64,000 nt of DNA from Malassezia japonica. Its lineage: Eukaryota; Basidiomycota; Malasseziomycetes; Malasseziales; Malasseziaceae. Shown here piece by piece: positions 1 to 64,000 of the stretch (position 1 is the first letter of the stretch; every line of letters begins with the position of its first letter). The translations under genes were made by a program, and so were the position numbers. Location: NCBI RefSeq assembly GCF_029542785.1, contig NC_083375.1, positions 1 through 64,000 on the forward strand. The letters are read 5' to 3'. Under the pieces are notes generated by a model. It did not search any database, was not told where the DNA came from, and saw only the letters and a list, made by a program, of their open reading frames with translations.

Positions 1-376
1 AATCCTAATCCTAATCCTAATCCTAATCCTAATCCTAATCCTAATCCTAATCCTAATCCTAATCCTAATCCTAATCCTAATCCTAATCCTAATCCTAATC
101 CTAATCCTAATCCTAATCCTAATCCTAATCCTAATCCTAATCCTAATCCTAATCCTAATCCTAATCCTAATCCTAATCCTAATCCTAATCCTAATCCTAA
201 TCCTAATCCTAATCCTAATCCTAATCCTAATCCTAATCCTAATCCTAATCCTAATCCTAATCCTAATCCTAATCCTAATCCTAATCCTAATCCTAATCCT
301 AATCCTAATCCTAATCCTAATCCTAATCCTAATCCTAATCCTAATCCTAATCCTAATCCTAATCCTAATCCTAATC
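1..376. repeat. Telomere, left chromosome end
   Basis: Uninterrupted hexamer AATCCT from base 1 to 376 (about 62 copies), which is TTAGGA on the G-rich strand running toward the end. No variant repeats are seen and the array stops abruptly before unique sequence. The unit differs from the widespread fungal TTAGGG at the last base. Confidence 0.97.
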
Positions 377-400
377 AATGCGTTTCTCAAACTATTTCTT

Positions 401-976
401 CTATAGATGTTTCTCAACATCCAACACCATTCCGTACGGGTGTCCATAAATGTTTTGTTTCTCCATCACAACAGCACCTTCCTCCCCTTCCATGTCCGGA
501 AAGAGTGCATCACTGAACACCTCTCCGTCATCCCTGTAAATTCCAATTTGACCTCTTCCGTGCTCAAGCCCAGACAAATAGAACAGTCCTTTGTTCTTCT
601 TTTTGCAATCTCCAACATACAAAACTTCCTCTTCTTTTTTTCCCTTCCTAGGCGAGTGCTGCAGACACTTGCCCTTTTCGCCTTTCACCGAAAAAATACC
701 TTGATGCTTGTTGTTGCATTTCGAAAATATAACTTTCAGCTCGGACTTTTGGTGCGACTTTCCGTGCAGTTTCACCTCCAGCAGCTTACCGCCGTACGCT
801 TTCACCGTATGGTTGCTCAACTTCATGCCTGATACGTCATTGCTGAAAGGAAAGGTTCCAATCAGCTCTCCTTCATAAAGTTCTTTGCAATTATCAGCGT
901 TCTTTTCTTCCACCGGAGCTGCCATCGCTATGGCCAGTAGGGCAGACACAATCATTCCAATTTTCATGCGCATCAT
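401..976 (-). CDS. Small secreted protein next to the telomere
   Basis: 191 aa read from ATG at 976 (MMRMKIG...; an alternative start is ATG 967). The N-terminus is a clear signal peptide (hydrophobic run MIVSALLAIAMAAP), so the product is probably secreted. The mature part is Cys-, Lys- and Gly-rich with spaced motifs such as CKELYEG and GKCLQ. It resembles the protein at 4021-4755 in layout (signal peptide, CKxLxEG-type segment near the start, later Cys-containing blocks), so the two look like paralogues, perhaps with a ricin-B/beta-trefoil-like fold. That fold is inference. The stop codon lies only 24 bp from the telomere repeats and transcription runs toward the chromosome end. No introns. 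Function unknown. Confidence 0.75.
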   Translation of the reverse strand: MMRMKIGMIVSALLAIAMAAPVEEKNADNCKELYEGELIGTFPFSNDVSGMKLSNHTVKAYGGKLLEVKLHGKSHQKSELKVIFSKCNNKHQGIFSVKGEKGKCLQHSPRKGKKEEEVLYVGDCKKKNKGLFYLSGLEHGRGQIGIYRDDGEVFSDALFPDMEGEEGAVVMEKQNIYGHPYGMVLDVEKHL

Positions 977-2990
977 GATAGTTGCTTTAGTTGTAACAGA
1001 ATAGACAAGTGAGTATGGTTCCTGTACCAATATCCTTACCTACCCCCCATGCTCTTAAATAGTTCCCTTATGCACGACCATTCGGTGTTCACGCACGCAA
1101 GTTTCTTGGCAAGAGGTATATTTTTTATTAAATTTGTAATTCCATGCACCTTGGATTTCCGGCGCCTGACCCTAGTCGGATGAGTTGTCGATCACCGCAC
1201 GGTCGTACAGCGCAACAGTCCTATTCGTCAAGCTCCGCACAGCTCAATCGATACATACTCCTTATATCGTAGACTTGCTATTTGTGACACTATCCTCTAT
1301 TCCGTGGTATTTTTAGCCCATCAAAACGTCGGAATCCCTTTTCAGTCGCTTGGAACCGTATCAGGAGCTCCCGTCGGAATGAGGGAACTCCAATTAAGTT
1401 TTGTGAATCCACGCACCCCGGACTTCCGCAGTCTCGATTTGGCCGAGGTTCGTTGTTGTTCACTGCACATTTATCAGCGTACAAATCCCACTAGCTAGTT
1501 CTCGTATAATCCATCATGACGCTCCTTACATCCTAGCCCTGTTATTTGTGACACTCTTCTCATATCCGATGACATTTTTTGGTCAATGAAAACTGACATA
1601 CGATCGGAGTTTCTTGTAAATCACTTGAACCGTTAAACCCATATTATGCTTTCAGTATACGTTTTCTTAGCCGAAGGATGGGACTACAAGAGAGCACGGT
1701 GGATACATAATTCTTATATATCTGCGCAACACTCTTGGAGTAAAGCAAGCTAACAAACTCGAACACATTGCCTACTGCGCTAGTGGCATGTCCTATATAA
1801 ACTCCTTCCTGATTTTTGGTATCTATTCTCTTTCTCGGGTAATTGTCCTTTATGCATTTCTATATTTTAATGATCCTGATCCTAATCCTCGCAATCTTCA
1901 TGTAGCGTGCTCTTGCTACAGATACTCCATTATATGGCTATGAATTATGATCGTTAACGATTTCATAGATTCTGTCTCAAAAGTCTCTACATTTGTTTAC
2001 AATAATCGACTGGGCGCAATGAACCTCGTCTATGGACACTACCGAAGTCTTGCGCATCCCATTTCGAATAATAAGCCATATTTTGACATATTACGTAACC
2101 GCAGGCCAAACCGCTTAAAGGTACGAATACGAGGACCTGGGCTGCTGGGTGATCTGTACGACATAAACACGAATTCAAACATCTGCGGAGATGACTATGC
2201 TTTTGAGATAATGTTTAGCAAGAGCAATATTTAAACAAACGTTTGATCATGTCTAATAACAAATCTTTTGGAGGTTTGTCAAAGTAGTCAATCTGACCAA
2301 AGGCGGTCGAAACACTTTCTTTAATCAAGTCAGGGATTGAGTGGGACCAAGCAAACTGTTTGAACTCTCATAGTAACTATGCTGTATTTCGACGGCGCTG
2401 TAGAAAAGAAGCGCGTATGGTGCAATGACGAGCGCGAAGACAGAGTCCCTAGAAACTAGCACATTACTTAAGCAATAGGTGCTCTTCAACCCAAGTCCCA
2501 ATTTAAAGCGTCAACTGTGATGCACATGCAAGGGTCATCTGACAGGGAAAACTACAAGTAGACTTGCAAGCATGTCAAAGTTTCACGATTTCGATAAACT
2601 TTAGACGCTTCTTGGCATCACAGGGAGTCTGATAGACACAAAAAAAAACGATGCTCAGCACTACTGAAGTGTCACCAAGTATTGCATGGCTGGAATTCAG
2701 CTTTCAATTCGCAAAGACGTCTTAAAGAAGTAGACGCATAGATCGCCCATCAGCTAGATTTTTTTGGTGGTGCCCAAGCTGATGCCCGATGTTTACATAA
2801 TACATACTTCAACAGGGCGTAGCCAATAGGTGTACTAGAAACTAGAAACGAGCCTGAATTATGACGCGCGAGTTTACAACCGATGCTACCTTTCGCACAC
2901 AGCCCCTGTTGAAGGCACAATAGCCCTTGCGCTAAGACGTCCCCACGCTATCGTACATAATACTAATAGAGGACATAGTATGTTTTAATC
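977..2990. other. Long AT-rich subtelomeric non-coding stretch
   Basis: About 2 kb without a convincing gene. It holds a diverged tandem duplication (about 1136-1360 and 1402-1633), a short telomere-like tract at 1873-1889, and CGG-N4-CCG-like words at 1152-1161 and 1419-1428. Small open frames (for example 1947-2234) have no recognisable domain, no homologue I know and AT-rich random-looking composition, so I do not call them genes. Confidence 0.6.
1136..1633. repeat. Diverged tandem duplication in subtelomere
   Basis: Two copies of a roughly 225 bp unit, offset by 264-274 bp. Matching landmarks in the same order: ATTCCATGCACC..GGATTTCCG (1138) versus AATCCACGCACC..GGACTTCCG (1406); TATTTGTGACAC at 1278 and 1542; a following CAT/AAT-AAAAC block; and TGGAACCGT (1351) versus TTGAACCGT (1625). 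Copies differ by many substitutions and small indels, so the duplication is old. Confidence 0.7.
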
Positions 2991-3586
2991 ATGAAGCCAA
3001 ACCCAAGGCCCTCAGAGCCACTCGACACGGTACCTGCCATGCTGAAAAGCCAAGGGACTGTTCTTTCAGTGTGTCCCGATGACGATAAATCTACCAAATC
3101 TGCTCCTGAGACTGTAGTTCAGATCGGCGAATCTGATCCTTATCTCGTTTCTTGGGATGACAGTGATCGATATGAAAACCCGAGAAATTGGTCCAAGCGG
3201 TATCGCATGTATTTAGTGGTGATTGTATCATTGTACACGTTATTACCTCCCATTAGCAGCACAATGAACGCACCTGCCATAGCCACTCTCATGAAAGAAT
3301 TTAATGTTTTATCCGCCACTGTGGGAAACATGATGTCGAACTCTATGATTGCATTCGTTGTAGCTCCTATGGTGTATAGTGCAATTAGTCAGAAGCTTGG
3401 TCGCAAGTATCTCTTCTTTTCGTCCCAAACATTTACCAGGCACTTGGCCAAGGTTGGGAGAACAGTGTTCTTGCGCTTAAAAGTGCTTTTATTGGCATCA
3501 CAGCTCTGTTTATTCTATATCGCTACGGACATATGTTCCGCAAGAAATTTGCCTATTCTAAGCGTGCGATGCAGCTGATGTCATGA
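2991..3586 (+). pseudogene. MFS transporter remnant with internal deletion
   Basis: The N-terminal 140 codons (2991 to about 3409) encode a DHA1-type MFS start: cytosolic tail with DPYLVSWDD and ENPRNWSKR, then the first membrane segments ending at LGRK. Immediately after, the +2-shifted frame (3410-3586) encodes the family's C-terminus: FVPNIYQALGQGWENSVLA, then an amphipathic tail and stop at 3584-3586. The whole middle (roughly 300 or more residues, most membrane helices) is missing and the frame is broken at the junction. A short intron at the join would not restore the missing part. This is a pseudogene of a drug/polyamine-type antiporter. Confidence 0.85.
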
Positions 3587-4020
3587 CGTTGCCATTCAAA
3601 GTCGTCCCTGATTATTAAGACAACCAAACATTATCTCTCACCAAGTTGCCCTGTATAGACAGTTTAATGTGACGGTAATTAAGTCAATTTTATCCTGTAA
3701 ATAGACACTAATAAGGCTGTTCGAGATCATGCGTACCATCTTAATTTTGACGACCAAATTTAAATGTTTGTATCAAACGCACAACTGGTCTCACTTCGAA
3801 TTCCGCTATTGCGCTTTAACCATTTCTTTGGCTAAATTTAATGCACGTCCAGGGGTAGTAAATTACACTATACTTTAAAAAAACTGGCCCACAGTTTCTG
3901 TAAAACGACCCAACGTTGTCGAAATTCACTACTACTTGCGATACTTGCGTCAAAATCTGTAGTCACCATTGTCCAAAGTCCTTTAAATCATACCAATTCA
4001 TGCAGATATTTTATTCTTGC
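3587..4020. other. Non-coding gap, nothing recognised
   Basis: 434 bp of AT-rich sequence between the MFS remnant and the secreted-protein gene. I see no open frame, RNA gene or repeat I can support. Confidence 0.5.
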
Positions 4021-4755
4021 TTAATAGTACTTGATAGCCACAGTTTTCTTAGTAGGTTTACTTCCCGCAAAGCCCAGAGCACCGTGGTAATCCGTATGTT
4101 CCGTAACATGAGCATACTGTTTGCTGATTCCCTTCTGGTTGGTCACAGTTGGAGCCAGTGCAAAGAAGTTGTCTTGCCATGAGCCTTGAATCCATTGGCT
4201 AGAAAGTGCATTACTTCCGCTCCAAGCACACTCTTCCAAAACGAGACCCTTGTTAACTCCTCCAGTTCCATGCTCCAGCGTGTAACACCAAGTGTCGGAG
4301 ACTCGGAGTTGTCCGAAGTATGCATTCTTGCTAGGTTCCGTGTTATTGTGATTGTCAAAACCAGTGCAGGACCAATAAGCAGCCCAAGTTTCCTTAGAGG
4401 CTACTGAAAGCATCTGGTTAAAGGTTAGGTGTCATCCTTATCATTATGAAATACGTACTGCATTTCCGTTGTCAGCTGGAGCAGCATTGTGAGTGTGCAA
4501 ATTTGGATAATTGCCACCATCATAGCTACCAAGAACCACTGGACCCTCAAGAACCTTGCGGCATTTCAATGAGCTCTTGGGGCTGTTTTTCGCAGCTTTA
4601 GTATTGGGGGCGCCATTGAATGCGTCGGTAGATTCCGTCGCACTTATTATGGCAGGAGCAGATTTTCCCGCAGAGGAATTACTGGCGTTTGCAGGAAGGC
4701 TTTGGACAAGCAATGCAGTCGAAACTAGTACAAACACAAAAGTGAGATACTTCAT
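4021..4755 (-). CDS. Small secreted protein, possible beta-trefoil
   Basis: Two exons, 4755-4459 and 4413-4021, joined across a 45 nt intron (4414-4458; GTACGT donor, CCTAACC branch, CCAG acceptor), giving 229 aa. Residues 1-24 form a signal peptide (MKYLTFVFVLVSTALL...). A Ser/Ala-rich spacer is followed by a Cys-containing domain with CRKVLEG, SDTWCYTLEHG and LEECAWSGSN, a spacing reminiscent of ricin-B-like lectin repeats. It looks paralogous to the telomere-proximal secreted protein at 401-976. Probably secreted or wall-associated; ligand unknown. The intron is longer than those in the core of the window. Confidence 0.78.
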
Positions 4756-5105
4756 GTTAAAACTAAGGGAGAAAACAAAGCTTGTCAAGCCGATCCATTT
4801 ATACTTTTGCGAAACAGCGGCTACACGAAAGACAATTTCCGGTATAGGTCAGACTACCCTGTCTTGGCATTCTATGTACATGAAAACTCTCTCAGCCCCG
4901 CTCTTTTAGGCGTAAAACTAGGCAATATTACCCTGTGACACGAGACCCTGCAATTTCAACTACATACAAGTGGTCGGACTTCCGACGCATCCGTGCGCTG
5001 CAATAAAAAAATTGCGCTTTAGTACTGTCTCATGACCTAAATTTAAGTTGCTGCCATAGTCATTATATATGCTTTGCGTTCAAGTCGGATACACAATATT
5101 GTCGT
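4756..5105. other. Intergenic gap with CGG-N4-CCG word
   Basis: 350 bp upstream of the secreted-protein gene and downstream of the MFS gene. Only notable item: CGGACTTCCG at 4975-4984, the same word as at 1419-1428, a spacing that Zn2Cys6 regulators could bind (inference). Confidence 0.4.
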
Positions 5106-6759
5106 TTACTCCTGGGACTGGGACATTGATTGTTTTCGTTTGTTTCTTGCGCAGTGCCAGCGAGGACCAAAACGGACCACACACTCAATGAGAGGCATGG
5201 GAATAATAAAACTAGCCAACGGAAAAAGAGTAAACGTCCAGCCATTTCCAATATCGTTAATCACATATTGTACAGCTGCCACCAGTGCAGCACCCACTAG
5301 ACACCGTCCAACATTAAGGGCTGCGGTTGCAGAAGCAGCTTTTCCAGGAGTGAGATCAACAAGAATCGTTTGACTGGGGTCAGTTTCTGTCCACATACAT
5401 GGAGTTGAAGAAAAGAACGTTGAAAAGGCTTAAAAAAAACATGAATACAACCGGTGCCGCAATGTGTACTGTTCTTTCCAAACACCAGCCATTGGCGATA
5501 GTTGTGGCGGTAAACAACGCATTAAACAACTGTGCGTGCTGGAGTCTTGCCCGATGTAGGTTCATGTTTTCTCCTTGCTTTTCATGCGCGCGTGCATAAT
5601 CATAATCGAGCAGTTTTCCAGAGAGCAGGCTGCCAACAGCGCAACCAATGCCCAAGGGTAAAAAACAAAGCCCGCATTGGATCGAGTTGTAATTGTATTG
5701 TTTGCTTAGTGTGGGGGATAGCGAAGAAGAGACCATGGTATATACACCGAATGGAAGCGAATAGCTTGCAATCATCAAGGCAATATCTGCTTGCATGAAC
5801 ATTTTCCAAGGACGATCAAACCCAACTACTCGTAGGCTGAGTTTTGGTGGAGGATTCATCCACTGCCGCTTTTTGCTTGGGTCCTCTTCAGAATTCTGCT
5901 TGACATGTTGAAAAGGAATTGATACGGGTGGTAGCCAGATTCCACGAGGCCGGAGACTGCCGTCACCGACTAGAGTTCGGAGTGATTCAGGCAAAAGCAG
6001 CATTAAAAGGATAAGGTGGATTCCAGTTAGCACTGCGAGAAAGTAAAAAATGGAGTGCCAATTCCATCTTTGCGTTAAGAGGCCCCCGATAATGGGACCA
6101 ACAGCAGGACCCATAAGAATCCCGATTTGCAAATAGCCCATATATGACCCACGTTCCTTTCGGCGCGAGACATCGCCTATTGAACCCGCGCCAATTGGTA
6201 TAGCGGGGCTTGCTCCAGTTGCTTGAAGCATTCTTAATACTAGGAGTAACCAATACACCTTAGTATATGCCAGACCAAGATTAGCAGCGACAGCCAATAC
6301 AAACATGACAAGCAATACTGGACGTCGACCATACGTATCAGAGATGGGTGCCCAGAATGAAGGCGACAATCCTTGCAAAACCATGTACATGGTAACTGAT
6401 AATAGCGTCTGGCCGTTGTCAATGTTCAAATCTTTAGAAATGCTAGGCACAGCAGGCATATAGATGTTGATAGCCAGCGGGCTCATCACAGCAGATGCCG
6501 AAGCGAGAACGACTACTAGCGCTTTTGTACTTTTTGGAAATGCTGAATAGTATTCGTCATCTAGTTCGAATATTAGTGGAATGCGACTCTGTTGGGGATG
6601 CACGTCAATCACTTCAACTTTCTCCTTAGGCCGATCATGGTTCGCTGGAACTTCAAGTGATGCTACATCTGACTGACATTGTAACATAGCTTTTATACGA
6701 CTATATCCACTTACCATGGCCGACACTATCAGGCCGTGGTGTATGAACCAATCTGTCAA
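5106..6759 (-). CDS. MFS drug:H+ antiporter (DHA1, Qdr/Aqr1-like)
   Basis: Exon 1 6759-5399 and exon 2 5373-5106, joined over a 25 nt intron (5374-5398; GTATGT donor, CTGAC branch, CCCCAG). Splicing turns a premature stop into FFNSIQTILVDLTPGKAA, the expected helix 10-11 segment; total 542 aa. Visible landmarks: LAINIYMPAVPSIS in helix 1, SDTYGRRPVLL (motif A loop), LRMLQATGASPAIPIGAG, GYLQIGILMGPAVGPIIGG (motif C, antiporter signature). Twelve membrane segments are expected; plasma membrane export of toxic compounds is the family role, substrate unknown. The start could also be ATG 6687, since the first 24 residues are poorly typical. Confidence 0.85.
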
Positions 6760-6817
6760 GCATATCTTATCCCAATAAATGACTCACGCAATTGCCGCAC
6801 AAACCCGCCTGAATGAG

Positions 6818-6823
6818 CACGTG
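6818..6823. promoter_or_regulatory. CACGTG box
   Basis: CACGTG lies 59 bp upstream of the MFS start at 6759. It is one of several CACGTG words found in the short non-coding gaps of this window. Binding by a bHLH factor (Cbf1 type) is inference. Confidence 0.35.
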
Positions 6824-6886
6824 ATTGGAACTTACTCGCACAGACCACTGTACTAGGACTAAGTAATACGTTACTACACGGACCAT

Positions 6887-8038
6887 CTAAATAAGCCTAC
6901 CTCCTTTGAGTTCATCACGACGGGAAATGCTGCTCGGATCATAGTAAGGCCTCTCTCCACAAGATACGGCTCGCACGCCAGACCGAGGGCCAATGTCGAA
7001 GTAATCAGGTGTTGCCGCGTGGTAAGTGGAGCGATTGTCCCAGATCGCTAGGTCATTCTTGCCCCAACGGTAGCGCACTTGAGTCGCATGGTTTTGAGTA
7101 ACCAAGTCTCGGACATAACGCTTAACAGATTCGCTTTCTTCCGTCGTCAAGTTCTCAATTTGCCTGAGGAAGTTGCCAACTCCGAAGACTGATTTCCAGC
7201 CCGTCACAGGGTTAGTTCGTACAAGAGGATGCTTAGTGTTAAGATCAGTCCCCACATTGTCAGCTGCACCACGAGGACCTTCATGAAGCTGATATCCGTT
7301 ACGCTCTGCAGCTTCACGGAATTGAGGAGCTTGGTAAATGCCCTGCAGTCCTTCAAACAGTTTCTTGAAAGGCGTCGAGAGAAGGTCATATACTTCGTAG
7401 CCACTGGACCAAATTGTATCACCACCAGTGGTAGGGAGGGTGTGAACCTTCAATGCAGTATAATCAGAAGGAACATTCTCAAATGCAATGTCACTGTGCC
7501 ATTCATCTGCTCCAGAACGTTTCCCAGAGTAGAGCGATCGCGAACCCAGTTTACGGTTCAACTCACTGGAAATGACGCTAATCTCGTTGTCATTGTTAAT
7601 GGTCCCTTTTTCGTCAACAATCTGATAATTTCCTTGGCGCTCGGCATTCAGAATAGGGTGGATATGAAGACCAGAACTAGGAGGTTTTCCCGTAAGATGG
7701 CCGAGGCGGTTTACCAAGAACTTTTGCTCTTCTGGGCTTAGATCTTGATTCTTAAAAAATACAACTCCGCGGCGGGAAATGGTGATAGCAAGGTCACGAA
7801 TAAGTTCATCGGCTTTCTCATGATGTACTACATCTTTGAGTTGGAGAGTAGGATACAAGCGTCCAATAACAGGGGTGACTTCTTCACTTTCATAAAGCGA
7901 GTCGAGGATACCAGTAGTCTGAAGAGGGGCCCTGGGAGCGATTGAAGACTCAGATTGAAGGACAGTGTCAGTGTCAGCGCCCTTGGGGTGTATGTTGCTA
8001 GCATCGACGCTTGAGAAGGTTTGAACAGCTGGAGCCAT
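6887..8038 (-). CDS. Taurine/sulfonate alpha-ketoglutarate dioxygenase (TauD family)
   Basis: 383 aa from ATG 8038 (MAPAVQTFSS); the frame is open further up to 8209 but that part looks like 5' leader. TauD/TfdA fold: the Fe(II) facial triad is visible as H181-x-D183 (EWHSDIAFE) and the distal His in STYHAATPDYFD, with the 2-oxoglutarate-binding Arg in SGVRAVSCGE. Known members (yeast Jlp1) oxidise taurine and other sulfonates with O2 and 2-oxoglutarate, releasing sulfite, so this gene would let the fungus draw sulfur from sulfonates. No introns, low GC like the rest of the subtelomere. Substrate preference cannot be read from sequence. Confidence 0.9.
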   Translation of the reverse strand: MAPAVQTFSSVDASNIHPKGADTDTVLQSESSIAPRAPLQTTGILDSLYESEEVTPVIGRLYPTLQLKDVVHHEKADELIRDLAITISRRGVVFFKNQDLSPEEQKFLVNRLGHLTGKPPSSGLHIHPILNAERQGNYQIVDEKGTINNDNEISVISSELNRKLGSRSLYSGKRSGADEWHSDIAFENVPSDYTALKVHTLPTTGGDTIWSSGYEVYDLLSTPFKKLFEGLQGIYQAPQFREAAERNGYQLHEGPRGAADNVGTDLNTKHPLVRTNPVTGWKSVFGVGNFLRQIENLTTEESESVKRYVRDLVTQNHATQVRYRWGKNDLAIWDNRSTYHAATPDYFDIGPRSGVRAVSCGERPYYDPSSISRRDELKGGRLI

Positions 8039-8996
8039 GGTTGTGAATAGGCGCACAAAGCATGGTATATTTCTTGCTATTTGTAGGAAACGCCTCTGAC
8101 GGGAGTCCCGACGGCGTCCTTGCACTTGCAAATTTTGGCGTATTATTCGCAATGCTTCCCTGAGCACGGGCCACCATATCCGTAATTGCGCCAACACTTC
8201 ACGTAACATGACCTGCCGCGCACGTCATACTGGTTAGTGTACTCAAGCAACTGTTACGAATATTAGAGAAAACATGATAAAGTATGAGAAGACATAATAT
8301 CATCATCATCGCCGTATGGTGTTTGGCTAAGAAGCTAGCTTATTGTAACGGAACCGTCCTTCCCTCCCCGCGCAAGTACCGTATTGGAATCACGCCATTA
8401 ATTATCCCAAGTACCATCTTTTCACTTTTGTTCTGTCTACTAAAACAAGGCATAATCAAAACCATTTTGATGATCTTTGCCCACGAACATTCTGCAAAAC
8501 GCAAACGACGATCGCCGCCAAGCCATACTAAAAATAGACAACCCTCGCGAGGTTGACGCTCAAGGGACGAGCAAGTAATTTCAAAATTCCTAAGCGAGAT
8601 CAGTTTGAACGTGGGTAAACTCAATTGGCCCGATGTACGTGCCAACGAGGGCAATCTGCGAGACGCCACGTGCAATTGTCCAATAAGAATGCGACAAAAA
8701 TGTTTGGAGAGCCCTCGTCTGCCCACTCGGTGGACCGTGGTAATCCGCCCTGCATGCCCTTACATCCCAGGAATGGATGTGTCGAACAACAATTGAGTAT
8801 TTTGGATGTTCACGCATCGGACTTTGAGCGCGTCCACTTACGCCCAAGCGCGTCGCGCATCAGGCAAAATACGCGAAGTTTCGTCGGCGTTGCTGGCGCG
8901 GATTTCCGAAGCAATGATTTAGCTTCGGAAATCCGAGCTATTCCAAACAGTGCGAGTCCTCGTTGAACCCTCTTCCCACACCCAAACACGATACCA
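8039..8996. other. Intergenic region with perfect inverted repeat
   Basis: About 950 bp, promoter side of both the dioxygenase and the chitin deacetylase. It contains a CACGTG at 8667-8672 and a perfect 14 bp inverted repeat (8899-8912 / 8922-8935, 9 nt loop) about 60 bp before the deacetylase start. No gene supported. GC content rises from here rightwards. Confidence 0.5.
8899..8935. promoter_or_regulatory. Perfect inverted repeat, 14 bp arms
   Basis: Arms CGGATTTCCGAAGC and its exact reverse complement separated by 9 nt. Each arm contains CGG-N4-CCG. Could be a dimeric regulator site for the chitin deacetylase gene or an RNA hairpin in its leader; both are inference. Confidence 0.5.
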
Positions 8997-10490
8997 ATGA
9001 AGCTCTCATTGAGCCTCGTTCTGAGTGCTATTGCGCTTTCCGCTTTTCCCGCATATGCCCACGTCGGTCGCGGTTTGAGCATCCCTCAAGCTCACGACCT
9101 TCCTGTTGAGCACCTTCATTCGCGTGGTCGCGCTGGCCAAGGCCTGAATGCTCGCGGCACCCCCCAGAATGCTGCTGATATGGCCAAGGTTTCTGATCCC
9201 ACGCAAGAGTGCAAAGAGTACGGTCTCCCTTCTAGCGACGCGCTGTCGAAGAAATACCCTGGCTCCGGCATAGCCCACCTTGTTGACGGTGACGACGAGG
9301 CCCATAAGGTCTGGAACGAGATCCAACAGGCGAATGTCATCCCCAACGACGTGCCTACGAAGGGTGCGACGAAGGGCCACTATGGTATCTCGGACCAAGC
9401 CTCTGATTCGTACGACAACGACAAGGATCCCGACTGCTGGTGGACTGCCACTGGTTGCATGAAGCCAAAGCACAAGGACCTGGGCCCTGATGTGAAGGAC
9501 TGCCCTGAACCTAACACTTGGGGTCTTACGTTTGATGATGGTCCTAACTGCTCGCACAACGCCTTTTATGACTACCTCAACAAGCAAAAACTCAAGGCCA
9601 CCCTTTTCTATATTGGTACCAACGTTATTGATCTTCCGCTACAGGCACAGCGTGGCTTTGCTGATGGCCATGACATCTGCGTGCACACTTGGTCGCACCG
9701 TTACATGACTACTCTGTCGAATGAGCAGGTCTTCGCTGAGCTCTACTACACTGTGCGCATTATCAAGGATGTTATTGGAGTGACTACTCGTTGCTGGCGT
9801 CCTCCTTTCGGAGATGTTGACGACCGTGTTCGTTCTATTGCGAATGCTCTTGGTCTCCGCACTATCATCTGGAGCGATGACACCGATGACTGGAACATTA
9901 TCCCTGACGGCAATGCTGCTACAGCGAAGATCGACTCGAACTACCAAAAGATTATCGACAAGCAAACGCAGAACAAGCTTGATGGAAAGGGTGTGGTTGT
10001 GCTCACGCACGAGCTTACTGAGAACACCATGAACGAGTTCATGAAAGAGTTCCCCAAGATTAAGAAGGCGTACCAGAACGTCATTCCCCTCACTGCATGC
10101 CTCAATGTTACTCAGCCGTACGTGGAAGACAACTACACGTACGCTGTGTTCAGTGACTTCATTAAAGGTAACATCATGCCTAAGGGTCTTCCTGACATGA
10201 ACAGCATGCCGATCAATGTCGCATCCCAGATCGACATTACGCCTGAGAACAAGCAGACGGGTCCCGGTGGATTCTCGTCCAAGTCCAAGCCTGCATCATC
10301 GCAAAGCTCTGGCTCCGGCTCAAAGAGCTCCGGCTCCGGCTCCAGCTCAAAGGGCTCCAGTCCGTCGGATGGCTCTGAGGATAAGTCTGCCAACAGCTCG
10401 AATGGTCAAAACTCGGCTGTTGCCACGCGCACTACTATTATGACCATTGCGTTGCCGGCCATGTTGGCTGCCTGTGCTTTCATAATGTAA
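8997..10490 (+). CDS. CDA1: Chitin deacetylase, GPI-anchored
   Basis: 497 aa, no introns. Signal peptide at 1-21 (LVLSAIALSAFPAYA). Polysaccharide deacetylase (NodB) domain about 172-365 with the metal and catalytic motifs intact: T178-FDDGP-183, H230-TWSH-234, R268-PPFGD-273, a WSDDTDDW motif and LTHEL near 340. A Ser/Gly-rich stalk (about 420-475) leads to a hydrophobic C-terminus, the pattern of a GPI-anchored wall enzyme. It removes acetyl groups from cell-wall chitin to make chitosan, as in other basidiomycetes. Base composition is intermediate between subtelomere and core. Confidence 0.94.
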   Translation: MKLSLSLVLSAIALSAFPAYAHVGRGLSIPQAHDLPVEHLHSRGRAGQGLNARGTPQNAADMAKVSDPTQECKEYGLPSSDALSKKYPGSGIAHLVDGDDEAHKVWNEIQQANVIPNDVPTKGATKGHYGISDQASDSYDNDKDPDCWWTATGCMKPKHKDLGPDVKDCPEPNTWGLTFDDGPNCSHNAFYDYLNKQKLKATLFYIGTNVIDLPLQAQRGFADGHDICVHTWSHRYMTTLSNEQVFAELYYTVRIIKDVIGVTTRCWRPPFGDVDDRVRSIANALGLRTIIWSDDTDDWNIIPDGNAATAKIDSNYQKIIDKQTQNKLDGKGVVVLTHELTENTMNEFMKEFPKIKKAYQNVIPLTACLNVTQPYVEDNYTYAVFSDFIKGNIMPKGLPDMNSMPINVASQIDITPENKQTGPGGFSSKSKPASSQSSGSGSKSSGSGSSSKGSSPSDGSEDKSANSSNGQNSAVATRTTIMTIALPAMLAACAFIM

Positions 10491-10716
10491 TGTTTTTTTC
10501 GCATCTTCAAACCGAAGAAGCTTTCTAGTCTTCTAGGATGATGTCTACATTCATTCATTTTTTCACCAGGTATCCATGATAGACATTGAATTTGTTACTC
10601 ATTCGCATGTAGACCTTTTACGAGCAACTGTTTCACCAACTTCCTTGACAAGTCGGCACTGAACTCTCGAGAGAGCCACGTTGCCAATCTCACGACCGTG
10701 CGCGTATTACATAAGC

Positions 10717-12492
10717 ATGCCTGTCCAGAGCCTGCAGCGAGCACACCATCTTTCTAGCCGGGTAATGACTACCACGAAAAGTCGAGTAGCTGTGATTGGA
10801 GCCGGTAGCGCTGGACTAGCCGTGGTCCAGCAGCTCCGGTCTATCGAAGGTGACCGTACGTTCAAGAGAAGAAGCTTACTGGTAGCGTTCGAGATTGTTG
10901 TGTATGAGCGCCGTGGAGATGTAGGCGGCCTCTGGAATTTCGACCAAGATCCCGGCACCTGCGTCGTTCCGTTGTCAAATTACGGAGAGAAGCGAGATAC
11001 TACGCAGGTCCAGTCGAGTGGATATGCGAGCAACGAACTTGGGCGCGAGTTTGAAAAGAGCGCCATGTACGATGGCCTTAGGTGCGTCTCTAATACTGAT
11101 TCAGAACCAACATTCCTTCGGTACGGTAATACAATTGACTGACCTAGGACCTTATGGCATTCCGTGACTTCCCGTTCCCTGAATACCAGTGTCTTTTCCC
11201 TACGCGTGCCCAAGTGCTGGGTTACCTGCACCAATTCGCCGACTATGCTGATGTTCGACCCCTGACTCGATTCCGTACGAGTGTGGAATCGATCGAGAGA
11301 GCCGAGCATTACGGCCCAGGTAAGTCTAAATGGCGCGTCCAAGCGCGTTCTTTGGAGTACCCGGGCGAAGTTCAGGAAGATTCGTTTGACTACGTTGCAA
11401 TTGCAAGTGGTTGGGCAAGGGTTCCCCGGATCCCGCACATCCAAGGCAGCAATTATTTTAAAGGCCAACAGCTTCACAGCGCTTGGTACCGCACCCCGGT
11501 GCCTTTTCGTGGCAAGCGTGTCCTAATTGTCGGAAACTTCTCGTCAGGCGCAGACATTGCGCGTGAACTGTGCGGCGGCTCGGTGCGTTCTTTTGATGGC
11601 GTCGAGGAATGGCAAAGTGACGCAAATGCAAATCCTCCCCGCACGGGCACGGTCGTATACAACTCCTACCGGGACCCTTCTCAACCGCCGCCGCTCGACT
11701 ACGACCCTCGCGACAAAAACAGCCCTGCGTGGTGCAAACGCATCAATGTCGTTGCTTGCGTCGACCATTTCGATGAAGATGGCTCTGTAATTCTTGGTGA
11801 TGGAACTAAGCTGGAGGTGGACGTCATCTTTTGGGCCACTGGATTTTGGCGCACACTACCTTTCCTGGACCAGAAAAAAGAACCGTTCACCCAAAATCCC
11901 ATCGTACCCTCGGTTGGATCGCAGCTGGATCAAGTTGAAGGTGCAGATCCTGTACCAGTGCTTGCAAATGATGAACTAAGTGGTACTTCTTCGCTTACCA
12001 ACTTGGACGACTGGCAAATCTTCTATGAATCCGACAAGACACTGGCTTTGGTTGGTGTCCCTAACCACATCATCCCGTTCCACTTTACTCACATCCAGTC
12101 GAGGTACGTAACCTGTCTAACGACAGGGTCATTGCCTTCTATTGGGCCGGACGCATGGCGGAGCTTCCACGACTCGATCCTACGATGCGCATGACGGATC
12201 CTACGAAATGGACGTCCGTCGTGAATGGCACCACCGAAGTAAAAAAAGGTGTTGTTCCTGTGCCGCACGATGCTGATACGCCTTCCGAGGAGGCCTACCT
12301 GGGTACGTTTTCATCGCACTAATCCGAGATGCACTCCTTGCCCACTTGCCTGGCGAAGAAGGAAAAAATCGGGCCGAATGGGATACTGATACTGAAGCCC
12401 GTGGCCGTGAAGGATGGGCAAAAATGTCACATTGGCGACTGGATCGCCTGCACAACCGTATTAAGCTTCGCCGGGCCGTGCTCCGTTACTAG
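10717..12492 (+). CDS. Flavin-containing monooxygenase, six exons with 16 nt microexon
   Basis: Exons 10717-10855, 10886-11081, 11105-11120, 11148-12103, 12127-12302, 12329-12492; introns of 30, 23, 27, 23 and 26 nt. The spliced product is 548 aa. The 30 nt first intron is a multiple of three without stops and so is easily missed; removing it gives the family-typical IEGDPFEIVVYERR. The 16 nt exon supplies TNIPS between GLR and DLMAFRDFPFP. Motifs: FAD-binding VAVIGAGSAGL, NADP-binding VLIVGNFSSGAD, FMO signature FKGQQLHSAWY, and FWATGF. Likely oxygenates soft nucleophiles (N or S) using NADPH; substrate unknown. ATG 10765 is an alternative start. Confidence 0.88.
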
Positions 12493-12663
12493 GCAGCTTA
12501 GGCCAGCCAAATAGAACCCAAGAATCTGCTTACCAATCAATGTGGGGTCGATGATGTTATTTGGCAAGTTAAGCTCGTCATGCTTTGCCAACTAGTCAGC
12601 CGGCAGGCCTGGGCCCAGGCGCATGAAATTAAGCTATTCGTCCTGTAGTTTCAAAGTACCACT

Positions 12664-14545
12664 ATGGAGAAGGATGCACCCTCAGTGAATGACTTTGTAA
12701 ACGATCCAGTTTTCCCAGAGAGCAAGGCTCCCAATGACTACGACGCACTGGTCGAGCGCGTCCGGCAGTTTGTTCAGGACAAGGAGCTACACGAGTACGA
12801 AGATGTGCTTATCCGAGGCGCGGTACTAGCGACCTATGGCGATGACGCGTTGGATATCGCGCAAGTAACCGAGAAAGAACGTGCTGTGCTCTTACATGAA
12901 CAAAAGAACCGCTGGGCCCAGCCATGGACAATGTATGCGCTGGCGATTTGCAACAGTATTGCTGCTGCTGTGCAGTACGTTGAATTGTAAACGCTAATGT
13001 ACAGGGGAATGGATGAGTCTGTTGTGAGCGGTGCCATTCTATTCTGTATGTTGTTTTTCTGACGCAGTCCCCAAACAATTTGGCATCGATAATGGCACTG
13101 ACTATGACTCATGGATCCAAGGTGTGGTGTCCTCAGGTACGCGTTGCAACCTCTTATTCAGTTCCCTATCTGGCATGTGCATTCCCCGGCTGCTGGCTTA
13201 CCCCCATTCTCAACCACTACCTTGGCCGTCGCGGCACAATTTTCGTGTCGGCCTTTATTTCTGGTGTAGCTTGTATTTGGCAAGGCGTGACCAACAGCTG
13301 GCCCCATTTGCTTGTTGCACGATTCGTCATGGGTCTAGGAATTGGGCCCAAGTCGGCTACTACGCCCATGTATACAGCTGAGTGTGCCCCTCGGCGAATC
13401 CGCGGTGCACTTGTCATGCAATGGCAAGTCTGGACAGCATTCGGTTTTGTGCTGGGCTATCTCGCTGATGTTGGGCTTTACTTTGTTCCAGACCGTTCGG
13501 GGATCCATGGGCTCAGGTGGCGTCTCATGTTGGGCATTGCATGTGTCCCTGCCTTTGTGGTCATGGCGCAAGTCTATTTCTGCCCCGAGTCCCCTCGTTG
13601 GCTCATGAAACGCCAACAACATGCCAAGGCCATGCGCTCATTCCTGCGTTTGCGTCACGACCCCATCCAAGCGGCGCGCGACATGTACCGTGCACACACC
13701 CTGTTGGAGGAGGAGGAAGCAGAAGAGCGCGAATTTAAGAACCGCTCGAGATTGTCTGTCATTATGATTCCTCGTAACCTGCGCGCATTCCTTGCCACCA
13801 CGATCCTAATGCTGGGCCAACCCTTTTGTGGTGTGAATGCGATCGGGTTTTATTCGAGCTCCATCCTGACTTCTGCGGGACTGTCTGAAATTAGCGCACT
13901 GCTCGGAAGTTTCGGTTACGGTTTCCTGTGCTTTGCTTCTTCCATTCCAGCATGGTTTACTATGGATACCTTTGGGCGTCGAAGTCTTCTTCTTCTTACC
14001 GTCCCGTTCCTTATCCTTTTCCTCCTGCTGGCAGGGTTTGCTTTTTTCATTCCTGTCCACCAAGTGGTACTCGCCAACAACGAGGTGGTGAAGAACCAAG
14101 ATGCCCGAACGGGCGTAGTGCTGCTTGGAATTTACCTCTTTGCTTGTTTCTATGGGCCTGGCATGGGACCAGGTATGTTGCTTTTACTGATCTAGTTCCA
14201 TTCACGTATAATGCCGAAGCATTCCCCATCGCTGTGCGCGAACTGGGAATGTCCTACGGCACGGCTGTGCTTTGGTTATTTAATGGTCTGCTTTCCATTG
14301 TGTGGTTCCGTCTCGTCCGTGCATTTACGTCTACTGGCGCCTTTGGCTTTTATGCTGGTCTTTGTGCCCTGCTCTGGGTCCTGATCTTTTTCTTTGTACC
14401 TGAAACGAAAGGACTGACGCTCGAAGAAGTCGATGCGGTCTTCAGCGAAAAGTCTATTGACCACGCATCGCGCCAAGTTGGCAATGCCGTTCGAGTTCTG
14501 ACGAGATCATCTAAGCAGGCCGCTATCTTGCGCGCCACGCCATAA
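12664..14545 (+). CDS. MFS sugar/polyol transporter
   Basis: Exons 12664-12974, 13005-13045, 13068-13136, 13162-14172, 14196-14545; introns of 30, 22, 25 and 23 nt. The spliced protein has 593 aa. Splicing restores AAVQGMDESVVSGAILFFPKQ, GVVSSVPYLACAFP and MGPVPFTYNAEAF, all expected in the family. A 100-residue cytosolic N-terminus precedes twelve membrane segments. Sugar porter signatures: GRRGTIF after helix 2, PESPRWL before the central loop, PETKG after helix 12. Closest in style to fungal inositol/hexose-type transporters with long N-termini; the substrate is not readable. Sits 171 bp after the monooxygenase, same strand. Confidence 0.88.
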
Positions 14546-15005
14546 ACTATTCTCTCCCCAACTAGAAGGGGTGTACATATCTCCTGACAGGGCCTGCATA
14601 ACATGATAATGGAAATCACGACCAATGAAGCTGCGCGATATCCATAGATGCTGCGCCCTTCTACTTTATCTTTTAAGCTTTGCGCCAAGTGCTATGGTGC
14701 GGCCGTAGGGCCACTTCTCCACGCGCTCCCCTCCCTCGGCGCAGTAGCTGCATGCTTATCTAGCGTTTCGTTATCGGAAAAGTCGGCGCCCCGAGTCGGC
14801 GTTTCCTCTGTCCAGAAAATCAACGCATGTGATTGGCCAGACTTGCCTGTCCAACAGAGCAATTAATCACGAAGTGCCCAAGTGCGTCGTTTGGTAGATT
14901 TTTTTTGCCGCGCAGCAATCTCGCGGGTGGTCCTAAGGACGTACTGATAAAGAGGCTGATCTTGTACCTCGTTTCCGCTTGGAGCGCTGCTTCTGAAACA
15001 GTGCA
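14546..15005. other. Intergenic region with GATA site before purine permease
   Basis: 460 bp. TGATAA at 14945-14950, 56 bp before the AzgA start, matches the HGATAR site of fungal nitrogen regulators (AreA/Nit2 type). A T-rich tract lies at about 14900. No gene seen. Confidence 0.45.
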
Positions 15006-16868
15006 ATGCTAGAAGGCGTGAAGTCCTTCATCCAGCGGCTGGACGCTACGGTGGCCCAGTCGGCCTTTGGCCGCTACTTTCGCCTGGAAGGAAGTGGCCA
15101 TCCGCTTGAGCGCAAAGGTGCGCGCTTCTCGGTTGAGCTGCGTGCAGGATGTGTGACCTTTGCTGCTATGGCGTATATTATCTCTGTTAATGCAGAGATC
15201 TTGACAAGTTCAGGCGGCATGTGCGTGACTGACGGCCGAGACGCGGCAAAGTGCAGCGACGATGCGGAGTGTAAGATGTGTCTTAACGACTTGCATCGTG
15301 GATATGTTGTTGCAACTTCCGCTGCTGCTTGCCTGGCATCTGCCTTGATGGGCTTGGTGGCTAATTTGCCGCTCGGCCTTGCTCCTGGCCTTGGTGCAAA
15401 CGCATACTTTGCATTCACTGTGGTTGGATCCGGAATGATCAAGTACGGTGATGCCCTTGCTGTCATCTGGCTCGAAGGTTGGATTTTCCTCATCCTCTCC
15501 ATCTTTGGTGTTCGCCAATGGCTTGCCCGTATCCTACCCAATTCTCTAAAGTTGAGCACAGGTGCCGGTATTGGATTGTATCTTGCCTTTATTGGACTCG
15601 GCCCCAATGGTTTGGACGTGATCGGCTTAGACTATGACAATCTTGTTGGTTTTGCAGGATGTCTTGCGCAATTCCGAGATCCCGATCATAAGAATCTGTG
15701 TACATCACACGTCCTTCAAAACCCTACCATGTGGGTAGGCATCTTCCTTGGTGGCGTCCTGATTACGTTTCTTATGATGTACCGCGTCCGTGGTGCAATG
15801 ATCATTGGCATTATTCTTGTCGCTGTCTCGTCCTGGCCGCGCGGTTCGTCCGTCACGCAATTTCCTTATACCAGTGACGGAGACGATAACTGGAACTTCT
15901 TCAAGCAAGTCGCAACATGGCACAATATCAGCCCTGTGGGCCCACAAAATATTAATTGGACGGGCTATAATACTGGAAAGGCATGGCTTGCTTTGATCAC
16001 TTTCTTGTATATCGACTTGCTGGACACGACCGGTACGCTGTATGCGATGGCTACTCAGGCACGTCTAGTCGACGAGCGGACGGGCGATTTTGAAGGAAGT
16101 GCTACCGCCTACATGGCCGATGCCATTTCTATTTCGGCTGGAAGTCTTCTTGGATGTTCGCCGTGCACGGCGTTCATCGAGAGTGCTTCGGGTATCGCCG
16201 AAGGTGGCCGTACCGGCATTACTGCGTTGGTCATTGCGTTCTGGTTCTTCATGTCGCTTTTCTTTGCACCCATCTTCTCCTCGCTCCCTCCTTGGGCCAC
16301 TGGCTCTGTATTGGTGATTGTCGGCTCGATGATGATGCACAGCGTAACGGAGATCAATTGGGGTTATCTTGGCGACTCGCTGCCTGCCTTTTTAACCATT
16401 ATCGGTATCCCGTTCATGTACAACATTGCCTATGGTCTCATCACGGGCATCATTTCTTACGTTATTTTGAACGTCGGGCCCTGGCTGATTCTCAAAGCGA
16501 CGCGGGGGCGAGTCGTTCCTGCGGGATGGTACACCGACCGCGAACCCTGGGGCGTTGCACCAAGCCGGTTCATCATGTCCGATTTGGAGACCAAAAGCAT
16601 GAACGGCTTCCAAAAGTTTGCTGTGAAGAGTAGCATCTTCCCCCCCTGGCTCAAGAAACTAATTATGGGCCGGAAGCAGTTCTGGAAGTTGACCGACGAG
16701 GAGGTCGAGGACTACCTCGAGGGCCGGCGCGAGACGGAGCGTCGTATTGCGCAACGTGAAGCGCGACGCTTTGCGGATCGCGAAGAGCGCCGCCACGCCC
16801 TTCCCCCCTTGGACGAGGAAGTTCCTGCGCTGATGGAGCACTCCGAGAAGCCCTCCACGCCATACTAG
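15006..16868 (+). CDS. azgA: AzgA-type purine permease
   Basis: 620 aa, single exon. Member of the nucleobase-cation symporter AzgA-like family that imports hypoxanthine, adenine and guanine with protons across the plasma membrane. The N-terminus carries the family pattern (RYFRLEGSGHPLERKGARFSVELRAG is split here as RYFRLEGSGH and FSVELRAG), then membrane segments beginning TFAAMAYIISVNAEIL, GLAPGLGANAYFAFTVVG, and a C-terminal GVAPSRF tail. The charged last 60 residues (EEVEDYLEGRRETERR...) are predicted cytosolic helix. A GATA word upstream fits nitrogen control (inference). Confidence 0.9.
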   Translation: MLEGVKSFIQRLDATVAQSAFGRYFRLEGSGHPLERKGARFSVELRAGCVTFAAMAYIISVNAEILTSSGGMCVTDGRDAAKCSDDAECKMCLNDLHRGYVVATSAAACLASALMGLVANLPLGLAPGLGANAYFAFTVVGSGMIKYGDALAVIWLEGWIFLILSIFGVRQWLARILPNSLKLSTGAGIGLYLAFIGLGPNGLDVIGLDYDNLVGFAGCLAQFRDPDHKNLCTSHVLQNPTMWVGIFLGGVLITFLMMYRVRGAMIIGIILVAVSSWPRGSSVTQFPYTSDGDDNWNFFKQVATWHNISPVGPQNINWTGYNTGKAWLALITFLYIDLLDTTGTLYAMATQARLVDERTGDFEGSATAYMADAISISAGSLLGCSPCTAFIESASGIAEGGRTGITALVIAFWFFMSLFFAPIFSSLPPWATGSVLVIVGSMMMHSVTEINWGYLGDSLPAFLTIIGIPFMYNIAYGLITGIISYVILNVGPWLILKATRGRVVPAGWYTDREPWGVAPSRFIMSDLETKSMNGFQKFAVKSSIFPPWLKKLIMGRKQFWKLTDEEVEDYLEGRRETERRIAQREARRFADREERRHALPPLDEEVPALMEHSEKPSTPY

Positions 16869-16918
16869 TGTACAATAGTCTCAACCACCTGTCACGTGCC
16901 GAGCGACTTCCCAAGTCG

Positions 16919-19900
16919 ATGCCCCGTGGCGTTTGGGGTGTTCTTGGCAGAAGTAGTCTACGCTCCTGGACGCCTAGATCGACGCGGACCCTCATGACGG
17001 ACGTGAGTGAGTACGGCAACTTTCGGCGGCTCGCGCGCGAGCCGCTCAAGTACGCCCCCGACATCACTGTGGAAAAATGGAAGAGCACCAAGTCGGGCCT
17101 GACTGTGCTCTGGGCAAACTTTGAGAGCCCGCTACTGAATGCGTACATCACGGTCGCGAGCGAGATCTTTAATGACAGTGGTGTGCCGCATACACTGGAG
17201 CACCTCGTGTTCCTCGGCAGCGAGCAGTACCCGTACAAAGGCGTGCTCGACTCGCTTGCGAACCGTGCCTTTGCGCAAGGAACAAACGCCTGGACGGCGA
17301 ACGACCACACTGCGTACACGCTCACCACGGCAGGTGCTGACGGTTTCCTGCGTATGCTGCCCGTGTACTGCGACCATGTCTTTTACCCTACTCTTACGCA
17401 CGACGGCTTCGTGACCGAAGTGTACCATGTGAACCCCAAGTTTGAGGACGCGGGTGTGGTCTACTCCGAGATGCAAGGCCGTGAGAACTCGCCGGCAGAC
17501 CTCATGGAACTCAAGACGCAGCGCATGCTTTACCCTCGCAGCAGTGCCTATCGCAGCGAGACCGGCGGCCTGATGTCGGCGCTGCGTGTGCTGACGATTG
17601 ATGATATCCGGAAGTACCATCACCAGTACTATGTGCCGTACAACACTGCGATGGTGATTTGTGGTCCCCTTGAGCACGAGAAGCTCTTTGCGACACTCGC
17701 CGAGATCGAGGCGCGTTTTGAGGCCAAGGCTTCGGCCCTCGGCGAGCACGGCCCCCCCGGCTGGAAGCGGCCGTTTATGGAGACGCCCTCGCGCGTTCCG
17801 CCCGTGATTGACGGCTCGATGATTGTCCAAGAAGGGGTGGACGACGCAGAGATGCCCGCGGACGGCACGCTGTGCCGTCGCCGGCGCATGGTCCAGCTCG
17901 ACTTTCCCGAGACGGACGAGTCGGTGGGCGAGGTGCAGATCTCGTATGTGGGCCCGCGCCTTGAGGACAAGCAGGCGCTGCAAGCGCTCGATGTGCTCGG
18001 CACCTACCTGAGCGACTCGGCGGTGAGCCCACTGCAGCGGACCTTTGTCGAGATCGACCAGCCTCTATGCACTGACATTTACATGGCGAATGACGAACGT
18101 GCTGGTGCGTCGATCCTCTCCATCTCCTTTAGCAGCGTGCCCAAGGCCGAGCTCGAGGCGATGGACGTAAAGCTCGTGATGCTGCTCAAAGAAGTCGCCG
18201 CCAACATGGATATGGAGCGCATGCGCACGGTGCTGCGTCGCGAGCGTTTGCGCCTGCTGAGCCACCTCGAGATGCGCCCTGCGGACTGCTTCTCGGACGT
18301 GCTTATCCACGAGTTCCTCTATGGCAAGCTGGACGGCAGCGAGCTCAAGACGTCGCTCGACGACATGCACCGCTTCGACGTGCTCGACACCTACACGGCC
18401 GACGACTGGGCCAAGATCCTGATCGACAACCTCGTGGCGAATCCCCGTGTGGTGGTGATTGGCCGCCCCTCGACGAAGCTTGTGCAGCAGATCAAGGCCG
18501 AGACGAAGGAGCGTATCGCGAAGCGCAAAGAGGCGATGGGCCCCCAAGGCCAGCAAGAGCTCGAGGCGACGCTGCAGGCGGCACGCAAAGCGAACGACCA
18601 GCCGATCCCCGATCGGATGCTCGAGGACTTTGCGATCCCGCCCAGCGACTCGATCTCGTGGATCCCGGTGGCGACGGCGCGCACCGGCCCCGAGGTCCCC
18701 GGTGTGCCGCTTGTGCTCCCCAACGCCACCGAGAAAGACCGCGCGGTGCAGGCGCACGTCGACCGTGACGGCGTCGTGCCTCCCTTCTTTATCCAGTACG
18801 ACCAGATCCACTCCAAGTTTGTGATGCTGACGCTCGTCTTTGGCACGGAGTCGGTCCCCCAGGCGCTGCGTCCCTTTTTGACGCTTTATCTTTCTACCCT
18901 CTTTTCGCTGCCTGTCACGCGCCTCGACGGCTCGGGCGAGCAGCTGAACTACGAGGCGGTGGTCAAGGCGCTCGACGAAGACGTGCTCGAGTACGATGCG
19001 GCGATCGGTCTCGGCTCGAGCTTCTCCGAGACGATTGCGGTGGAATTCAAGGTCGAGGCGTCGCAGTACGAGACGGGTATTGCCTGGCTACGCGACCTCT
19101 TGTGGGGCAGCGAGTTTTCGCTCGAGCGCCTGCGTGTCGCCGCGGCAAAGCTCGCGCAGTCGCTCCCCGAGCAGAAGCGCGACGGGCGTGCCGTTTCGTG
19201 GGCGCTCTCGCGCTCGATGCTCTTTTCCGAGTGCGACTCGACGAGCCTCGCTAATTCGATTCTGATGCAGGCGCGCATCGTCCCCGAGATTGTCACGATG
19301 CTGCACCAGAGCCCCGACCGCGTGCTGGAGAAGTTTGAGGTGATCCGGCGCACTCTCCTGCACCCCGATGCGCTGCGCGTGTCGGTGTCGGGCGACATTC
19401 TTTCGCTCTCTGCCCCCAACCGCCCGTGGGTCGAGATGTTTGCGCGCCCCGAGTGGCTGCCGACGCCCCCACGCCCCCACGCGCTGCCGTGGGCGCGCGA
19501 TGTGGTGAACAGTGTCGGTGTGCACCCCGCGCGCAAAGGCACGCTCTGTGCGCTCTCCTCGATCGAGAGCTCGTTTGCGGTGTTTACCGCGCGCGGCATC
19601 CCCGAGTACCACGACCCCGACTATGCGGCGCTGGTCGTGACGATCACTGTGCTGAATGCGATGGAGTCGTTCCTGTGGCGCTTTATCCGTGGCGCCGGCC
19701 TGGCGTACGGCGCGACGATCCGCAACGACCCCGAGGCGCAGCACATCCACTTTACGCTCTTCCGCTCGCCGAACTCGGCCAAGGCCTTTATCGAAGGGCG
19801 CAAGGTCATCCAGGCGCTTGCGAGCGAGTCGGGCAAGCTTGAAGACGGCACGGTGCTGCGCGTGGACGAGACGACGCTCGAGAGTGCCAAGTCGTCGCTG

Positions 19901-20266
19901 CACTACAGTGTCGCGGATTCCGAAGGCACGGTCGGCTCGGCGGCGCTCGAGTCGTTCCTCGACGCGGTGATCAAGCGCGCGGGCAAAGGGCGCGGCCACC
20001 GCATGCTCGCCGAGGCGAACCGCGTGACGCTGGAGGACGTGCAGCGGTGCTTAACCAAGTACGTCCTGCCCCTCTTTGATCCCGCGACGTCGGTGTGCGC
20101 CGTGGCCTGCTCGCCCTCTGCCGAGGACGATATCCTGGAGCAGCTCAGTACGATTGGGTACGACATGCAAAAGGTTGAGATGCCAAGCACCGCCAACGGT
20201 TCCGACTCGGAGGAGAGCTCGGATTCAGGTAGCTACGACTCGGACAGTGAGTCTGGGTCTGTTTAG
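16919..20266 (+). CDS. M16 family metalloprotease (Sdd3/YOL098C-like)
   Basis: 1115 aa from ATG 16919; ATG 16994 is an alternative. The frame is also open to 16868 but with no ATG. Zinc site is the inverted motif H91-TLEH-95 with the downstream Glu in VVYSEMQGREN. Length and layout (one active N-terminal M16 domain, two to three inactive repeats, whole chain about 1,100 aa) match the poorly studied fungal group of yeast YOL098C rather than mitochondrial processing peptidase. The first 25 residues are Arg-rich (GRSSLRSWTPRSTRT), so mitochondrial import is possible. The C-terminus is a Ser/Asp/Glu tail. A CACGTG box sits at 16893-16898. Its stop is 2 bp from the stop of SPE2 on the other strand. 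Confidence 0.85.
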   Translation: MPRGVWGVLGRSSLRSWTPRSTRTLMTDVSEYGNFRRLAREPLKYAPDITVEKWKSTKSGLTVLWANFESPLLNAYITVASEIFNDSGVPHTLEHLVFLGSEQYPYKGVLDSLANRAFAQGTNAWTANDHTAYTLTTAGADGFLRMLPVYCDHVFYPTLTHDGFVTEVYHVNPKFEDAGVVYSEMQGRENSPADLMELKTQRMLYPRSSAYRSETGGLMSALRVLTIDDIRKYHHQYYVPYNTAMVICGPLEHEKLFATLAEIEARFEAKASALGEHGPPGWKRPFMETPSRVPPVIDGSMIVQEGVDDAEMPADGTLCRRRRMVQLDFPETDESVGEVQISYVGPRLEDKQALQALDVLGTYLSDSAVSPLQRTFVEIDQPLCTDIYMANDERAGASILSISFSSVPKAELEAMDVKLVMLLKEVAANMDMERMRTVLRRERLRLLSHLEMRPADCFSDVLIHEFLYGKLDGSELKTSLDDMHRFDVLDTYTADDWAKILIDNLVANPRVVVIGRPSTKLVQQIKAETKERIAKRKEAMGPQGQQELEATLQAARKANDQPIPDRMLEDFAIPPSDSISWIPVATARTGPEVPGVPLVLPNATEKDRAVQAHVDRDGVVPPFFIQYDQIHSKFVMLTLVFGTESVPQALRPFLTLYLSTLFSLPVTRLDGSGEQLNYEAVVKALDEDVLEYDAAIGLGSSFSETIAVEFKVEASQYETGIAWLRDLLWGSEFSLERLRVAAAKLAQSLPEQKRDGRAVSWALSRSMLFSECDSTSLANSILMQARIVPEIVTMLHQSPDRVLEKFEVIRRTLLHPDALRVSVSGDILSLSAPNRPWVEMFARPEWLPTPPRPHALPWARDVVNSVGVHPARKGTLCALSSIESSFAVFTARGIPEYHDPDYAALVVTITVLNAMESFLWRFIRGAGLAYGATIRNDPEAQHIHFTLFRSPNSAKAFIEGRKVIQALASESGKLEDGTVLRVDETTLESAKSSLHYSVADSEGTVGSAALESFLDAVIKRAGKGRGHRMLAEANRVTLEDVQRCLTKYVLPLFDPATSVCAVACSPSAEDDILEQLSTIGYDMQKVEMPSTANGSDSEESSDSGSYDSDSESGSV

Positions 20267-20268
20267 AA

Positions 20269-21597
20269 CTACGTCCGTTGGAAAGAGAGGAACAAAAGGT
20301 TGTACCCCTCGAACTCGTATAGAATGCGGTCGCTCTTGCGGTAGTGCTCGAGCTCGAGCATGCGCAGCGGCGACGCGTCCGTGCCCTCGTCCGACACAAA
20401 GAGCGTCAGCGTAAAGCTCCCCGGCTCAAACATGTCCACGACACGCTGAACGAGCGTGTGGACGTGTGCGGCGTGCGGCTGTTGCGCCTCGGCGGCCGAC
20501 GGCTCGTCGCAGTCGAGCGCAATGTTCGTCTCAAAGCTCGCGTAGCTGCTGCCGTCCTCCGGCGTGACGTGCACCGTCCAGTAGCCGGCCGAGTGCGCCG
20601 GGCATGCCGGCACCAGAGCGTTGGCCGAGTAGCCGCACGGCTCAAACGCGAAGGCGTCGAGCTGCGTGCTGGGAAAGAGGTGCGAGAGACCAATGTGGCT
20701 CGAGAGCTCCTTGCCGAGCGCGTGGCCGTGGTCGAGCGCCGCGCCAATGTCCGGCACCTGGCCGTTGGACAGCGCCGTCCGGCCGTCTGGGAGCACGTCA
20801 AAGACAAACTGCTTGCGCGCCTTGGCCGAGAGCTCAGTCATGAGGATTTCAAGCGTCATGTCGGCGCTGTTTGCCCGCTGCGGCGGCGCCGGGCCATCGT
20901 GCGCCGGAGCATCGTGCGCGGCCATGTAGAGGAGCCAGTGGTCGCCGTTCATCTTGCCGACCGTGTACGCCGCACCGTTCTCAAAGTACTTGTCGAGGAG
21001 TTCTGTCTCGAGCATCCAGTCGCGGTGCGGCCCCTGCTGCTTCTCCGGGAACATGAAGCTCTTGCGCGAGTAAAAGCAGCGGTAGACCGTCGCGCCGAGC
21101 TGCTTGGGCTCGACGTCGGTTGCGACCGCCTGGGAGAGCACGGTGCTCGAGACGGACGAGCCATACTGCACACTCTCGTCGTCAAAGAGCGCCGTCTTGG
21201 CGATGCGCAGCAGGCGGTCGAGGCCCAGGAGGAGCGTCGTCGTGCCACATGTCTTGAGCACAATCTTGTGGGGGTATACAAACATGGACGATTCACTGAG
21301 CAGGTACGCATCCATCTCTGCGCTCGTCTCCACGCTCAGCGTCTTGCACTTGACCAGGTCTAGCATGCCTTCCCAGGTGCTGCGCGGCACGCGCCGCAGG
21401 CCCACACGGCCGACCGGTGCGCCGTTCGCGGCGTAGTCTGCGCACTCGGGCAGCTCCATCACGGACGGCGCGAACCACAGCTCCAGGAGCTTCTCAGGCC
21501 CCTCGAAAGGACCAGAGAGGTCCGTCACGTCAAGGTGCGACGCGTCCGTGTCGTTCCACTGCGCCTCGGCGGCCACCGCACTCGCCTCGAGATCCAT
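20269..21597 (-). CDS. SPE2: S-adenosylmethionine decarboxylase proenzyme
   Basis: 442 aa from ATG 21597. Makes decarboxylated AdoMet, the aminopropyl donor for spermidine and spermine. The self-cleavage site is visible as LLSE102-S103SMFVYPHKIVLK: Ser103 becomes the pyruvoyl group. The following KTCGTT loop carries the catalytic Cys. The open frame continues far upstream (to 22620) only because the opposite strand is GC-biased coding sequence. The gene starts 27 bp from the siroheme synthase start, so both share one minimal promoter with a TCACGTGA palindrome, and its stop nearly touches that of the M16 protease. Confidence 0.94.
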   Translation of the reverse strand: MDLEASAVAAEAQWNDTDASHLDVTDLSGPFEGPEKLLELWFAPSVMELPECADYAANGAPVGRVGLRRVPRSTWEGMLDLVKCKTLSVETSAEMDAYLLSESSMFVYPHKIVLKTCGTTTLLLGLDRLLRIAKTALFDDESVQYGSSVSSTVLSQAVATDVEPKQLGATVYRCFYSRKSFMFPEKQQGPHRDWMLETELLDKYFENGAAYTVGKMNGDHWLLYMAAHDAPAHDGPAPPQRANSADMTLEILMTELSAKARKQFVFDVLPDGRTALSNGQVPDIGAALDHGHALGKELSSHIGLSHLFPSTQLDAFAFEPCGYSANALVPACPAHSAGYWTVHVTPEDGSSYASFETNIALDCDEPSAAEAQQPHAAHVHTLVQRVVDMFEPGSFTLTLFVSDEGTDASPLRMLELEHYRKSDRILYEFEGYNLLFLSFQRT

Positions 21598-21624
21598 CGT
21601 AGAAGGGAAAGTCACGTGAACACG
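21598..21624. promoter_or_regulatory. 27 bp bidirectional promoter with TCACGTGA
   Basis: The space between the start codons of SPE2 (minus) and the siroheme synthase (plus) is 27 bp. CACGTG at 21613-21618 is flanked to give the palindrome TCACGTGA, the core recognised by Cbf1 with Met4/Met28 in sulfur regulation of other fungi. The role here is inference. Confidence 0.5.
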
Positions 21625-23592
21625 ATGACCGCTTCGCTGCTGGTGGCGCACAAGCCAGAAGGGCGCGCGCTGCTGGTCGTCGGCGCGAACAAGCTCGCGG
21701 CGATCCGTGTACAGGCCGCGCATGCGGCGGGGATGGTGCCAATCGTCGTTTGGTCGGGGACGTACGAGGAGAGCCACACGGAGCTCCAGGCGGCCGTGCG
21801 CAAGGAAGCGTTTCATGTCATTGCGCACGACGCGCTCTTCCCAGAGGGCACCGGGGGGGAAGAAGCGTGCGCCAATGCGTGGAACGCGCTCTTTGACGAA
21901 GTCGATGTGGACGCATCGCTGTTTGCCGTGTGCGTCACCGACACGCTCGCCCCAGAAGGCACCGACACCGGCCGCCGCCTCGCACGCTGCGCGCTGCTCG
22001 CGACGCTCTGCCGCAAGCGGCGCCTGCCGATCAACGTGACGGACCAGCCGGACCTGTGCGACTTTAGTTTTCCGGCGACGCACCGCTTTCCGTGCACGAG
22101 CGACGGCGCGCAAGTTCCGTCGCCGCTGCAAATTTCCGTGACGACCAACGGGCGTGGCTGCCGCCTCGCAGGGCGCATCCGGCGCACGCTCGTCGCAGCG
22201 CTGCCTGCCAACGTCGGCGACGCGGTCGAGCGCATCGGCGAGATGCGCGAAATCGCCAAGCAGGAGGACGGCACGAACGGCGAGCTGGAAGACGATCCCC
22301 GCCTCGATACCCTTGGCTACAAGCCCGAAAAGCGCGATAGCGCACAGCACCGGCGCATGCGCTGGGTCGCACAGATCAGCGAGTATTGGCCGCTGGAGCG
22401 CCTCGCGCGTCTGACCACCGACGAAATGCACGGCCTCCTCGCCGAGCAGCTCCACAACGCAAGCGACTCGCCGGCGCGCGGCACGCCCGAGGCGGATGTG
22501 CGCCCGCCGAAGCGCTCGCGGCACGCGTTGCGCCTCGGCGCAGGCACCGAAAAAGGGCGCGTGTTCCTCCTCGGCTCCGGCCCAGGGCACCCCGGCCTCT
22601 TGACCGTCGCCGCGCACCATATTCTGACGTCGCCCGAGACGGACTTGATCCTGTCCGACAAGCTCGTCCCAACGTCGGTCCTCGCGCTGATCCCCGAGTC
22701 GACGCCGCTCGTGATTGCGAAAAAGTTTCCGGGTAACGCCGAAGGCGCCCAGTCGGAGCTCATTGCGCTCGCAAAAGACGCCACGCAGCAGGGCAAGACG
22801 GTCGTGCGCCTGAAGCAGGGCGACCCGTATGTCTACGGCCGCGGAGGCGAGGAGCTCGTTGCCTTCCGCGAGGCGGGCATCGAGTGCGCCGTCATTCCCG
22901 GCATTTCGAGCGCGCTTGCGGGGCCACTCCTGGTCAACATCCCGGTGACGCAGCGGGGCGCAGCCGATAGCCTCGTGCTGTGCACCGGTGTCGGGCGCGG
23001 GGGACGCCGCGTATCCCTGCCGGGCTACGAGCGTGGCCGCACGCTTCTGATTCTTATGGGCGTCGCGCGCCTGCGTGCGGTGGTCGAGACGCTTACCGGC
23101 GCGAGCTCGGAAGGACGCAAAGGCGCGGCCTACCCCCTACATACGCCGATTGCCATTGTCGAGCGTGCAAGCTCGAGCGACCAGCGCGTCATTGCCACGA
23201 CGCTCGACCGCATCGTCGACACCATCGAGAACAAGGTGCCGGACGGCCAGCGGCCGCCGAGCATGATGGTCGTCGGCTGGGCCGTCCTTAGTCTCGCCGG
23301 AGCTGTCGCAGGTAACGGCGTGATGGACGACGAAGAAACGTGCCTCGCATCGCATCCCGAGGACGCCGAACGCCGCCTGGCGCAGCTCGACGCGGAGCGC
23401 ATCGCGCGCTGGCTGGGCGGAAACGCGTTCCTCACGCACGAGGGGCTCCCTGAGGGCTACAAGCTACTGGACCCCTACCTTAGTGCACCCAAATCCCACG
23501 ACCTCGGCACGCGCTCCGAGTCGGGGTGGGCCGCACCACGCTACCAAAACGCACCCACCGGCGGATGGACCGCCGGCGAGCATGCGCCATAG
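21625..23592 (+). CDS. MET1: Siroheme synthase, Met8-Met1 fusion
   Basis: 655 aa from ATG 21625, no introns. The N-terminal domain (about 10-230) is precorrin-2 dehydrogenase/ferrochelatase-like (Met8): GRALLVVGANKLAAIR nucleotide site, then NVTDQPDLCDFSFPA. The C-terminal domain (about 310-570) is uroporphyrinogen-III C-methyltransferase: VFLLGSGPGHPGLLT, LILSDKLV, VVRLKQGDPYVYGRGGEE. Together they convert uroporphyrinogen III to siroheme, needed by sulfite (and nitrite) reductase. The domain order matches bacterial CysG; in budding yeast the two activities are separate proteins. The last 80 residues are low-complexity and unassigned. Confidence 0.9.
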   Translation: MTASLLVAHKPEGRALLVVGANKLAAIRVQAAHAAGMVPIVVWSGTYEESHTELQAAVRKEAFHVIAHDALFPEGTGGEEACANAWNALFDEVDVDASLFAVCVTDTLAPEGTDTGRRLARCALLATLCRKRRLPINVTDQPDLCDFSFPATHRFPCTSDGAQVPSPLQISVTTNGRGCRLAGRIRRTLVAALPANVGDAVERIGEMREIAKQEDGTNGELEDDPRLDTLGYKPEKRDSAQHRRMRWVAQISEYWPLERLARLTTDEMHGLLAEQLHNASDSPARGTPEADVRPPKRSRHALRLGAGTEKGRVFLLGSGPGHPGLLTVAAHHILTSPETDLILSDKLVPTSVLALIPESTPLVIAKKFPGNAEGAQSELIALAKDATQQGKTVVRLKQGDPYVYGRGGEELVAFREAGIECAVIPGISSALAGPLLVNIPVTQRGAADSLVLCTGVGRGGRRVSLPGYERGRTLLILMGVARLRAVVETLTGASSEGRKGAAYPLHTPIAIVERASSSDQRVIATTLDRIVDTIENKVPDGQRPPSMMVVGWAVLSLAGAVAGNGVMDDEETCLASHPEDAERRLAQLDAERIARWLGGNAFLTHEGLPEGYKLLDPYLSAPKSHDLGTRSESGWAAPRYQNAPTGGWTAGEHAP

Positions 23593-23642
23593 CCTCCACA
23601 TCACGTGCCACACGCGACGCTCCACAACACCACGCGTTCGAG

Positions 23643-26504
23643 ATGGCCCAGGAAGGCGCGCCGTCCGCGTACCGGGCCTCGCGCTCGATCCCAAAGACGC
23701 CAGGGCGTGGTGCGGTAAAGAGCAAGAACATGTCGGAGAAGGAAATTGAGCGTGTACGTACAAAAAAAAAGCTGACGCAGCTCGCCCGCCGCGTCTCGAC
23801 GGTGCAAAAGTCCACGCGCAAGGTGATGCGGTCTATCCACGACGACACGCTCGGCGATCATACGCCGCAGGCGTCTGAGAAAGGGGCAGACGAAACGCCG
23901 CTGCCGCGGGCGCGTGTGCGCGATGCGGATGCGCTGCCCGAGCTCGCGCGGCGCGAGTCGTACCTGCACGAGGCGAGCTTTGTACAGAACCCGCTCGGCG
24001 GCCGTCTCCCGTCGACGACGCCGCGCAAGCTCGCGCGCCCCCGCGCGTACGACCTGGTGGGCGACGTGCCCCCCGACGAGCGTCGTGTCGATGCGGCGCC
24101 CGCGACGCCGAGCAAAGACATTCCGCTGCGGAGCGTCGATACGCAGCTCCAAGACGTGCTCATCCTCGAGGACCTGCTCTACGTGCTGGTCGGCATTGAA
24201 GGCAACTATATCCAATTCGCGCCGGGGTACAAACCCGATGACCTCGGGCACCGCCTGAACGGCGCGACCTTTACCATTGATGCGGACCTCGACCGTTCCC
24301 TACGTGATTTGACCGAGCGTATTCTCCCCCTTGCCTCGTATTACACGTCGATCTATGCGTTCGTCGAGCGCGACTCTGGCCTCGAGTACGGCACCGTGAT
24401 GCATGCGCTGTGCGCCGCGATCCGGCAGCAGCTCAATGCGTACGAGGACCTCGTTGCGGATATGGAGCAGCGCATGCTGAGCTCGCCCGACTTTACGCTG
24501 CAGCAGCTGTGGCTTGCGTTGCACCCGACGCTGCGCACCTTTGGCCTGATCCACTCGCTTACGTCCGAGATTGCGAGCATTACGCACGCTGACGTCCTGC
24601 CCCGTGCCGAGGCCGAGGAGGAAGAGAGCGACGAGTCGCTCGACTATGACAGCGACGGGTCGCAGCTCGAGCGCGACCGGCGCGCCCTGCTGGGCCTGGA
24701 CGATGCGCTGGACGAGGATATCGAGGGTGGTGTCGTTAAAGGCGGCGAAGTGCTGTCCATGCTCTGGGACCGTCTCACGCGTCTTGGCGGTGCGCCCGAC
24801 GCCCATGCGCTCTTTCTCGAGCTCTTCCGCGAGGCGTCGCAGCCGTACGCCCGGATCTTGCTGCGCTGGATCACGTCCGGCCAGCTTCTCGATCCGTACG
24901 AAGAGTTTATGATCGTCGAGGATGCACGGGTGACGCAGGCGAGCCTCGAGTCGGACCCCACTGACGAGTACTGGGAGCGGCGGTACATGCTGCGCGACGA
25001 GCGCATCTTTGCGTTAAAAGAGCAAGAGCAGCGCGATGCGCCGGCCCCCCCCGCCGAGGTCGACCAGGCGCGAGGCGAGCTGACCGGTGGTGCCAAGATT
25101 CCCAGCTTCCTCGAGCCGTGGAAGTACAAGATCTTGTCTGCGGGCAAGTACCTCAATACGATCCGCGAGTGCGGTATCGACGTGTCGGATACCAAGTCGC
25201 CGCGTGTCCTCGCGCTGTTTGGGCACCAGGACGCGCATGTCGATACCTATCTCAAGAAGGAGGCGCATAATGAGCGTGTCGTGATGGACGACGAAGCGTA
25301 CGTCGACCTACTCACCCAGATTTACGACGGTCGTCGAGAATGCGTACCAGCGTGCAAACGCCGCGCTACTGCGGCTGCTGGTGAATGACAAGGAGATTGT
25401 GCGGCGCCTTGCGTCGGTGAAGCACTACTTTTTCTTTTCGCCGACCGATTTCCTGCAAGCGTTCCTCGACCAGACCGAGCACGAGCTGCGCAAGACGGTG
25501 GATCCCCAGCGGATCCGCGAGACGACGCTCCTCCGCCTGCAGTCGCAGCTCGATTCGGTGCTGGGCAGCTCGGACACGGTGGGCTACTACGACCCCTTTA
25601 AAGAGGACCTCCGTGTGGACCTCGCCAAGGAGCGCGTGTACGACCAGCTGCAGCGCATTGCGGATACCAAAGGTGTCATCGAGGTGGCGAAGCTGCGCGA
25701 CAAGCAGCAGGCCGAGCGCCAGCAGGCTGGCTCCCGTGAAAGTACGTCGCTCTACTCACCCAGTGGCCATGCACCTCGTCCAGTTCGACGTCCACGTCCA
25801 GTTCCCCATCTCGTTGGTGATCTCGAAGAAGAATATTTTGCGCTGGCAGTTTATCCACCGCTCGCTCCTCCTGCTCAAGGTGCTGGAGCGTGCGCTGGGC
25901 GAGTCCTGGGAAGAGCAATCGCGGCCCATGTGGCGGCGGCGCGACGCACGGCCCCACGCCGCAGCGATCGAGCAGTGGAAGATGCGGACGCACATGCTTC
26001 GGCAGCGCATGCTGCTGCTGGTGCAGCAGCTCCTTTCTTTCTACACATCCGAGATCCTCGAGCCGAACTGGACCGAGCTCGAGCGCAAGATGTACGCGGC
26101 GCAGTCTGTCGACCAGTTTATGAAGCTGCACTTTGACTTTTTGAATACGTGCCGCAAAGAGTGCATGCTGACCGACTACCGCTACCTGGAGTGCCACCGC
26201 AAGCTAATGAAGACGATTACCGCGTTTACCGATAGCCGAGTGCGTCTCAACGAAGAGTACGACGCGATGGAGGCCGAGCTCGACCGGTGGTACGCGTCCA
26301 AGGACGAGCCGGATGCGCCGCCCGCACCGACCTTTGCCTCGGAGACGGACCTCCTCGCGCGCATCGAAGCCGCATGGACCAAGCAATCCCGCGTACGTAT
26401 TTCTACTAATCCAGACCTTTCGCGACGTGGTCAACCTCCTCTCGACGACCGACAACCCCGCAGCACTGCCCCTCGCCTACCGCCTGCAGACCTCCCTCCA
26501 ATAG
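23643..26504 (+). CDS. SPC97: Gamma-tubulin complex component 2
   Basis: Exons 23643-25297, 25320-25741, 25764-26392, 26415-26504; three introns of exactly 22 nt. Spliced length 931 aa. Each splice fixes a frame change: MDDEA-FTTVVENAYQRANAALL, GSRE-MAMHLVQFDVHVQFPISLV and AAWTKQSR-TFRDVVNLLS. Diagnostic GCP2 text: QDVLILEDLLYVLVGIEGNYI at the GRIP1 start and QFDVHVQFPISLVIS in GRIP2. With GCP3 and gamma-tubulin it nucleates microtubules at the spindle pole body. ATG 23643 is chosen because upstream codons run into the siroheme gene. A CACGTG box is at 23602-23607. Confidence 0.92.
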
Positions 26505-26703
26505 ATGCCCGATGATCGGGAAGCAATTTTGCGTATTAATTACTAGCCGTCGGCGACAAGTGGCGTGGTCGAGCCATGCGCCCTAACACGTGGCAGGTGT
26601 GCTTCTGTTGGTCAATCAGCGTTTGGGGTACCGCGTGCGGGGTTACAAAAGGTGGTGCACGTAGAAAATCCCGCGCCCCACCCCCTTCCCTTGGACATCC
26701 ATC

Positions 26704-29700
26704 ATGTCGTCCAAGCGTACGTACCATACCTGACGCAGCCATCCGTGAGTTTGATGCCAAGCTCCTGATTAATTACTGGCTGCCCCGTGCGCCCGACGCG
26801 CACCCCAACGCTGTGGCCTCCACGTCATTCGTGGCGCCCACAGCACGTGTCGCGCAGGTCGCCTGGGACGCCAGTACGAATACGCTGACGGATGAGGCGG
26901 GCCTGCCGGGGTGGGTGCATAGCACCAAGCTCGTCGCCAAGCCCGACCAGCTTATCAAGCGCCGCGGCAAGGCCGGTTTGCTGAAGCTCAATGCGGACTG
27001 GAGCGATGCCAAGGCGTGGATTGCGGAGCGTGCAGGCAAGCCGCAAAAGGTCGAGGCGGTGACGGGCACGCTGAACAACTTCATTGTCGAGCCCTTCTGC
27101 CCCCACGAGGCCGACCAAGAGTTTTACGTGTGCATCAACTCGGCGCGCGAAGGCGACTACGTCCTCTTTACGCACGAGGGCGGTGTCGACGTCGGCGACG
27201 TAGACGCCAAGGCCAAGAAGCTGCTTATCCCTGCGGATCCAGACGAGCCATTCCCGGCGCGCGACGAGTGGACCAAGGTGCTCCTCGCCGACGTGAAGGA
27301 CGAAAGCAAGAAGGAGGCGCTCACCGACTTCCTCGTCCGCCTGTACAGCGTGTACGTCGACCTGCACTTTGCCTACCTCGAGATCAACCCGCTGGTGATG
27401 ACCGACGATAAGAGCATCTACTACCTGGACATGGCCGCCAAGCTCGACCAGACGGCCGACTTCATCTGCGGCCCCAAGTGGGCCATCGCCCGCGAGCCGA
27501 GCGTGTACGGCGAGCAAAAGACTAACGCCGCGAGTCAGGGCGAGGACCGTGGCCCGCCGATGGTGTGGCCGGCGCCGTTCGGCCGCGACCTGACGCCGGA
27601 GGAGGCGTACATTGCCAAGCTCGATTCCGGCACCGGTGCCTCGCTCAAGCTCACCGTGCTGAACGCCGCCGGCCGGATCTGGACCATGGTGGCCGGTGGT
27701 GGTGCGTCGGTCGTGTACAGTGATGCGATCGCCGCGCACGGCTTTGCGCACGAGCTCGCAAACTACGGTGAATACTCGGGTGCGCCGACCGAGACGCAGA
27801 CCTTTGAGTACGCCAAGACGCTTCTGGACCTCATGACGCGCGGCGAGCCGCACCCCGAGGGCAAGCTGCTGATCATTGGCGGTGGTATCGCCAACTTTAC
27901 GAATGTCGCGTCGACGTTCAAGGGCATTATCCGCGCGCTGCAGCTGTACAAGGCCGCACTCGCGCAGCACAATGTGCGCATCTTTGTGCGCCGCGGCGGC
28001 CCCAACTACCAGGAGGGTCTGCGTGCGATGCGCCTGCTCGGCGAGGAGCTCGGTGTGGAGATCCACGTCTTTGGCCCCGAGACGCACATCACCGACATTG
28101 TCCCGCTCGCGCTCGGCGTCAAGTCGGAGAAGGACATTGAGCTGAGCCACGAGGCGCTCCCCGCGCTGAAGCCGACTGCCGCCGCCGCAGCCGCCGCCCA
28201 GAAAGAGGCCGACGTCGAGACGCAGGACCGCGTCGGTGCGGTGAACCCCCACACCGGCGAGCGCATCCAGCCGCAGGACCAGATTGTGCAGTTTGACACG
28301 CTGAACCTCTCGGACAAGCGCCCGGCCTACCTTCCGTTTGACGAAAACACTCGCTCGCTCATCTACGGTCTGCAGCCCCGTGCGATCCAGGGCATGCTCG
28401 ACTTTGACTTTTCGTGCGGCCGCAAGACGCCGTCGGTCGCGGCAATGGTCTACCCCTTTGGTGGCCACCACATCCAAAAGTTCTACTGGGGTACGAAGGA
28501 GACGCTCCTGCCGGTGTACACGAGCATCGAGGAGGCTGCCGAGAAGCACCCCGATGCGGACGCCATTGTGAACTTTGCCTCGAGCCGCTCGGTGTACTCC
28601 TCCACGCTCGAGGTGCTCAAGCTGCCGCAGATCCGGGCGCTTGCACTGATCGCCGAGGGTGTGCCCGAGCGCCACGCGCGCGAGATTCTGTGGCGCGCCA
28701 AGCGTGCCAACGTCCTGATCATTGGCCCTGCGACGGTCGGTGGTATCAAACCCGGCTGCTTCCGCATTGGTAACTCGGGTGGTATGATGGACAACATTGT
28801 CTCCTCGAAGCTGTACCGCCCCGGCTCGGTGGGCTACGTGTCCAAGTCGGGCGGCATGTCGAACGAGCTGAACAACATCTTGTCCATCACGACCAACGGC
28901 ACGTACGAGGGCATTGCGATCGGTGGTGATCGCTACCCCGCGACGACCTTTATCGACCACCTGCTGCGCTACGAGCAGGACCCCAAGTGCAAGTTCCTCG
29001 TGCTCCTGGGTGAGGTCGGCGGTGTGGAAGAGTACCGCGTGATCCAGGCGGTGAAGGACAAGAAGATCACGAAGCCGATTGTCGCCTGGGCGATTGGTAC
29101 CTGCGCCAAGATGTTTACCACCGAGGTGCAGTTCGGCCACGCGGGCTCCATGGCCAACAGCGAGATGGAGACCGCAAGCGCGAAGAACGCGGCGATGCGT
29201 GCGGCCGGCTTTATCGTGCCCGACACGTTCGAGGACCTCCCGGTGGTCCTGCGCCAGACGTATGAGCGCCTGGTCGGCGACGGGACGATCGTGCCCAAGG
29301 CCGAGCGCCCACCGCCTGCGATCCCGATCGACTACAAGTGGGCGCAGGAGCTGGGTATGGTGCGCAAGCCCGCGGCCTTTATCTCGACCATCTCGGACGA
29401 GCGCGGCGCGGAGCTGATGTACTCGGGTGTGAAGATCTCGGACGTGTTTGGCTCGGACATGGGCATCGGTGGTGTGGTGTCGCTGCTGTGGTTCAAGCGC
29501 CCCCTGCCCCCGGTGTGCACCAAGTTTATCGAGATGGCGCTCATGCTCACTGCCGACCACGGTCCGGCGGTGAGTGGCGCGATGAACACCATCATCACGT
29601 CGCGTGCGGGCAAGGACCTGATCAGCTCGCTGGTCTCGGGTCTCTTGACGATCGGCGACCGCTTCGGTGGTGCGCTCGACAATGCCGCGCGCGAGTTCTC

Positions 29701-30193
29701 CTCGGCGTACGACCGCGGCCTGACGCCGCGTGAGTTTGTCGACTCGATGCGCAAGGCGAACAAGCTCATCCCCGGTATCGGCCACCGCATCAAGAGCGTG
29801 TCGAACCCCGACTACCGCGTGCAGGTCGTCAAGGACTATGTGCTCGAGAACTTTGAGTCGCACAAGATGCTCGACTACGCCCTGGCCGTCGAGCGCGTCA
29901 CGACTGCCAAGAAGGAGACGCTGATCCTCAACGTCGACGGCTGCATTGCCGTGTGCTTTGTGGATCTCCTCCGCGACTCGGGCGCCTTTACGCGCGAAGA
30001 GGCCGACGAGTACGCCCAGATCGGTGTGCTCAACGGCCTCTTTACGCTCGGCCGCACGATCGGTTTCATCGGCCACCACCTGGACCAGAAGCGTCTCAAG
30101 ACGCCGCTGTACCGTCACCCCGCCGACGACTTCCACATCGAGATGGCGACGCCGACGCGTATTGTGGGCAACCTGAACCCCTCGCATCAGTAG
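26704..30193 (+). CDS. ACL1: ATP-citrate lyase, full-length (single polypeptide)
   Basis: Exon 1 is only 13 nt (26704-26716, MSSK plus one base), then a 22 nt intron (26717-26738) and one long exon 26739-30193; 1155 aa. Splicing gives [23 protein letters not shown], the expected start. ATP-grasp and CoA-binding parts come first (about 1-480), a linker rich in Ala and acidic residues near 480-500, then the succinyl-CoA-synthetase-like part with the phospho-histidine H805 in FGHAGS, and the citrate-synthase-like end ([15 protein letters not shown]...[10 protein letters not shown]). It makes cytosolic acetyl-CoA and oxaloacetate from citrate, ATP and CoA. Many fungi of ascomycete type split this into two subunits; here it is animal/basidiomycete-like and fused. 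Confidence 0.95.
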
Positions 30194-30348
30194 ATGGTAG
30201 GCCCCTGGGCTCACTTCACTGTTCCCGTAAATTGCATCTCTGCTCTTTTCTCCAGCGCATCGATAGTGCCCCCCCTCCCCCGCCCCGCTCTTCCGCTCGC
30301 GCTTGTCGCGTGCCGCTATGTATCATGTCGTTGGACTAAGCACCTACA

Positions 30349-30977
30349 TTACAGCAAGCAAAGGCCGACGGTCGCGAGAGCCGTCGCAGCAATCACCGTG
30401 TAGCCGGCGACGTACGACTTCTTGAGGTCGAGCACTGGATGAGTAGACAATACGTACCGTAGCCCATGTCCCACGACAGGTGACGCAGGCCGTTCAGGCT
30501 GTGGAAAGAGATGGAAGCCGCCAGCGGCACCTTGACCGCAAGCTTGGCCCACTGGGGCAGCTCGGCCACGACCTGCGTGAGGTGTGCCGACGAGAGGCAC
30601 TCGGTGTAGCCCAGAAGCGGCGCAACAGCGTACGCAGTCATGAAGGTGTACAGGCCAAAGCTCAGACCCGCGCCCGTCACACGGTTCACGATCGAGGTGT
30701 ACCAGGTGAGCTGGGGCTGGTAGATGGTAAAGTGGGGCGAGATCGGGCGGTCGTTGCGCACAACGTTAAGCTCCTTAAAGTCCTGCTCCTGCGACACAGG
30801 GCGGGTCTCGACGCGCTTCGCCCACGGCAGGCCGCGCGCGACCGGCGAGGTGGTCAGCGAGCGCGGCTGCTGCTGCGCAAGTGCAACCGAGCCGGGCACG
30901 AAGCGCACCGCGCCCATAACACCCCGGCTGGGCGCGACCGACGAACGCAAAAGAGGCGACGCAGTAAACAGGCTCAT
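30349..30977 (-). CDS. SDH3: Succinate dehydrogenase cytochrome b subunit
   Basis: Exon 1 30977-30458, 23 nt intron 30435-30457, exon 2 30434-30349; 201 aa. The first 50 residues are a basic mitochondrial presequence (RSSVAPSRG, RSLTTSPVARG). Core: RPISPHFTIYQPQLTWYTSI (quinone-site Ser and Arg region), VNRVTGAGLSFGLY and HSLNGLRHLSWDMGY with the heme b His. Three membrane segments anchor complex II in the inner membrane. Splicing joins DMGY to VLDLKKSYVAGY and completes the third helix. It converges on ATP-citrate lyase and diverges from SED5 over 168 bp. Confidence 0.93.
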
Positions 30978-31145
30978 GGTCGCGATCAAAGAGAACCGGA
31001 AGGCAGACGTTGGCCGACACTGGGGGCCCGCGGCCCCAGCCAACCAGCACGCGTGCATTTCCAGACGGCGCTCGGAAGCACCCGGATTGGCCGATGCTGA
31101 CTCAGCACTCGGGGCAGCTCCACGCATCGCTCGACGTGGAGAGCC

Positions 31146-32221
31146 ATGGCGTATCGAGCAGGGCCGTCGTACTCGGCCTCGATCAAGGACCGGACATCCG
31201 AGTTCCATGCGGCGCTGAACAAGCATGCGGCGGCGGTGCACCCGCCGCCTGGGCCGCAGCGTCCGACGACGGCGCATTCTGAATTCACCAAAAAAGCGCA
31301 GAGTGTCGCGCGCGATCTCGGTGCGATCACCGCAAAGCTCGATCGCCTTTCGCAGTGTACGTCGCAAGACTAACGCAGTGGCACGGAGAAAGTCGCTCTT
31401 TGACGACCGGCCGGTCGAGATCTCCGAGCTGACCTATATCATCAAGCACGACATTGCGGGCTTGAATCGGCAGCTGGCCGAGCTGCAGACGCTCACGACG
31501 CCGGGGCAGCGCGGTGCGCGCCAGAACCGCGCGGAAGAGCACCGCGGAAATGTCGTCACAATGCTCCAGACGAACCTTGCAAACGCCACGACGTCCTTCC
31601 AAGAGATCCTCGAGGTGCGCACGCAAAATATGAAGGCGTCCAAGGACCGCTCCGAGCAGTTCTTAAGCAGCACTGCGCCGCCGATGGGCGAGCAGCGCGC
31701 CAACTCGCCGCTGTACAACCTCGCGCGCAACGTGCCGCCCGCCGCGCCGATGCATACCCAGAGCCAGTCGGTGCTGCAAAAGCGGCCGTCTGCCGCGAGC
31801 GCCGTCGCGCGCGAGGATGAGGCGAGCGCCGCTGAAAAGGGCTTCCTCGCGCTGAATATGATGGAGCAGGGTGGCATGCAGCAGCAGCAAATGATGCTGA
31901 ACGAATTTGAGGACCAGCAGTCCAACTACCTGCAGCAGCGCTCTACGGCGATCGAGTCGATCGAGTCGACCATCTCTGAGCTCGGCCAAATCTTTGGCCA
32001 GCTCGCGCACATGGTCGCGCAGCAGGGCGAGACCGTCCAGCGCATCGACGATGACGTGATGCAGGTGTCGGATCATGTCGAGGGCGCGCGTCGCGAGCTG
32101 CTCAAATACTATGCGAGCATGTCCAATAACCGCTGGCTCATGCTGAAAATCTTTGGCGTGCTCATCGTCTTCTTCTTGCGTACGTCGCGAAGCTCACCCA
32201 GTCTTTATCCTCATCTCGTAG
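31146..32221 (+). CDS. SED5: Syntaxin-5/Sed5 Qa-SNARE
   Basis: Exons 31146-31356, 31379-32179, 32202-32221; two 22 nt introns; 343 aa. Domains: short N-terminal Sly1-binding-like start (MAYRAGPSYSASIKDRTSEF), three-helix Habc region, SNARE helix around 255-315 (QRSTAIESIESTISELGQIFGQLAHMV with the zero-layer Gln), and a tail anchor. The 20 nt last exon supplies LFILIS, the end of the membrane segment; without splicing the anchor would be broken. Works in ER-Golgi and intra-Golgi fusion. Confidence 0.93.
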
Positions 32222-32290
32222 TGCCATACCCCGACGAAGAACAATTACGTAAGACGACCCCAGGCGCCGACAAGCTTCGTGACTAGTACG

Positions 32291-34444
32291 ATGGTCGACG
32301 TGGCGCCCTCCGCCGTCGGCGCGTCCCACGGCAGCAATGATCTGCCGCCCTTTATCCCAATGGGGCACCCTATTCCTCCAAACATAGATCATGCCGTATC
32401 GGTGTCCTTGCCACACTGGCAGGATATCGTGGACTACGAAGAGGGTCGGCTGGGCGACAAGCTCCAGACGGGCTACCCCCGCTTCTTTATCCATCGGTCG
32501 ATCCAGAAGCTCGCCGCAGTGCTGCAGTGCAAGTTCGCACGCCCGGGCGAGCACTGCATGCTCTTCCCCACGCCGCAGTACGCGTCGCAGTGCCGCGACT
32601 ATGTGCGTGCGATGGAAGGCAAGCGCCTCGCCAGCGAGGGCACGCCGCTCAGCGCGCCGGTGCCGATCCGCATCGTGCGCTTCTGCGTGATGGCAAACGA
32701 CGCACAGGACGCCGGCGCACCGTCGTCGGTGCGCAACGCGGCCACGGCGGACGCACAGCGCCCGATCCTCCTGTACATTGTGCTCTACCCCGAGCAGCTC
32801 TTTCCACTCGCCAAGAGCTTCTGGCAGCACACGGGCGGCGGAATCAGCAGCCGCCTCGCGGAAGAGTGCCTGCGCATCCTTGCACACAACGACTCGCTCC
32901 TGGGCGACTGCGGAAAGCTCGTGCATCCCCAAACGTCGGCGCGCCGCAGCAGCACGACGACCGCCGCCGGCGTGCCCGCGCGCGGCGGCGGATTCGGGCG
33001 CAGCCGCTACCAGTCGCGCCAGGCGGACCTCACCGCGTCCGTGCAGTCCGACCCCGCAACGAGCTCGCTCAGCTCGTCGATTCCGAGCATCCTCGGCACG
33101 AACGAGCAGGCCGTGGACGACGAAGACGAGGAGCTCACGCTGGAGCACGCCGTCTTTGTCGAGGAGCGGTACGGCCGCAACCTGCCCTTTGCACATGCGT
33201 CGCGCGCCAAGCTCGCGCTGCGCCGCCGCATTGCCGGCACGCTCCTCGGCGACACGCTGCCAGAGGACGAGGAGCCGTCGAACCAAGTGAGCGCGCGCCA
33301 GGTCGGCGTGTCGGAGAATGATGTATACCTCTTTGGGTGCGGCATGGCGAGCATTTTCCATGCGCACCAGACCGTGATGCTCGAGCGCGAGCTGGCGAAC
33401 CAAGGCACGCCTTTTTCCCAGGAGGCGTGTGCGCACGCGCTGCGGACGATGAAGGATCCGTCCTTTGCCCAGGGCCCTTTTTCCATCGGCAAGTCGGTGT
33501 GTTTCGGCTTCCCGTACACGGACACGCTCAAGATTCTGCAAAAGTGGGGCCCCGGCTGCCACTTTTACGGGCACGGTACGGACGACGACCTCGACCGGTT
33601 CGAGGCGCTGCTCAAGTCGCCGCCGCCGGGTGAGCCGCCGGTCGTTGCGCTGTTTTGCGAGTTTCCCAGCAACCCGTTGCTGCGCTCGGCGGATCTGCCG
33701 CGCATCCGCCGCCTGGCCGACGCGTACAACTTCTCGGTGGTGATCGACGAGACGGTCGGCAACTTTGTCAACGTCGAGGTGCTGCCGTACGCCGACATGG
33801 TCGTCTCGAGTCTCACCAAGATCTTTTCCGGCGACTGCAACGTGATGGGCGGCTCGCTGGTGCTCAACCCCAACTCGCGCCGCGCCGACCACTTCCGCGC
33901 GGTGCTTGCGGCGAACTACCAAGACTCGCAGTGGCCCGAAGACTCGATTTTCCTCGAGCGCAACTCGCGCGACTTTGTGTCGCGCATTGCGGTGATTGAC
34001 CGCAACACCGAGGCGGTGGCCGACTTTTTGCACGGCCACCTCGCCACGCCGGAGAAAAAGACGAGTGTCCGTGCGTTGTTTTACCCCAAGTACGTTACGC
34101 GCGAGCACTACGAAGCCTGCCGCCGGAAGCAGCCCTACGGCGAGAGCAGCACCGTCTCAGCAGGCTACGGCGGCCTCTTTTCCGTGGAGCTCGCCTCGCT
34201 GGCCGCCGCAAAAGCATTCTACGACGCACTAGCGTGCGCAAAAGGCCCGTCGCTGGGAACCAACTGCACGTTGGCTTGCCCCTATACACTCCTGGCGCAC
34301 TATGGTGAGTTGGACTGGGCGCAGGAGGTGGGTGTGAGCCAGAACCTGGTGCGCGTGAGCGTCGGTCTGGAAGACACCGCGACGCTCCTCTCCATCTTCC
34401 AGACGGCGCTCGAGGCGGCGGAGGCGGCAGACAAGCGTGCCTAG
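32291..34444 (+). CDS. STR2: Cystathionine gamma-synthase
   Basis: 717 aa from ATG 32291, no introns. PLP enzyme of the Cys/Met metabolism family; the internal-aldimine lysine is K510 in SSLTKIFSGDCNVMGG. Upstream VVIDETVGNF holds the cofactor-pyridine Asp. Fungal members are much longer than bacterial MetB (about 390 aa) because of an N-terminal extension; here there is also a low-complexity Ser/Arg insert around 215-285. It converts an activated homoserine plus cysteine into cystathionine, the forward transsulfuration step to methionine. The stop is 16 bp from the BUB3 stop on the other strand. Confidence 0.9.
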   Translation: MVDVAPSAVGASHGSNDLPPFIPMGHPIPPNIDHAVSVSLPHWQDIVDYEEGRLGDKLQTGYPRFFIHRSIQKLAAVLQCKFARPGEHCMLFPTPQYASQCRDYVRAMEGKRLASEGTPLSAPVPIRIVRFCVMANDAQDAGAPSSVRNAATADAQRPILLYIVLYPEQLFPLAKSFWQHTGGGISSRLAEECLRILAHNDSLLGDCGKLVHPQTSARRSSTTTAAGVPARGGGFGRSRYQSRQADLTASVQSDPATSSLSSSIPSILGTNEQAVDDEDEELTLEHAVFVEERYGRNLPFAHASRAKLALRRRIAGTLLGDTLPEDEEPSNQVSARQVGVSENDVYLFGCGMASIFHAHQTVMLERELANQGTPFSQEACAHALRTMKDPSFAQGPFSIGKSVCFGFPYTDTLKILQKWGPGCHFYGHGTDDDLDRFEALLKSPPPGEPPVVALFCEFPSNPLLRSADLPRIRRLADAYNFSVVIDETVGNFVNVEVLPYADMVVSSLTKIFSGDCNVMGGSLVLNPNSRRADHFRAVLAANYQDSQWPEDSIFLERNSRDFVSRIAVIDRNTEAVADFLHGHLATPEKKTSVRALFYPKYVTREHYEACRRKQPYGESSTVSAGYGGLFSVELASLAAAKAFYDALACAKGPSLGTNCTLACPYTLLAHYGELDWAQEVGVSQNLVRVSVGLEDTATLLSIFQTALEAAEAADKRA

Positions 34445-34460
34445 TCCTATAGTACAAGAC

Positions 34461-35610
34461 CTACTTTTTTTGTTTCGGCTGGGTGAGTCTCTAGCAACGT
34501 ACCTTGGCGTCGTCCACCGCGGGCTTGATGAGGATCTGGACCGGCGCCGGCGCCGCGCCCTCTTCGAGGTTCTCGGCGCCGGACGCGATCGCGAGCAGAT
34601 GGCCGTCGGCAGAGAACGCGAGCGCGCTCACCGGCGAGGGAAGCACGTACTGCCGGATGCGCTTCTTCGCCACCGGGTCCCACAGCGCGCAGTGGCTGTC
34701 GCCGCCGCCGGTTGCAAAGGTGCCGTAGGCCGGGCTAAAGGCGATCGCGTGGATCGGAAAGACGACGTCCTCGCCGTCGACCTCTTTCCGGTGGCACTTG
34801 AACGCGTACTTTTGCGCCTGGCTCTCGGGGCTCGGGTCAAAGAACTCGACCGCGATGCGCCCCTCGACCGAGGACGTGGCATAGCCCAAGCCGTCCGGCA
34901 TGCAGCGCACGTCGCGCAGCATGTACTTGAGCGACGACTCGCGTGAGTTTTCCGGCGCAATGGCGTCGGTCGCCTTGGCGTGGATCGCGTCGCGGAGCTG
35001 CTCGAGGTTGTACACGTGCACTGCGCGGCCGGCCATCGCGACGACCAGGCGCGGCGTCGCATCCTTCACGGAGACGGTCGGCGCGCCGCGGTAGAGCGGC
35101 ACGCAGTCCATAGCAAACACCTTGTCGGGCAATGCAAGTGTGTGCTGCAGCGCGGCGTCCGGCGCCGCCGCAGGGTCCCACACCTTGATCGTCTTATCCC
35201 ACGAGCCCGAAAAGAGGAGCTCGGTGTGTGCATCGTACTGGATGCGGCACACGCCATTGTCGTGTTTGCCGAGGATCACCGCCTGGCCGTTGGCGAGGTT
35301 GAGGCTGCGTGAGCGAGAATACGTACAGGCGCACGCGGCGGTCGAGACACGCACTCGCCGCAAGCGACTCGTTGATCCAGCACACGTCCAGCACCGCCGC
35401 AGGGTGCTCAAACGTCTGCAGGACCGCGACGCCGCTCGGTCCTTCTCCACACCGGCTCAGGTCGTGGAGCTGGACGGTCTTGTCCCAGCTCGCGACGAGC
35501 ATCTGTGCAGCACGCTCTGACGATGCATCCCGGTAGAAAGCAAGCGCAGACACCGGCTCGCTCGGCGGCTTCGGCACAGTCAGTTCCCCAAACGCGCTCG
35601 GGGTCGGCAT
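34461..35610 (-). CDS. BUB3: Spindle checkpoint WD40 protein Bub3
   Basis: Exons 35610-35327, 35304-34503, 34478-34461; introns of 22 nt (35305-35326) and 24 nt (34479-34502); 367 aa. The last exon is 18 nt and adds PKQKK, replacing the read-through ending. WD40 propeller with Bub3-specific blocks: LFSGSWDKTIKVWDP, SSLKYMLRDVRC, SSVEGRIAVEFFDPSPE, KYAFKCHR and FATGGGDSHCALWDP. It binds Bub1/BubR1 GLEBS motifs and the kinetochore protein KNL1/Spc105 in the spindle assembly checkpoint. Diverges from GUA1 over a 64 bp gap. Confidence 0.95.
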
Positions 35611-35674
35611 CGTGGAACAACACGTATCGATTTAGTCAGCAAGAAAAAAGTCGGCAGGCTTGCCTTTTCCCAAG

Positions 35675-36834
35675 ATGAGCCAGGAAATCCACAGCCAGTA
35701 CGACTCGATTCTGATCCTGGACTTTGGGTCGCAGTACTCGCATCTGATCACGCGCCGATGCCGTGAGCTGAACGTGTACTGCGAGATGCTGCCGTGCACG
35801 CAGCAGATGAAGGACCTCACCTGGAAGCCAAAGGGCATCATCCTCTCCGGCTCGCCCTACTCGGTGTACGACGAGGTGGCCCCCCGCGTGGACCCTGCGG
35901 TGTTTGAGATGGGCGTGCCGGTGCTCGGCATTTGCTATGGTCTCCAGGAGATTGCGTGGAACCACGGGGGGCGCGTCGACCCCCACGACTCGCGCGAATA
36001 CGGCCACGCGACGCTGGACGTCGTGAACACGGGCAAGGCCAGCGCCGACGCGCTCTTTGCCGGCCTCGGCGAGAAGGTGACCGTGTGGATGTCGCACGGC
36101 GACCAACTGTCCAAGATGCCCGACGGCTTCGAGGTCGTCGCGCGCACGTCCACTGCGCCCTACGCCGCGATTGCGCACCAGTCCAAGCCCCTCTACGGCA
36201 TCCAGTTCCACGCAGAGGTGACGCACACCGAGTGCGGCAAGGCGATCTTTGAAAACTTTGTCGACCGCATCTGCGGCTGCAAGCGCAACTGGACGATGGA
36301 GACCTTTATCGACAAGGAGATCACGCGCATCCGCGAGATGGTCGGCCCCCGTGGCCGTGTCATTGGCGCGATCTCTGGTGGTGTGGACAGCAGTGTTGCG
36401 GCGAAGCTCATGCACGAGGCGATCGGCGAGCGCTTCCACGCGGTCATGGTCGACAATGGTGTGCTGCGTGAGAACGAGGCGAAGCAGGTGCGCGAGATGC
36501 TCGGCGAGCACCTCGGTGTGCACCTCACTGTCGTCGACGCGTCCGATCTCTTTTTGGAGCGCCTCGATGGCGTCGAGGACCCCGAGAAGAAGCGCAAGAT
36601 TATCGGAAATACCTTTATCGAGGTCTTTGAAAAGGAGGGCGACCGCCTCGAGAAGGAGGCCGAGGCACAAGAGGCCGAGGCGCTCGCCAAGGGCGAGCCG
36701 CTGAGCGAGACCAAGGGCAAGTACGAGTTCCTGCTCCAGGGCACGCTCTACCCCGATGTGATCGAGAGCATCTCGTTCAAGGGCCCGAGCGCGACGATCA
36801 AGACGCACCACAACGTCGGTGGTCTCCTCGAGAA

Positions 36835-36876
<42 letters not shown>

Positions 36877-37312
36877 GGACGAGGTGCGCGAGCTCGGCAA
36901 GCTCATGGGCATTCCCGCGCACCTCGTGGGCCGCCACCCCTTCCCGGGCCCCGGCCTGGCGATCCGCATCCTTGGCCCGGTGACGCGCGAGCAGGTCGCG
37001 CTTCTCCAGCAGGCGGACAAGATCTACATTGAGGAGATCCGCAAGGCGGGCGTCTACGACCAGATCAGTCAGGCGTTTGCCGTGTTGCTCCCGGTGCGCG
37101 CCGTGGGTGTCCAGGGCGACAAGCGCACCTACGACCAGGTGATCTGTCTGCGTGCCGCGCAGACCACCGACTTTATGACCGCGACGTGGTACCCCTTCGA
37201 CCCCCAGGTCCTGTCGCGCATCTCGAACCGTATCACGAACGAGGTGCAGGGCGTGAACCGCGTCGTGCTCGACGTTTCGTCCAAGCCCCCGGCGACGATC
37301 GAGTGGCTGTAG
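35675..37312 (+). CDS. GUA1: GMP synthase (glutamine-hydrolysing)
   Basis: 545 aa, no introns. The class I glutamine amidotransferase domain comes first (catalytic C87 in [11 protein letters not shown], His in [10 protein letters not shown]), then the ATP-pyrophosphatase loop [19 protein letters not shown] and the C-terminal dimerisation domain ending in PPATIEWL. Converts XMP plus glutamine and ATP to GMP. The frame is also open from 35660 but via TTG; ATG 35675 is the natural start. Lies between two cell-cycle genes, BUB3 and CDH1, without a functional link that I can see. Confidence 0.96.
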
Positions 37313-37341
37313 TGCATAGTATACATCATTCTACGTGGGTA

Positions 37342-39300
37342 TCAGCGAAGCTTGACAAAGGACGACTGCACGCTGCGGTCTTCCCGTTTGTCGAGCACGT
37401 CGCGTGCGGGCGTGTTCAGGTCCCAGAACCGCAGCGTCTCGTCACCGGCACCGGTCACGATCGACTTGCCGGACGGGGACATGGCGAGGTAGAGCACACG
37501 CATCGTGTGCCCGGTGAGCGTCGCCACCTGCGACAGACTGGGGTACCGCCACAGCTGCACCTGGTTGTGCACCTGTCCGCTGGAGTACCCGTGCGTGCTA
37601 ATCACCTCGTTCGACGTCTTGTTCCACGCCAGATTACACACCTGGCTCCCCGTGTCAATCGAGGAGAGGGGTGTGCCGGTCTGCGTGTTCCAAAAGCGGA
37701 TCTTCATGTCCGCCGTACCGCCGCCCGAGGCCAGCAGACCTTGCTGGTGGGGGCTCCAGGCGATCGCTTTGACGGCGGCCGTGTGCTCGGTGAAGCGGTA
37801 CAGCGGCGTCTCGCTCACTCCGTCCCACACAAGCAGCTTGTTGTCGTTGCCGCCGGACGCGAGGTACTCGCGCGTGGGGTTCCAGCGCAGGCCACACACC
37901 TCCTGGCGGTGCGCAAGGAGCGTCTTTACATGGTGCTCCGGAACGCGCACGTCGCGATGGTAAATGGTGCGGTCGCGCGAGCCAGTGGTCAGCACATAGC
38001 TGTTCCACGACAATGCACCGACACGCGCAGTATGGCCCATCATGGTTCGCAGCAGCTTTTCCTTTTCCACGTCCCAGATCTGGACGAGGCCCGAGTGCGT
38101 GCCGATCGCCAGGTAGTTGCCGCGCTCCGCCCAGCTCAGGCCCGTGACGCTGTCCTGGACGCCTTGCAGGTCACAGAGCTTGGTCACGTTCGAGGTCTTG
38201 GCCGACCAAAGATAGACGCACTTGCCGAGACCAACACCCAGCACGTCCTGGCTCGACCAGTCCACGAGGTTCAGGTAAAAGTCGTCAGCAAGCTCCGGCG
38301 CGTCGAGCACCTTGTACGGCACTTTGCTGATACTCCGCGCGGGCTTCCGCGCATTGAGGAGGATGCGTTGGCTCTCGGGCTTGACCGGACTCGTGCTGTA
38401 CGCCGTGTGCACCGGCGAATCTGTCTGGTCGCGCGGAGGGTACAGCGAGGATGCGAGGCTCGATGTGCACGACAGGCCGCCAAATAGCCCGGCGTCCGAC
38501 ATGCTGTGCCGTGTCGGGCCGCGCGCGTACAGGTTCGTGCCGTACAGCTCGCTGTCGATCCCGTCGTACGAAGACGACTCGCGCAGGCGCCCGCTCGACG
38601 CAGGGAAGAGCTGCGACGCCTGCAGATTCCGGTCGCGCGAGCGCGTAGGCGTCGACGAGCCCGAGGTGGGGCTGCGGAACGAAAGAAGGTTTTTCTTGGA
38701 AGGCGTCGTGGGCAGTGAGTGATCGCCACTGCGGGCGGTGCTCGAGCGCGGCGAGCTTGTCACACCGCTCGGGTTGCTGCGTGAGGGTGAGATATGCCCC
38801 ATGCTCGCATGCGAAGGGGACCCGATACCTGCGTCTGCGCCAAACAGCTCGGACGACAAGAGCATCGAGTAGGTTTCGTTGGCCTCTTCTGTCATGAGCC
38901 AGGCGACGTACCAGACTGTGCGTCCATATCCGAAGCCATCTTGCGCTTGTTCCGCCCCCCAGGCGTAAGTGGGTCCTCGGAAATCAGCTGGAAGGCAGCC
39001 TGCAGGTCGGAGCCGTCGCGCGAGGGAATAAAGCTGCGTCAGTGGAGCAACGTACCGATCGCCGTGCATGCTTGAGTGTTTTGCTTTGGCTTTCCGCGGC
39101 GTGAGCGGCACCTCTGACCGCGGACTGCGAGACTGGCGTTCATCGTCTGTAGTGCGCGAGCGCGAAGAGCTTGGCTCACCGGCTCCGTCCGCACTAGGCT
39201 CGCGGCTTCGTGGAGGGTGCGACGAGCTGCTCGGCGACCCTGGCTGCGAGCTGGACGCCGCCTGGCTTCGCAAGCGACGTGCAAACTCGGTGTGGTACAT
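37342..39300 (-). CDS. CDH1: APC/C activator Cdh1 (fizzy-related)
   Basis: Exons 39300-39056, 39033-38912, 38888-37342; introns of 22 nt (39034-39055) and 23 nt (38889-38911); 637 aa. Read through, the frame stays open but is nonsense there; splicing restores the C-box D81-RFIPSR-87 followed by DGSDLQAAFQLISEDPLTPGG and then EEANETYSMLLSSELFG, the Cdh1 signature. Ser-rich linker with many SP/TP sites (CDK-type) to about 300, then a seven-blade WD40 propeller with NLVDWSSQDVLGVGLG. The C-terminus ends in Leu-Arg, a variant of the Ile-Arg tail that docks on APC/C. Brings D-box and KEN substrates to the APC/C in late mitosis and G1. Confidence 0.93.
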   Translation of the reverse strand: MYHTEFARRLRSQAASSSQPGSPSSSSHPPRSREPSADGAGEPSSSRSRTTDDERQSRSPRSEVPLTPRKAKAKHSSMHGDRYVAPLTQLYSLARRLRPAGCLPADFRGPTYAWGAEQAQDGFGYGRTVWYVAWLMTEEANETYSMLLSSELFGADAGIGSPSHASMGHISPSRSNPSGVTSSPRSSTARSGDHSLPTTPSKKNLLSFRSPTSGSSTPTRSRDRNLQASQLFPASSGRLRESSSYDGIDSELYGTNLYARGPTRHSMSDAGLFGGLSCTSSLASSLYPPRDQTDSPVHTAYSTSPVKPESQRILLNARKPARSISKVPYKVLDAPELADDFYLNLVDWSSQDVLGVGLGKCVYLWSAKTSNVTKLCDLQGVQDSVTGLSWAERGNYLAIGTHSGLVQIWDVEKEKLLRTMMGHTARVGALSWNSYVLTTGSRDRTIYHRDVRVPEHHVKTLLAHRQEVCGLRWNPTREYLASGGNDNKLLVWDGVSETPLYRFTEHTAAVKAIAWSPHQQGLLASGGGTADMKIRFWNTQTGTPLSSIDTGSQVCNLAWNKTSNEVISTHGYSSGQVHNQVQLWRYPSLSQVATLTGHTMRVLYLAMSPSGKSIVTGAGDETLRFWDLNTPARDVLDKREDRSVQSSFVKLR

Positions 39301-40596
<1,296 letters not shown>

Positions 40597-40692
40597 GGCC
40601 CTTCTGCCTTGCCCCTTGTTGTGTTTCTAGTTTACGCTCTGCGTACATGATCGTGCCATAGGGCGTGTTACGTAGTACATGCTACAAACACG

Positions 40693-42056
40693 CTACTTCT
40701 CTTGTTTCTCGTGCTTGGAAAGGGCCTCGGTGAGCGTGCGCTGGTAGGTATGGTCGCTTCGGCAGTGCACCGACGGAATGTCGTGATCCCGCGCAAGGAA
40801 CGACGCATTAAAGCGGAGCAGCGTATTGATGTCGTGCACCCAGTCGTCACGCACCACCGCCGGCGCGGCGCTCTCTGGCGTCGTGCCGCACCGCCGCTCG
40901 GCAGCGACCTCGGGTGCAAAGTTGATGCAGGGCAGCGGGTACGGCGAGAGCTGGACGCGTGCCGACTGCGACGGAGTGAGTGTCCGCACCTCCCGCCCAT
41001 CCACCGAGACCTCGGCCGGGGAGCGGGAATTGGGCGAGACGAAAATATCGATCGTCGCGTCACTTGGAAAGAGAATTGTGCGGAAACTCAGCGAACGTGG
41101 GCTGATCGGCGTGAGCATCATCGTCGACACGGACGGATGGATGATGGGGCCACCCGCAGAAAGAGAGTAGGCCGTCGATCCCGTGGGCGTAGACAGAATC
41201 AGGCCATCGGCAATCGTGCGCGTGAGGTGCTCGCCATTGACGTACGCGTCCATCGTCGTCATGTGCGGCTCGCGTCCGCGGTGCAGCACGACCTCGTTCA
41301 TAAAGTGCACTTCGCGGCAGTACTGTTCATCCGACAGCAAGAGGCACTGGCCGGGCGCGTCGTCCCAGAGGGTCATGCTCATGCGCATTCGCAAAAGAAG
41401 CGTCAGGCGCGAGTGCAGCACGTCGTCAAGTGCGGCCGGGAAGCAGTGGATATCATAGGGAAGGAGGAACCCAAGCGTGCCCAGCGAGAAGCTCAGCACG
41501 GGCGGCACGGCGCTCTGGTCAAAGAGGCTCGAGACATGCAGGATCGAGCCGTCGCCGCCGAGCGTCACGACAAAGTCGGTCTTGTCGGCGAGGAGCGCAC
41601 GGTCGTCCTTGCACACGGGTGTGAGGTAGGGGTGCTGTTCGCTGATCCGTTCATAGACATGCTCCTCGACCATGATATTAACGTGGGGATAGTGCTTTTG
41701 GAAATGATCGACCACCGCGTGAAACGACTCGGTGACCTTGTCGTCGTTGAGCTTTTTCACGATCAGGACGTTGCGTGGTGCCTCGGTCCAGCGAAATGCA
41801 TGCTCTCCTCTGTATTAGTCGCACCACGTACCCATACGTGCTCCCCCGCGGCATGGCGATCGACGAAATCGGCGGGGTGTCCGAGCTGGGTGAGTCAGAC
41901 GACGTACAGTGGCGCATGGCCCGATGCTAGGAGCACAGGCACCTTGGGCGGCAGTGACGCCAATGGCTTTGCCGTTCCATAGCTCCGCCATCCGCTTGCA
42001 AAGCGCAGTGGCAGCCGCCGCGCAGCACAGAGGGGCCCCAGCCGAGCGCCTCGCAT
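40693..42056 (-). CDS. POS5: NAD(H) kinase with mitochondrial presequence
   Basis: Exons 42056-41908, 41885-41832, 41809-40693; two 22 nt introns (41886-41907, 41810-41831); 439 aa. The catalytic part has TLGGDGSILHVSSLF and LSTPTGSTAYSLSAGGPI, the NAD kinase signatures. The upstream exons, found by tracing the minus strand, give MRGARLGPLCAARRLPLRFA, an Arg-rich amphipathic start without acidic residues, typical of matrix import. So this is probably the Pos5-type NADH kinase that supplies mitochondrial NADPH. All three exons join in frame. The first exon lies opposite the 5' open extension of the lunapark gene, which I therefore start later. Confidence 0.88.
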
Positions 42057-42127
42057 GGCGCACGTCCAAGTGGAGGAGAAACGGGAATTGGCCCAATTTC
42101 GTCGTGTTTGGACTCCACCTTGTTGGG

Positions 42128-43334
42128 ATGGCGGGCGGATCGTGGCTGCCGTGGTGGCCCAAGTCCTGGAACCCCTTTTCGCGATGGAAGTACTCGTCTG
42201 CGTACGACTATGATACGATCCTTGCCTCGCTTGCCGAGGAGATCGAGGTGGTGGAGCTGACGCTGATGGACATCAAAGCGCGCAAACGCCGCGCCGTGTC
42301 CCGCGTGCTGCAAGTGCTGTTGATGCTGTGGGTCGGTGCGCTGGCTGTGCTGTGGGGCTATGCATCGCTTGCGTACACGGACGAGGACTATGCGTGGGCG
42401 CGCTCCATGTTCCTCCTCGGCCTGATTGTCGGCACGCCCGTCCTCCTGGTCGTCTTCCACCGCCTGATCTCGCTCTGGTTCCGCCGCCTGGAGAAGGCGC
42501 AGGAGACACACTTGCAGGCGCTCCGCAAGCAGCGCCGCGAAAAGATTAATGAGATCAAGAAGGCGACCGACTTTGAGCACCTGCGTCTGCTCCTGGAGCG
42601 CTACGACGACGAGACAAGCGTCCCCGAGCCCAGCTATACCCATGCCGACGGCGCCGAACACACGTCCGATGCTCAGTCGCTGCGCAGCAAGCACTCGATC
42701 TCATCGCTGCGCCGCGAGCCGTCGCGGGACAGCCTGCGTCCGGGGCGCCCTGCCGAGGCGCGGCACAGCCGCAAGCCGTCCGAGAAAGGCGCGCCGAAGC
42801 TCGCGCCTGCGATCACCGGCATGCCGATCATGGGCGTGCCGAGCGCGCCTCCCGCGCGCGGCTGGATGGACAAGTTTGCAGACGTGATCCTCGGCACGGA
42901 TCCCTACGGCGCCTCGCTCGAGGACCAGCAGTATGCACTCATCTGCCGCAACTGTTTCCGGCATAATGGGCTAGTGCCCAAGAATGAACTGAACGAGATC
43001 CGTACGTGGAGCGACTGACTCAGAATACGTGTGCCCCCACTGCAACACGTTCAACTCGCGCCGCCCCTCAAGCAAGCCGGTCTCGTCGCCGTTTGCCGGC
43101 ACCTCTAGCTTTGCCGCCCCCCCCAAAGAGGCGGACGAAGGGGAGGGCGAGCGCGAGCGCCCGGCGGGTGCGTCGCCGTCGATGCCCGCGAGTGCTACGA
43201 GTCTGCCGTGGGCGCCGAAGCCCACGGACGAGGAGCCGGCCGGCATCCGGCGCAGTGCGCGCCTGCGCTCGGCCACTCGCGAGTACGACTCGGACGAGCG
43301 AGACGAGTCTATGCAGGTAGACGACAATGCATAG
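42128..43334 (+). CDS. LNP1: Lunapark, ER three-way junction protein
   Basis: Exon 1 42128-43001, 22 nt intron 43002-43023, exon 2 43024-43334; 394 aa. Two close membrane segments (about 55-78 and 90-112, WVGALAVLWGYASL and FLLGLIVGTPVLLVVF) flanked by coiled coils, then a Ser/Arg linker and a lunapark zinc finger: ICRNCFRHNG and, completed by splicing, YVCPHCNTFNSRR. It stabilises tubular ER junctions. The frame is open back to 41909, but the family starts with a short basic/aromatic stretch as at MAGGSWLPWWPKSW (ATG 42128), and the region before it is coding on the other strand. Confidence 0.88.
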
Positions 43335-43384
43335 ACGCGTGATAATTCAGTACATCATCCCATTTTCGGACTGTATACAAGCGC

Positions 43385-43759
43385 CTAGTGCTCGCCGCCG
43401 TACTTCAGGTGGCCGGCCTTGGAGTTGACAAACGCAAACTCGTCGTTGCCCCACGTGTAGATGAAGTAGCCTGAATTAGCCCGGACACGTACCAGCAGCG
43501 AAAGGAATACCAGCGTACGGCAGGTTCACGACGGTGCGGCGGATACCGTTGAAGAAGTAGCCCTTGAGCACGCCCGCGAAGGGGTTTTGCTGGAAAGGCG
43601 AGACGGCTGGGTTAATCTGGATACGTACCGTACGAGTTGATGTACTTCTGGGTGGGACCGCCAAAGTTGCCGTACCAGCCGATCTGCACGATTAATTAGG
43701 ATACATACCCACTTGTGGCCCGAAGGCATACCACTCTGAACAATGCTGCTAGGACGCAT
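43385..43759 (-). CDS. QCR8: Cytochrome bc1 complex subunit 8
   Basis: Exons 43759-43709, 43683-43629, 43606-43493, 43470-43385; introns of 25, 22 and 22 nt; 101 aa. No single frame shows it. Spliced text: GHKWIGWYGNFGGPTQKYIN, AVSPFQQNPFAG, GYFFNGIRRTV, then a membrane helix and NDEFAFVNSKAGHLKYGG, the Qcr8 (ubiquinol-binding protein QP-C) pattern. It sits in complex III in the inner membrane. Three introns in 306 coding nt is a high density. ATTAAC in intron 2 is the branch site, not coding. Converges on LNP1 with 50 bp between stops. Confidence 0.93.
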
Positions 43760-44861
43760 GATGGCAAACGTTCAACGCAAACGCTCCCTCGAACGGGCGG
43801 TCGGGGTTTTCCGGATTACCAATCGCACCCGCGTCTCGGCCGAAAAGGGCGTTCTTCGCGGCGCGGTGCCGTCGCTCCCTACCGACCCCACTCCTGGAGA
43901 ACAAAATGGTTAGCAGATAAATGGCGCTGCGTACGCGTCAGGATCCGAACATGCTCGAATGCACAGATCTGGGATCTGTACTCTGGGAAGCGTCCTGTTG
44001 GTGACAGGCGCACATGAAGATGGCCGCGAGCAACGCCCCGCGGACTCGTACGAGATCGAGCGCGCGGCGCACCTCGATAGAGGCGATCGATCGATGATGC
44101 AGTGGCCTGGGCAGCGCAGGCATGCAAGCGCCGCGGCTGAGACGATGCGAGGCACAGGGACCGATCGATCAGGCAAGCAGTGAGGTGCTGCTTGGCCGCA
44201 AGACGAGGCTGCTTGGGTGAATGCCAGGCAGCTGCTCGCTGGCAATGCGGTGTCTACATGGTGCGTGCACATGCATACACCATGTGTACACGATGCGTAC
44301 ATGGTATATGCACGGCTGTTTACAAGAGTATCAGCTGCATGCCATGTTATGCACGGCAAGCCACGGCACGCCGAGCGTACTTTGGCTGTATGCCACGACA
44401 TGCCACGATGGACGAGATGTCTGGCTGTACGCTGCCGTGCCACGGCCTAGAGGCTCTGTGAGGCGACCGCCGGCTGTTGCCGGTTCGTCGGCCAAGACAG
44501 GCGAGGAACGCGTCTGGATGCCTGGCTCCATGACGGATCGCGGCCAAGTGCCAAGCCCAGCCGCATGCCGGACAGCGGGACTCTTGACGCAAGAGGTACG
44601 CACCGCCGTCCGGCAAGTACCGTTAGGTACGACGACTCGCATGATGACATGACGAGATGCTGTCCCGAGGCGGACATGCTGCCGCACGCTCTGCATGAGC
44701 TGCCATGATCGATGCTGACCTGTGTAACCTGCGCTGCCCATGGCCGTATGGTAATATCCCGAGCCGCGTGGCTAGACTGCGATGCACCGAGTAGACGGAC
44801 CTGACGTTGCGCACGCTGGACGTGTTGGATGTGTACTTACCACGATTGTTTGTGAATACAG
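43760..44861. other. Long non-coding region, probable YRA1 leader and long first intron
   Basis: 1.1 kb, the longest gap in the core region. Exon 44862-44880 of YRA1 encodes ATNLDKS and is preceded by TACAG, an acceptor, with no in-frame ATG adjoining, so the initiator must come from an upstream exon. Several ATG-GT steps could end that exon (44258-44260 with GTGCGT; 44748-44750 with GTAATA; 43906-43908 with GTTAGC). The region is rich in short palindromes (ACATGGT/ACCATGT, GTGTACAC, TGCCACG repeats, 44240-44460) and has a 7 bp hairpin near 43965. No tRNA found. Confidence 0.5.
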
Positions 44862-45585
44862 GCTACGAACCTTGACAAGTGTACGTCGCTTTTCTCATCC
44901 AGCTCTCGACGACATTATCTCGACCAAGCGCAAGCAGACGCCCCGCCAGCGCCGCCCCAGTGCGACCAAGTCGAGCGCCTCGAAGGGCAAGGGCGCCAAG
45001 GCCGCTGCCCTCGGTGGCGCGGCTGCCGCGGCCGTCAGCAATGCTAACCGCCAGCAGCCCCCTGTCGTGTTCCCCGGCCGGAACGGCAAGGGCCAGGGCA
45101 GCAAGGTGATTGTGAGCAACCTCCCTGCTGACGTGACCGAGGCGCAGGTCAAGGTACGTCTCTTTCCTAACCCCAGGAACTCTTCTCGACGACAATCGGC
45201 CCCCTGCGCCGTGCGCTGATGAGCTACAAGGCCAACGGCCAGTCGACCGGCGTCGTTACCGTCGAGTTCCAGCGCGCCGAAGACGGCAACCGCGCCTACG
45301 CCCAGTACAACAACCGCCTCATTGACGGCAAGCGCGCGCTCAAGATCGAGGTCGTGGTCGACCCCGCGCGCGCGCCCGCCGTTCCCGCGAAGCAGGCGCA
45401 GCCCAAGGCGGCGCGCGCCAAGGCCGCCGCGAAGAAGACCAAGCCGAAGCGCGTCTCGCGCCCCGCCAAGACCGCCGAGGACCTCGACGCGGAGATGGAG
45501 GGTACGTTGCGAGGCTAATCCAGATTACACCAAGCAGGCCGCCGCCGAGAACCAGCCCATGACCGACGCCCAGCCGTCGGCGTAA
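44862..45585 (+). CDS. YRA1: mRNA export adaptor Yra1/ALY (5' exon not located)
   Basis: Located exons 44862-44880, 44903-45153, 45177-45501, 45524-45585; introns of 22, 23 and 22 nt. If exon 1 is a bare ATG the protein is 219 aa, starting MATNLDKSLDDII, matching the conserved N-box of Yra1/REF proteins. RRM about 70-150: SKVIVSNLPADVTEAQVK (RNP2) and TGVVTVEFQRAEDG (RNP1), flanked by Ala/Arg/Lys-rich arms; the C-box ends in AEDLDAEMEDYTKQ. It bridges spliced mRNA and the export receptor Mex67 within TREX. In budding yeast YRA1 autoregulates through an unusually long intron; the long leader here suggests the same (inference). Confidence 0.87.
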
Positions 45586-45632
45586 GTAGATTCGTAAGTG
45601 GAGGCGGAAGCGGTTGGCCGTGCGCTGCGACG

Positions 45633-48600
45633 ATGAGTGGGGACGGCGGACGGGTGCGGGATACGCTCCCCGCCTCGCCGCTGTTTGTCGACACCGAGTT
45701 TGTGCGTACAGAAGGGGCGCTGTCGCCGGACGATGCGGCTGCGACGCCGAGCGAGCCGGTGGCGGCGCTCAGCAGCGCCTTGCTCCAGGCGCAAATCGCG
45801 TCGCCGCTCACGAATACCGGCGCATGGGACGACCATCACGACGACGATCCCGCGCGCGAGCGGCTCACAGGGCTCGTAGAGAGCTTGCATCGGTGTGCAC
45901 CGAGGGACTACAAAGAAATGGTGCGTGGCGTGCCTGACGCAGCTCCGTATCGGCACCGAAGTGCACCGCGTCTTGGTCGAGTGCCGCGGCACGGCGCGGG
46001 TGTACGAGCGCTTTGGGACGCACGGCGGCTTTCTTGCCGTCGTACAGCTCCTTGCGGCACTGCAGCTCGGCGAAGACGACGACCGCATGCTGCGCTCGCA
46101 GCTCCTGCTCCTCGCACTCACGATCCTCTCGGACGCGATCACGTACAGCCGCGCGAACCTCGCGGCGTTCGCACAGATGCCGGGCTGGGAGAGCTTTTTG
46201 CACTCGCTCGAGCTCGCGGCGTGTGCAGGAGCGTCGAAACCGATGGCGAGCCGCATCGCCGCGCTGCTGATGGGCCTCGCGACGGGCGACGTGGCAAAGG
46301 GCGCCCAGCACTTTGGCGCCGTGTGGCAGAACGTGCGCACAGATGCACCATCGATCGACGCACTGCGCGCCAAGCTTCCCCGCCGCCCAGGCTCGGTCGT
46401 GCATCCCCGCGCCGTGGAATGCGCGCTGCGCAACGTCGACGAGGCAAACGACGTCCACGCACAGCTTGCTCTGTACGCCGTGCTCGACGAGCTGCTCGAG
46501 ACGACGTCCCGGAACGTTGTCGTGCTCGCACGCTCGCCACTCGTTTCGCGCATCCTCCGCGCATGGCTCGCAGAAGGACAGGATACACTGCCGCTCGTGA
46601 GTGCATGGCGGGAGCGCATGCTGCGTACGCTCCTTGCGGACGGCATACGATCCGCGGACGACGTCCGTGCGATCCTCGCGCGCCTCACGGCGGCACCGCT
46701 GCACACGCAGCTGCCGCTCCTCGAGCTCGTGCTGAGCGTGGCCAAGTCGGCACACCGGCCCAGCGCCTTGGTCTTTTCCGCGAGCGGCGTGCCGGGCGGT
46801 GGCGGCGCTCGCATCGCCGCCCTCGATCGCCCGTTTCCCATGGAGGGGCGCTCGACGGGGTACACGCTCGTGCTCTCGCTGCAGATTGCAAGGCGACATG
46901 GCGACGGCATGCTCGACCTCGTCCAGCTGAACGACCGCATCCGCCTCTCGCTCGATCTCGGCACGTCGTCGCTGGTGTACAGCACCGGGCACCCGATGCC
47001 GCTGCCGCGCGCCAAGCTCACGCCGGGGATGTGGCACCATCTCGTCCTGACGCACACGCGCGCAGCGAGCGGCACGCCGTCGACGCTCCATGTGTACGTC
47101 GACGGGCAGCGCGCGTGCAGCCCGCAGGTGCCGTACCCTTTCCCGGTCGCGCCTCCCGTTGCCGTCCTCTTTGGCAGCGCGCCGGGCGTGCCGGGCGTGC
47201 GCGGCACCGGCGGCGCGGTCTGGTCGCTCGGCTCGGCGATGCTGCACGACGGCGTCGTGCCTTCGTCGGTGCCGCTGCTGCTTTCCGCGCTGCCGCCGCA
47301 GTACAAAGGGAATCTACAAGGCGCTCTCACGCGTTTCCTGTCGTACGCAGGGCATGCACGCATGCAGCACCGCCTCGACCAGCTCGCGGCCGTCGCGGGG
47401 CCGCGTGCAAACTCGGGCATGCCCGAGACGATTGCGTTCCACGCACTGCACGCCGCGCTGCACCGCGCAGGCTCCGAAGTCTTTCCGCTCGAGCGCTTCT
47501 ACTTTCACCTGGTCGCCGCACACACACTGCGCAGCGGCCCGAGCGGCGTACTGATCCTGAATCAGGCCGTGCCGAGCGTCGAGGCGGCGACACGCGCCCC
47601 GCACGGCCATGCGCGCGTCTATGGCGTGCCGACGATCAATGTTCCTCGCAGTGTCGGCGACGCAGTGTGGGCCGCGGGCGGCGCGACGAGCCTCTTGCAG
47701 ATCTGCGAGCGCGCCGACTCGAGCGCGGCGCTCGCTGCGAGTGTGCGCCTCTTTTGGCAGCTCGTCAACGAGACGTGGCGCCTTGCAGAAGACGCGGAGC
47801 GCCTCGGCGCCTATGGTATCCTCGGCGTGATGCTGCGCGACAAGGCGGCGCTTCTTAGCGAGGATGTCTTGTCGGCGCTCCTGGATGCGACGGGCGTAGA
47901 GGGCCTGCTTGCCAATGTGCTGCTCTACCGCACCGTCCTGCTCGACGTGTGCCTCTGGGCACAGGCGCCAGTCGACGTGCAGCGCGCCTATCTCGGCCAC
48001 TTTGCCGTGCTCTTTGGCGAGTTTGGCGCGCAGAATGCGCAGAAACTCGCAAAGGCCCAGCTGATGAAGCGCCTCGTATACTTTGTGCGCCTCGCGCCCC
48101 ATCGCTCCGAGCCGCTGCACGACGCTCTTGTCGACGCTGTGCGTGCAATCCTGCGCACCAGCTTTTCGGCACGCAACATTCAGGCCTTGATGCTCTTCCT
48201 CGTGGCGTCCATTGCGCCATGGACGCCGCCAGAGGACCTGCTCGGCACCGCATCGGCTCGCACGGATGATGCGCGCGCCGTGCCTGCCGAATGCGCCAAG
48301 AACGCGCTTCCCCCGGCGCAAGCCGCGCCCGACACGCGCCTCGAACGCCTCGCGGTCGCGCTCCTGCATGTGCTCGTCGACGTCGCCTCGAGCGATGTGA
48401 AGCGCCTCGAGCGCATGGCACGCTGTGCGAGTGCCAAGTGGCTCCTTTTGCTCGTACGCCCGGGCATTTCCCGCGACGTTGCAGCCCCGGCGCTCGCGCT
48501 TATTGCGATGCTGACCGAGCACGGGCCGTTCCTGGAGCAGTGGGAGGCACTGGGGGGCTTCCGCGTGCTGGAGCGCTCGCTGCCGCCGCTATGGGACGCA

Positions 48601-51600
48601 CCCGACATCTTGCCGTCTCTGTGGCGCCTCTTGCTCGGCCCACGGCCCAAGAAGGCGTCGATGTACGCCACGTACGCAACCCCCTTGTCTTTGGCGCGCT
48701 TCGTGCACCAGCCTGCAGCGCTACGTGTCCTTGTCCTGTGCCTCGCCCAAGGCCTTGGCCAGGAAAGCCGCACGGCGCTCCCTGGCAGCCGCCAGCGCCG
48801 CAACTCGCTGCCGCCTGCGTCGGCGCGCCCGTCGCTGGCCGATGCGACGCAGCGCCGTGCGCTGCTGCAAGAGTCTGTGCAGCTGCTTGTTGCGCACGCC
48901 TCGCATCCCGAGCTGACGCGCCTGCTGCTCCTCGCGCCGACGCTCCTGTGCCTCTTTCACGCAATGACGCCCATCCTCGAGGCGGACCGTATCGTGGATA
49001 CCTATGTGCATGCGTTGTGCGTCAATCTTCTCGAGATGCTCGCGGAGCGCATTGCGACCAGCATGCTTGCGAGCGGTACCCTCTCGCTGCTTGCCAATAC
49101 GCACAAGGCAATGCCGACGCCGGATCCTGTCGTGCAGTCACGTCTGTGTGCGCGGATCTATGAGCGGGTGCTGGCACATATGCTCCCGCTCGGCACGCAG
49201 CCGAGTCGCAGCACGCTTGCGCTCCTTGCCTCGTTCTTGAAGCTCGCGTCGAACGAGTCGATCAATGACGTGGCGTTGCAGGACGCCATCTTTAGCGCAG
49301 GACGCCAGCTTCTTAACGCGGCGGCAGCACACCCCGGCCTGCTTGCACCCCGTGCGGCAGGCCAAGCAGCCGTCGCGCTCCAGCGCAATGTCCTGCACAG
49401 CCTGGCGAACGCGGATATGACCGCAGAGACCTTGCCGGTGATGGTGTTCCTCGCAAACTACCTTTCTGCGCTGCAAGGCGATGCTCCTTTTGTGCGGTGC
49501 GTCGCGAACCGCGCCATGGCACGTCTCTGGGAGCGGTACGACCAAAGCGCGAACGATGTTCTGGCCCAGTTCTACCACGACTATCCCGAGCTCGTAAAAG
49601 AGTCGGGACTTGGCCAAGTCCTTGACGACCTCGCACAGGACCGCTCGACCTCGCTCGACTACCCTCCGTTCCCTGAGGCGTGGGCCGTGTCGTTTGAGGA
49701 CCAGGCGGCATTCACGCGAACGCTCTACCTCGACCGCCTGCGCCAAGTCGAGCGCTCGCTGTACCAAGAAAGCGCACGCGCCCAAGGCGTGCTGGCCACA
49801 CATACGCGCCTTTCCGCATGGCACAGCAGCCTGCTCGAGGCGGACCGCATCAAGTTTGGCCGCTTTGCGCAGGACCTGCGCGACGATCTCGCGTACGTCC
49901 GCCAAGCATGGGCTGAGGCGAGCGAAGCACTGGCACTCCAGCGTGGCGCGCCGCACGACTGGCAGCTCGATGCGACCGAAGGGCCGTGCCGTGCGCGCAT
50001 CAAGCTGTGCCCTGTGCCGCCGAGCGATGCCGTTCCGTCCGAGACGCGGACAAGCGCGGCGATGCCTGCCGAGCTCGCCGAGCTCGCGGGCGACGGTCTA
50101 CACGGCACGTCGGATGCTGCCGTCCTCGACGAGGACCGCATGCATGCGGAAATCGACGGGCTGCCTGCGCCCCCACCCAAAGAGGAACGTGCGCCGCTTC
50201 CCCCGCCCAAAGAAGAGAGTGCACCGGCTGCGCTGCCCGACGATGTTGAGGACACGTACCGCTGTGTCTTGCGCTCCTTGAAGCATAACGACACGATCGA
50301 GGACGTCGTGAATACGTCGCGGGTCCTCGGCATCGAGGCACGCAGCAGCCTGTTAGTCGCTGCCGCGCACCATCTCTACCTCCTCGACGACTACTTTCAG
50401 CGTCCGAGTGGCGAGATTGCGCACGTATGGGACGTGCCGGCGGCCGAGCGCGACAAGCTCATCGCCGCCGCTTTTGCATCCGCACAGCCGAGCGATATGC
50501 CGCAGCAAGGCATGTCGGTGCAGCACTGGCGCTGGGAGACGCTGCGGCTGTGCCTGCGGCGCGCATGGCTCCATCGGCGCACTGCCCTCGAGCTCTTTTT
50601 CACCGATGGCCGCAGCTGCTTGCTGGTGCTGGCTGATGCGACTCAAGTCCAGCGCGTCCTTACGTTGCTGCGCCTCAAGGCGCCAAACGCGCTGACCGAG
50701 GCGGACAAGATGGCCGACAGCGTGCGCGAGGCGCCGCAAGTGCCGCAAGTCCTCGCCAAGACCCGAATCTCGGGCGCCGTGCTTCGCCGCTCGCCCCAGA
50801 TCGGCGAGACGACGCGCGCGTGGCAGGACGGCCGCATCTCGAACGCCGCCTACCTCATGGCGCTCAACACGCTCGCTGGTCGTACGATGAACGACCTCAC
50901 GCAGTTCCCCGTCTTTCCGTGGGTGCTTGCAGACTATACCAGCGGCACACTCGACCTCGACGCGCCACAGACCTTCCGCGACCTCTCGCGGCCCATGGGC
51001 GCACAGACCGAGGCGCGGCGTGCCGAGAGCGCGGAGCGGTACCAGCAGCTGCTCGAGGTCGAGATGGATCCGTTCCACTACGGCACACATTATTCGACCG
51101 CCGCGAGCGTGTGTGGCTTCCTGGTGCGCCTACGTCCCTTTGCGCACTGGCTCGTGGAGCTGCAAGGCGGCAGCTTTGACCTCGCCGACCGCATGTTCTC
51201 CTCTGTCGGGCGCGCGTGGTTCTCGGCATCGGAACAAGCGCGTGGTGACGTGCGTGAGCTGATCCCCGAGTTCTTCTTCCTGCCCGAGCTCTTTGTGAAT
51301 ACCAACAAGTTTGCGTTTGGGCGCACGCAGGCAGGGACAACGATTGACGATGTCCAGCTGCCGCCGTGGGCGCACGACGACCCCTTCCTCTTTGTGCAGC
51401 GCCATCGCGAGGCGCTCGAGTCAGAGTACGTCAGTGCGCATCTCCACCGCTGGATCGACCTCGTGTTTGGCGTGCAGTCGCGCGGCCAAGCGGCGATCGA
51501 AGCCATGAACGTCTTCCATCCTTTGTCGTATGCTGACAGCATCGACATTGAGCAGATCGACTCGGCGCTTGAGCGCGAGGCGGCCGCCCAGGTCATCCAC

Positions 51601-52814
51601 AACTTTGGGCAGACACCCAATGCGCTCTTCTCGCGCCCCCATCCAGCTCGCGGGGCCAAAGGCGATGCATGGGACGTTGCGGCGACCCCCCAGCTCCTCA
51701 TCCAAGGGCGCACGGCGTCTGGGCGAACAAAAGGGCCTGTCCACGCGCTGGGCGGCCTCCCTGCGTCGGTGCGTGGCGTGGCGCGCGAGCAAGAACTGCT
51801 CCTGGACGAGCTGCTCGTCCTAACCTACGGCCACATTGACGGGTCTGTGCGCTTTGTGCACCTCGACGACCTCATGGGGCGCCCGGTCGCGGTCGCGGAA
51901 CAGGTGGCGCCTGCGCGCATCACGACGCTCGCGCTGGTCGGCACTGTCTATGCGGTGCTTGGTGCGGAAGACGGCACTGTGCAGCTCTATGGTCTGCACG
52001 CATCTACGCGGCAACTCGAGCCGGTGGCCGTGTGGTCAGGCCACACTGCGCCGGTCGTCTGTGCGGCGGCGAGCGCGACGTGGAGCATTGTCGTGACCGG
52101 GTCAATGGACCACACGGCCAAGGTGTGGGACGTAACGCGCCGGCGGTACGTGCGTACGCTCTCGGGCCATGCACAGCCCGTGCGCCACGTCGCGATCGAC
52201 GAGCAGCGCGGTTGGATCGCGACGGCGGCCGGCGACGAAGTGTGTGTCTATTCAATCAATGGGCACCTGCTGGCGCGGCAGAGCACTCGCGCAGCGACTC
52301 GCGGCGCGCTCAGCAGTCTTGCGTTCTGTGCGCGCGAGTTCCACGCCGGCCGCCTCGCAGTACTCCTGACCGGCCACCGCGGCCAGGTACTGGTCTGGGA
52401 CCTCGTCTCGCATCATGAAGAGACACCGAAGGACGCGCCACGGTGGCGCATGTCTGTGCGTACGACGCTGCCTGCGCGCAGCACTACGGCGATCACCGCA
52501 TTGTCGTTCCCGACACCGGATACGCTGTGCACCGGCGACGAGCACGGCGAGGTGTACGTATGGGCGCTGCCCGGCGCGGCGACGACGCCGGGCGCGACAC
52601 CGGACAGCGCGTGCATGAACCGCGAGTCGTGCGGCAAGCGCTTCGGCTTCCTCGAGGCTAAGCGCGCGTGCGGCAGCTGCGGCGGCCTCTTTTGCGGCGC
52701 ATGCACCGCGCAGTACCCCAACGTCGGCAACGTGCGGTACGTATTTCTACTGACTGACACAGCCTCTGTACGCAGTGTGTCGACGAGCTCGTTTCGCGTG
52801 GGTGGAAAGTGTAG
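45633..52814 (+). CDS. BEACH-WD40-FYVE giant protein (ALFY-like)
   Basis: Exons 45633-45920, 45943-52736, 52763-52814; introns of 22 nt (GTGCGT donor) and 26 nt; 2377 aa. A long helical N-terminal half with a concanavalin-like region (about 380-520: SLDLGTSSLVYSTG, HHLVLTHTRA, VYVDGQRA), PH-like segment near 1540-1640, BEACH domain about 1700-1990 (FPVFPWVLADYTS, DPFHYGTHYS, LIPEFFFLPELFVN), WD40 repeats about 2060-2290, and a C-terminal FYVE-type zinc finger (RACGSCGGLFCGAC) whose last Cys pair (LCTQC) exists only after splicing. This order is that of animal WDFY3/ALFY. Such proteins scaffold vesicle and autophagy membranes; role here inferred. Confidence 0.9.
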
Positions 52815-52823
52815 TGTACATAG

Positions 52824-53903
52824 CTATGCATTCTTCTTGGCCTCTGCGACCTTGCTTTTGATCTTGGCGATAATCTCCAAGTAGGCAGTGCTCGCGGGCG
52901 AGTCAGGGTGCTCGTCGACGAAGCTCTCGCCCATGTCGCAGCACTTGGCGATGCGGGGATCGAGCGGAACGCTGCCGAGGAACGTCAGACCGAGCTCCTC
53001 GCACAGCGCGGGCGCACCACCGGTCGACGGGAAAAAGATGTCCGACTTGCCGTGGCACGACGGGCAGACAAACCCGGCCATATTCTCGACGACACCGATA
53101 ATCGGCACGTTCATTTTGCGGCAGAACGAGATCTCCTTGCGTACGTCTTGCAGCGACACCTCCTGCGGCGTCGTGATGAGCACCGCACCGTCGATGCCCG
53201 ACTCGCGCAGGAAGCCGACGATCGACAGGTGCTCGTCAGAGGTGCCCGGGGGCGTGTCGACGAGCAGGTAGTCGATCACAGTCTTGGGCGCCGACGGCCC
53301 GAGCTCATCGACGAGGCCGCCGGACCAGTCGACGTCCTTGAGGAACTGCTTGATCAGCCCGTTCTTCTTGGGGCCGCGCCAAATGATGGCGCTCTCGGAC
53401 GATGGCAGGAGGAATTCGATCGACATGCACGCAAGGTTGTCCGAGACGTACACTGGCGTCCAGCCCGACGAAGAGGCGTGGATGTATTGGTTCTTTAGGC
53501 CGAGGATCGTGGGAATCGAGGGGCCACACACGTCCGTGTCCATGACGGCCGTCTGTGTCTTTTCGTCGCTCGCAAAGGCCCATGCGAGCTGTGCGGTGAA
53601 TGTGCTCTTGCCGACGCCACCCTTGCCACTCAGCACAAGGATCTTGGAGTCGATGCATTCCATACGCTCGCGGATCAGCGGCAGATCAGGATCAGGCCCT
53701 TTGGGCGCCGTCTGGCACGCGTCTTGGTTGGGGCATCCCTGGCACGCGTCGGCTTTTCCTGCATTGTCCGACTCGACACCGGGGCAATGCTCCGGCGCAT
53801 TCTCCGGAACCTGGTCCGGCAGCGCACGCGCGATTGCAGCAGGTGGCTCAACCGAATGCGGCGGCGCGATCGGCACGCCTGGCGCCACAGCAGTATCGAC
53901 CAT
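52824..53903 (-). CDS. NBP35: Cytosolic Fe-S cluster assembly ATPase Nbp35
   Basis: 359 aa, no introns. N-terminal four-cysteine ferredoxin-like cluster site (CPGV...[11 protein letters not shown], spacing C-x13-C-x2-C-x5-C) separates Nbp35 from Cfd1. P-loop deviant Walker [12 protein letters not shown], Walker B-like region [15 protein letters not shown], and the bridging-cluster CPSC pair in [11 protein letters not shown]. With Cfd1 it builds [4Fe-4S] clusters for cytosolic and nuclear proteins. One client, the polymerase epsilon catalytic subunit, is encoded immediately upstream on the same strand, 35 bp away. Confidence 0.96.
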
Positions 53904-53938
53904 GGTGGCGTTCCAAAATGTACATGACTAATCCTCCA

Positions 53939-56900
53939 CTATATCACCGCGAGGTGGTGCGCGAGCGTCGCGTGGAGCAAGGGGAAGGCGTGGAACTCGG
54001 CGATGGCGCGCGCCTGCTGCAGGCGCCGCATGGTGTCTTCCGGGTTTATCTTGTGCTGCCATGCGCCGGAGCACTGGCAGTAGGATGCGAGGTTGCTGGT
54101 CTTCATGCGCTTGCAGCGCACGCAGTGCACGTCCTGCACGGCGTGCTGCGCGACATGCTGCTGGACGATCTGAATGAGGCGCATCTCGATCGCCGTGCGG
54201 TCGTACGGGAAGTCGCAGCGCGAGCAGCGCCATTCCCGAGGGCTCTGTGCAGCACTTGCGACGAGGTCCGCGTCGCGGCACAGGTCGAGCGTGCGGTCGT
54301 CGTTGCAAAACTGGCAGATGACCCACGGCAGGCGGAAGCTCAGGCAGGGGTTGCGCCACTCGGCGGCCGGCGCAAACTCGCGCACGCCGATCAGGTCGAG
54401 GAGGTTGCGCTTGCATACCTGCGCCTCGAGTGCACACTCGCGGTGCAAGGCGAGCACGCGCGTCGTGGACTTGATGAATTCCAACGCGGGATTCGTCATA
54501 GGCAGGTGCGAGCCCGGGAGCACCGGGAACGCCCATGGCGCGAGGCCATCGGGCGCCGTGTGCGCGAGCTTATACTCTGCCTGCACGTCCTGCACGGCCT
54601 TGAGCAGACGGCGCGTCATGGCGTGCGAAATAATCTTGCGCACGTCGTCGAGGTGCGTCGTCTCTGCCTCTTCCTTCTCGTCCTCCTTGGTGTTGCCAGG
54701 GAGCCAGTTGGCATTGTCTGGGGCGTTGGTCGGCAGCGTGCGCATCACCGGGCGCCCTTGCTGCTTGGCAGTCGTGGCGCGCTTCGCCGTGTAGAGGTCG
54801 TAGATGTAAAGACCGACGAGCTTGGCGAATCGGCCTTGGAGCGCGACCGGCAAAAATTCTTGCACGTTCCACGCCATCTCGATGTCAAACTGCTCAACAG
54901 GCACGACCGCATCGGGCTCGTGGCAAATCACACCGCCCATGTTGGCAATATCGAGAAAGACGAGGTACTCCCAGAAGTGCACAATGTTGAGCGTAAGGTG
55001 CTTGAATAGCTCACGGCTCGTCACTGCGCTCATCAGGTAGCGTCCAAACGCCGCGGCGCTGCCCGCAGTCGGCTTGTTGGTGAGCAAAAAGAGACGCGTG
55101 TAGCTCGCGTACACGACGCTCACACCGAGACGCCTAAACTCGGCGAGGAGCTGCAGAAGCGTCTTGCGCATAAGGCGCTGCAGGAAACGCTGCAGTGCAG
55201 GCTCAAACAGGGCCGAGCGCGAGCTGCACGCCCAACGCCAAAAGTTGTCGGCGAGGAGCGCGCCGTACGTCGACTGCCCGCGCGTCTTTTCCACGTGCCA
55301 CGCTTTGACCATCGCGCGCACCGTCGAAAAGGTCTGCGCAGTGAGCACCGCGTCGCCGAGGTCCGCACTGAGGGGGACGTCGCCGTGCGCGTACTCGTCC
55401 AGTGTGTGCGACGACGACTCGAGCGCAAGGGAGGCACCGCCTGCGCCTTCCATCGCATTCACCGACGCATACTGCAGGACAACGTCCAGGGCCAGGTCCG
55501 ACAGGCCCACCTCGAGACACACGTTGCTGTACGCACCCGCGTTGGAGATCTCGAGCGTCTCGAGCTCGTCGGCATGCCCGGCATGCGCGTCGTGCTCACG
55601 GCCGCCGAGGTCGGGGCGAGGGCTGTTGGACCACCAGAGGACCATGTCGTTCTGCAGCATACGACGCGCAAAGTCCATGTCGCTGCCAAACACGGCAAAG
55701 TCGCGCGGCATGTTGCACAACGGCACGTCGAGGTGCGCTGCAAGCTCGATCCAGCGCTCGATCCACGCCGCAGTGCGCAGGTAGCAGTTCACAAAGCGGC
55801 GTGCAGCGTATAGCTGCCAGCCGAGCGCGGGCAGCGCATCGTCGTGGCGCGCCGCAGGGATCATGAGCACCGGAAGCTCGCTGCCAACATGCAGGTGCTG
55901 GTCGTAGTAGGCGTACGGGCGCGAGGAGCAGATCGAAAGCTGCACCGGTCCCTGCTTTGCCGTACGCAGCTCCTTGATGTCTTTGGCAAGCGCACGGAAG
56001 GCACGACCCTCGGTCGTGTGCACCTGGACGTCGCAGTGCAGCGCAGAGGGGTAGTCAAACGCGCCTTGGCCTTGCACGACGCGCTTGGAGCGCTGCATCG
56101 CGTCCAGGCGCTCGGCGTACAAGCCCTCGGCACTCGGCCACTGCCGCAGGCCCGCCGAGTCGACAAGGTGCACGCGCGTCGTGCCGTCGGTGGCCACCAG
56201 GACAAAGACGTGCCGACGGTCCAGCGCGGCGTGGTAGAGGTACAGGTGGCGCAGCGCACGGCCGCCGAGCATATACGACGCACTCGGCACAGCAACGTGC
56301 GCGAGGTCCGCGAGCGCAAAGCCGGCGTCGAGCGCATGCGAAAGGCGCGTCGCGCTGCTCTTTTGCAGGGCACACGACGAACCAAGCTGCAGCATCGCAC
56401 GCACGTCAAGGGGGACATGCTGCTCGTACACGCCATCGACGTTGGGGTGGTTGAGAAGCGTCGAAAAATGCGCCTCTTCCGCAACGTACACCGACTCGGG
56501 CACCGTGATCTTGACCAGGTGCTTGCATGCGGCGCCGCGGGGGAGCGTACGTGCGACCGGCTCAACAACGTACGACGACAGGAAGGCATTCTGCGCCGGT
56601 GGCAACTTGAAGTTGACGTACAGCTCGCGGGGAATGTGCAGCTTGAGGCACTGCAGCTGTCGTGCGACGTACACCCACAGCCGATACTCGCCCGGGCGAG
56701 CGGTGGGGCACAGCTGAACGACGTCCCACGCCGACGCGGCCATCGCACCGCTGCGCTGCTGGATCATAGCATTGAGCGTGCCGGCGCTCGCGCCTGCCGA
56801 GCGGTTCTCGCGGCGTGCAGCACGTTGCATACGCCAGCGAACGCGCATCGCACGCACATAGCCAGGGTAGTCCTCATCCATGCTCGGCACATCCGGCAGA

Positions 56901-59900
56901 GGCGGCGGCGCCTCGACGACCGGTGCGGCCTTGGGCACCGGCGCCTTGGTCCGCTCGCGTATCGCGTCGCCCTGCATGAGCGTCGCGAGCTTGACCTGCG
57001 TATGCTTGTCGGTGCGCGCCGCGACACGCTTCAGGAGCCAGTCGGGATGGCGCACACGCGGCACGGGGTTCGGCACCTTTTGCATCGCCGCCGGGATCGT
57101 AATGAGCTTCTGGATCACACCGGCAAAACGCTCGATATAGTAGTTCCAATCGAGGATACTGCGCAGATCAAAGTCGGTGATGCTGCTGTCCTTGAGGAAG
57201 CGCCGCAAGAAGTGCTCCTTAACCGGCTGCTCCGCGTTAAAGATCGCGACAGGCACTGCGCGGTCCGTGACCGGGGCGCCGTACGGCTTGGCGGACACAA
57301 TAAACTTACACGCGAGACCTTTGTCTTTCACGACCTGCTGACCGAGGATCTCGGCGAGACGGCGTGCGGTGGTAATAGCCGTCGACTTTTGCGAGCCGTA
57401 CTCACTGAGCATTTTGGACATGCTCTTGTTCTCCGCAATAAGGTCGATCAACTCCTCGTCGTGGAGCGTCGAGCCCTTCGAGTAGAGCACATCGAGCCAC
57501 TGGTCGGCGACGTGCGCCACGGCCGCATAGCAGCTCGTGAGTGTATCACCGAGCAAGAACTTGCCAAAGATCTGCTTCTGGAAGTCCTTGATGAGCTGCA
57601 GCTCACCGCGGCGCTTGACCTCGAAACCTTTCAACTCGGCTAGCGAACCATCCTCGTTAAAGACGGCATAGCGCTTCTTCAGCAGCTTGTCCTCCTCCTT
57701 ACTCGACGGGAGAATCATTGCGCGGTACGGGCCGTCGAGCTCGAAAAAGATACTGTTCTCGCTGTGCACCGAGTACTCGCCCGTCTTGGGGTCGACCAGG
57801 TCGTGGTACTGGTGGTTGGTAAAGCGCTGGTGCACACGGTAGTTGAGCATCGTACAGGGGTACGACACACCGAACTTTTTGCCGCCTTTACACTTGAACG
57901 TAAAGTTCTCGGGGAAGGTGCCAGGCAGCATACACCAAATACCATCCGTGTCCAGCTCGAGAGGGCGACCGATACGGTCTACCAACTCCTTGGCCATCTG
58001 AATGATTGTCGCACCGGTCAAGCAAGTGATACCGGCCATCTCCATCGAGTACCAACGCGCACCTTTGCGCATGACATAGCCGTAGAACGAGTTCAGAATA
58101 CACTTGTGCGCCAGCTGCAGCGAGTCGTACAGCACAATCATTTTCTTCGCCTCGAGCGTGTCCGCAAGCAGGCCGGCGCCTTGTGCCTTGTCGAGATTCT
58201 TCTTCCAGGTCTTGTGCAGGCCTTTGTACTCGTACCGACGATCACGGAAGTCGCGCACCGTGTTGATGTAGAAGGGATTCTCGCGTTGGCAGATGATCGC
58301 CTCGCGGACGACCGTCTTGGTATCGTGGGCACGCTTGTACACCTTCTTGCTGTAGTCTGCGAGACGGCGTTGGAGCAGTGCGGATTGCTCCGAGGGACTC
58401 AGCTCGGCAAACTTGCGTGGCTTTCCGCGCGGGTCCTTGGCAGGGAAAGTCTCCATGTCCAGCGCGTGCTGAATCATGTTGATTTCGTCGCGCTTCGCAG
58501 GGAAGTACTCGCCACGCCATGCCCATTTCATGCGTTTGTCGCACTGCATACCAGGGCGGTTGTAGTCGCACGACGCACACGTTCCCTCGTCCACGACCGA
58601 GTCCGGCTGCAGCCGGTTGGATAACATGATGTTGGGGTACATCGCGGCGACGTCCAAGTGATAGATTAGCGGCTTGTCCTGGCGAATGGGATGGTCACGG
58701 AGCTCCTCGAGCATCTTTTGGATGCCGCTCTTGACCTCGTCGTAGTTCTCGACGTCTTCGAGCGCAATCTTGCCTTCTTCGCGCAGGCTAAATTCCAGCG
58801 CACCGTCGAGCTCATCAATAAGCGTCTGCAGCGCTTCTGGCTCCAGGCGGAAGTCGGTGGGAATATCACTGCGGAAGACGCCTGCCTCAAGCGCCTCGAC
58901 GTGACCACCGACATAGGTCTCGGACTCGAGCAGGTGGCCTTCGTACGTATTGCCGATCGGGTCCTGGTGGCGGTTCGGCATGAGAATACCGCCTTTGTAC
59001 GCCTGAACCATGAGCAGTGTCTCACAGAGCGTGCCGGATCCCTTGCGCAGCACCTCGTCGGGGTTCAGCGGAATAATGTTGCACAGCGAGAAGATGAAAG
59101 GGTGCACATACTTCATGTAGAGGTAGTACGTCGCGACCGCATCCGAAACCGAGTACTGTGCGAGGGTCTGGGGCTGCTCAGAGGCGTACGGTGTCATGAG
59201 CTCAGGGTCGAGTTCCATCGGGTCGTAGCCGAGCTTGGCGACGGTCACGGCCTTGAGACCCTGCGAGCCCTGCGGCAGGTACGAGTCACGCTTCACCCAC
59301 CGGAAGCAGTCCAGGTGCGCGCAGTGGCGGCTTTTGAACTCGTTGTCCGAGTCCATCGCAAACCCGATTTCCTGCTGCATGTCCAGCCCGTGCATCTTGG
59401 CGCGCGTCTCGACAAACGGAAAGTCGAACGAGTCACCGTTGTACGTCGCAATGACGGTCGGCCGCGCCTCTTGGACGTGGCCAAAGAAGCGGCGCAGAAG
59501 CGACACCTCGTCCGGCTCGTTAAAGATGATAAACGGCCCCTCGTACTCGTCTTTGGGCGTGTACTCAAAGTCGTCAATGTCTTCCGAGATCACCTCACGG
59601 TTGGTAATGAGGAATCCCTGGCCATCGATCATGTACGAGATCATCATCACGACGTCTGACTCTGCGTCGGGGAACTTGAGCGGCTGCTTGGTCGTCTCGA
59701 TATCGAACGCCATCACTACCGGGTCGGCACGCTTCACGCGCTCCGGCACCGGCTGCAACTCGACGATACCCTCGATGAAGCGCACATCGTACCACAGTCC
59801 AACACGAATGTCTGGGTTAGCCTTTCCACGTACTGTTGTCGATTGCCACACGGAGGTAGTACGGCACATCGTATTCGAACAGTGCCACAACGCACTGCTC

Positions 59901-60638
59901 CGGACTCCGACCGCCCGAGCGTGCGTGCTTCTGCGGCCCCGAGCGCGGCGCATCGTCCAGCGACACATGGAACTCGGGCATGTCACCCGACGCGCTCGAG
60001 TCCTGCAGGACATTTGCGTAGGCTTCCACGGCCGACACCTCGCGCTGCGCCTTTTCAGCAAGCGGCAGCAGCTCGCGGCGCACGGCAAGCAAGTCGTGTA
60101 CGTTCTGGAAGCGCAGCTGGAGCACGATGCGCTGGTTGCCGATGAGGTGGTTGGCGAGCTTCAGGTCGTCGACCTGTTTCCGCTCGACCGAATGCACGAT
60201 GCCTTCGAAGCGGCGCTTCAGCCACTCTTCGACCACCGACTCGGTTCCTGCGTAGCATCCTACCAGGAAGTAGGGCTGGTAGACGATCGTCACCTTGAAC
60301 ATGGACGCATCGTCCTGGATAAAGTAGTAGTCCACACCCGACTTGCCGCCCGGATGTTGCTCATCCGCAATGAGCGTCGGATGCATATTCACAAGCCATG
60401 CCTGCTTCGTCTCGCCCTGGTCCAGGCGTCCGAAACCCATGCGCTCGTCGATCGCGTCGTGCTCACGCACGGCGGCGAACCGCTCTTCGAGCTGCGACGC
60501 AGCGTTCGCCTCGTTCGAACGCGAGAGCGCCGACGACATACGGCTTCCAGGACGCTGTGCAGCGCCACTACCACGTCGCCGGAACGTCCCGCGGCCACGG
60601 CTGCTGCCGCCGCGCGACGGCACCAACCCGAATGTCAT
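53939..60638 (-). CDS. POL2: DNA polymerase epsilon catalytic subunit
   Basis: Exon 1 60638-59834, 22 nt intron 59812-59833, exon 2 59811-53939; 2225 aa. Exonuclease: ExoI D305-I-E307 in [10 protein letters not shown], Exo[14 protein letters not shown], Exo[14 protein letters not shown]. Polymerase: [35 protein letters not shown] and the catalytic pair D889-T-D891 in ELDTDGIW. The inactive C-terminal polymerase half follows, ending in CysA ([13 protein letters not shown]...CSRC) and CysB (CVRCKR...YCQC). Leading-strand replicase. Splicing gives [15 protein letters not shown]. The start ATG 60638 follows an open but unlikely upstream frame; residues 1-35 are Gly/Arg-rich. Confidence 0.96.
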
Positions 60639-60698
60639 GCCACCGAAGCGTGTCGCGTAAAGCGCGCGGCGGACGCGCGCGCGTACCTTAGCTAAGCA

Positions 60699-61109
60699 AT
60701 GGAGGTGTGTCCTCTTATGCCCCCACCGCGCCGCGCGCTCAAAGAGGGCCGTGTGGACGCGGACGGGCGGGCCGAGGCTCGCCAGCGTTTGCGCGCGCGG
60801 TGCATGGCACACCTAGAAAAAGAGCGCGATGTAAAACGTGCGACTTCGCTGGCCAAGGCACGAAACATGGACAGCGACTGGTGGAACGAGGCACTGGCCT
60901 CGGAAAAGGCGTTCCAGGCGCTGAGCGAGGAGGAGATTGGACATATCCTACGGGACGAGTACCTGCGCGCCAAGGCGATCTACGAGCAGGAAGGTGCACG
61001 CGAAGTCGGTGATATTGATGTCGACGAAATGATCGCACTCGAGGAGGAGATCGCACAAGAAACACGGCGTGGCCATGCCGAGGCACACGATGCTATGCAG
61101 GAAGACTAG
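60699..61109 (+). CDS. Small charged protein, RPA-interacting-protein-like
   Basis: 136 aa from ATG 60699 (ATG 60717 possible). Mostly charged helix. RQRLRARCMAHLEKERD and DVDEMIALEEEIAQE resemble the N-terminal part of RPA-interacting protein (RPAIN), which carries RPA to the nucleus, but the C-terminal zinc finger of that family is absent, so the assignment is weak. It diverges from POL2 over 60 bp, which would fit a shared S-phase promoter (inference). Confidence 0.6.
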   Translation: MEVCPLMPPPRRALKEGRVDADGRAEARQRLRARCMAHLEKERDVKRATSLAKARNMDSDWWNEALASEKAFQALSEEEIGHILRDEYLRAKAIYEQEGAREVGDIDVDEMIALEEEIAQETRRGHAEAHDAMQED

Positions 61110-61166
61110 TGTATTATAGAGACGTACATGCTATATTAGAGGAAGCGAGCGGGACATGCGATAGGT

Positions 61167-61791
61167 TTAGTAGCGACCGCCGCCCATGCCGCCACCCATG
61201 CCGCCGCCCATACCGCCACCCTGGGACATCATGCCACCACCCATGGACGAGCCGCCCATGCCGCCGCCCATGCCAGAGCCGCCCATGCCGCCCATGCCGG
61301 AGCCGCCCATGCCGGAGCCGCCCATGCCGGAGCCGCCCATGCCGCCCATGGACGAGTTCATGCCGCCGCCCATGCCGCCGTGGTGGCCGCCACCCATGCC
61401 GCCACCCATGCCGCCATGGTGACCGCCCATTCCGCTGGAGCCGCCGCCCATGACATTGTCGAGCATGCCGCCGAGGCCGCCGGCACCGCCGCTGCCCATG
61501 CCGCCGCCCATACCGGCGCCGCCCATGCCCATGCCTTGGTGGCCCATACCGCCACCCATGCCGCCGCCTTGGGACATCATGCTGCTGCCGCCCATGCCGC
61601 CCATGCCGCCGCCCATGGACGAGCCGCCCATGCCGCCGCCCATACCAGAGCCGCCCATGCCGCCGCCCATGCCGCCACCTTGTTTGTTACGGAGCTTGTT
61701 CATGATCTGGATTAGTCGCCTCACGTACCATACGGGCATAGCGCATGATCTGGCCCTTGTGCTGCCTCAGGAACATCATAAGTTGGTCCAT
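61167..61791 (-). CDS. Gly/Met-rich repeat protein
   Basis: Exon 1 61791-61729, 22 nt intron 61707-61728, exon 2 61706-61167; 200 aa. The first 30 residues are normal sequence (MDQLMMFLRQHKGQIMRYAR, then IMNKLRNKQ), predicted helix; the rest is an array of GGMGGGMGGSGM-type repeats with a few His and Asn. I do not recognise a family. The repeat may drive self-association or bind RNA; that is speculation. The frame is open further upstream than ATG 61791, so additional 5' coding sequence is possible. Faces the next gene over a 116 bp promoter. Confidence 0.65.
61180..61690. repeat. Tandem low-complexity tract (Gly-Met codons)
   Basis: Imperfect short repeats built from GCCGCCCATGCC-like units, encoding Gly-Gly-Met on the minus strand and Pro-Pro-Met on the plus strand. 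Likely length-variable between strains. Confidence 0.8.
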
Positions 61792-61907
61792 GGTGGTAAT
61801 AGGTTGTTGTCCTGCACTTCTTCGGCGTGCGGAAGAACCTGCCAGTTGGTGCCTGACAGTATGACGTAAGTCTTGGCGTACAAATTTACCCGCGGCCATC
61901 CACCTTG

Positions 61908-63335
61908 ATGCGCGACGCGTCGGCCTCGCCGCGGCGGCGGCTTGCGCATCGCACAACCGGGCGGCGGCGCACACGCAGCGGAAAGGTACCGATCCAGGAG
62001 TTTTCCGATGTGCAGGCCTTGCTCGCGTCGCTGGATTTCGAGTATGGATGCGATGTAGGCTACGAGCTGGGCGCGCTGGCCAGGGACCAGCGCGCCCTCA
62101 ACGAGGCGCTGGCTGGGCCGAGCGATGTGCGTGCAGACGAGCATCCTGAGCTCATGAATCATGCGCGTAGTCTTATTACACGCAATGGACCACTGCACTG
62201 GCCTCTGCCCGCGTCCGAAGTGCCGGCGCCGAATTTCTTGCTGTCGGAAGAGCTGGCGGCGATCGCAGGACGAGAGCGTAGCCTGTCGCTACAGGATATT
62301 GGGGAGCACTGGATGGCCGTGCAGCAGGCACTTCATGCGATTCTGTCGCACCTTGCACTCTTTCCGCCGATGACCGTGCCGGCGGATGCGGTAAAAAAGG
62401 AGGCGGACAAGGCCCGCGCAAGCAAGACGGCCATGTCGCCGTCTTTGTTGGCAGATGTGCTTGCCTTTAAGCCTGTTCTGGCACAGCGACGCATCGCCGC
62501 ACGCTCGCTCGACTGGCGCGACGTGGTGTCGGCTGCATATGCATGCGACGATCCACGTATGGCGCAGGCTGCGGATGCAGTGCGTGAGCGCATGCAGGCA
62601 CTGTTTGCCTCGCATGCAGTCGAGCCGCACCTGGAGCGCAAGACATGGTCGATGAAAAAGATGCCGGACGTTGCCGAACGTGTGGGGATCGTGCGGCAGG
62701 CAAGAGAAAAGGCAAGAGTCGTGCTCGAGACGCCGCCTTCCGAGATCTGGCAAGAGGCGTGCGCGTCTTTTTTTCCCGAACACGAAAAGGTGCCGAAAGC
62801 ATGGGAGGATTGGCAATACTACCAGGATGGTGAGCTGCCTGAAGTGGGGTCGGATTGGGAAGAGCGTGTGAAGGAGGCGTTGGAATGGGATAGTGAGGAA
62901 GGGGAGGAGGAAGAAGAGGGAGGGGAAGAGGAGGAGGAAGAGGGGGAAGAACAGGAGGAGGAAGAGGAGGAGGAAGAGGATGGGCAAGAGAATGGCGAAA
63001 AAGATGCCGAGCACAATGAGAATCTAGAAAGCGAAAGCGATTCTATATCGTCCTCCTCGTCATCCACCTCTGGAATCCCCTCGCCTACGCTTACGGTCTC
63101 TCTCTCACGCTCCGAAGCTCCTCCTGAAGCTCTTTTTGATGCCCCTCCCGATACCCCCATCGCACCCCAATCGACCTCGCTGTCCCCTATCCAACCCCGT
63201 CACACTCCTCGCCCTGCGGCCACTGCACGACCCTCCCCCTCGCCCTCTTCCCAATCCCCGTCCAAACGCGGCGCGCCCCCCTCCATTGCCCCCGCGAAAC
63301 GACGCCGAACGCTTCCCCCACGTCGCGGCTTTTGA
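61908..63335 (+). CDS. Acidic nuclear-type protein, possible Rrn9-like
   Basis: 475 aa from ATG 61908. Basic N-terminus (SPRRRLAHRTTGRRRTRSGK), then a helical region 30-320 containing ARSLITRNGPLHWPLP, a very acidic run of about 40 Glu (62870-63010), a Ser run, and a Pro/Ser tail ending with a basic cluster (KRRRTLPPRRGF) that could be a nuclear localisation signal. The WPLP segment and overall charge pattern recall fungal Rrn9, a Pol I initiation factor, but I cannot confirm this. No introns. Confidence 0.6.
   Translation: MRDASASPRRRLAHRTTGRRRTRSGKVPIQEFSDVQALLASLDFEYGCDVGYELGALARDQRALNEALAGPSDVRADEHPELMNHARSLITRNGPLHWPLPASEVPAPNFLLSEELAAIAGRERSLSLQDIGEHWMAVQQALHAILSHLALFPPMTVPADAVKKEADKARASKTAMSPSLLADVLAFKPVLAQRRIAARSLDWRDVVSAAYACDDPRMAQAADAVRERMQALFASHAVEPHLERKTWSMKKMPDVAERVGIVRQAREKARVVLETPPSEIWQEACASFFPEHEKVPKAWEDWQYYQDGELPEVGSDWEERVKEALEWDSEEGEEEEEGGEEEEEEGEEQEEEEEEEEDGQENGEKDAEHNENLESESDSISSSSSSTSGIPSPTLTVSLSRSEAPPEALFDAPPDTPIAPQSTSLSPIQPRHTPRPAATARPSPSPSSQSPSKRGAPPSIAPAKRRRTLPPRRGF
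62880..63000. repeat. GAG/GAA purine tract
   Basis: About 120 bp of nearly pure purine on the plus strand, coding for the poly-Glu segment of the protein at 61908-63335. Likely unstable in length. Confidence 0.75.
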
Positions 63336-63366
63336 TACCCAAACATGTCCTATTAAGGTATATATA

Positions 63367-63999
63367 TTATGCACGATGCTCCGGCGGCACGTCCTGTCCG
63401 CCCTCGTCCTTGGTCGGCTTGCGGCCGTGGTAGTCCACGAAGCTCTTCTCCCACGCGACATAGTCCTTCCAATACTTTTGCAGGGCCTCGTCCTCCTGTG
63501 CCTGCACGCCATTCGCCTCGTCCTTCGGCGGCTCTTCTTCCGGGGGCGCCTCGTCCTCCGGCGGCGGCGGCGGCAGGTCCGACTGCGGCGGCAGCGGCGG
63601 CTGCTCGCCCTCGACGTCCGGCGGCGGCCCGTAACCGAGTGCGACGTACGCCTTCTTCCACTCCTCAATCACAGCCGCGACGAGATCCTGAGCGAGCTCC
63701 TTGGCCTTTCTCAGCTGAGCCTCCTCCGGGCTCGTGAGGTGCACAAACATGGTCTCGTTCATCTCGCGGCCAGTGTCCGCCTCCAAGTAGCCGGAGCCGA
63801 CGCCGCGAATCTGCGTGCGGACCTTGGTCTCGTTCTGGATGTACTTTACAAAGAGTCCATTCGGCCCCACGAGCTTTGCGCGCACGTTGAAGTTGCGCAG
63901 CGGCTCGAGCGGGACGCGCACCTTTTCTTCCGGCCAGCCGGGGTTGCGGTCGCCGCGGTGCAGGCGGTCGTCGAGGAGCGGCGGCAGATCGCGCGCCAT
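63367..63999 (-). CDS. KH-domain protein, KHDC4/BLOM7-like (N-terminus outside window)
   Basis: C-terminal 210 residues are inside; the Met at 63999 is probably internal, since the KH region has only just begun and the family has more sequence before it. Visible: NFNVRAKLVGPNGLFVKYIQ, RTQIRGVGSGYLEADTGRE and LTSPEEAQLRKAKELAQDLVA, the extended KH domain of KHDC4-type splicing-associated proteins. The GPNG loop replaces the usual GxxG/GPQG. The rest is a Pro/Glu/Asp-rich tail ending PPEHRA. Likely nuclear RNA binding. Confidence 0.8.
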   Translation of the reverse strand: MARDLPPLLDDRLHRGDRNPGWPEEKVRVPLEPLRNFNVRAKLVGPNGLFVKYIQNETKVRTQIRGVGSGYLEADTGREMNETMFVHLTSPEEAQLRKAKELAQDLVAAVIEEWKKAYVALGYGPPPDVEGEQPPLPPQSDLPPPPPEDEAPPEEEPPKDEANGVQAQEDEALQKYWKDYVAWEKSFVDYHGRKPTKDEGGQDVPPEHRA

Positions 64000-64000
64000 C

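Follow-up and report, generated by a model that had tools for sequence, protein, structure and literature searches.

What sets the length of an intron in a yeast where so many introns are exactly 22 nucleotides long? This question is raised by the window analysed here, 64,000 nucleotides at one end of one contig of the Malassezia japonica genome (8.43 Mb in nine contigs). The preliminary description proposed a rigid layout with closely packed signals, which we write as the strict pattern GTACGT-N7-CTNAC-N-CAG. That layout holds up well: the pattern occurs 1784 times (922+862) in the whole genome, and the reversed pattern, our control, 0+0 times. When the linker between GTACGT and CTNAC (the spacer) is shortened to 0-6 nucleotides and the signals are otherwise kept strict, five matches are found (1+4; control 1+2), none of them a 21-mer. 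Spacers of 8-37, corresponding to introns of 23-52 nt, give 457 matches (218+239; control 7+8). About four fifths of the strict-motif introns (1784/2246) are therefore 22 nt long. With 1784 matches at 22 nt, 5 shorter and 457 longer, 22 is both the mode and the floor genome-wide for strict signals, a narrow peak at the minimum as in other lineages with tiny introns.

Gene prediction gives a similar picture. A gene finder supplied only with GT, AG and codon usage, and a flat length distribution of 12-150 nt, placed 17 of its 68 introns at 22 nt, no more than four at any other length and seven below 22. A motif-aware version (flat length 12-100), which rewards the donor and branch motifs that we report, predicted 129 introns, 58 of them 22 nt, 71 of other lengths and four shorter than 22 (17, 17, 17 and 20). 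Inspected by eye, three of these four have no branch motif; the remaining one has AAG at its 3′ end and belongs to a gene scoring 7. Across 20 further 10-kb stretches, 102 introns were predicted, 42 of them 22 nt long, with a median of 23 and four below 22, so the length distribution elsewhere is not broad. The dominance of 22 nt is thus confirmed, and it is stronger across the genome than in the window.

The features of the window are collected in Table 1. Of the 27 introns in the flat-length gene models, 16 measure exactly 22 nt; two more strict-pattern 22-mers outside these models (41886-41907 and 39034-39055) are candidates only, giving a total of 16 to 18 where 19 had been counted. The earlier count of 36 introns spread over 18 genes was not reproduced. 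Two of the 27 model introns (70 and 74 nt) are doubtful. Three subtelomeric introns absent from the models (12104-12126, 5374-5398 and 4414-4458) were checked by eye via their flanking frames. The six introns in the first 15 kb (22, 23, 25, 25, 30 and 45 nt), a small sample, agree with the idea that subtelomeric introns are longer and vary more. Three of the six stem from one gene model scoring 0. The statement that retention always shifts the frame is true for 22 nt but not for the whole class, as 13 of the 129 predicted lengths are divisible by three; among these 129 there is no clear depletion of 24- or 27-nt introns.

Table 1. Introns and candidate introns of the window, with the support for each
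Position	Strand	Feature	Support or remark
4414..4458	-	45-nt intron, subtelomeric gene of unknown kind	by eye: in-frame stop inside
5374..5398	-	25-nt intron, subtelomeric transporter-like gene (name by eye)	frames compatible both sides
12104..12126	+	23-nt intron, flavin-monooxygenase-like gene (name by eye)	frames compatible both sides
12975..13004	+	30-nt predicted intron, transporter-like gene	gene model scores 0
13046..13067	+	22-nt predicted intron, sugar-transporter-like gene (name by eye)	gene model scores 0
13137..13161	+	25-nt predicted intron, same transporter-like gene as 12975..13004	gene model scores 0
23754..23780	+	27-nt intron, GCP2/Alp4, residue 38	gapless vs P0001, P0002, P0009, P0014
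25298..25319	+	22-nt intron, gamma-tubulin complex GCP2/Alp4, residue 543	gapless vs P0001, P0002, P0007, P0009, P0014
25742..25763	+	22-nt intron, GCP2/Alp4, residue 684	gapless vs P0001, P0002, P0006, P0007, P0009
26393..26414	+	22-nt intron, CTAAT branch site, GCP2/Alp4, residue 894	gapless vs P0001, P0002, P0006, P0007, P0009, P0014
26717..26738	+	22-nt intron, ATP-citrate lyase gene near start, residue 5	junction outside best structural match
30435..30457	-	23-nt intron, succinate dehydrogenase cytochrome b subunit, residue 154	inside Pfam Sdh_cyt 54-176
31357..31378	+	22-nt intron, syntaxin-5/Sed5-like gene, residue 71	junction outside Pfam matches
32180..32201	+	22-nt intron, syntaxin-5/Sed5-like gene, residue 338	inside Pfam SNARE 288-340
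34479..34502	-	24-nt intron, Gle2/Rae1 gene, residue 363, near C-terminus	gene model
35305..35326	-	22-nt intron, Gle2/Rae1 WD40 gene, residue 95	protein alignment
39034..39055	-	candidate 22-nt intron, strict pattern	outside gene models
40261..40291	+	31-nt intron, histone H3 gene, residue 36	spliced protein gapless vs H3.3, residues 1-135
41810..41831	-	22-nt intron, CTAAT branch site, NAD kinase gene, residue 29	junction outside Pfam matches
41886..41907	-	candidate 22-nt intron, NAD kinase gene near start	coding instead if ATG at 41917 used (in-frame read-through)
43002..43023	+	22-nt intron, lunapark-like gene, residue 292	inside Pfam Zn_ribbon_10 246-302
43471..43492	-	22-nt intron 3 of QCR8, CTAAT branch site, residue 64	alignment to 8q1b_H
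43607..43628	-	22-nt intron 2 of QCR8, TTAAC branch site, residue 26	alignment to 8q1b_H
43684..43708	-	25-nt intron 1 of QCR8, residue 8	gapless 3-84 to 8q1b_H
45154..45176	+	23-nt intron, RRM (Yra1/ALYREF-like) gene, residue 86	inside Pfam RRM_1 70-138
45502..45523	+	22-nt intron, CTAAT branch site, RRM (Yra1/ALYREF-like) gene	gene model
45921..45942	+	22-nt intron, GTGCGT donor, large gene 45633-52814	pattern + gene model
52737..52762	+	26-nt intron, large gene 45633-52814	pattern + gene model
59812..59833	-	22-nt intron, DNA polymerase epsilon catalytic subunit, residue 236	protein alignment
61707..61728	-	22-nt intron, CTAAT branch site, glycine-rich gene	gene model

Are these sites introns at all, or chance and coding signals that a pattern search or gene finder has picked up? 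The motif-aware finder does reward the very motifs it reports, and the evidence is drawn from DNA and proteins. On the other hand, 42 strict 22-mers occur in a 264-kb sample (about 3% of the genome), where first-order Markov resampling gave none in 20 of 20 runs, and the reversed control is empty. Proteins are also conserved across the junctions: removing the introns restores a conserved reading frame in Qcr8, histone H3, Gle2/Rae1, DNA polymerase epsilon and GCP2/Alp4, and the alignments are gapless at the junction. Coding continuity thus establishes the intron positions. As the genome also encodes spliceosome parts, an origin in chance or coding signals is hardly credible.

The available signals support the view that the sites behave as spliceosomal introns of the U2 type with a rigid layout. 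The 58 predicted 22-mers all run from GT to AG, which the finder requires; they have C at position 4 in 54 and G at position 5 in all 58, a donor preference that is built in, and T15 and A17 in 58/58 and C14 in 57/58, a motif that the finder rewards. In the motif-free predictions GTACGT starts 18 of the 68 introns, and CTNAY lies within the last 25 nt of 37. The donor GTACGT combined with the branch motif CTNAY does not match the U12 consensus. A profile search of the genome returned Prp8, Slu7, Prp18 and SF1-HH above cut-off, and a U2AF65-like protein at 224 bits, below its cut-off of 310. U2 and U6 snRNAs were found above cut-off as well. The preliminary description proposed inspecting U2AF, SF1, Prp8 and the U1/U2 snRNAs for lineage changes; for the proteins the search addressed presence, and in the snRNAs the pairing boxes of U2 (GUAGUA) and U6 (ACAGAGA) are unchanged. 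For U1, RF00003 had no match among the 41 of 132 candidates scored, and Rfam, at thresholds up to E = 1, identified none of five matches to a U1 5′-end pattern as U1.

The spacing of the signals is informative about the limit itself. We tabulated matches in the 264-kb sample by spacer and by tail, the gap between branch motif and CAG. Seventy fall at spacer 7 and tail 1, and none at spacer 6, whatever the tail (6 in that row of the control). Where the tail is 2 or 3, the spacer is at least 7, save for one match at (5,3). Spacers of 2-5 account for 11 matches, with 6 in the control over the same rows; by eye, six of the 11 contain a second CTNAY that gives a spacer of at least 7, and five do not: (2,9), (3,8), (5,0), (5,3) and (5,11). 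The (3,8) match is intron 1 of QCR8, backed by the protein alignment, whose CTNAY lies only 3 nt past the donor. A later, weaker TTAAT has its A at position 17, and the intron fits the floor only if this is the branch site. Of 114 predicted introns with a branch-like motif, three have a distance from G1 to the branch A of under 16 and two a tail, counted from branch A to final G, of 4. In this sample each of the two distances has its own floor, 16 nt from 5′ splice site to branch A and 5 nt for the tail, with a few exceptions.

A different reading is that total length is limited to 22 nt, for example by packing, rather than the branch distance. This is consistent with 22 being the smallest total for the strict motif too, and with the 25-nt QCR8 intron 1, which has its sole CTNAY at a short distance. 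It is, however, unlikely: among the matches with tail 2 in the 264 kb, spacer 6 (also a total of 22) is absent, and spacers 7 (total 23) and 9 are present four times each, albeit small numbers. The intron at 45154..45176 in the window also has a spacer of 7, and in it 2 nt separate the branch motif from CAG.

The uniform length and about 13 near-constant positions might also suggest an introner-like burst, in which a single mobile unit of fixed length was recently copied to the 22-nt sites and the length reflects the insert rather than a limit. We compared the first 100 of the 1784 strict 22-mers, all on contig C1. There were no identical pairs (null 0.1) and five pairs with one difference (null 3.5 +/- 2.1). 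Introner elements have near-identical copies, a feature that these 100 introns do not show. Pairs with three differences are in modest excess (193 vs 150 +/- 12), but the null does not preserve neighbour-base preferences, and these could produce the excess. Furthermore, the frequency of longer introns declines from 22, and one site is seemingly common to M. yamatoensis: its GCP2 (P0006, 70% identical) has an 8-residue insert exactly at the 25298..25319 site, which looks like an orthologous intron kept as coding sequence in that annotation. We consider such a burst very improbable.

We therefore favour, as the probable explanation, that these are ordinary U2-type introns shrunk to the smallest substrate readily accepted by the spliceosome of this Malassezia yeast. 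The minimum would have two parts: 16 nt from G1 to a putative branch adenosine A17, with a 7-nt linker from GTACGT to CTNAC, and a 5-nt tail from that adenosine to the final G (CTNAC-N-CAG). With both distances at their minimum the intron is 22 nt long. The floor may be mechanical, in that a single linker has to reach from the U6-bound 5′ splice site to the U2-bound branch helix; pressure for deletions, in a genome this compact, could have driven introns down to it. A statistical floor alone does not prove a mechanical cause. More tentatively, the genome may offer a natural measure of the smallest loop that a fungal spliceosome closes with Slu7, Prp18, SF1 and a U2AF65-like protein kept. The near-fixed donor C4 alongside an unchanged U6 might then point to rewired U1 or donor recognition, in which the 5′ splice site and the branch site are possibly read together as a single unit.

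Introns that are many, tiny and narrow in range are found in the Bigelowiella nucleomorph (18-21 nt) and Paramecium (about 20-35 nt); these are other lineages, with AT-rich introns and a weak or absent branch consensus. In the passages describing Stentor coeruleus, introns are 15-16 nt, near-uniform, with a fixed branch A and a 5-nt tail as here (PMC9505925). The Stentor branch A lies at position 10 or 11, compared with A17 in 22 nt, outside the Stentor size range, and Stentor introns are AU-rich and lack a strong branch consensus, in contrast to the strong CTNAY and the spacer of 62% GC in the 22-nt introns. As Stentor introns reach 15-16 nt, the 22-nt floor belongs to this lineage, and the earlier phrase "close to the physical limit" of a spliceosome was an overstatement. 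Type B introns of Trichomonas, as described in PMC12316389, are also tiny (23-25 nt in T. vaginalis, 23-28 nt in T. stableri), with the branch site fused to the 3′ splice site; they number 24 and 52, compared with well over a thousand here, and their branch motif is 4 nt from AG in the account of PMC2483917, compared with 2 nt. The same account of Yarrowia lipolytica gives a branch motif 2 nt from the terminal AG, equal to the CTNAC-NC-AG gap, and a branch/acceptor fusion with no polypyrimidine tract; Yarrowia introns are long (a table gives the values 204 and 269), and only their 3′ half is compressed (PMC2483917).

Short introns have been published for the genus. A review passage mentions "very short introns" in Malassezia (PMC7426719), the figures given for M. 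restricta are an average of 37.2 and a median of 30 nt (PMC9241646), and an M. globosa annotation is listed with averages of 76-79 nt (PMC4634964). Reported medians of 30 (M. restricta) and 40 (M. arunalokei) compare with 23 here, where the mode sits on the floor. Our literature search found no report of a 22-nt floor, and the passages on the genus cited here analyse neither a floor nor branch distances. The genome points to a fungus whose spliceosome is largely complete and whose short introns, well over a thousand of them, give a natural reading of the minimum spacing of 5′ splice site, branch site and 3′ splice site.

These results are also of importance for annotation, as gene finders that disallow 22-nt introns break genes in this genome. 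The M. slooffiae gene count of 5617, against 4001-5028 in other rows of the table, was suggested by its authors to reflect coding regions split through a low N50 (PMC4634964). Overlooked 22-nt introns may account for part of that high count, should M. slooffiae be the species analysed here. An example of a broken prediction is P0013, a 95%-identical metagenomic GCP2/Alp4 protein, which reads through the 25298..25319 intron, shifts out of frame and is cut short exactly by this unremoved intron. At the residue-38 junction (23754..23780), P0007 is without nine residues and P0006 begins further on.

The 22-nt introns of the window belong to a class that runs through the whole genome. Our intron analysis covers one Malassezia genome, read from DNA alone (8,433,779 bases in nine contigs, with the window as bases 1-64000 of contig C6). 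The strict motif GTACGT-N7-CTNAC-N-CAG occurs 1784 times (922+862) genome-wide, a figure that probably understates the number of 22-nt introns since the pattern is blind to variants, e.g. GTGCGT donors and CTAAT branch sites; the same pattern read backwards occurs 0 times. With the spacer between donor and branch motif set to 0-6 bases, 5 matches are found genome-wide vs 3 in the control, with lengths of 17, 17, 18, 19 and 20 nt and none of 21, and with spacers of 8-37 bases there are 457 vs 15, a few of them containing two consecutive motifs. A 264-kb sample (the window and 20 stretches of 10 kb at round coordinates, about 3% of the genome) holds 42 strict signals of 22 nt and 0 shorter ones. 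The length distribution of strict signals is a cliff: no excess over background below 22 nt, a sharp spike at 22 nt, then a declining tail. The preliminary description had proposed a uniform 22-nt class from the window, and the genome-wide counts bear this out. The positions of the introns and this floor in the strict motif are shown here.

The same length emerges from gene finding. A motif-free finder, working from codon usage, GT and AG, with each intron charged the same cost and all lengths from 12 to 150 nt equally likely, placed 17 of its 68 introns at 22 nt; every other length was used at most 4 times, and 7 introns were shorter than 22 nt. When donor, branch and acceptor preferences were added and lengths kept flat from 12 to 100 nt, the finder called 135 genes with 129 introns (median 23 nt), of which 58 were of 22 nt, 107 fell within 22-31 nt and 4 were under 22. 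An earlier motif-aware version that allowed introns of up to 300 nt had fused adjacent genes through long false introns, and the limit was therefore cut to 100 nt. Most of the 10 introns above 60 nt that this last version retains are probably false, and both the long and the sub-22 introns of these simple gene models are doubtful. Because the motif-aware finders reward the splice motifs, a logo of their introns is partly built in; length was unrewarded in every version, motif-free or motif-aware. Depletion of lengths divisible by three, the Paramecium-type signal, is not clear in the motif-aware set, with 6 introns of 24 nt and 4 of 27 vs 13 of 23, 10 of 25 and 4 of 26. Nor is it clear among the first 100 longer strict-motif introns listed, all on contig C1, where lengths from 23 to 28 nt occur 45, 16, 14, 4, 5 and 4 times.

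What fixes the length was sought in the spacing of the splice signals. For the 264-kb sample we tabulated GTNNGT-type donors followed by CTNAY and then YAG, binned by spacer and by tail, the bases between branch motif and YAG. The cell for spacer 7 and tail 1, i.e. the 22-mer, holds 70 cases. Spacer 6 is empty at all tail lengths, and the corresponding row of the scrambled-donor control holds 6. Cases with a tail of 2 or 3 have a spacer of at least 7, giving totals of 23, 24 and up, with a sole exception at spacer 5 and tail 3. Spacers 0-5 total 11 vs 8 in the control, which has 6 for spacers 2-5. Inspected by eye, 6 of these 11 short-spacer cases contain another CTNAY that brings the spacer back to 7 or above, and 5 do not. 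Among those 5 is the protein-supported intron 1 of QCR8, where CTAAT lies just 3 nt past the donor and a weaker TTAAT downstream would place the branch A at position 17. A branch-like motif is present in 114 predicted introns; in these, the distance from G1 to the branch A is 16 in 64 and below 16 in 3 (12, 12 and 13), while the tail counted from the branch A is 5 in 85 and 4 in 2.

A 16-nt branch distance plus a 5-nt tail, of which 22 is the sum, gives the best description of the limit, with rare exceptions; this two-distance form is shown in the 3% sample, where those exceptions occur. That the limit acts on total intron length instead of on branch distance strikes us as improbable, set beside the empty spacer-6 row. 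A floor in branch distance and tail is, in our judgement, the likely explanation overall. Seven linker bases would be the fewest that readily join the U6-bound donor to the U2-bound branch helix in this spliceosome, and deletion pressure may have shifted introns down to the floor, where they would accumulate.

Protein conservation across the junctions supports the splicing of these introns. GCP2/Alp4 is the best single case. The best named matches of its protein are from Malassezia vespertilionis (67%), yamatoensis (70%), psittaci (66%) and cuniculi (64%), followed by Ustilaginomycotina. These identities place the genome in Malassezia but in none of those four species.

Coordinates of the GCP2/Alp4 gene and of features near the end of the contig (window positions)
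Feature	Position	Description
AATCCT array	1 to about 376	telomere-like; TTAGGA on the opposite strand
Similar repeats	around 1873-1890	brief run
Open frame	2979-3578	truncated transporter piece, by eye
Longer frame	5380-6783	transporter-like
GCP2/Alp4 gene	23643-26504	introns of 27, 22, 22 and 22 nt

At residue 543, the first 22-nt junction, the spliced reading is gapless against the aligned homologues P0001, P0002 (M. vespertilionis), P0007 (M. psittaci), P0009 (M. cuniculi) and P0014 (Violaceomyces). A metagenomic protein, P0013 (95% identical), tracks the window protein to this residue, then runs into the intron and loses frame, at first letter-for-letter equal to the window's own read-through. 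The M. yamatoensis protein P0006 has 8 additional residues exactly at the junction (near column 668 of alignment A1), and these seem to be an in-frame 24-nt tiny intron retained in the public annotation. At residues 684 and 894, P0001, P0002, P0006, P0007 and P0009 are all gapless. At residue 38, the site of the 27-nt intron, P0001, P0002, P0009 and P0014 are gapless, P0007 lacks nine residues and P0006 begins later.

A recent burst of introner insertion could also yield many introns of one size. The site apparently shared with M. yamatoensis opposes it, and no two of 100 introns compared were identical; we reject it as the main cause.

Further junctions are crossed elsewhere. The spliced QCR8 protein (91 residues; introns of 25, 22 and 22 nt at residues 8, 26 and 64) aligns to the structure chain 8q1b_H gaplessly over residues 3-84, including all three junctions. 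The histone H3 gene has a 31-nt intron, and its spliced protein aligns gap-free over residues 1-135; alignments of DNA polymerase epsilon and Gle2/Rae1 span the junctions at residues 236 and 95, gap-free there. Pfam domains cross junctions in an SDH subunit, an RRM protein, a lunapark zinc ribbon and, for one of two junctions, a syntaxin gene. The ATP-citrate lyase junction (residue 5) lies outside the coverage of its best match, and that of NAD kinase outside its Pfam domains.

The splicing machinery is largely recognisable. Prp8 (open frame of 2485 aa), Slu7, Prp18, SF1-HH, U2 and U6 score above their cut-offs, and a U2AF65-like protein with one clear RRM by Pfam falls short of its cut-off of 310 bits, scoring 224 in the genome search and 259 when a longer piece is taken. 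The U2 pairing box GUAGUA is intact, and U6 retains ACAGAGA. Saccharomyces cerevisiae is less dependent on Slu7 and Prp18 when the branch-to-AG distance is short, so their loss was initially expected here. This is ruled out, as both are retained despite the very short branch-to-AG distance. Where the Prp18 match begins, locus L023 carries a strict 22-nt pattern (1485-1506) that overlaps the match by 6 bases.

For U1, an Rfam model search of the genome gave no match among the 41 of 132 candidates scored. A pattern in which the 5′ end precedes the U1-70K loop gave 5 matches, which we reject as U1: Rfam recognises none, and in the one inspected as sequence (locus L035) the match straddles GTATGT, a donor-like stretch of the opposite strand. 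Donor position 4 is C in most introns of the motif-aware set (GTACGT in 78 of 129, GTGCGT in 16), a base expected to be a poor partner for the 5′ end of a standard U1.

The literature already describes Malassezia introns as very short (PMC7426719). The median intron of M. restricta is 30 (PMC9241646), and Malassezia annotation has set the intron minimum at 15-20 (PMC6473144). Stentor (PMC9505925) and Trichomonas type B (PMC12316389) are known cases of tiny introns of uniform size, and fusion of branch and acceptor is known from Yarrowia, Giardia and Trichomonas (PMC2483917). We came across no description of a 22-nt floor for the genus in the literature searched, whose partial coverage makes this absence weak.

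As for the setting, a tRNA scan (bacterial code) and an Rfam scan of the window gave no matches. Elsewhere, a mir-3661 match at 485-550 of locus L028 is weak (31.4 bits vs a gathering score of 77) and probably due to chance. GC climbs inward from 0.41 near the contig end to about 0.64; it stays at 0.41-0.52 over positions 1-16000, where the codon-usage finder predicts few genes, so subtelomeric genes are probably under-called. The terminal TTAGGA array is a variant of the usual TTAGGG, and the two transporter-like frames of the table lie near each other.
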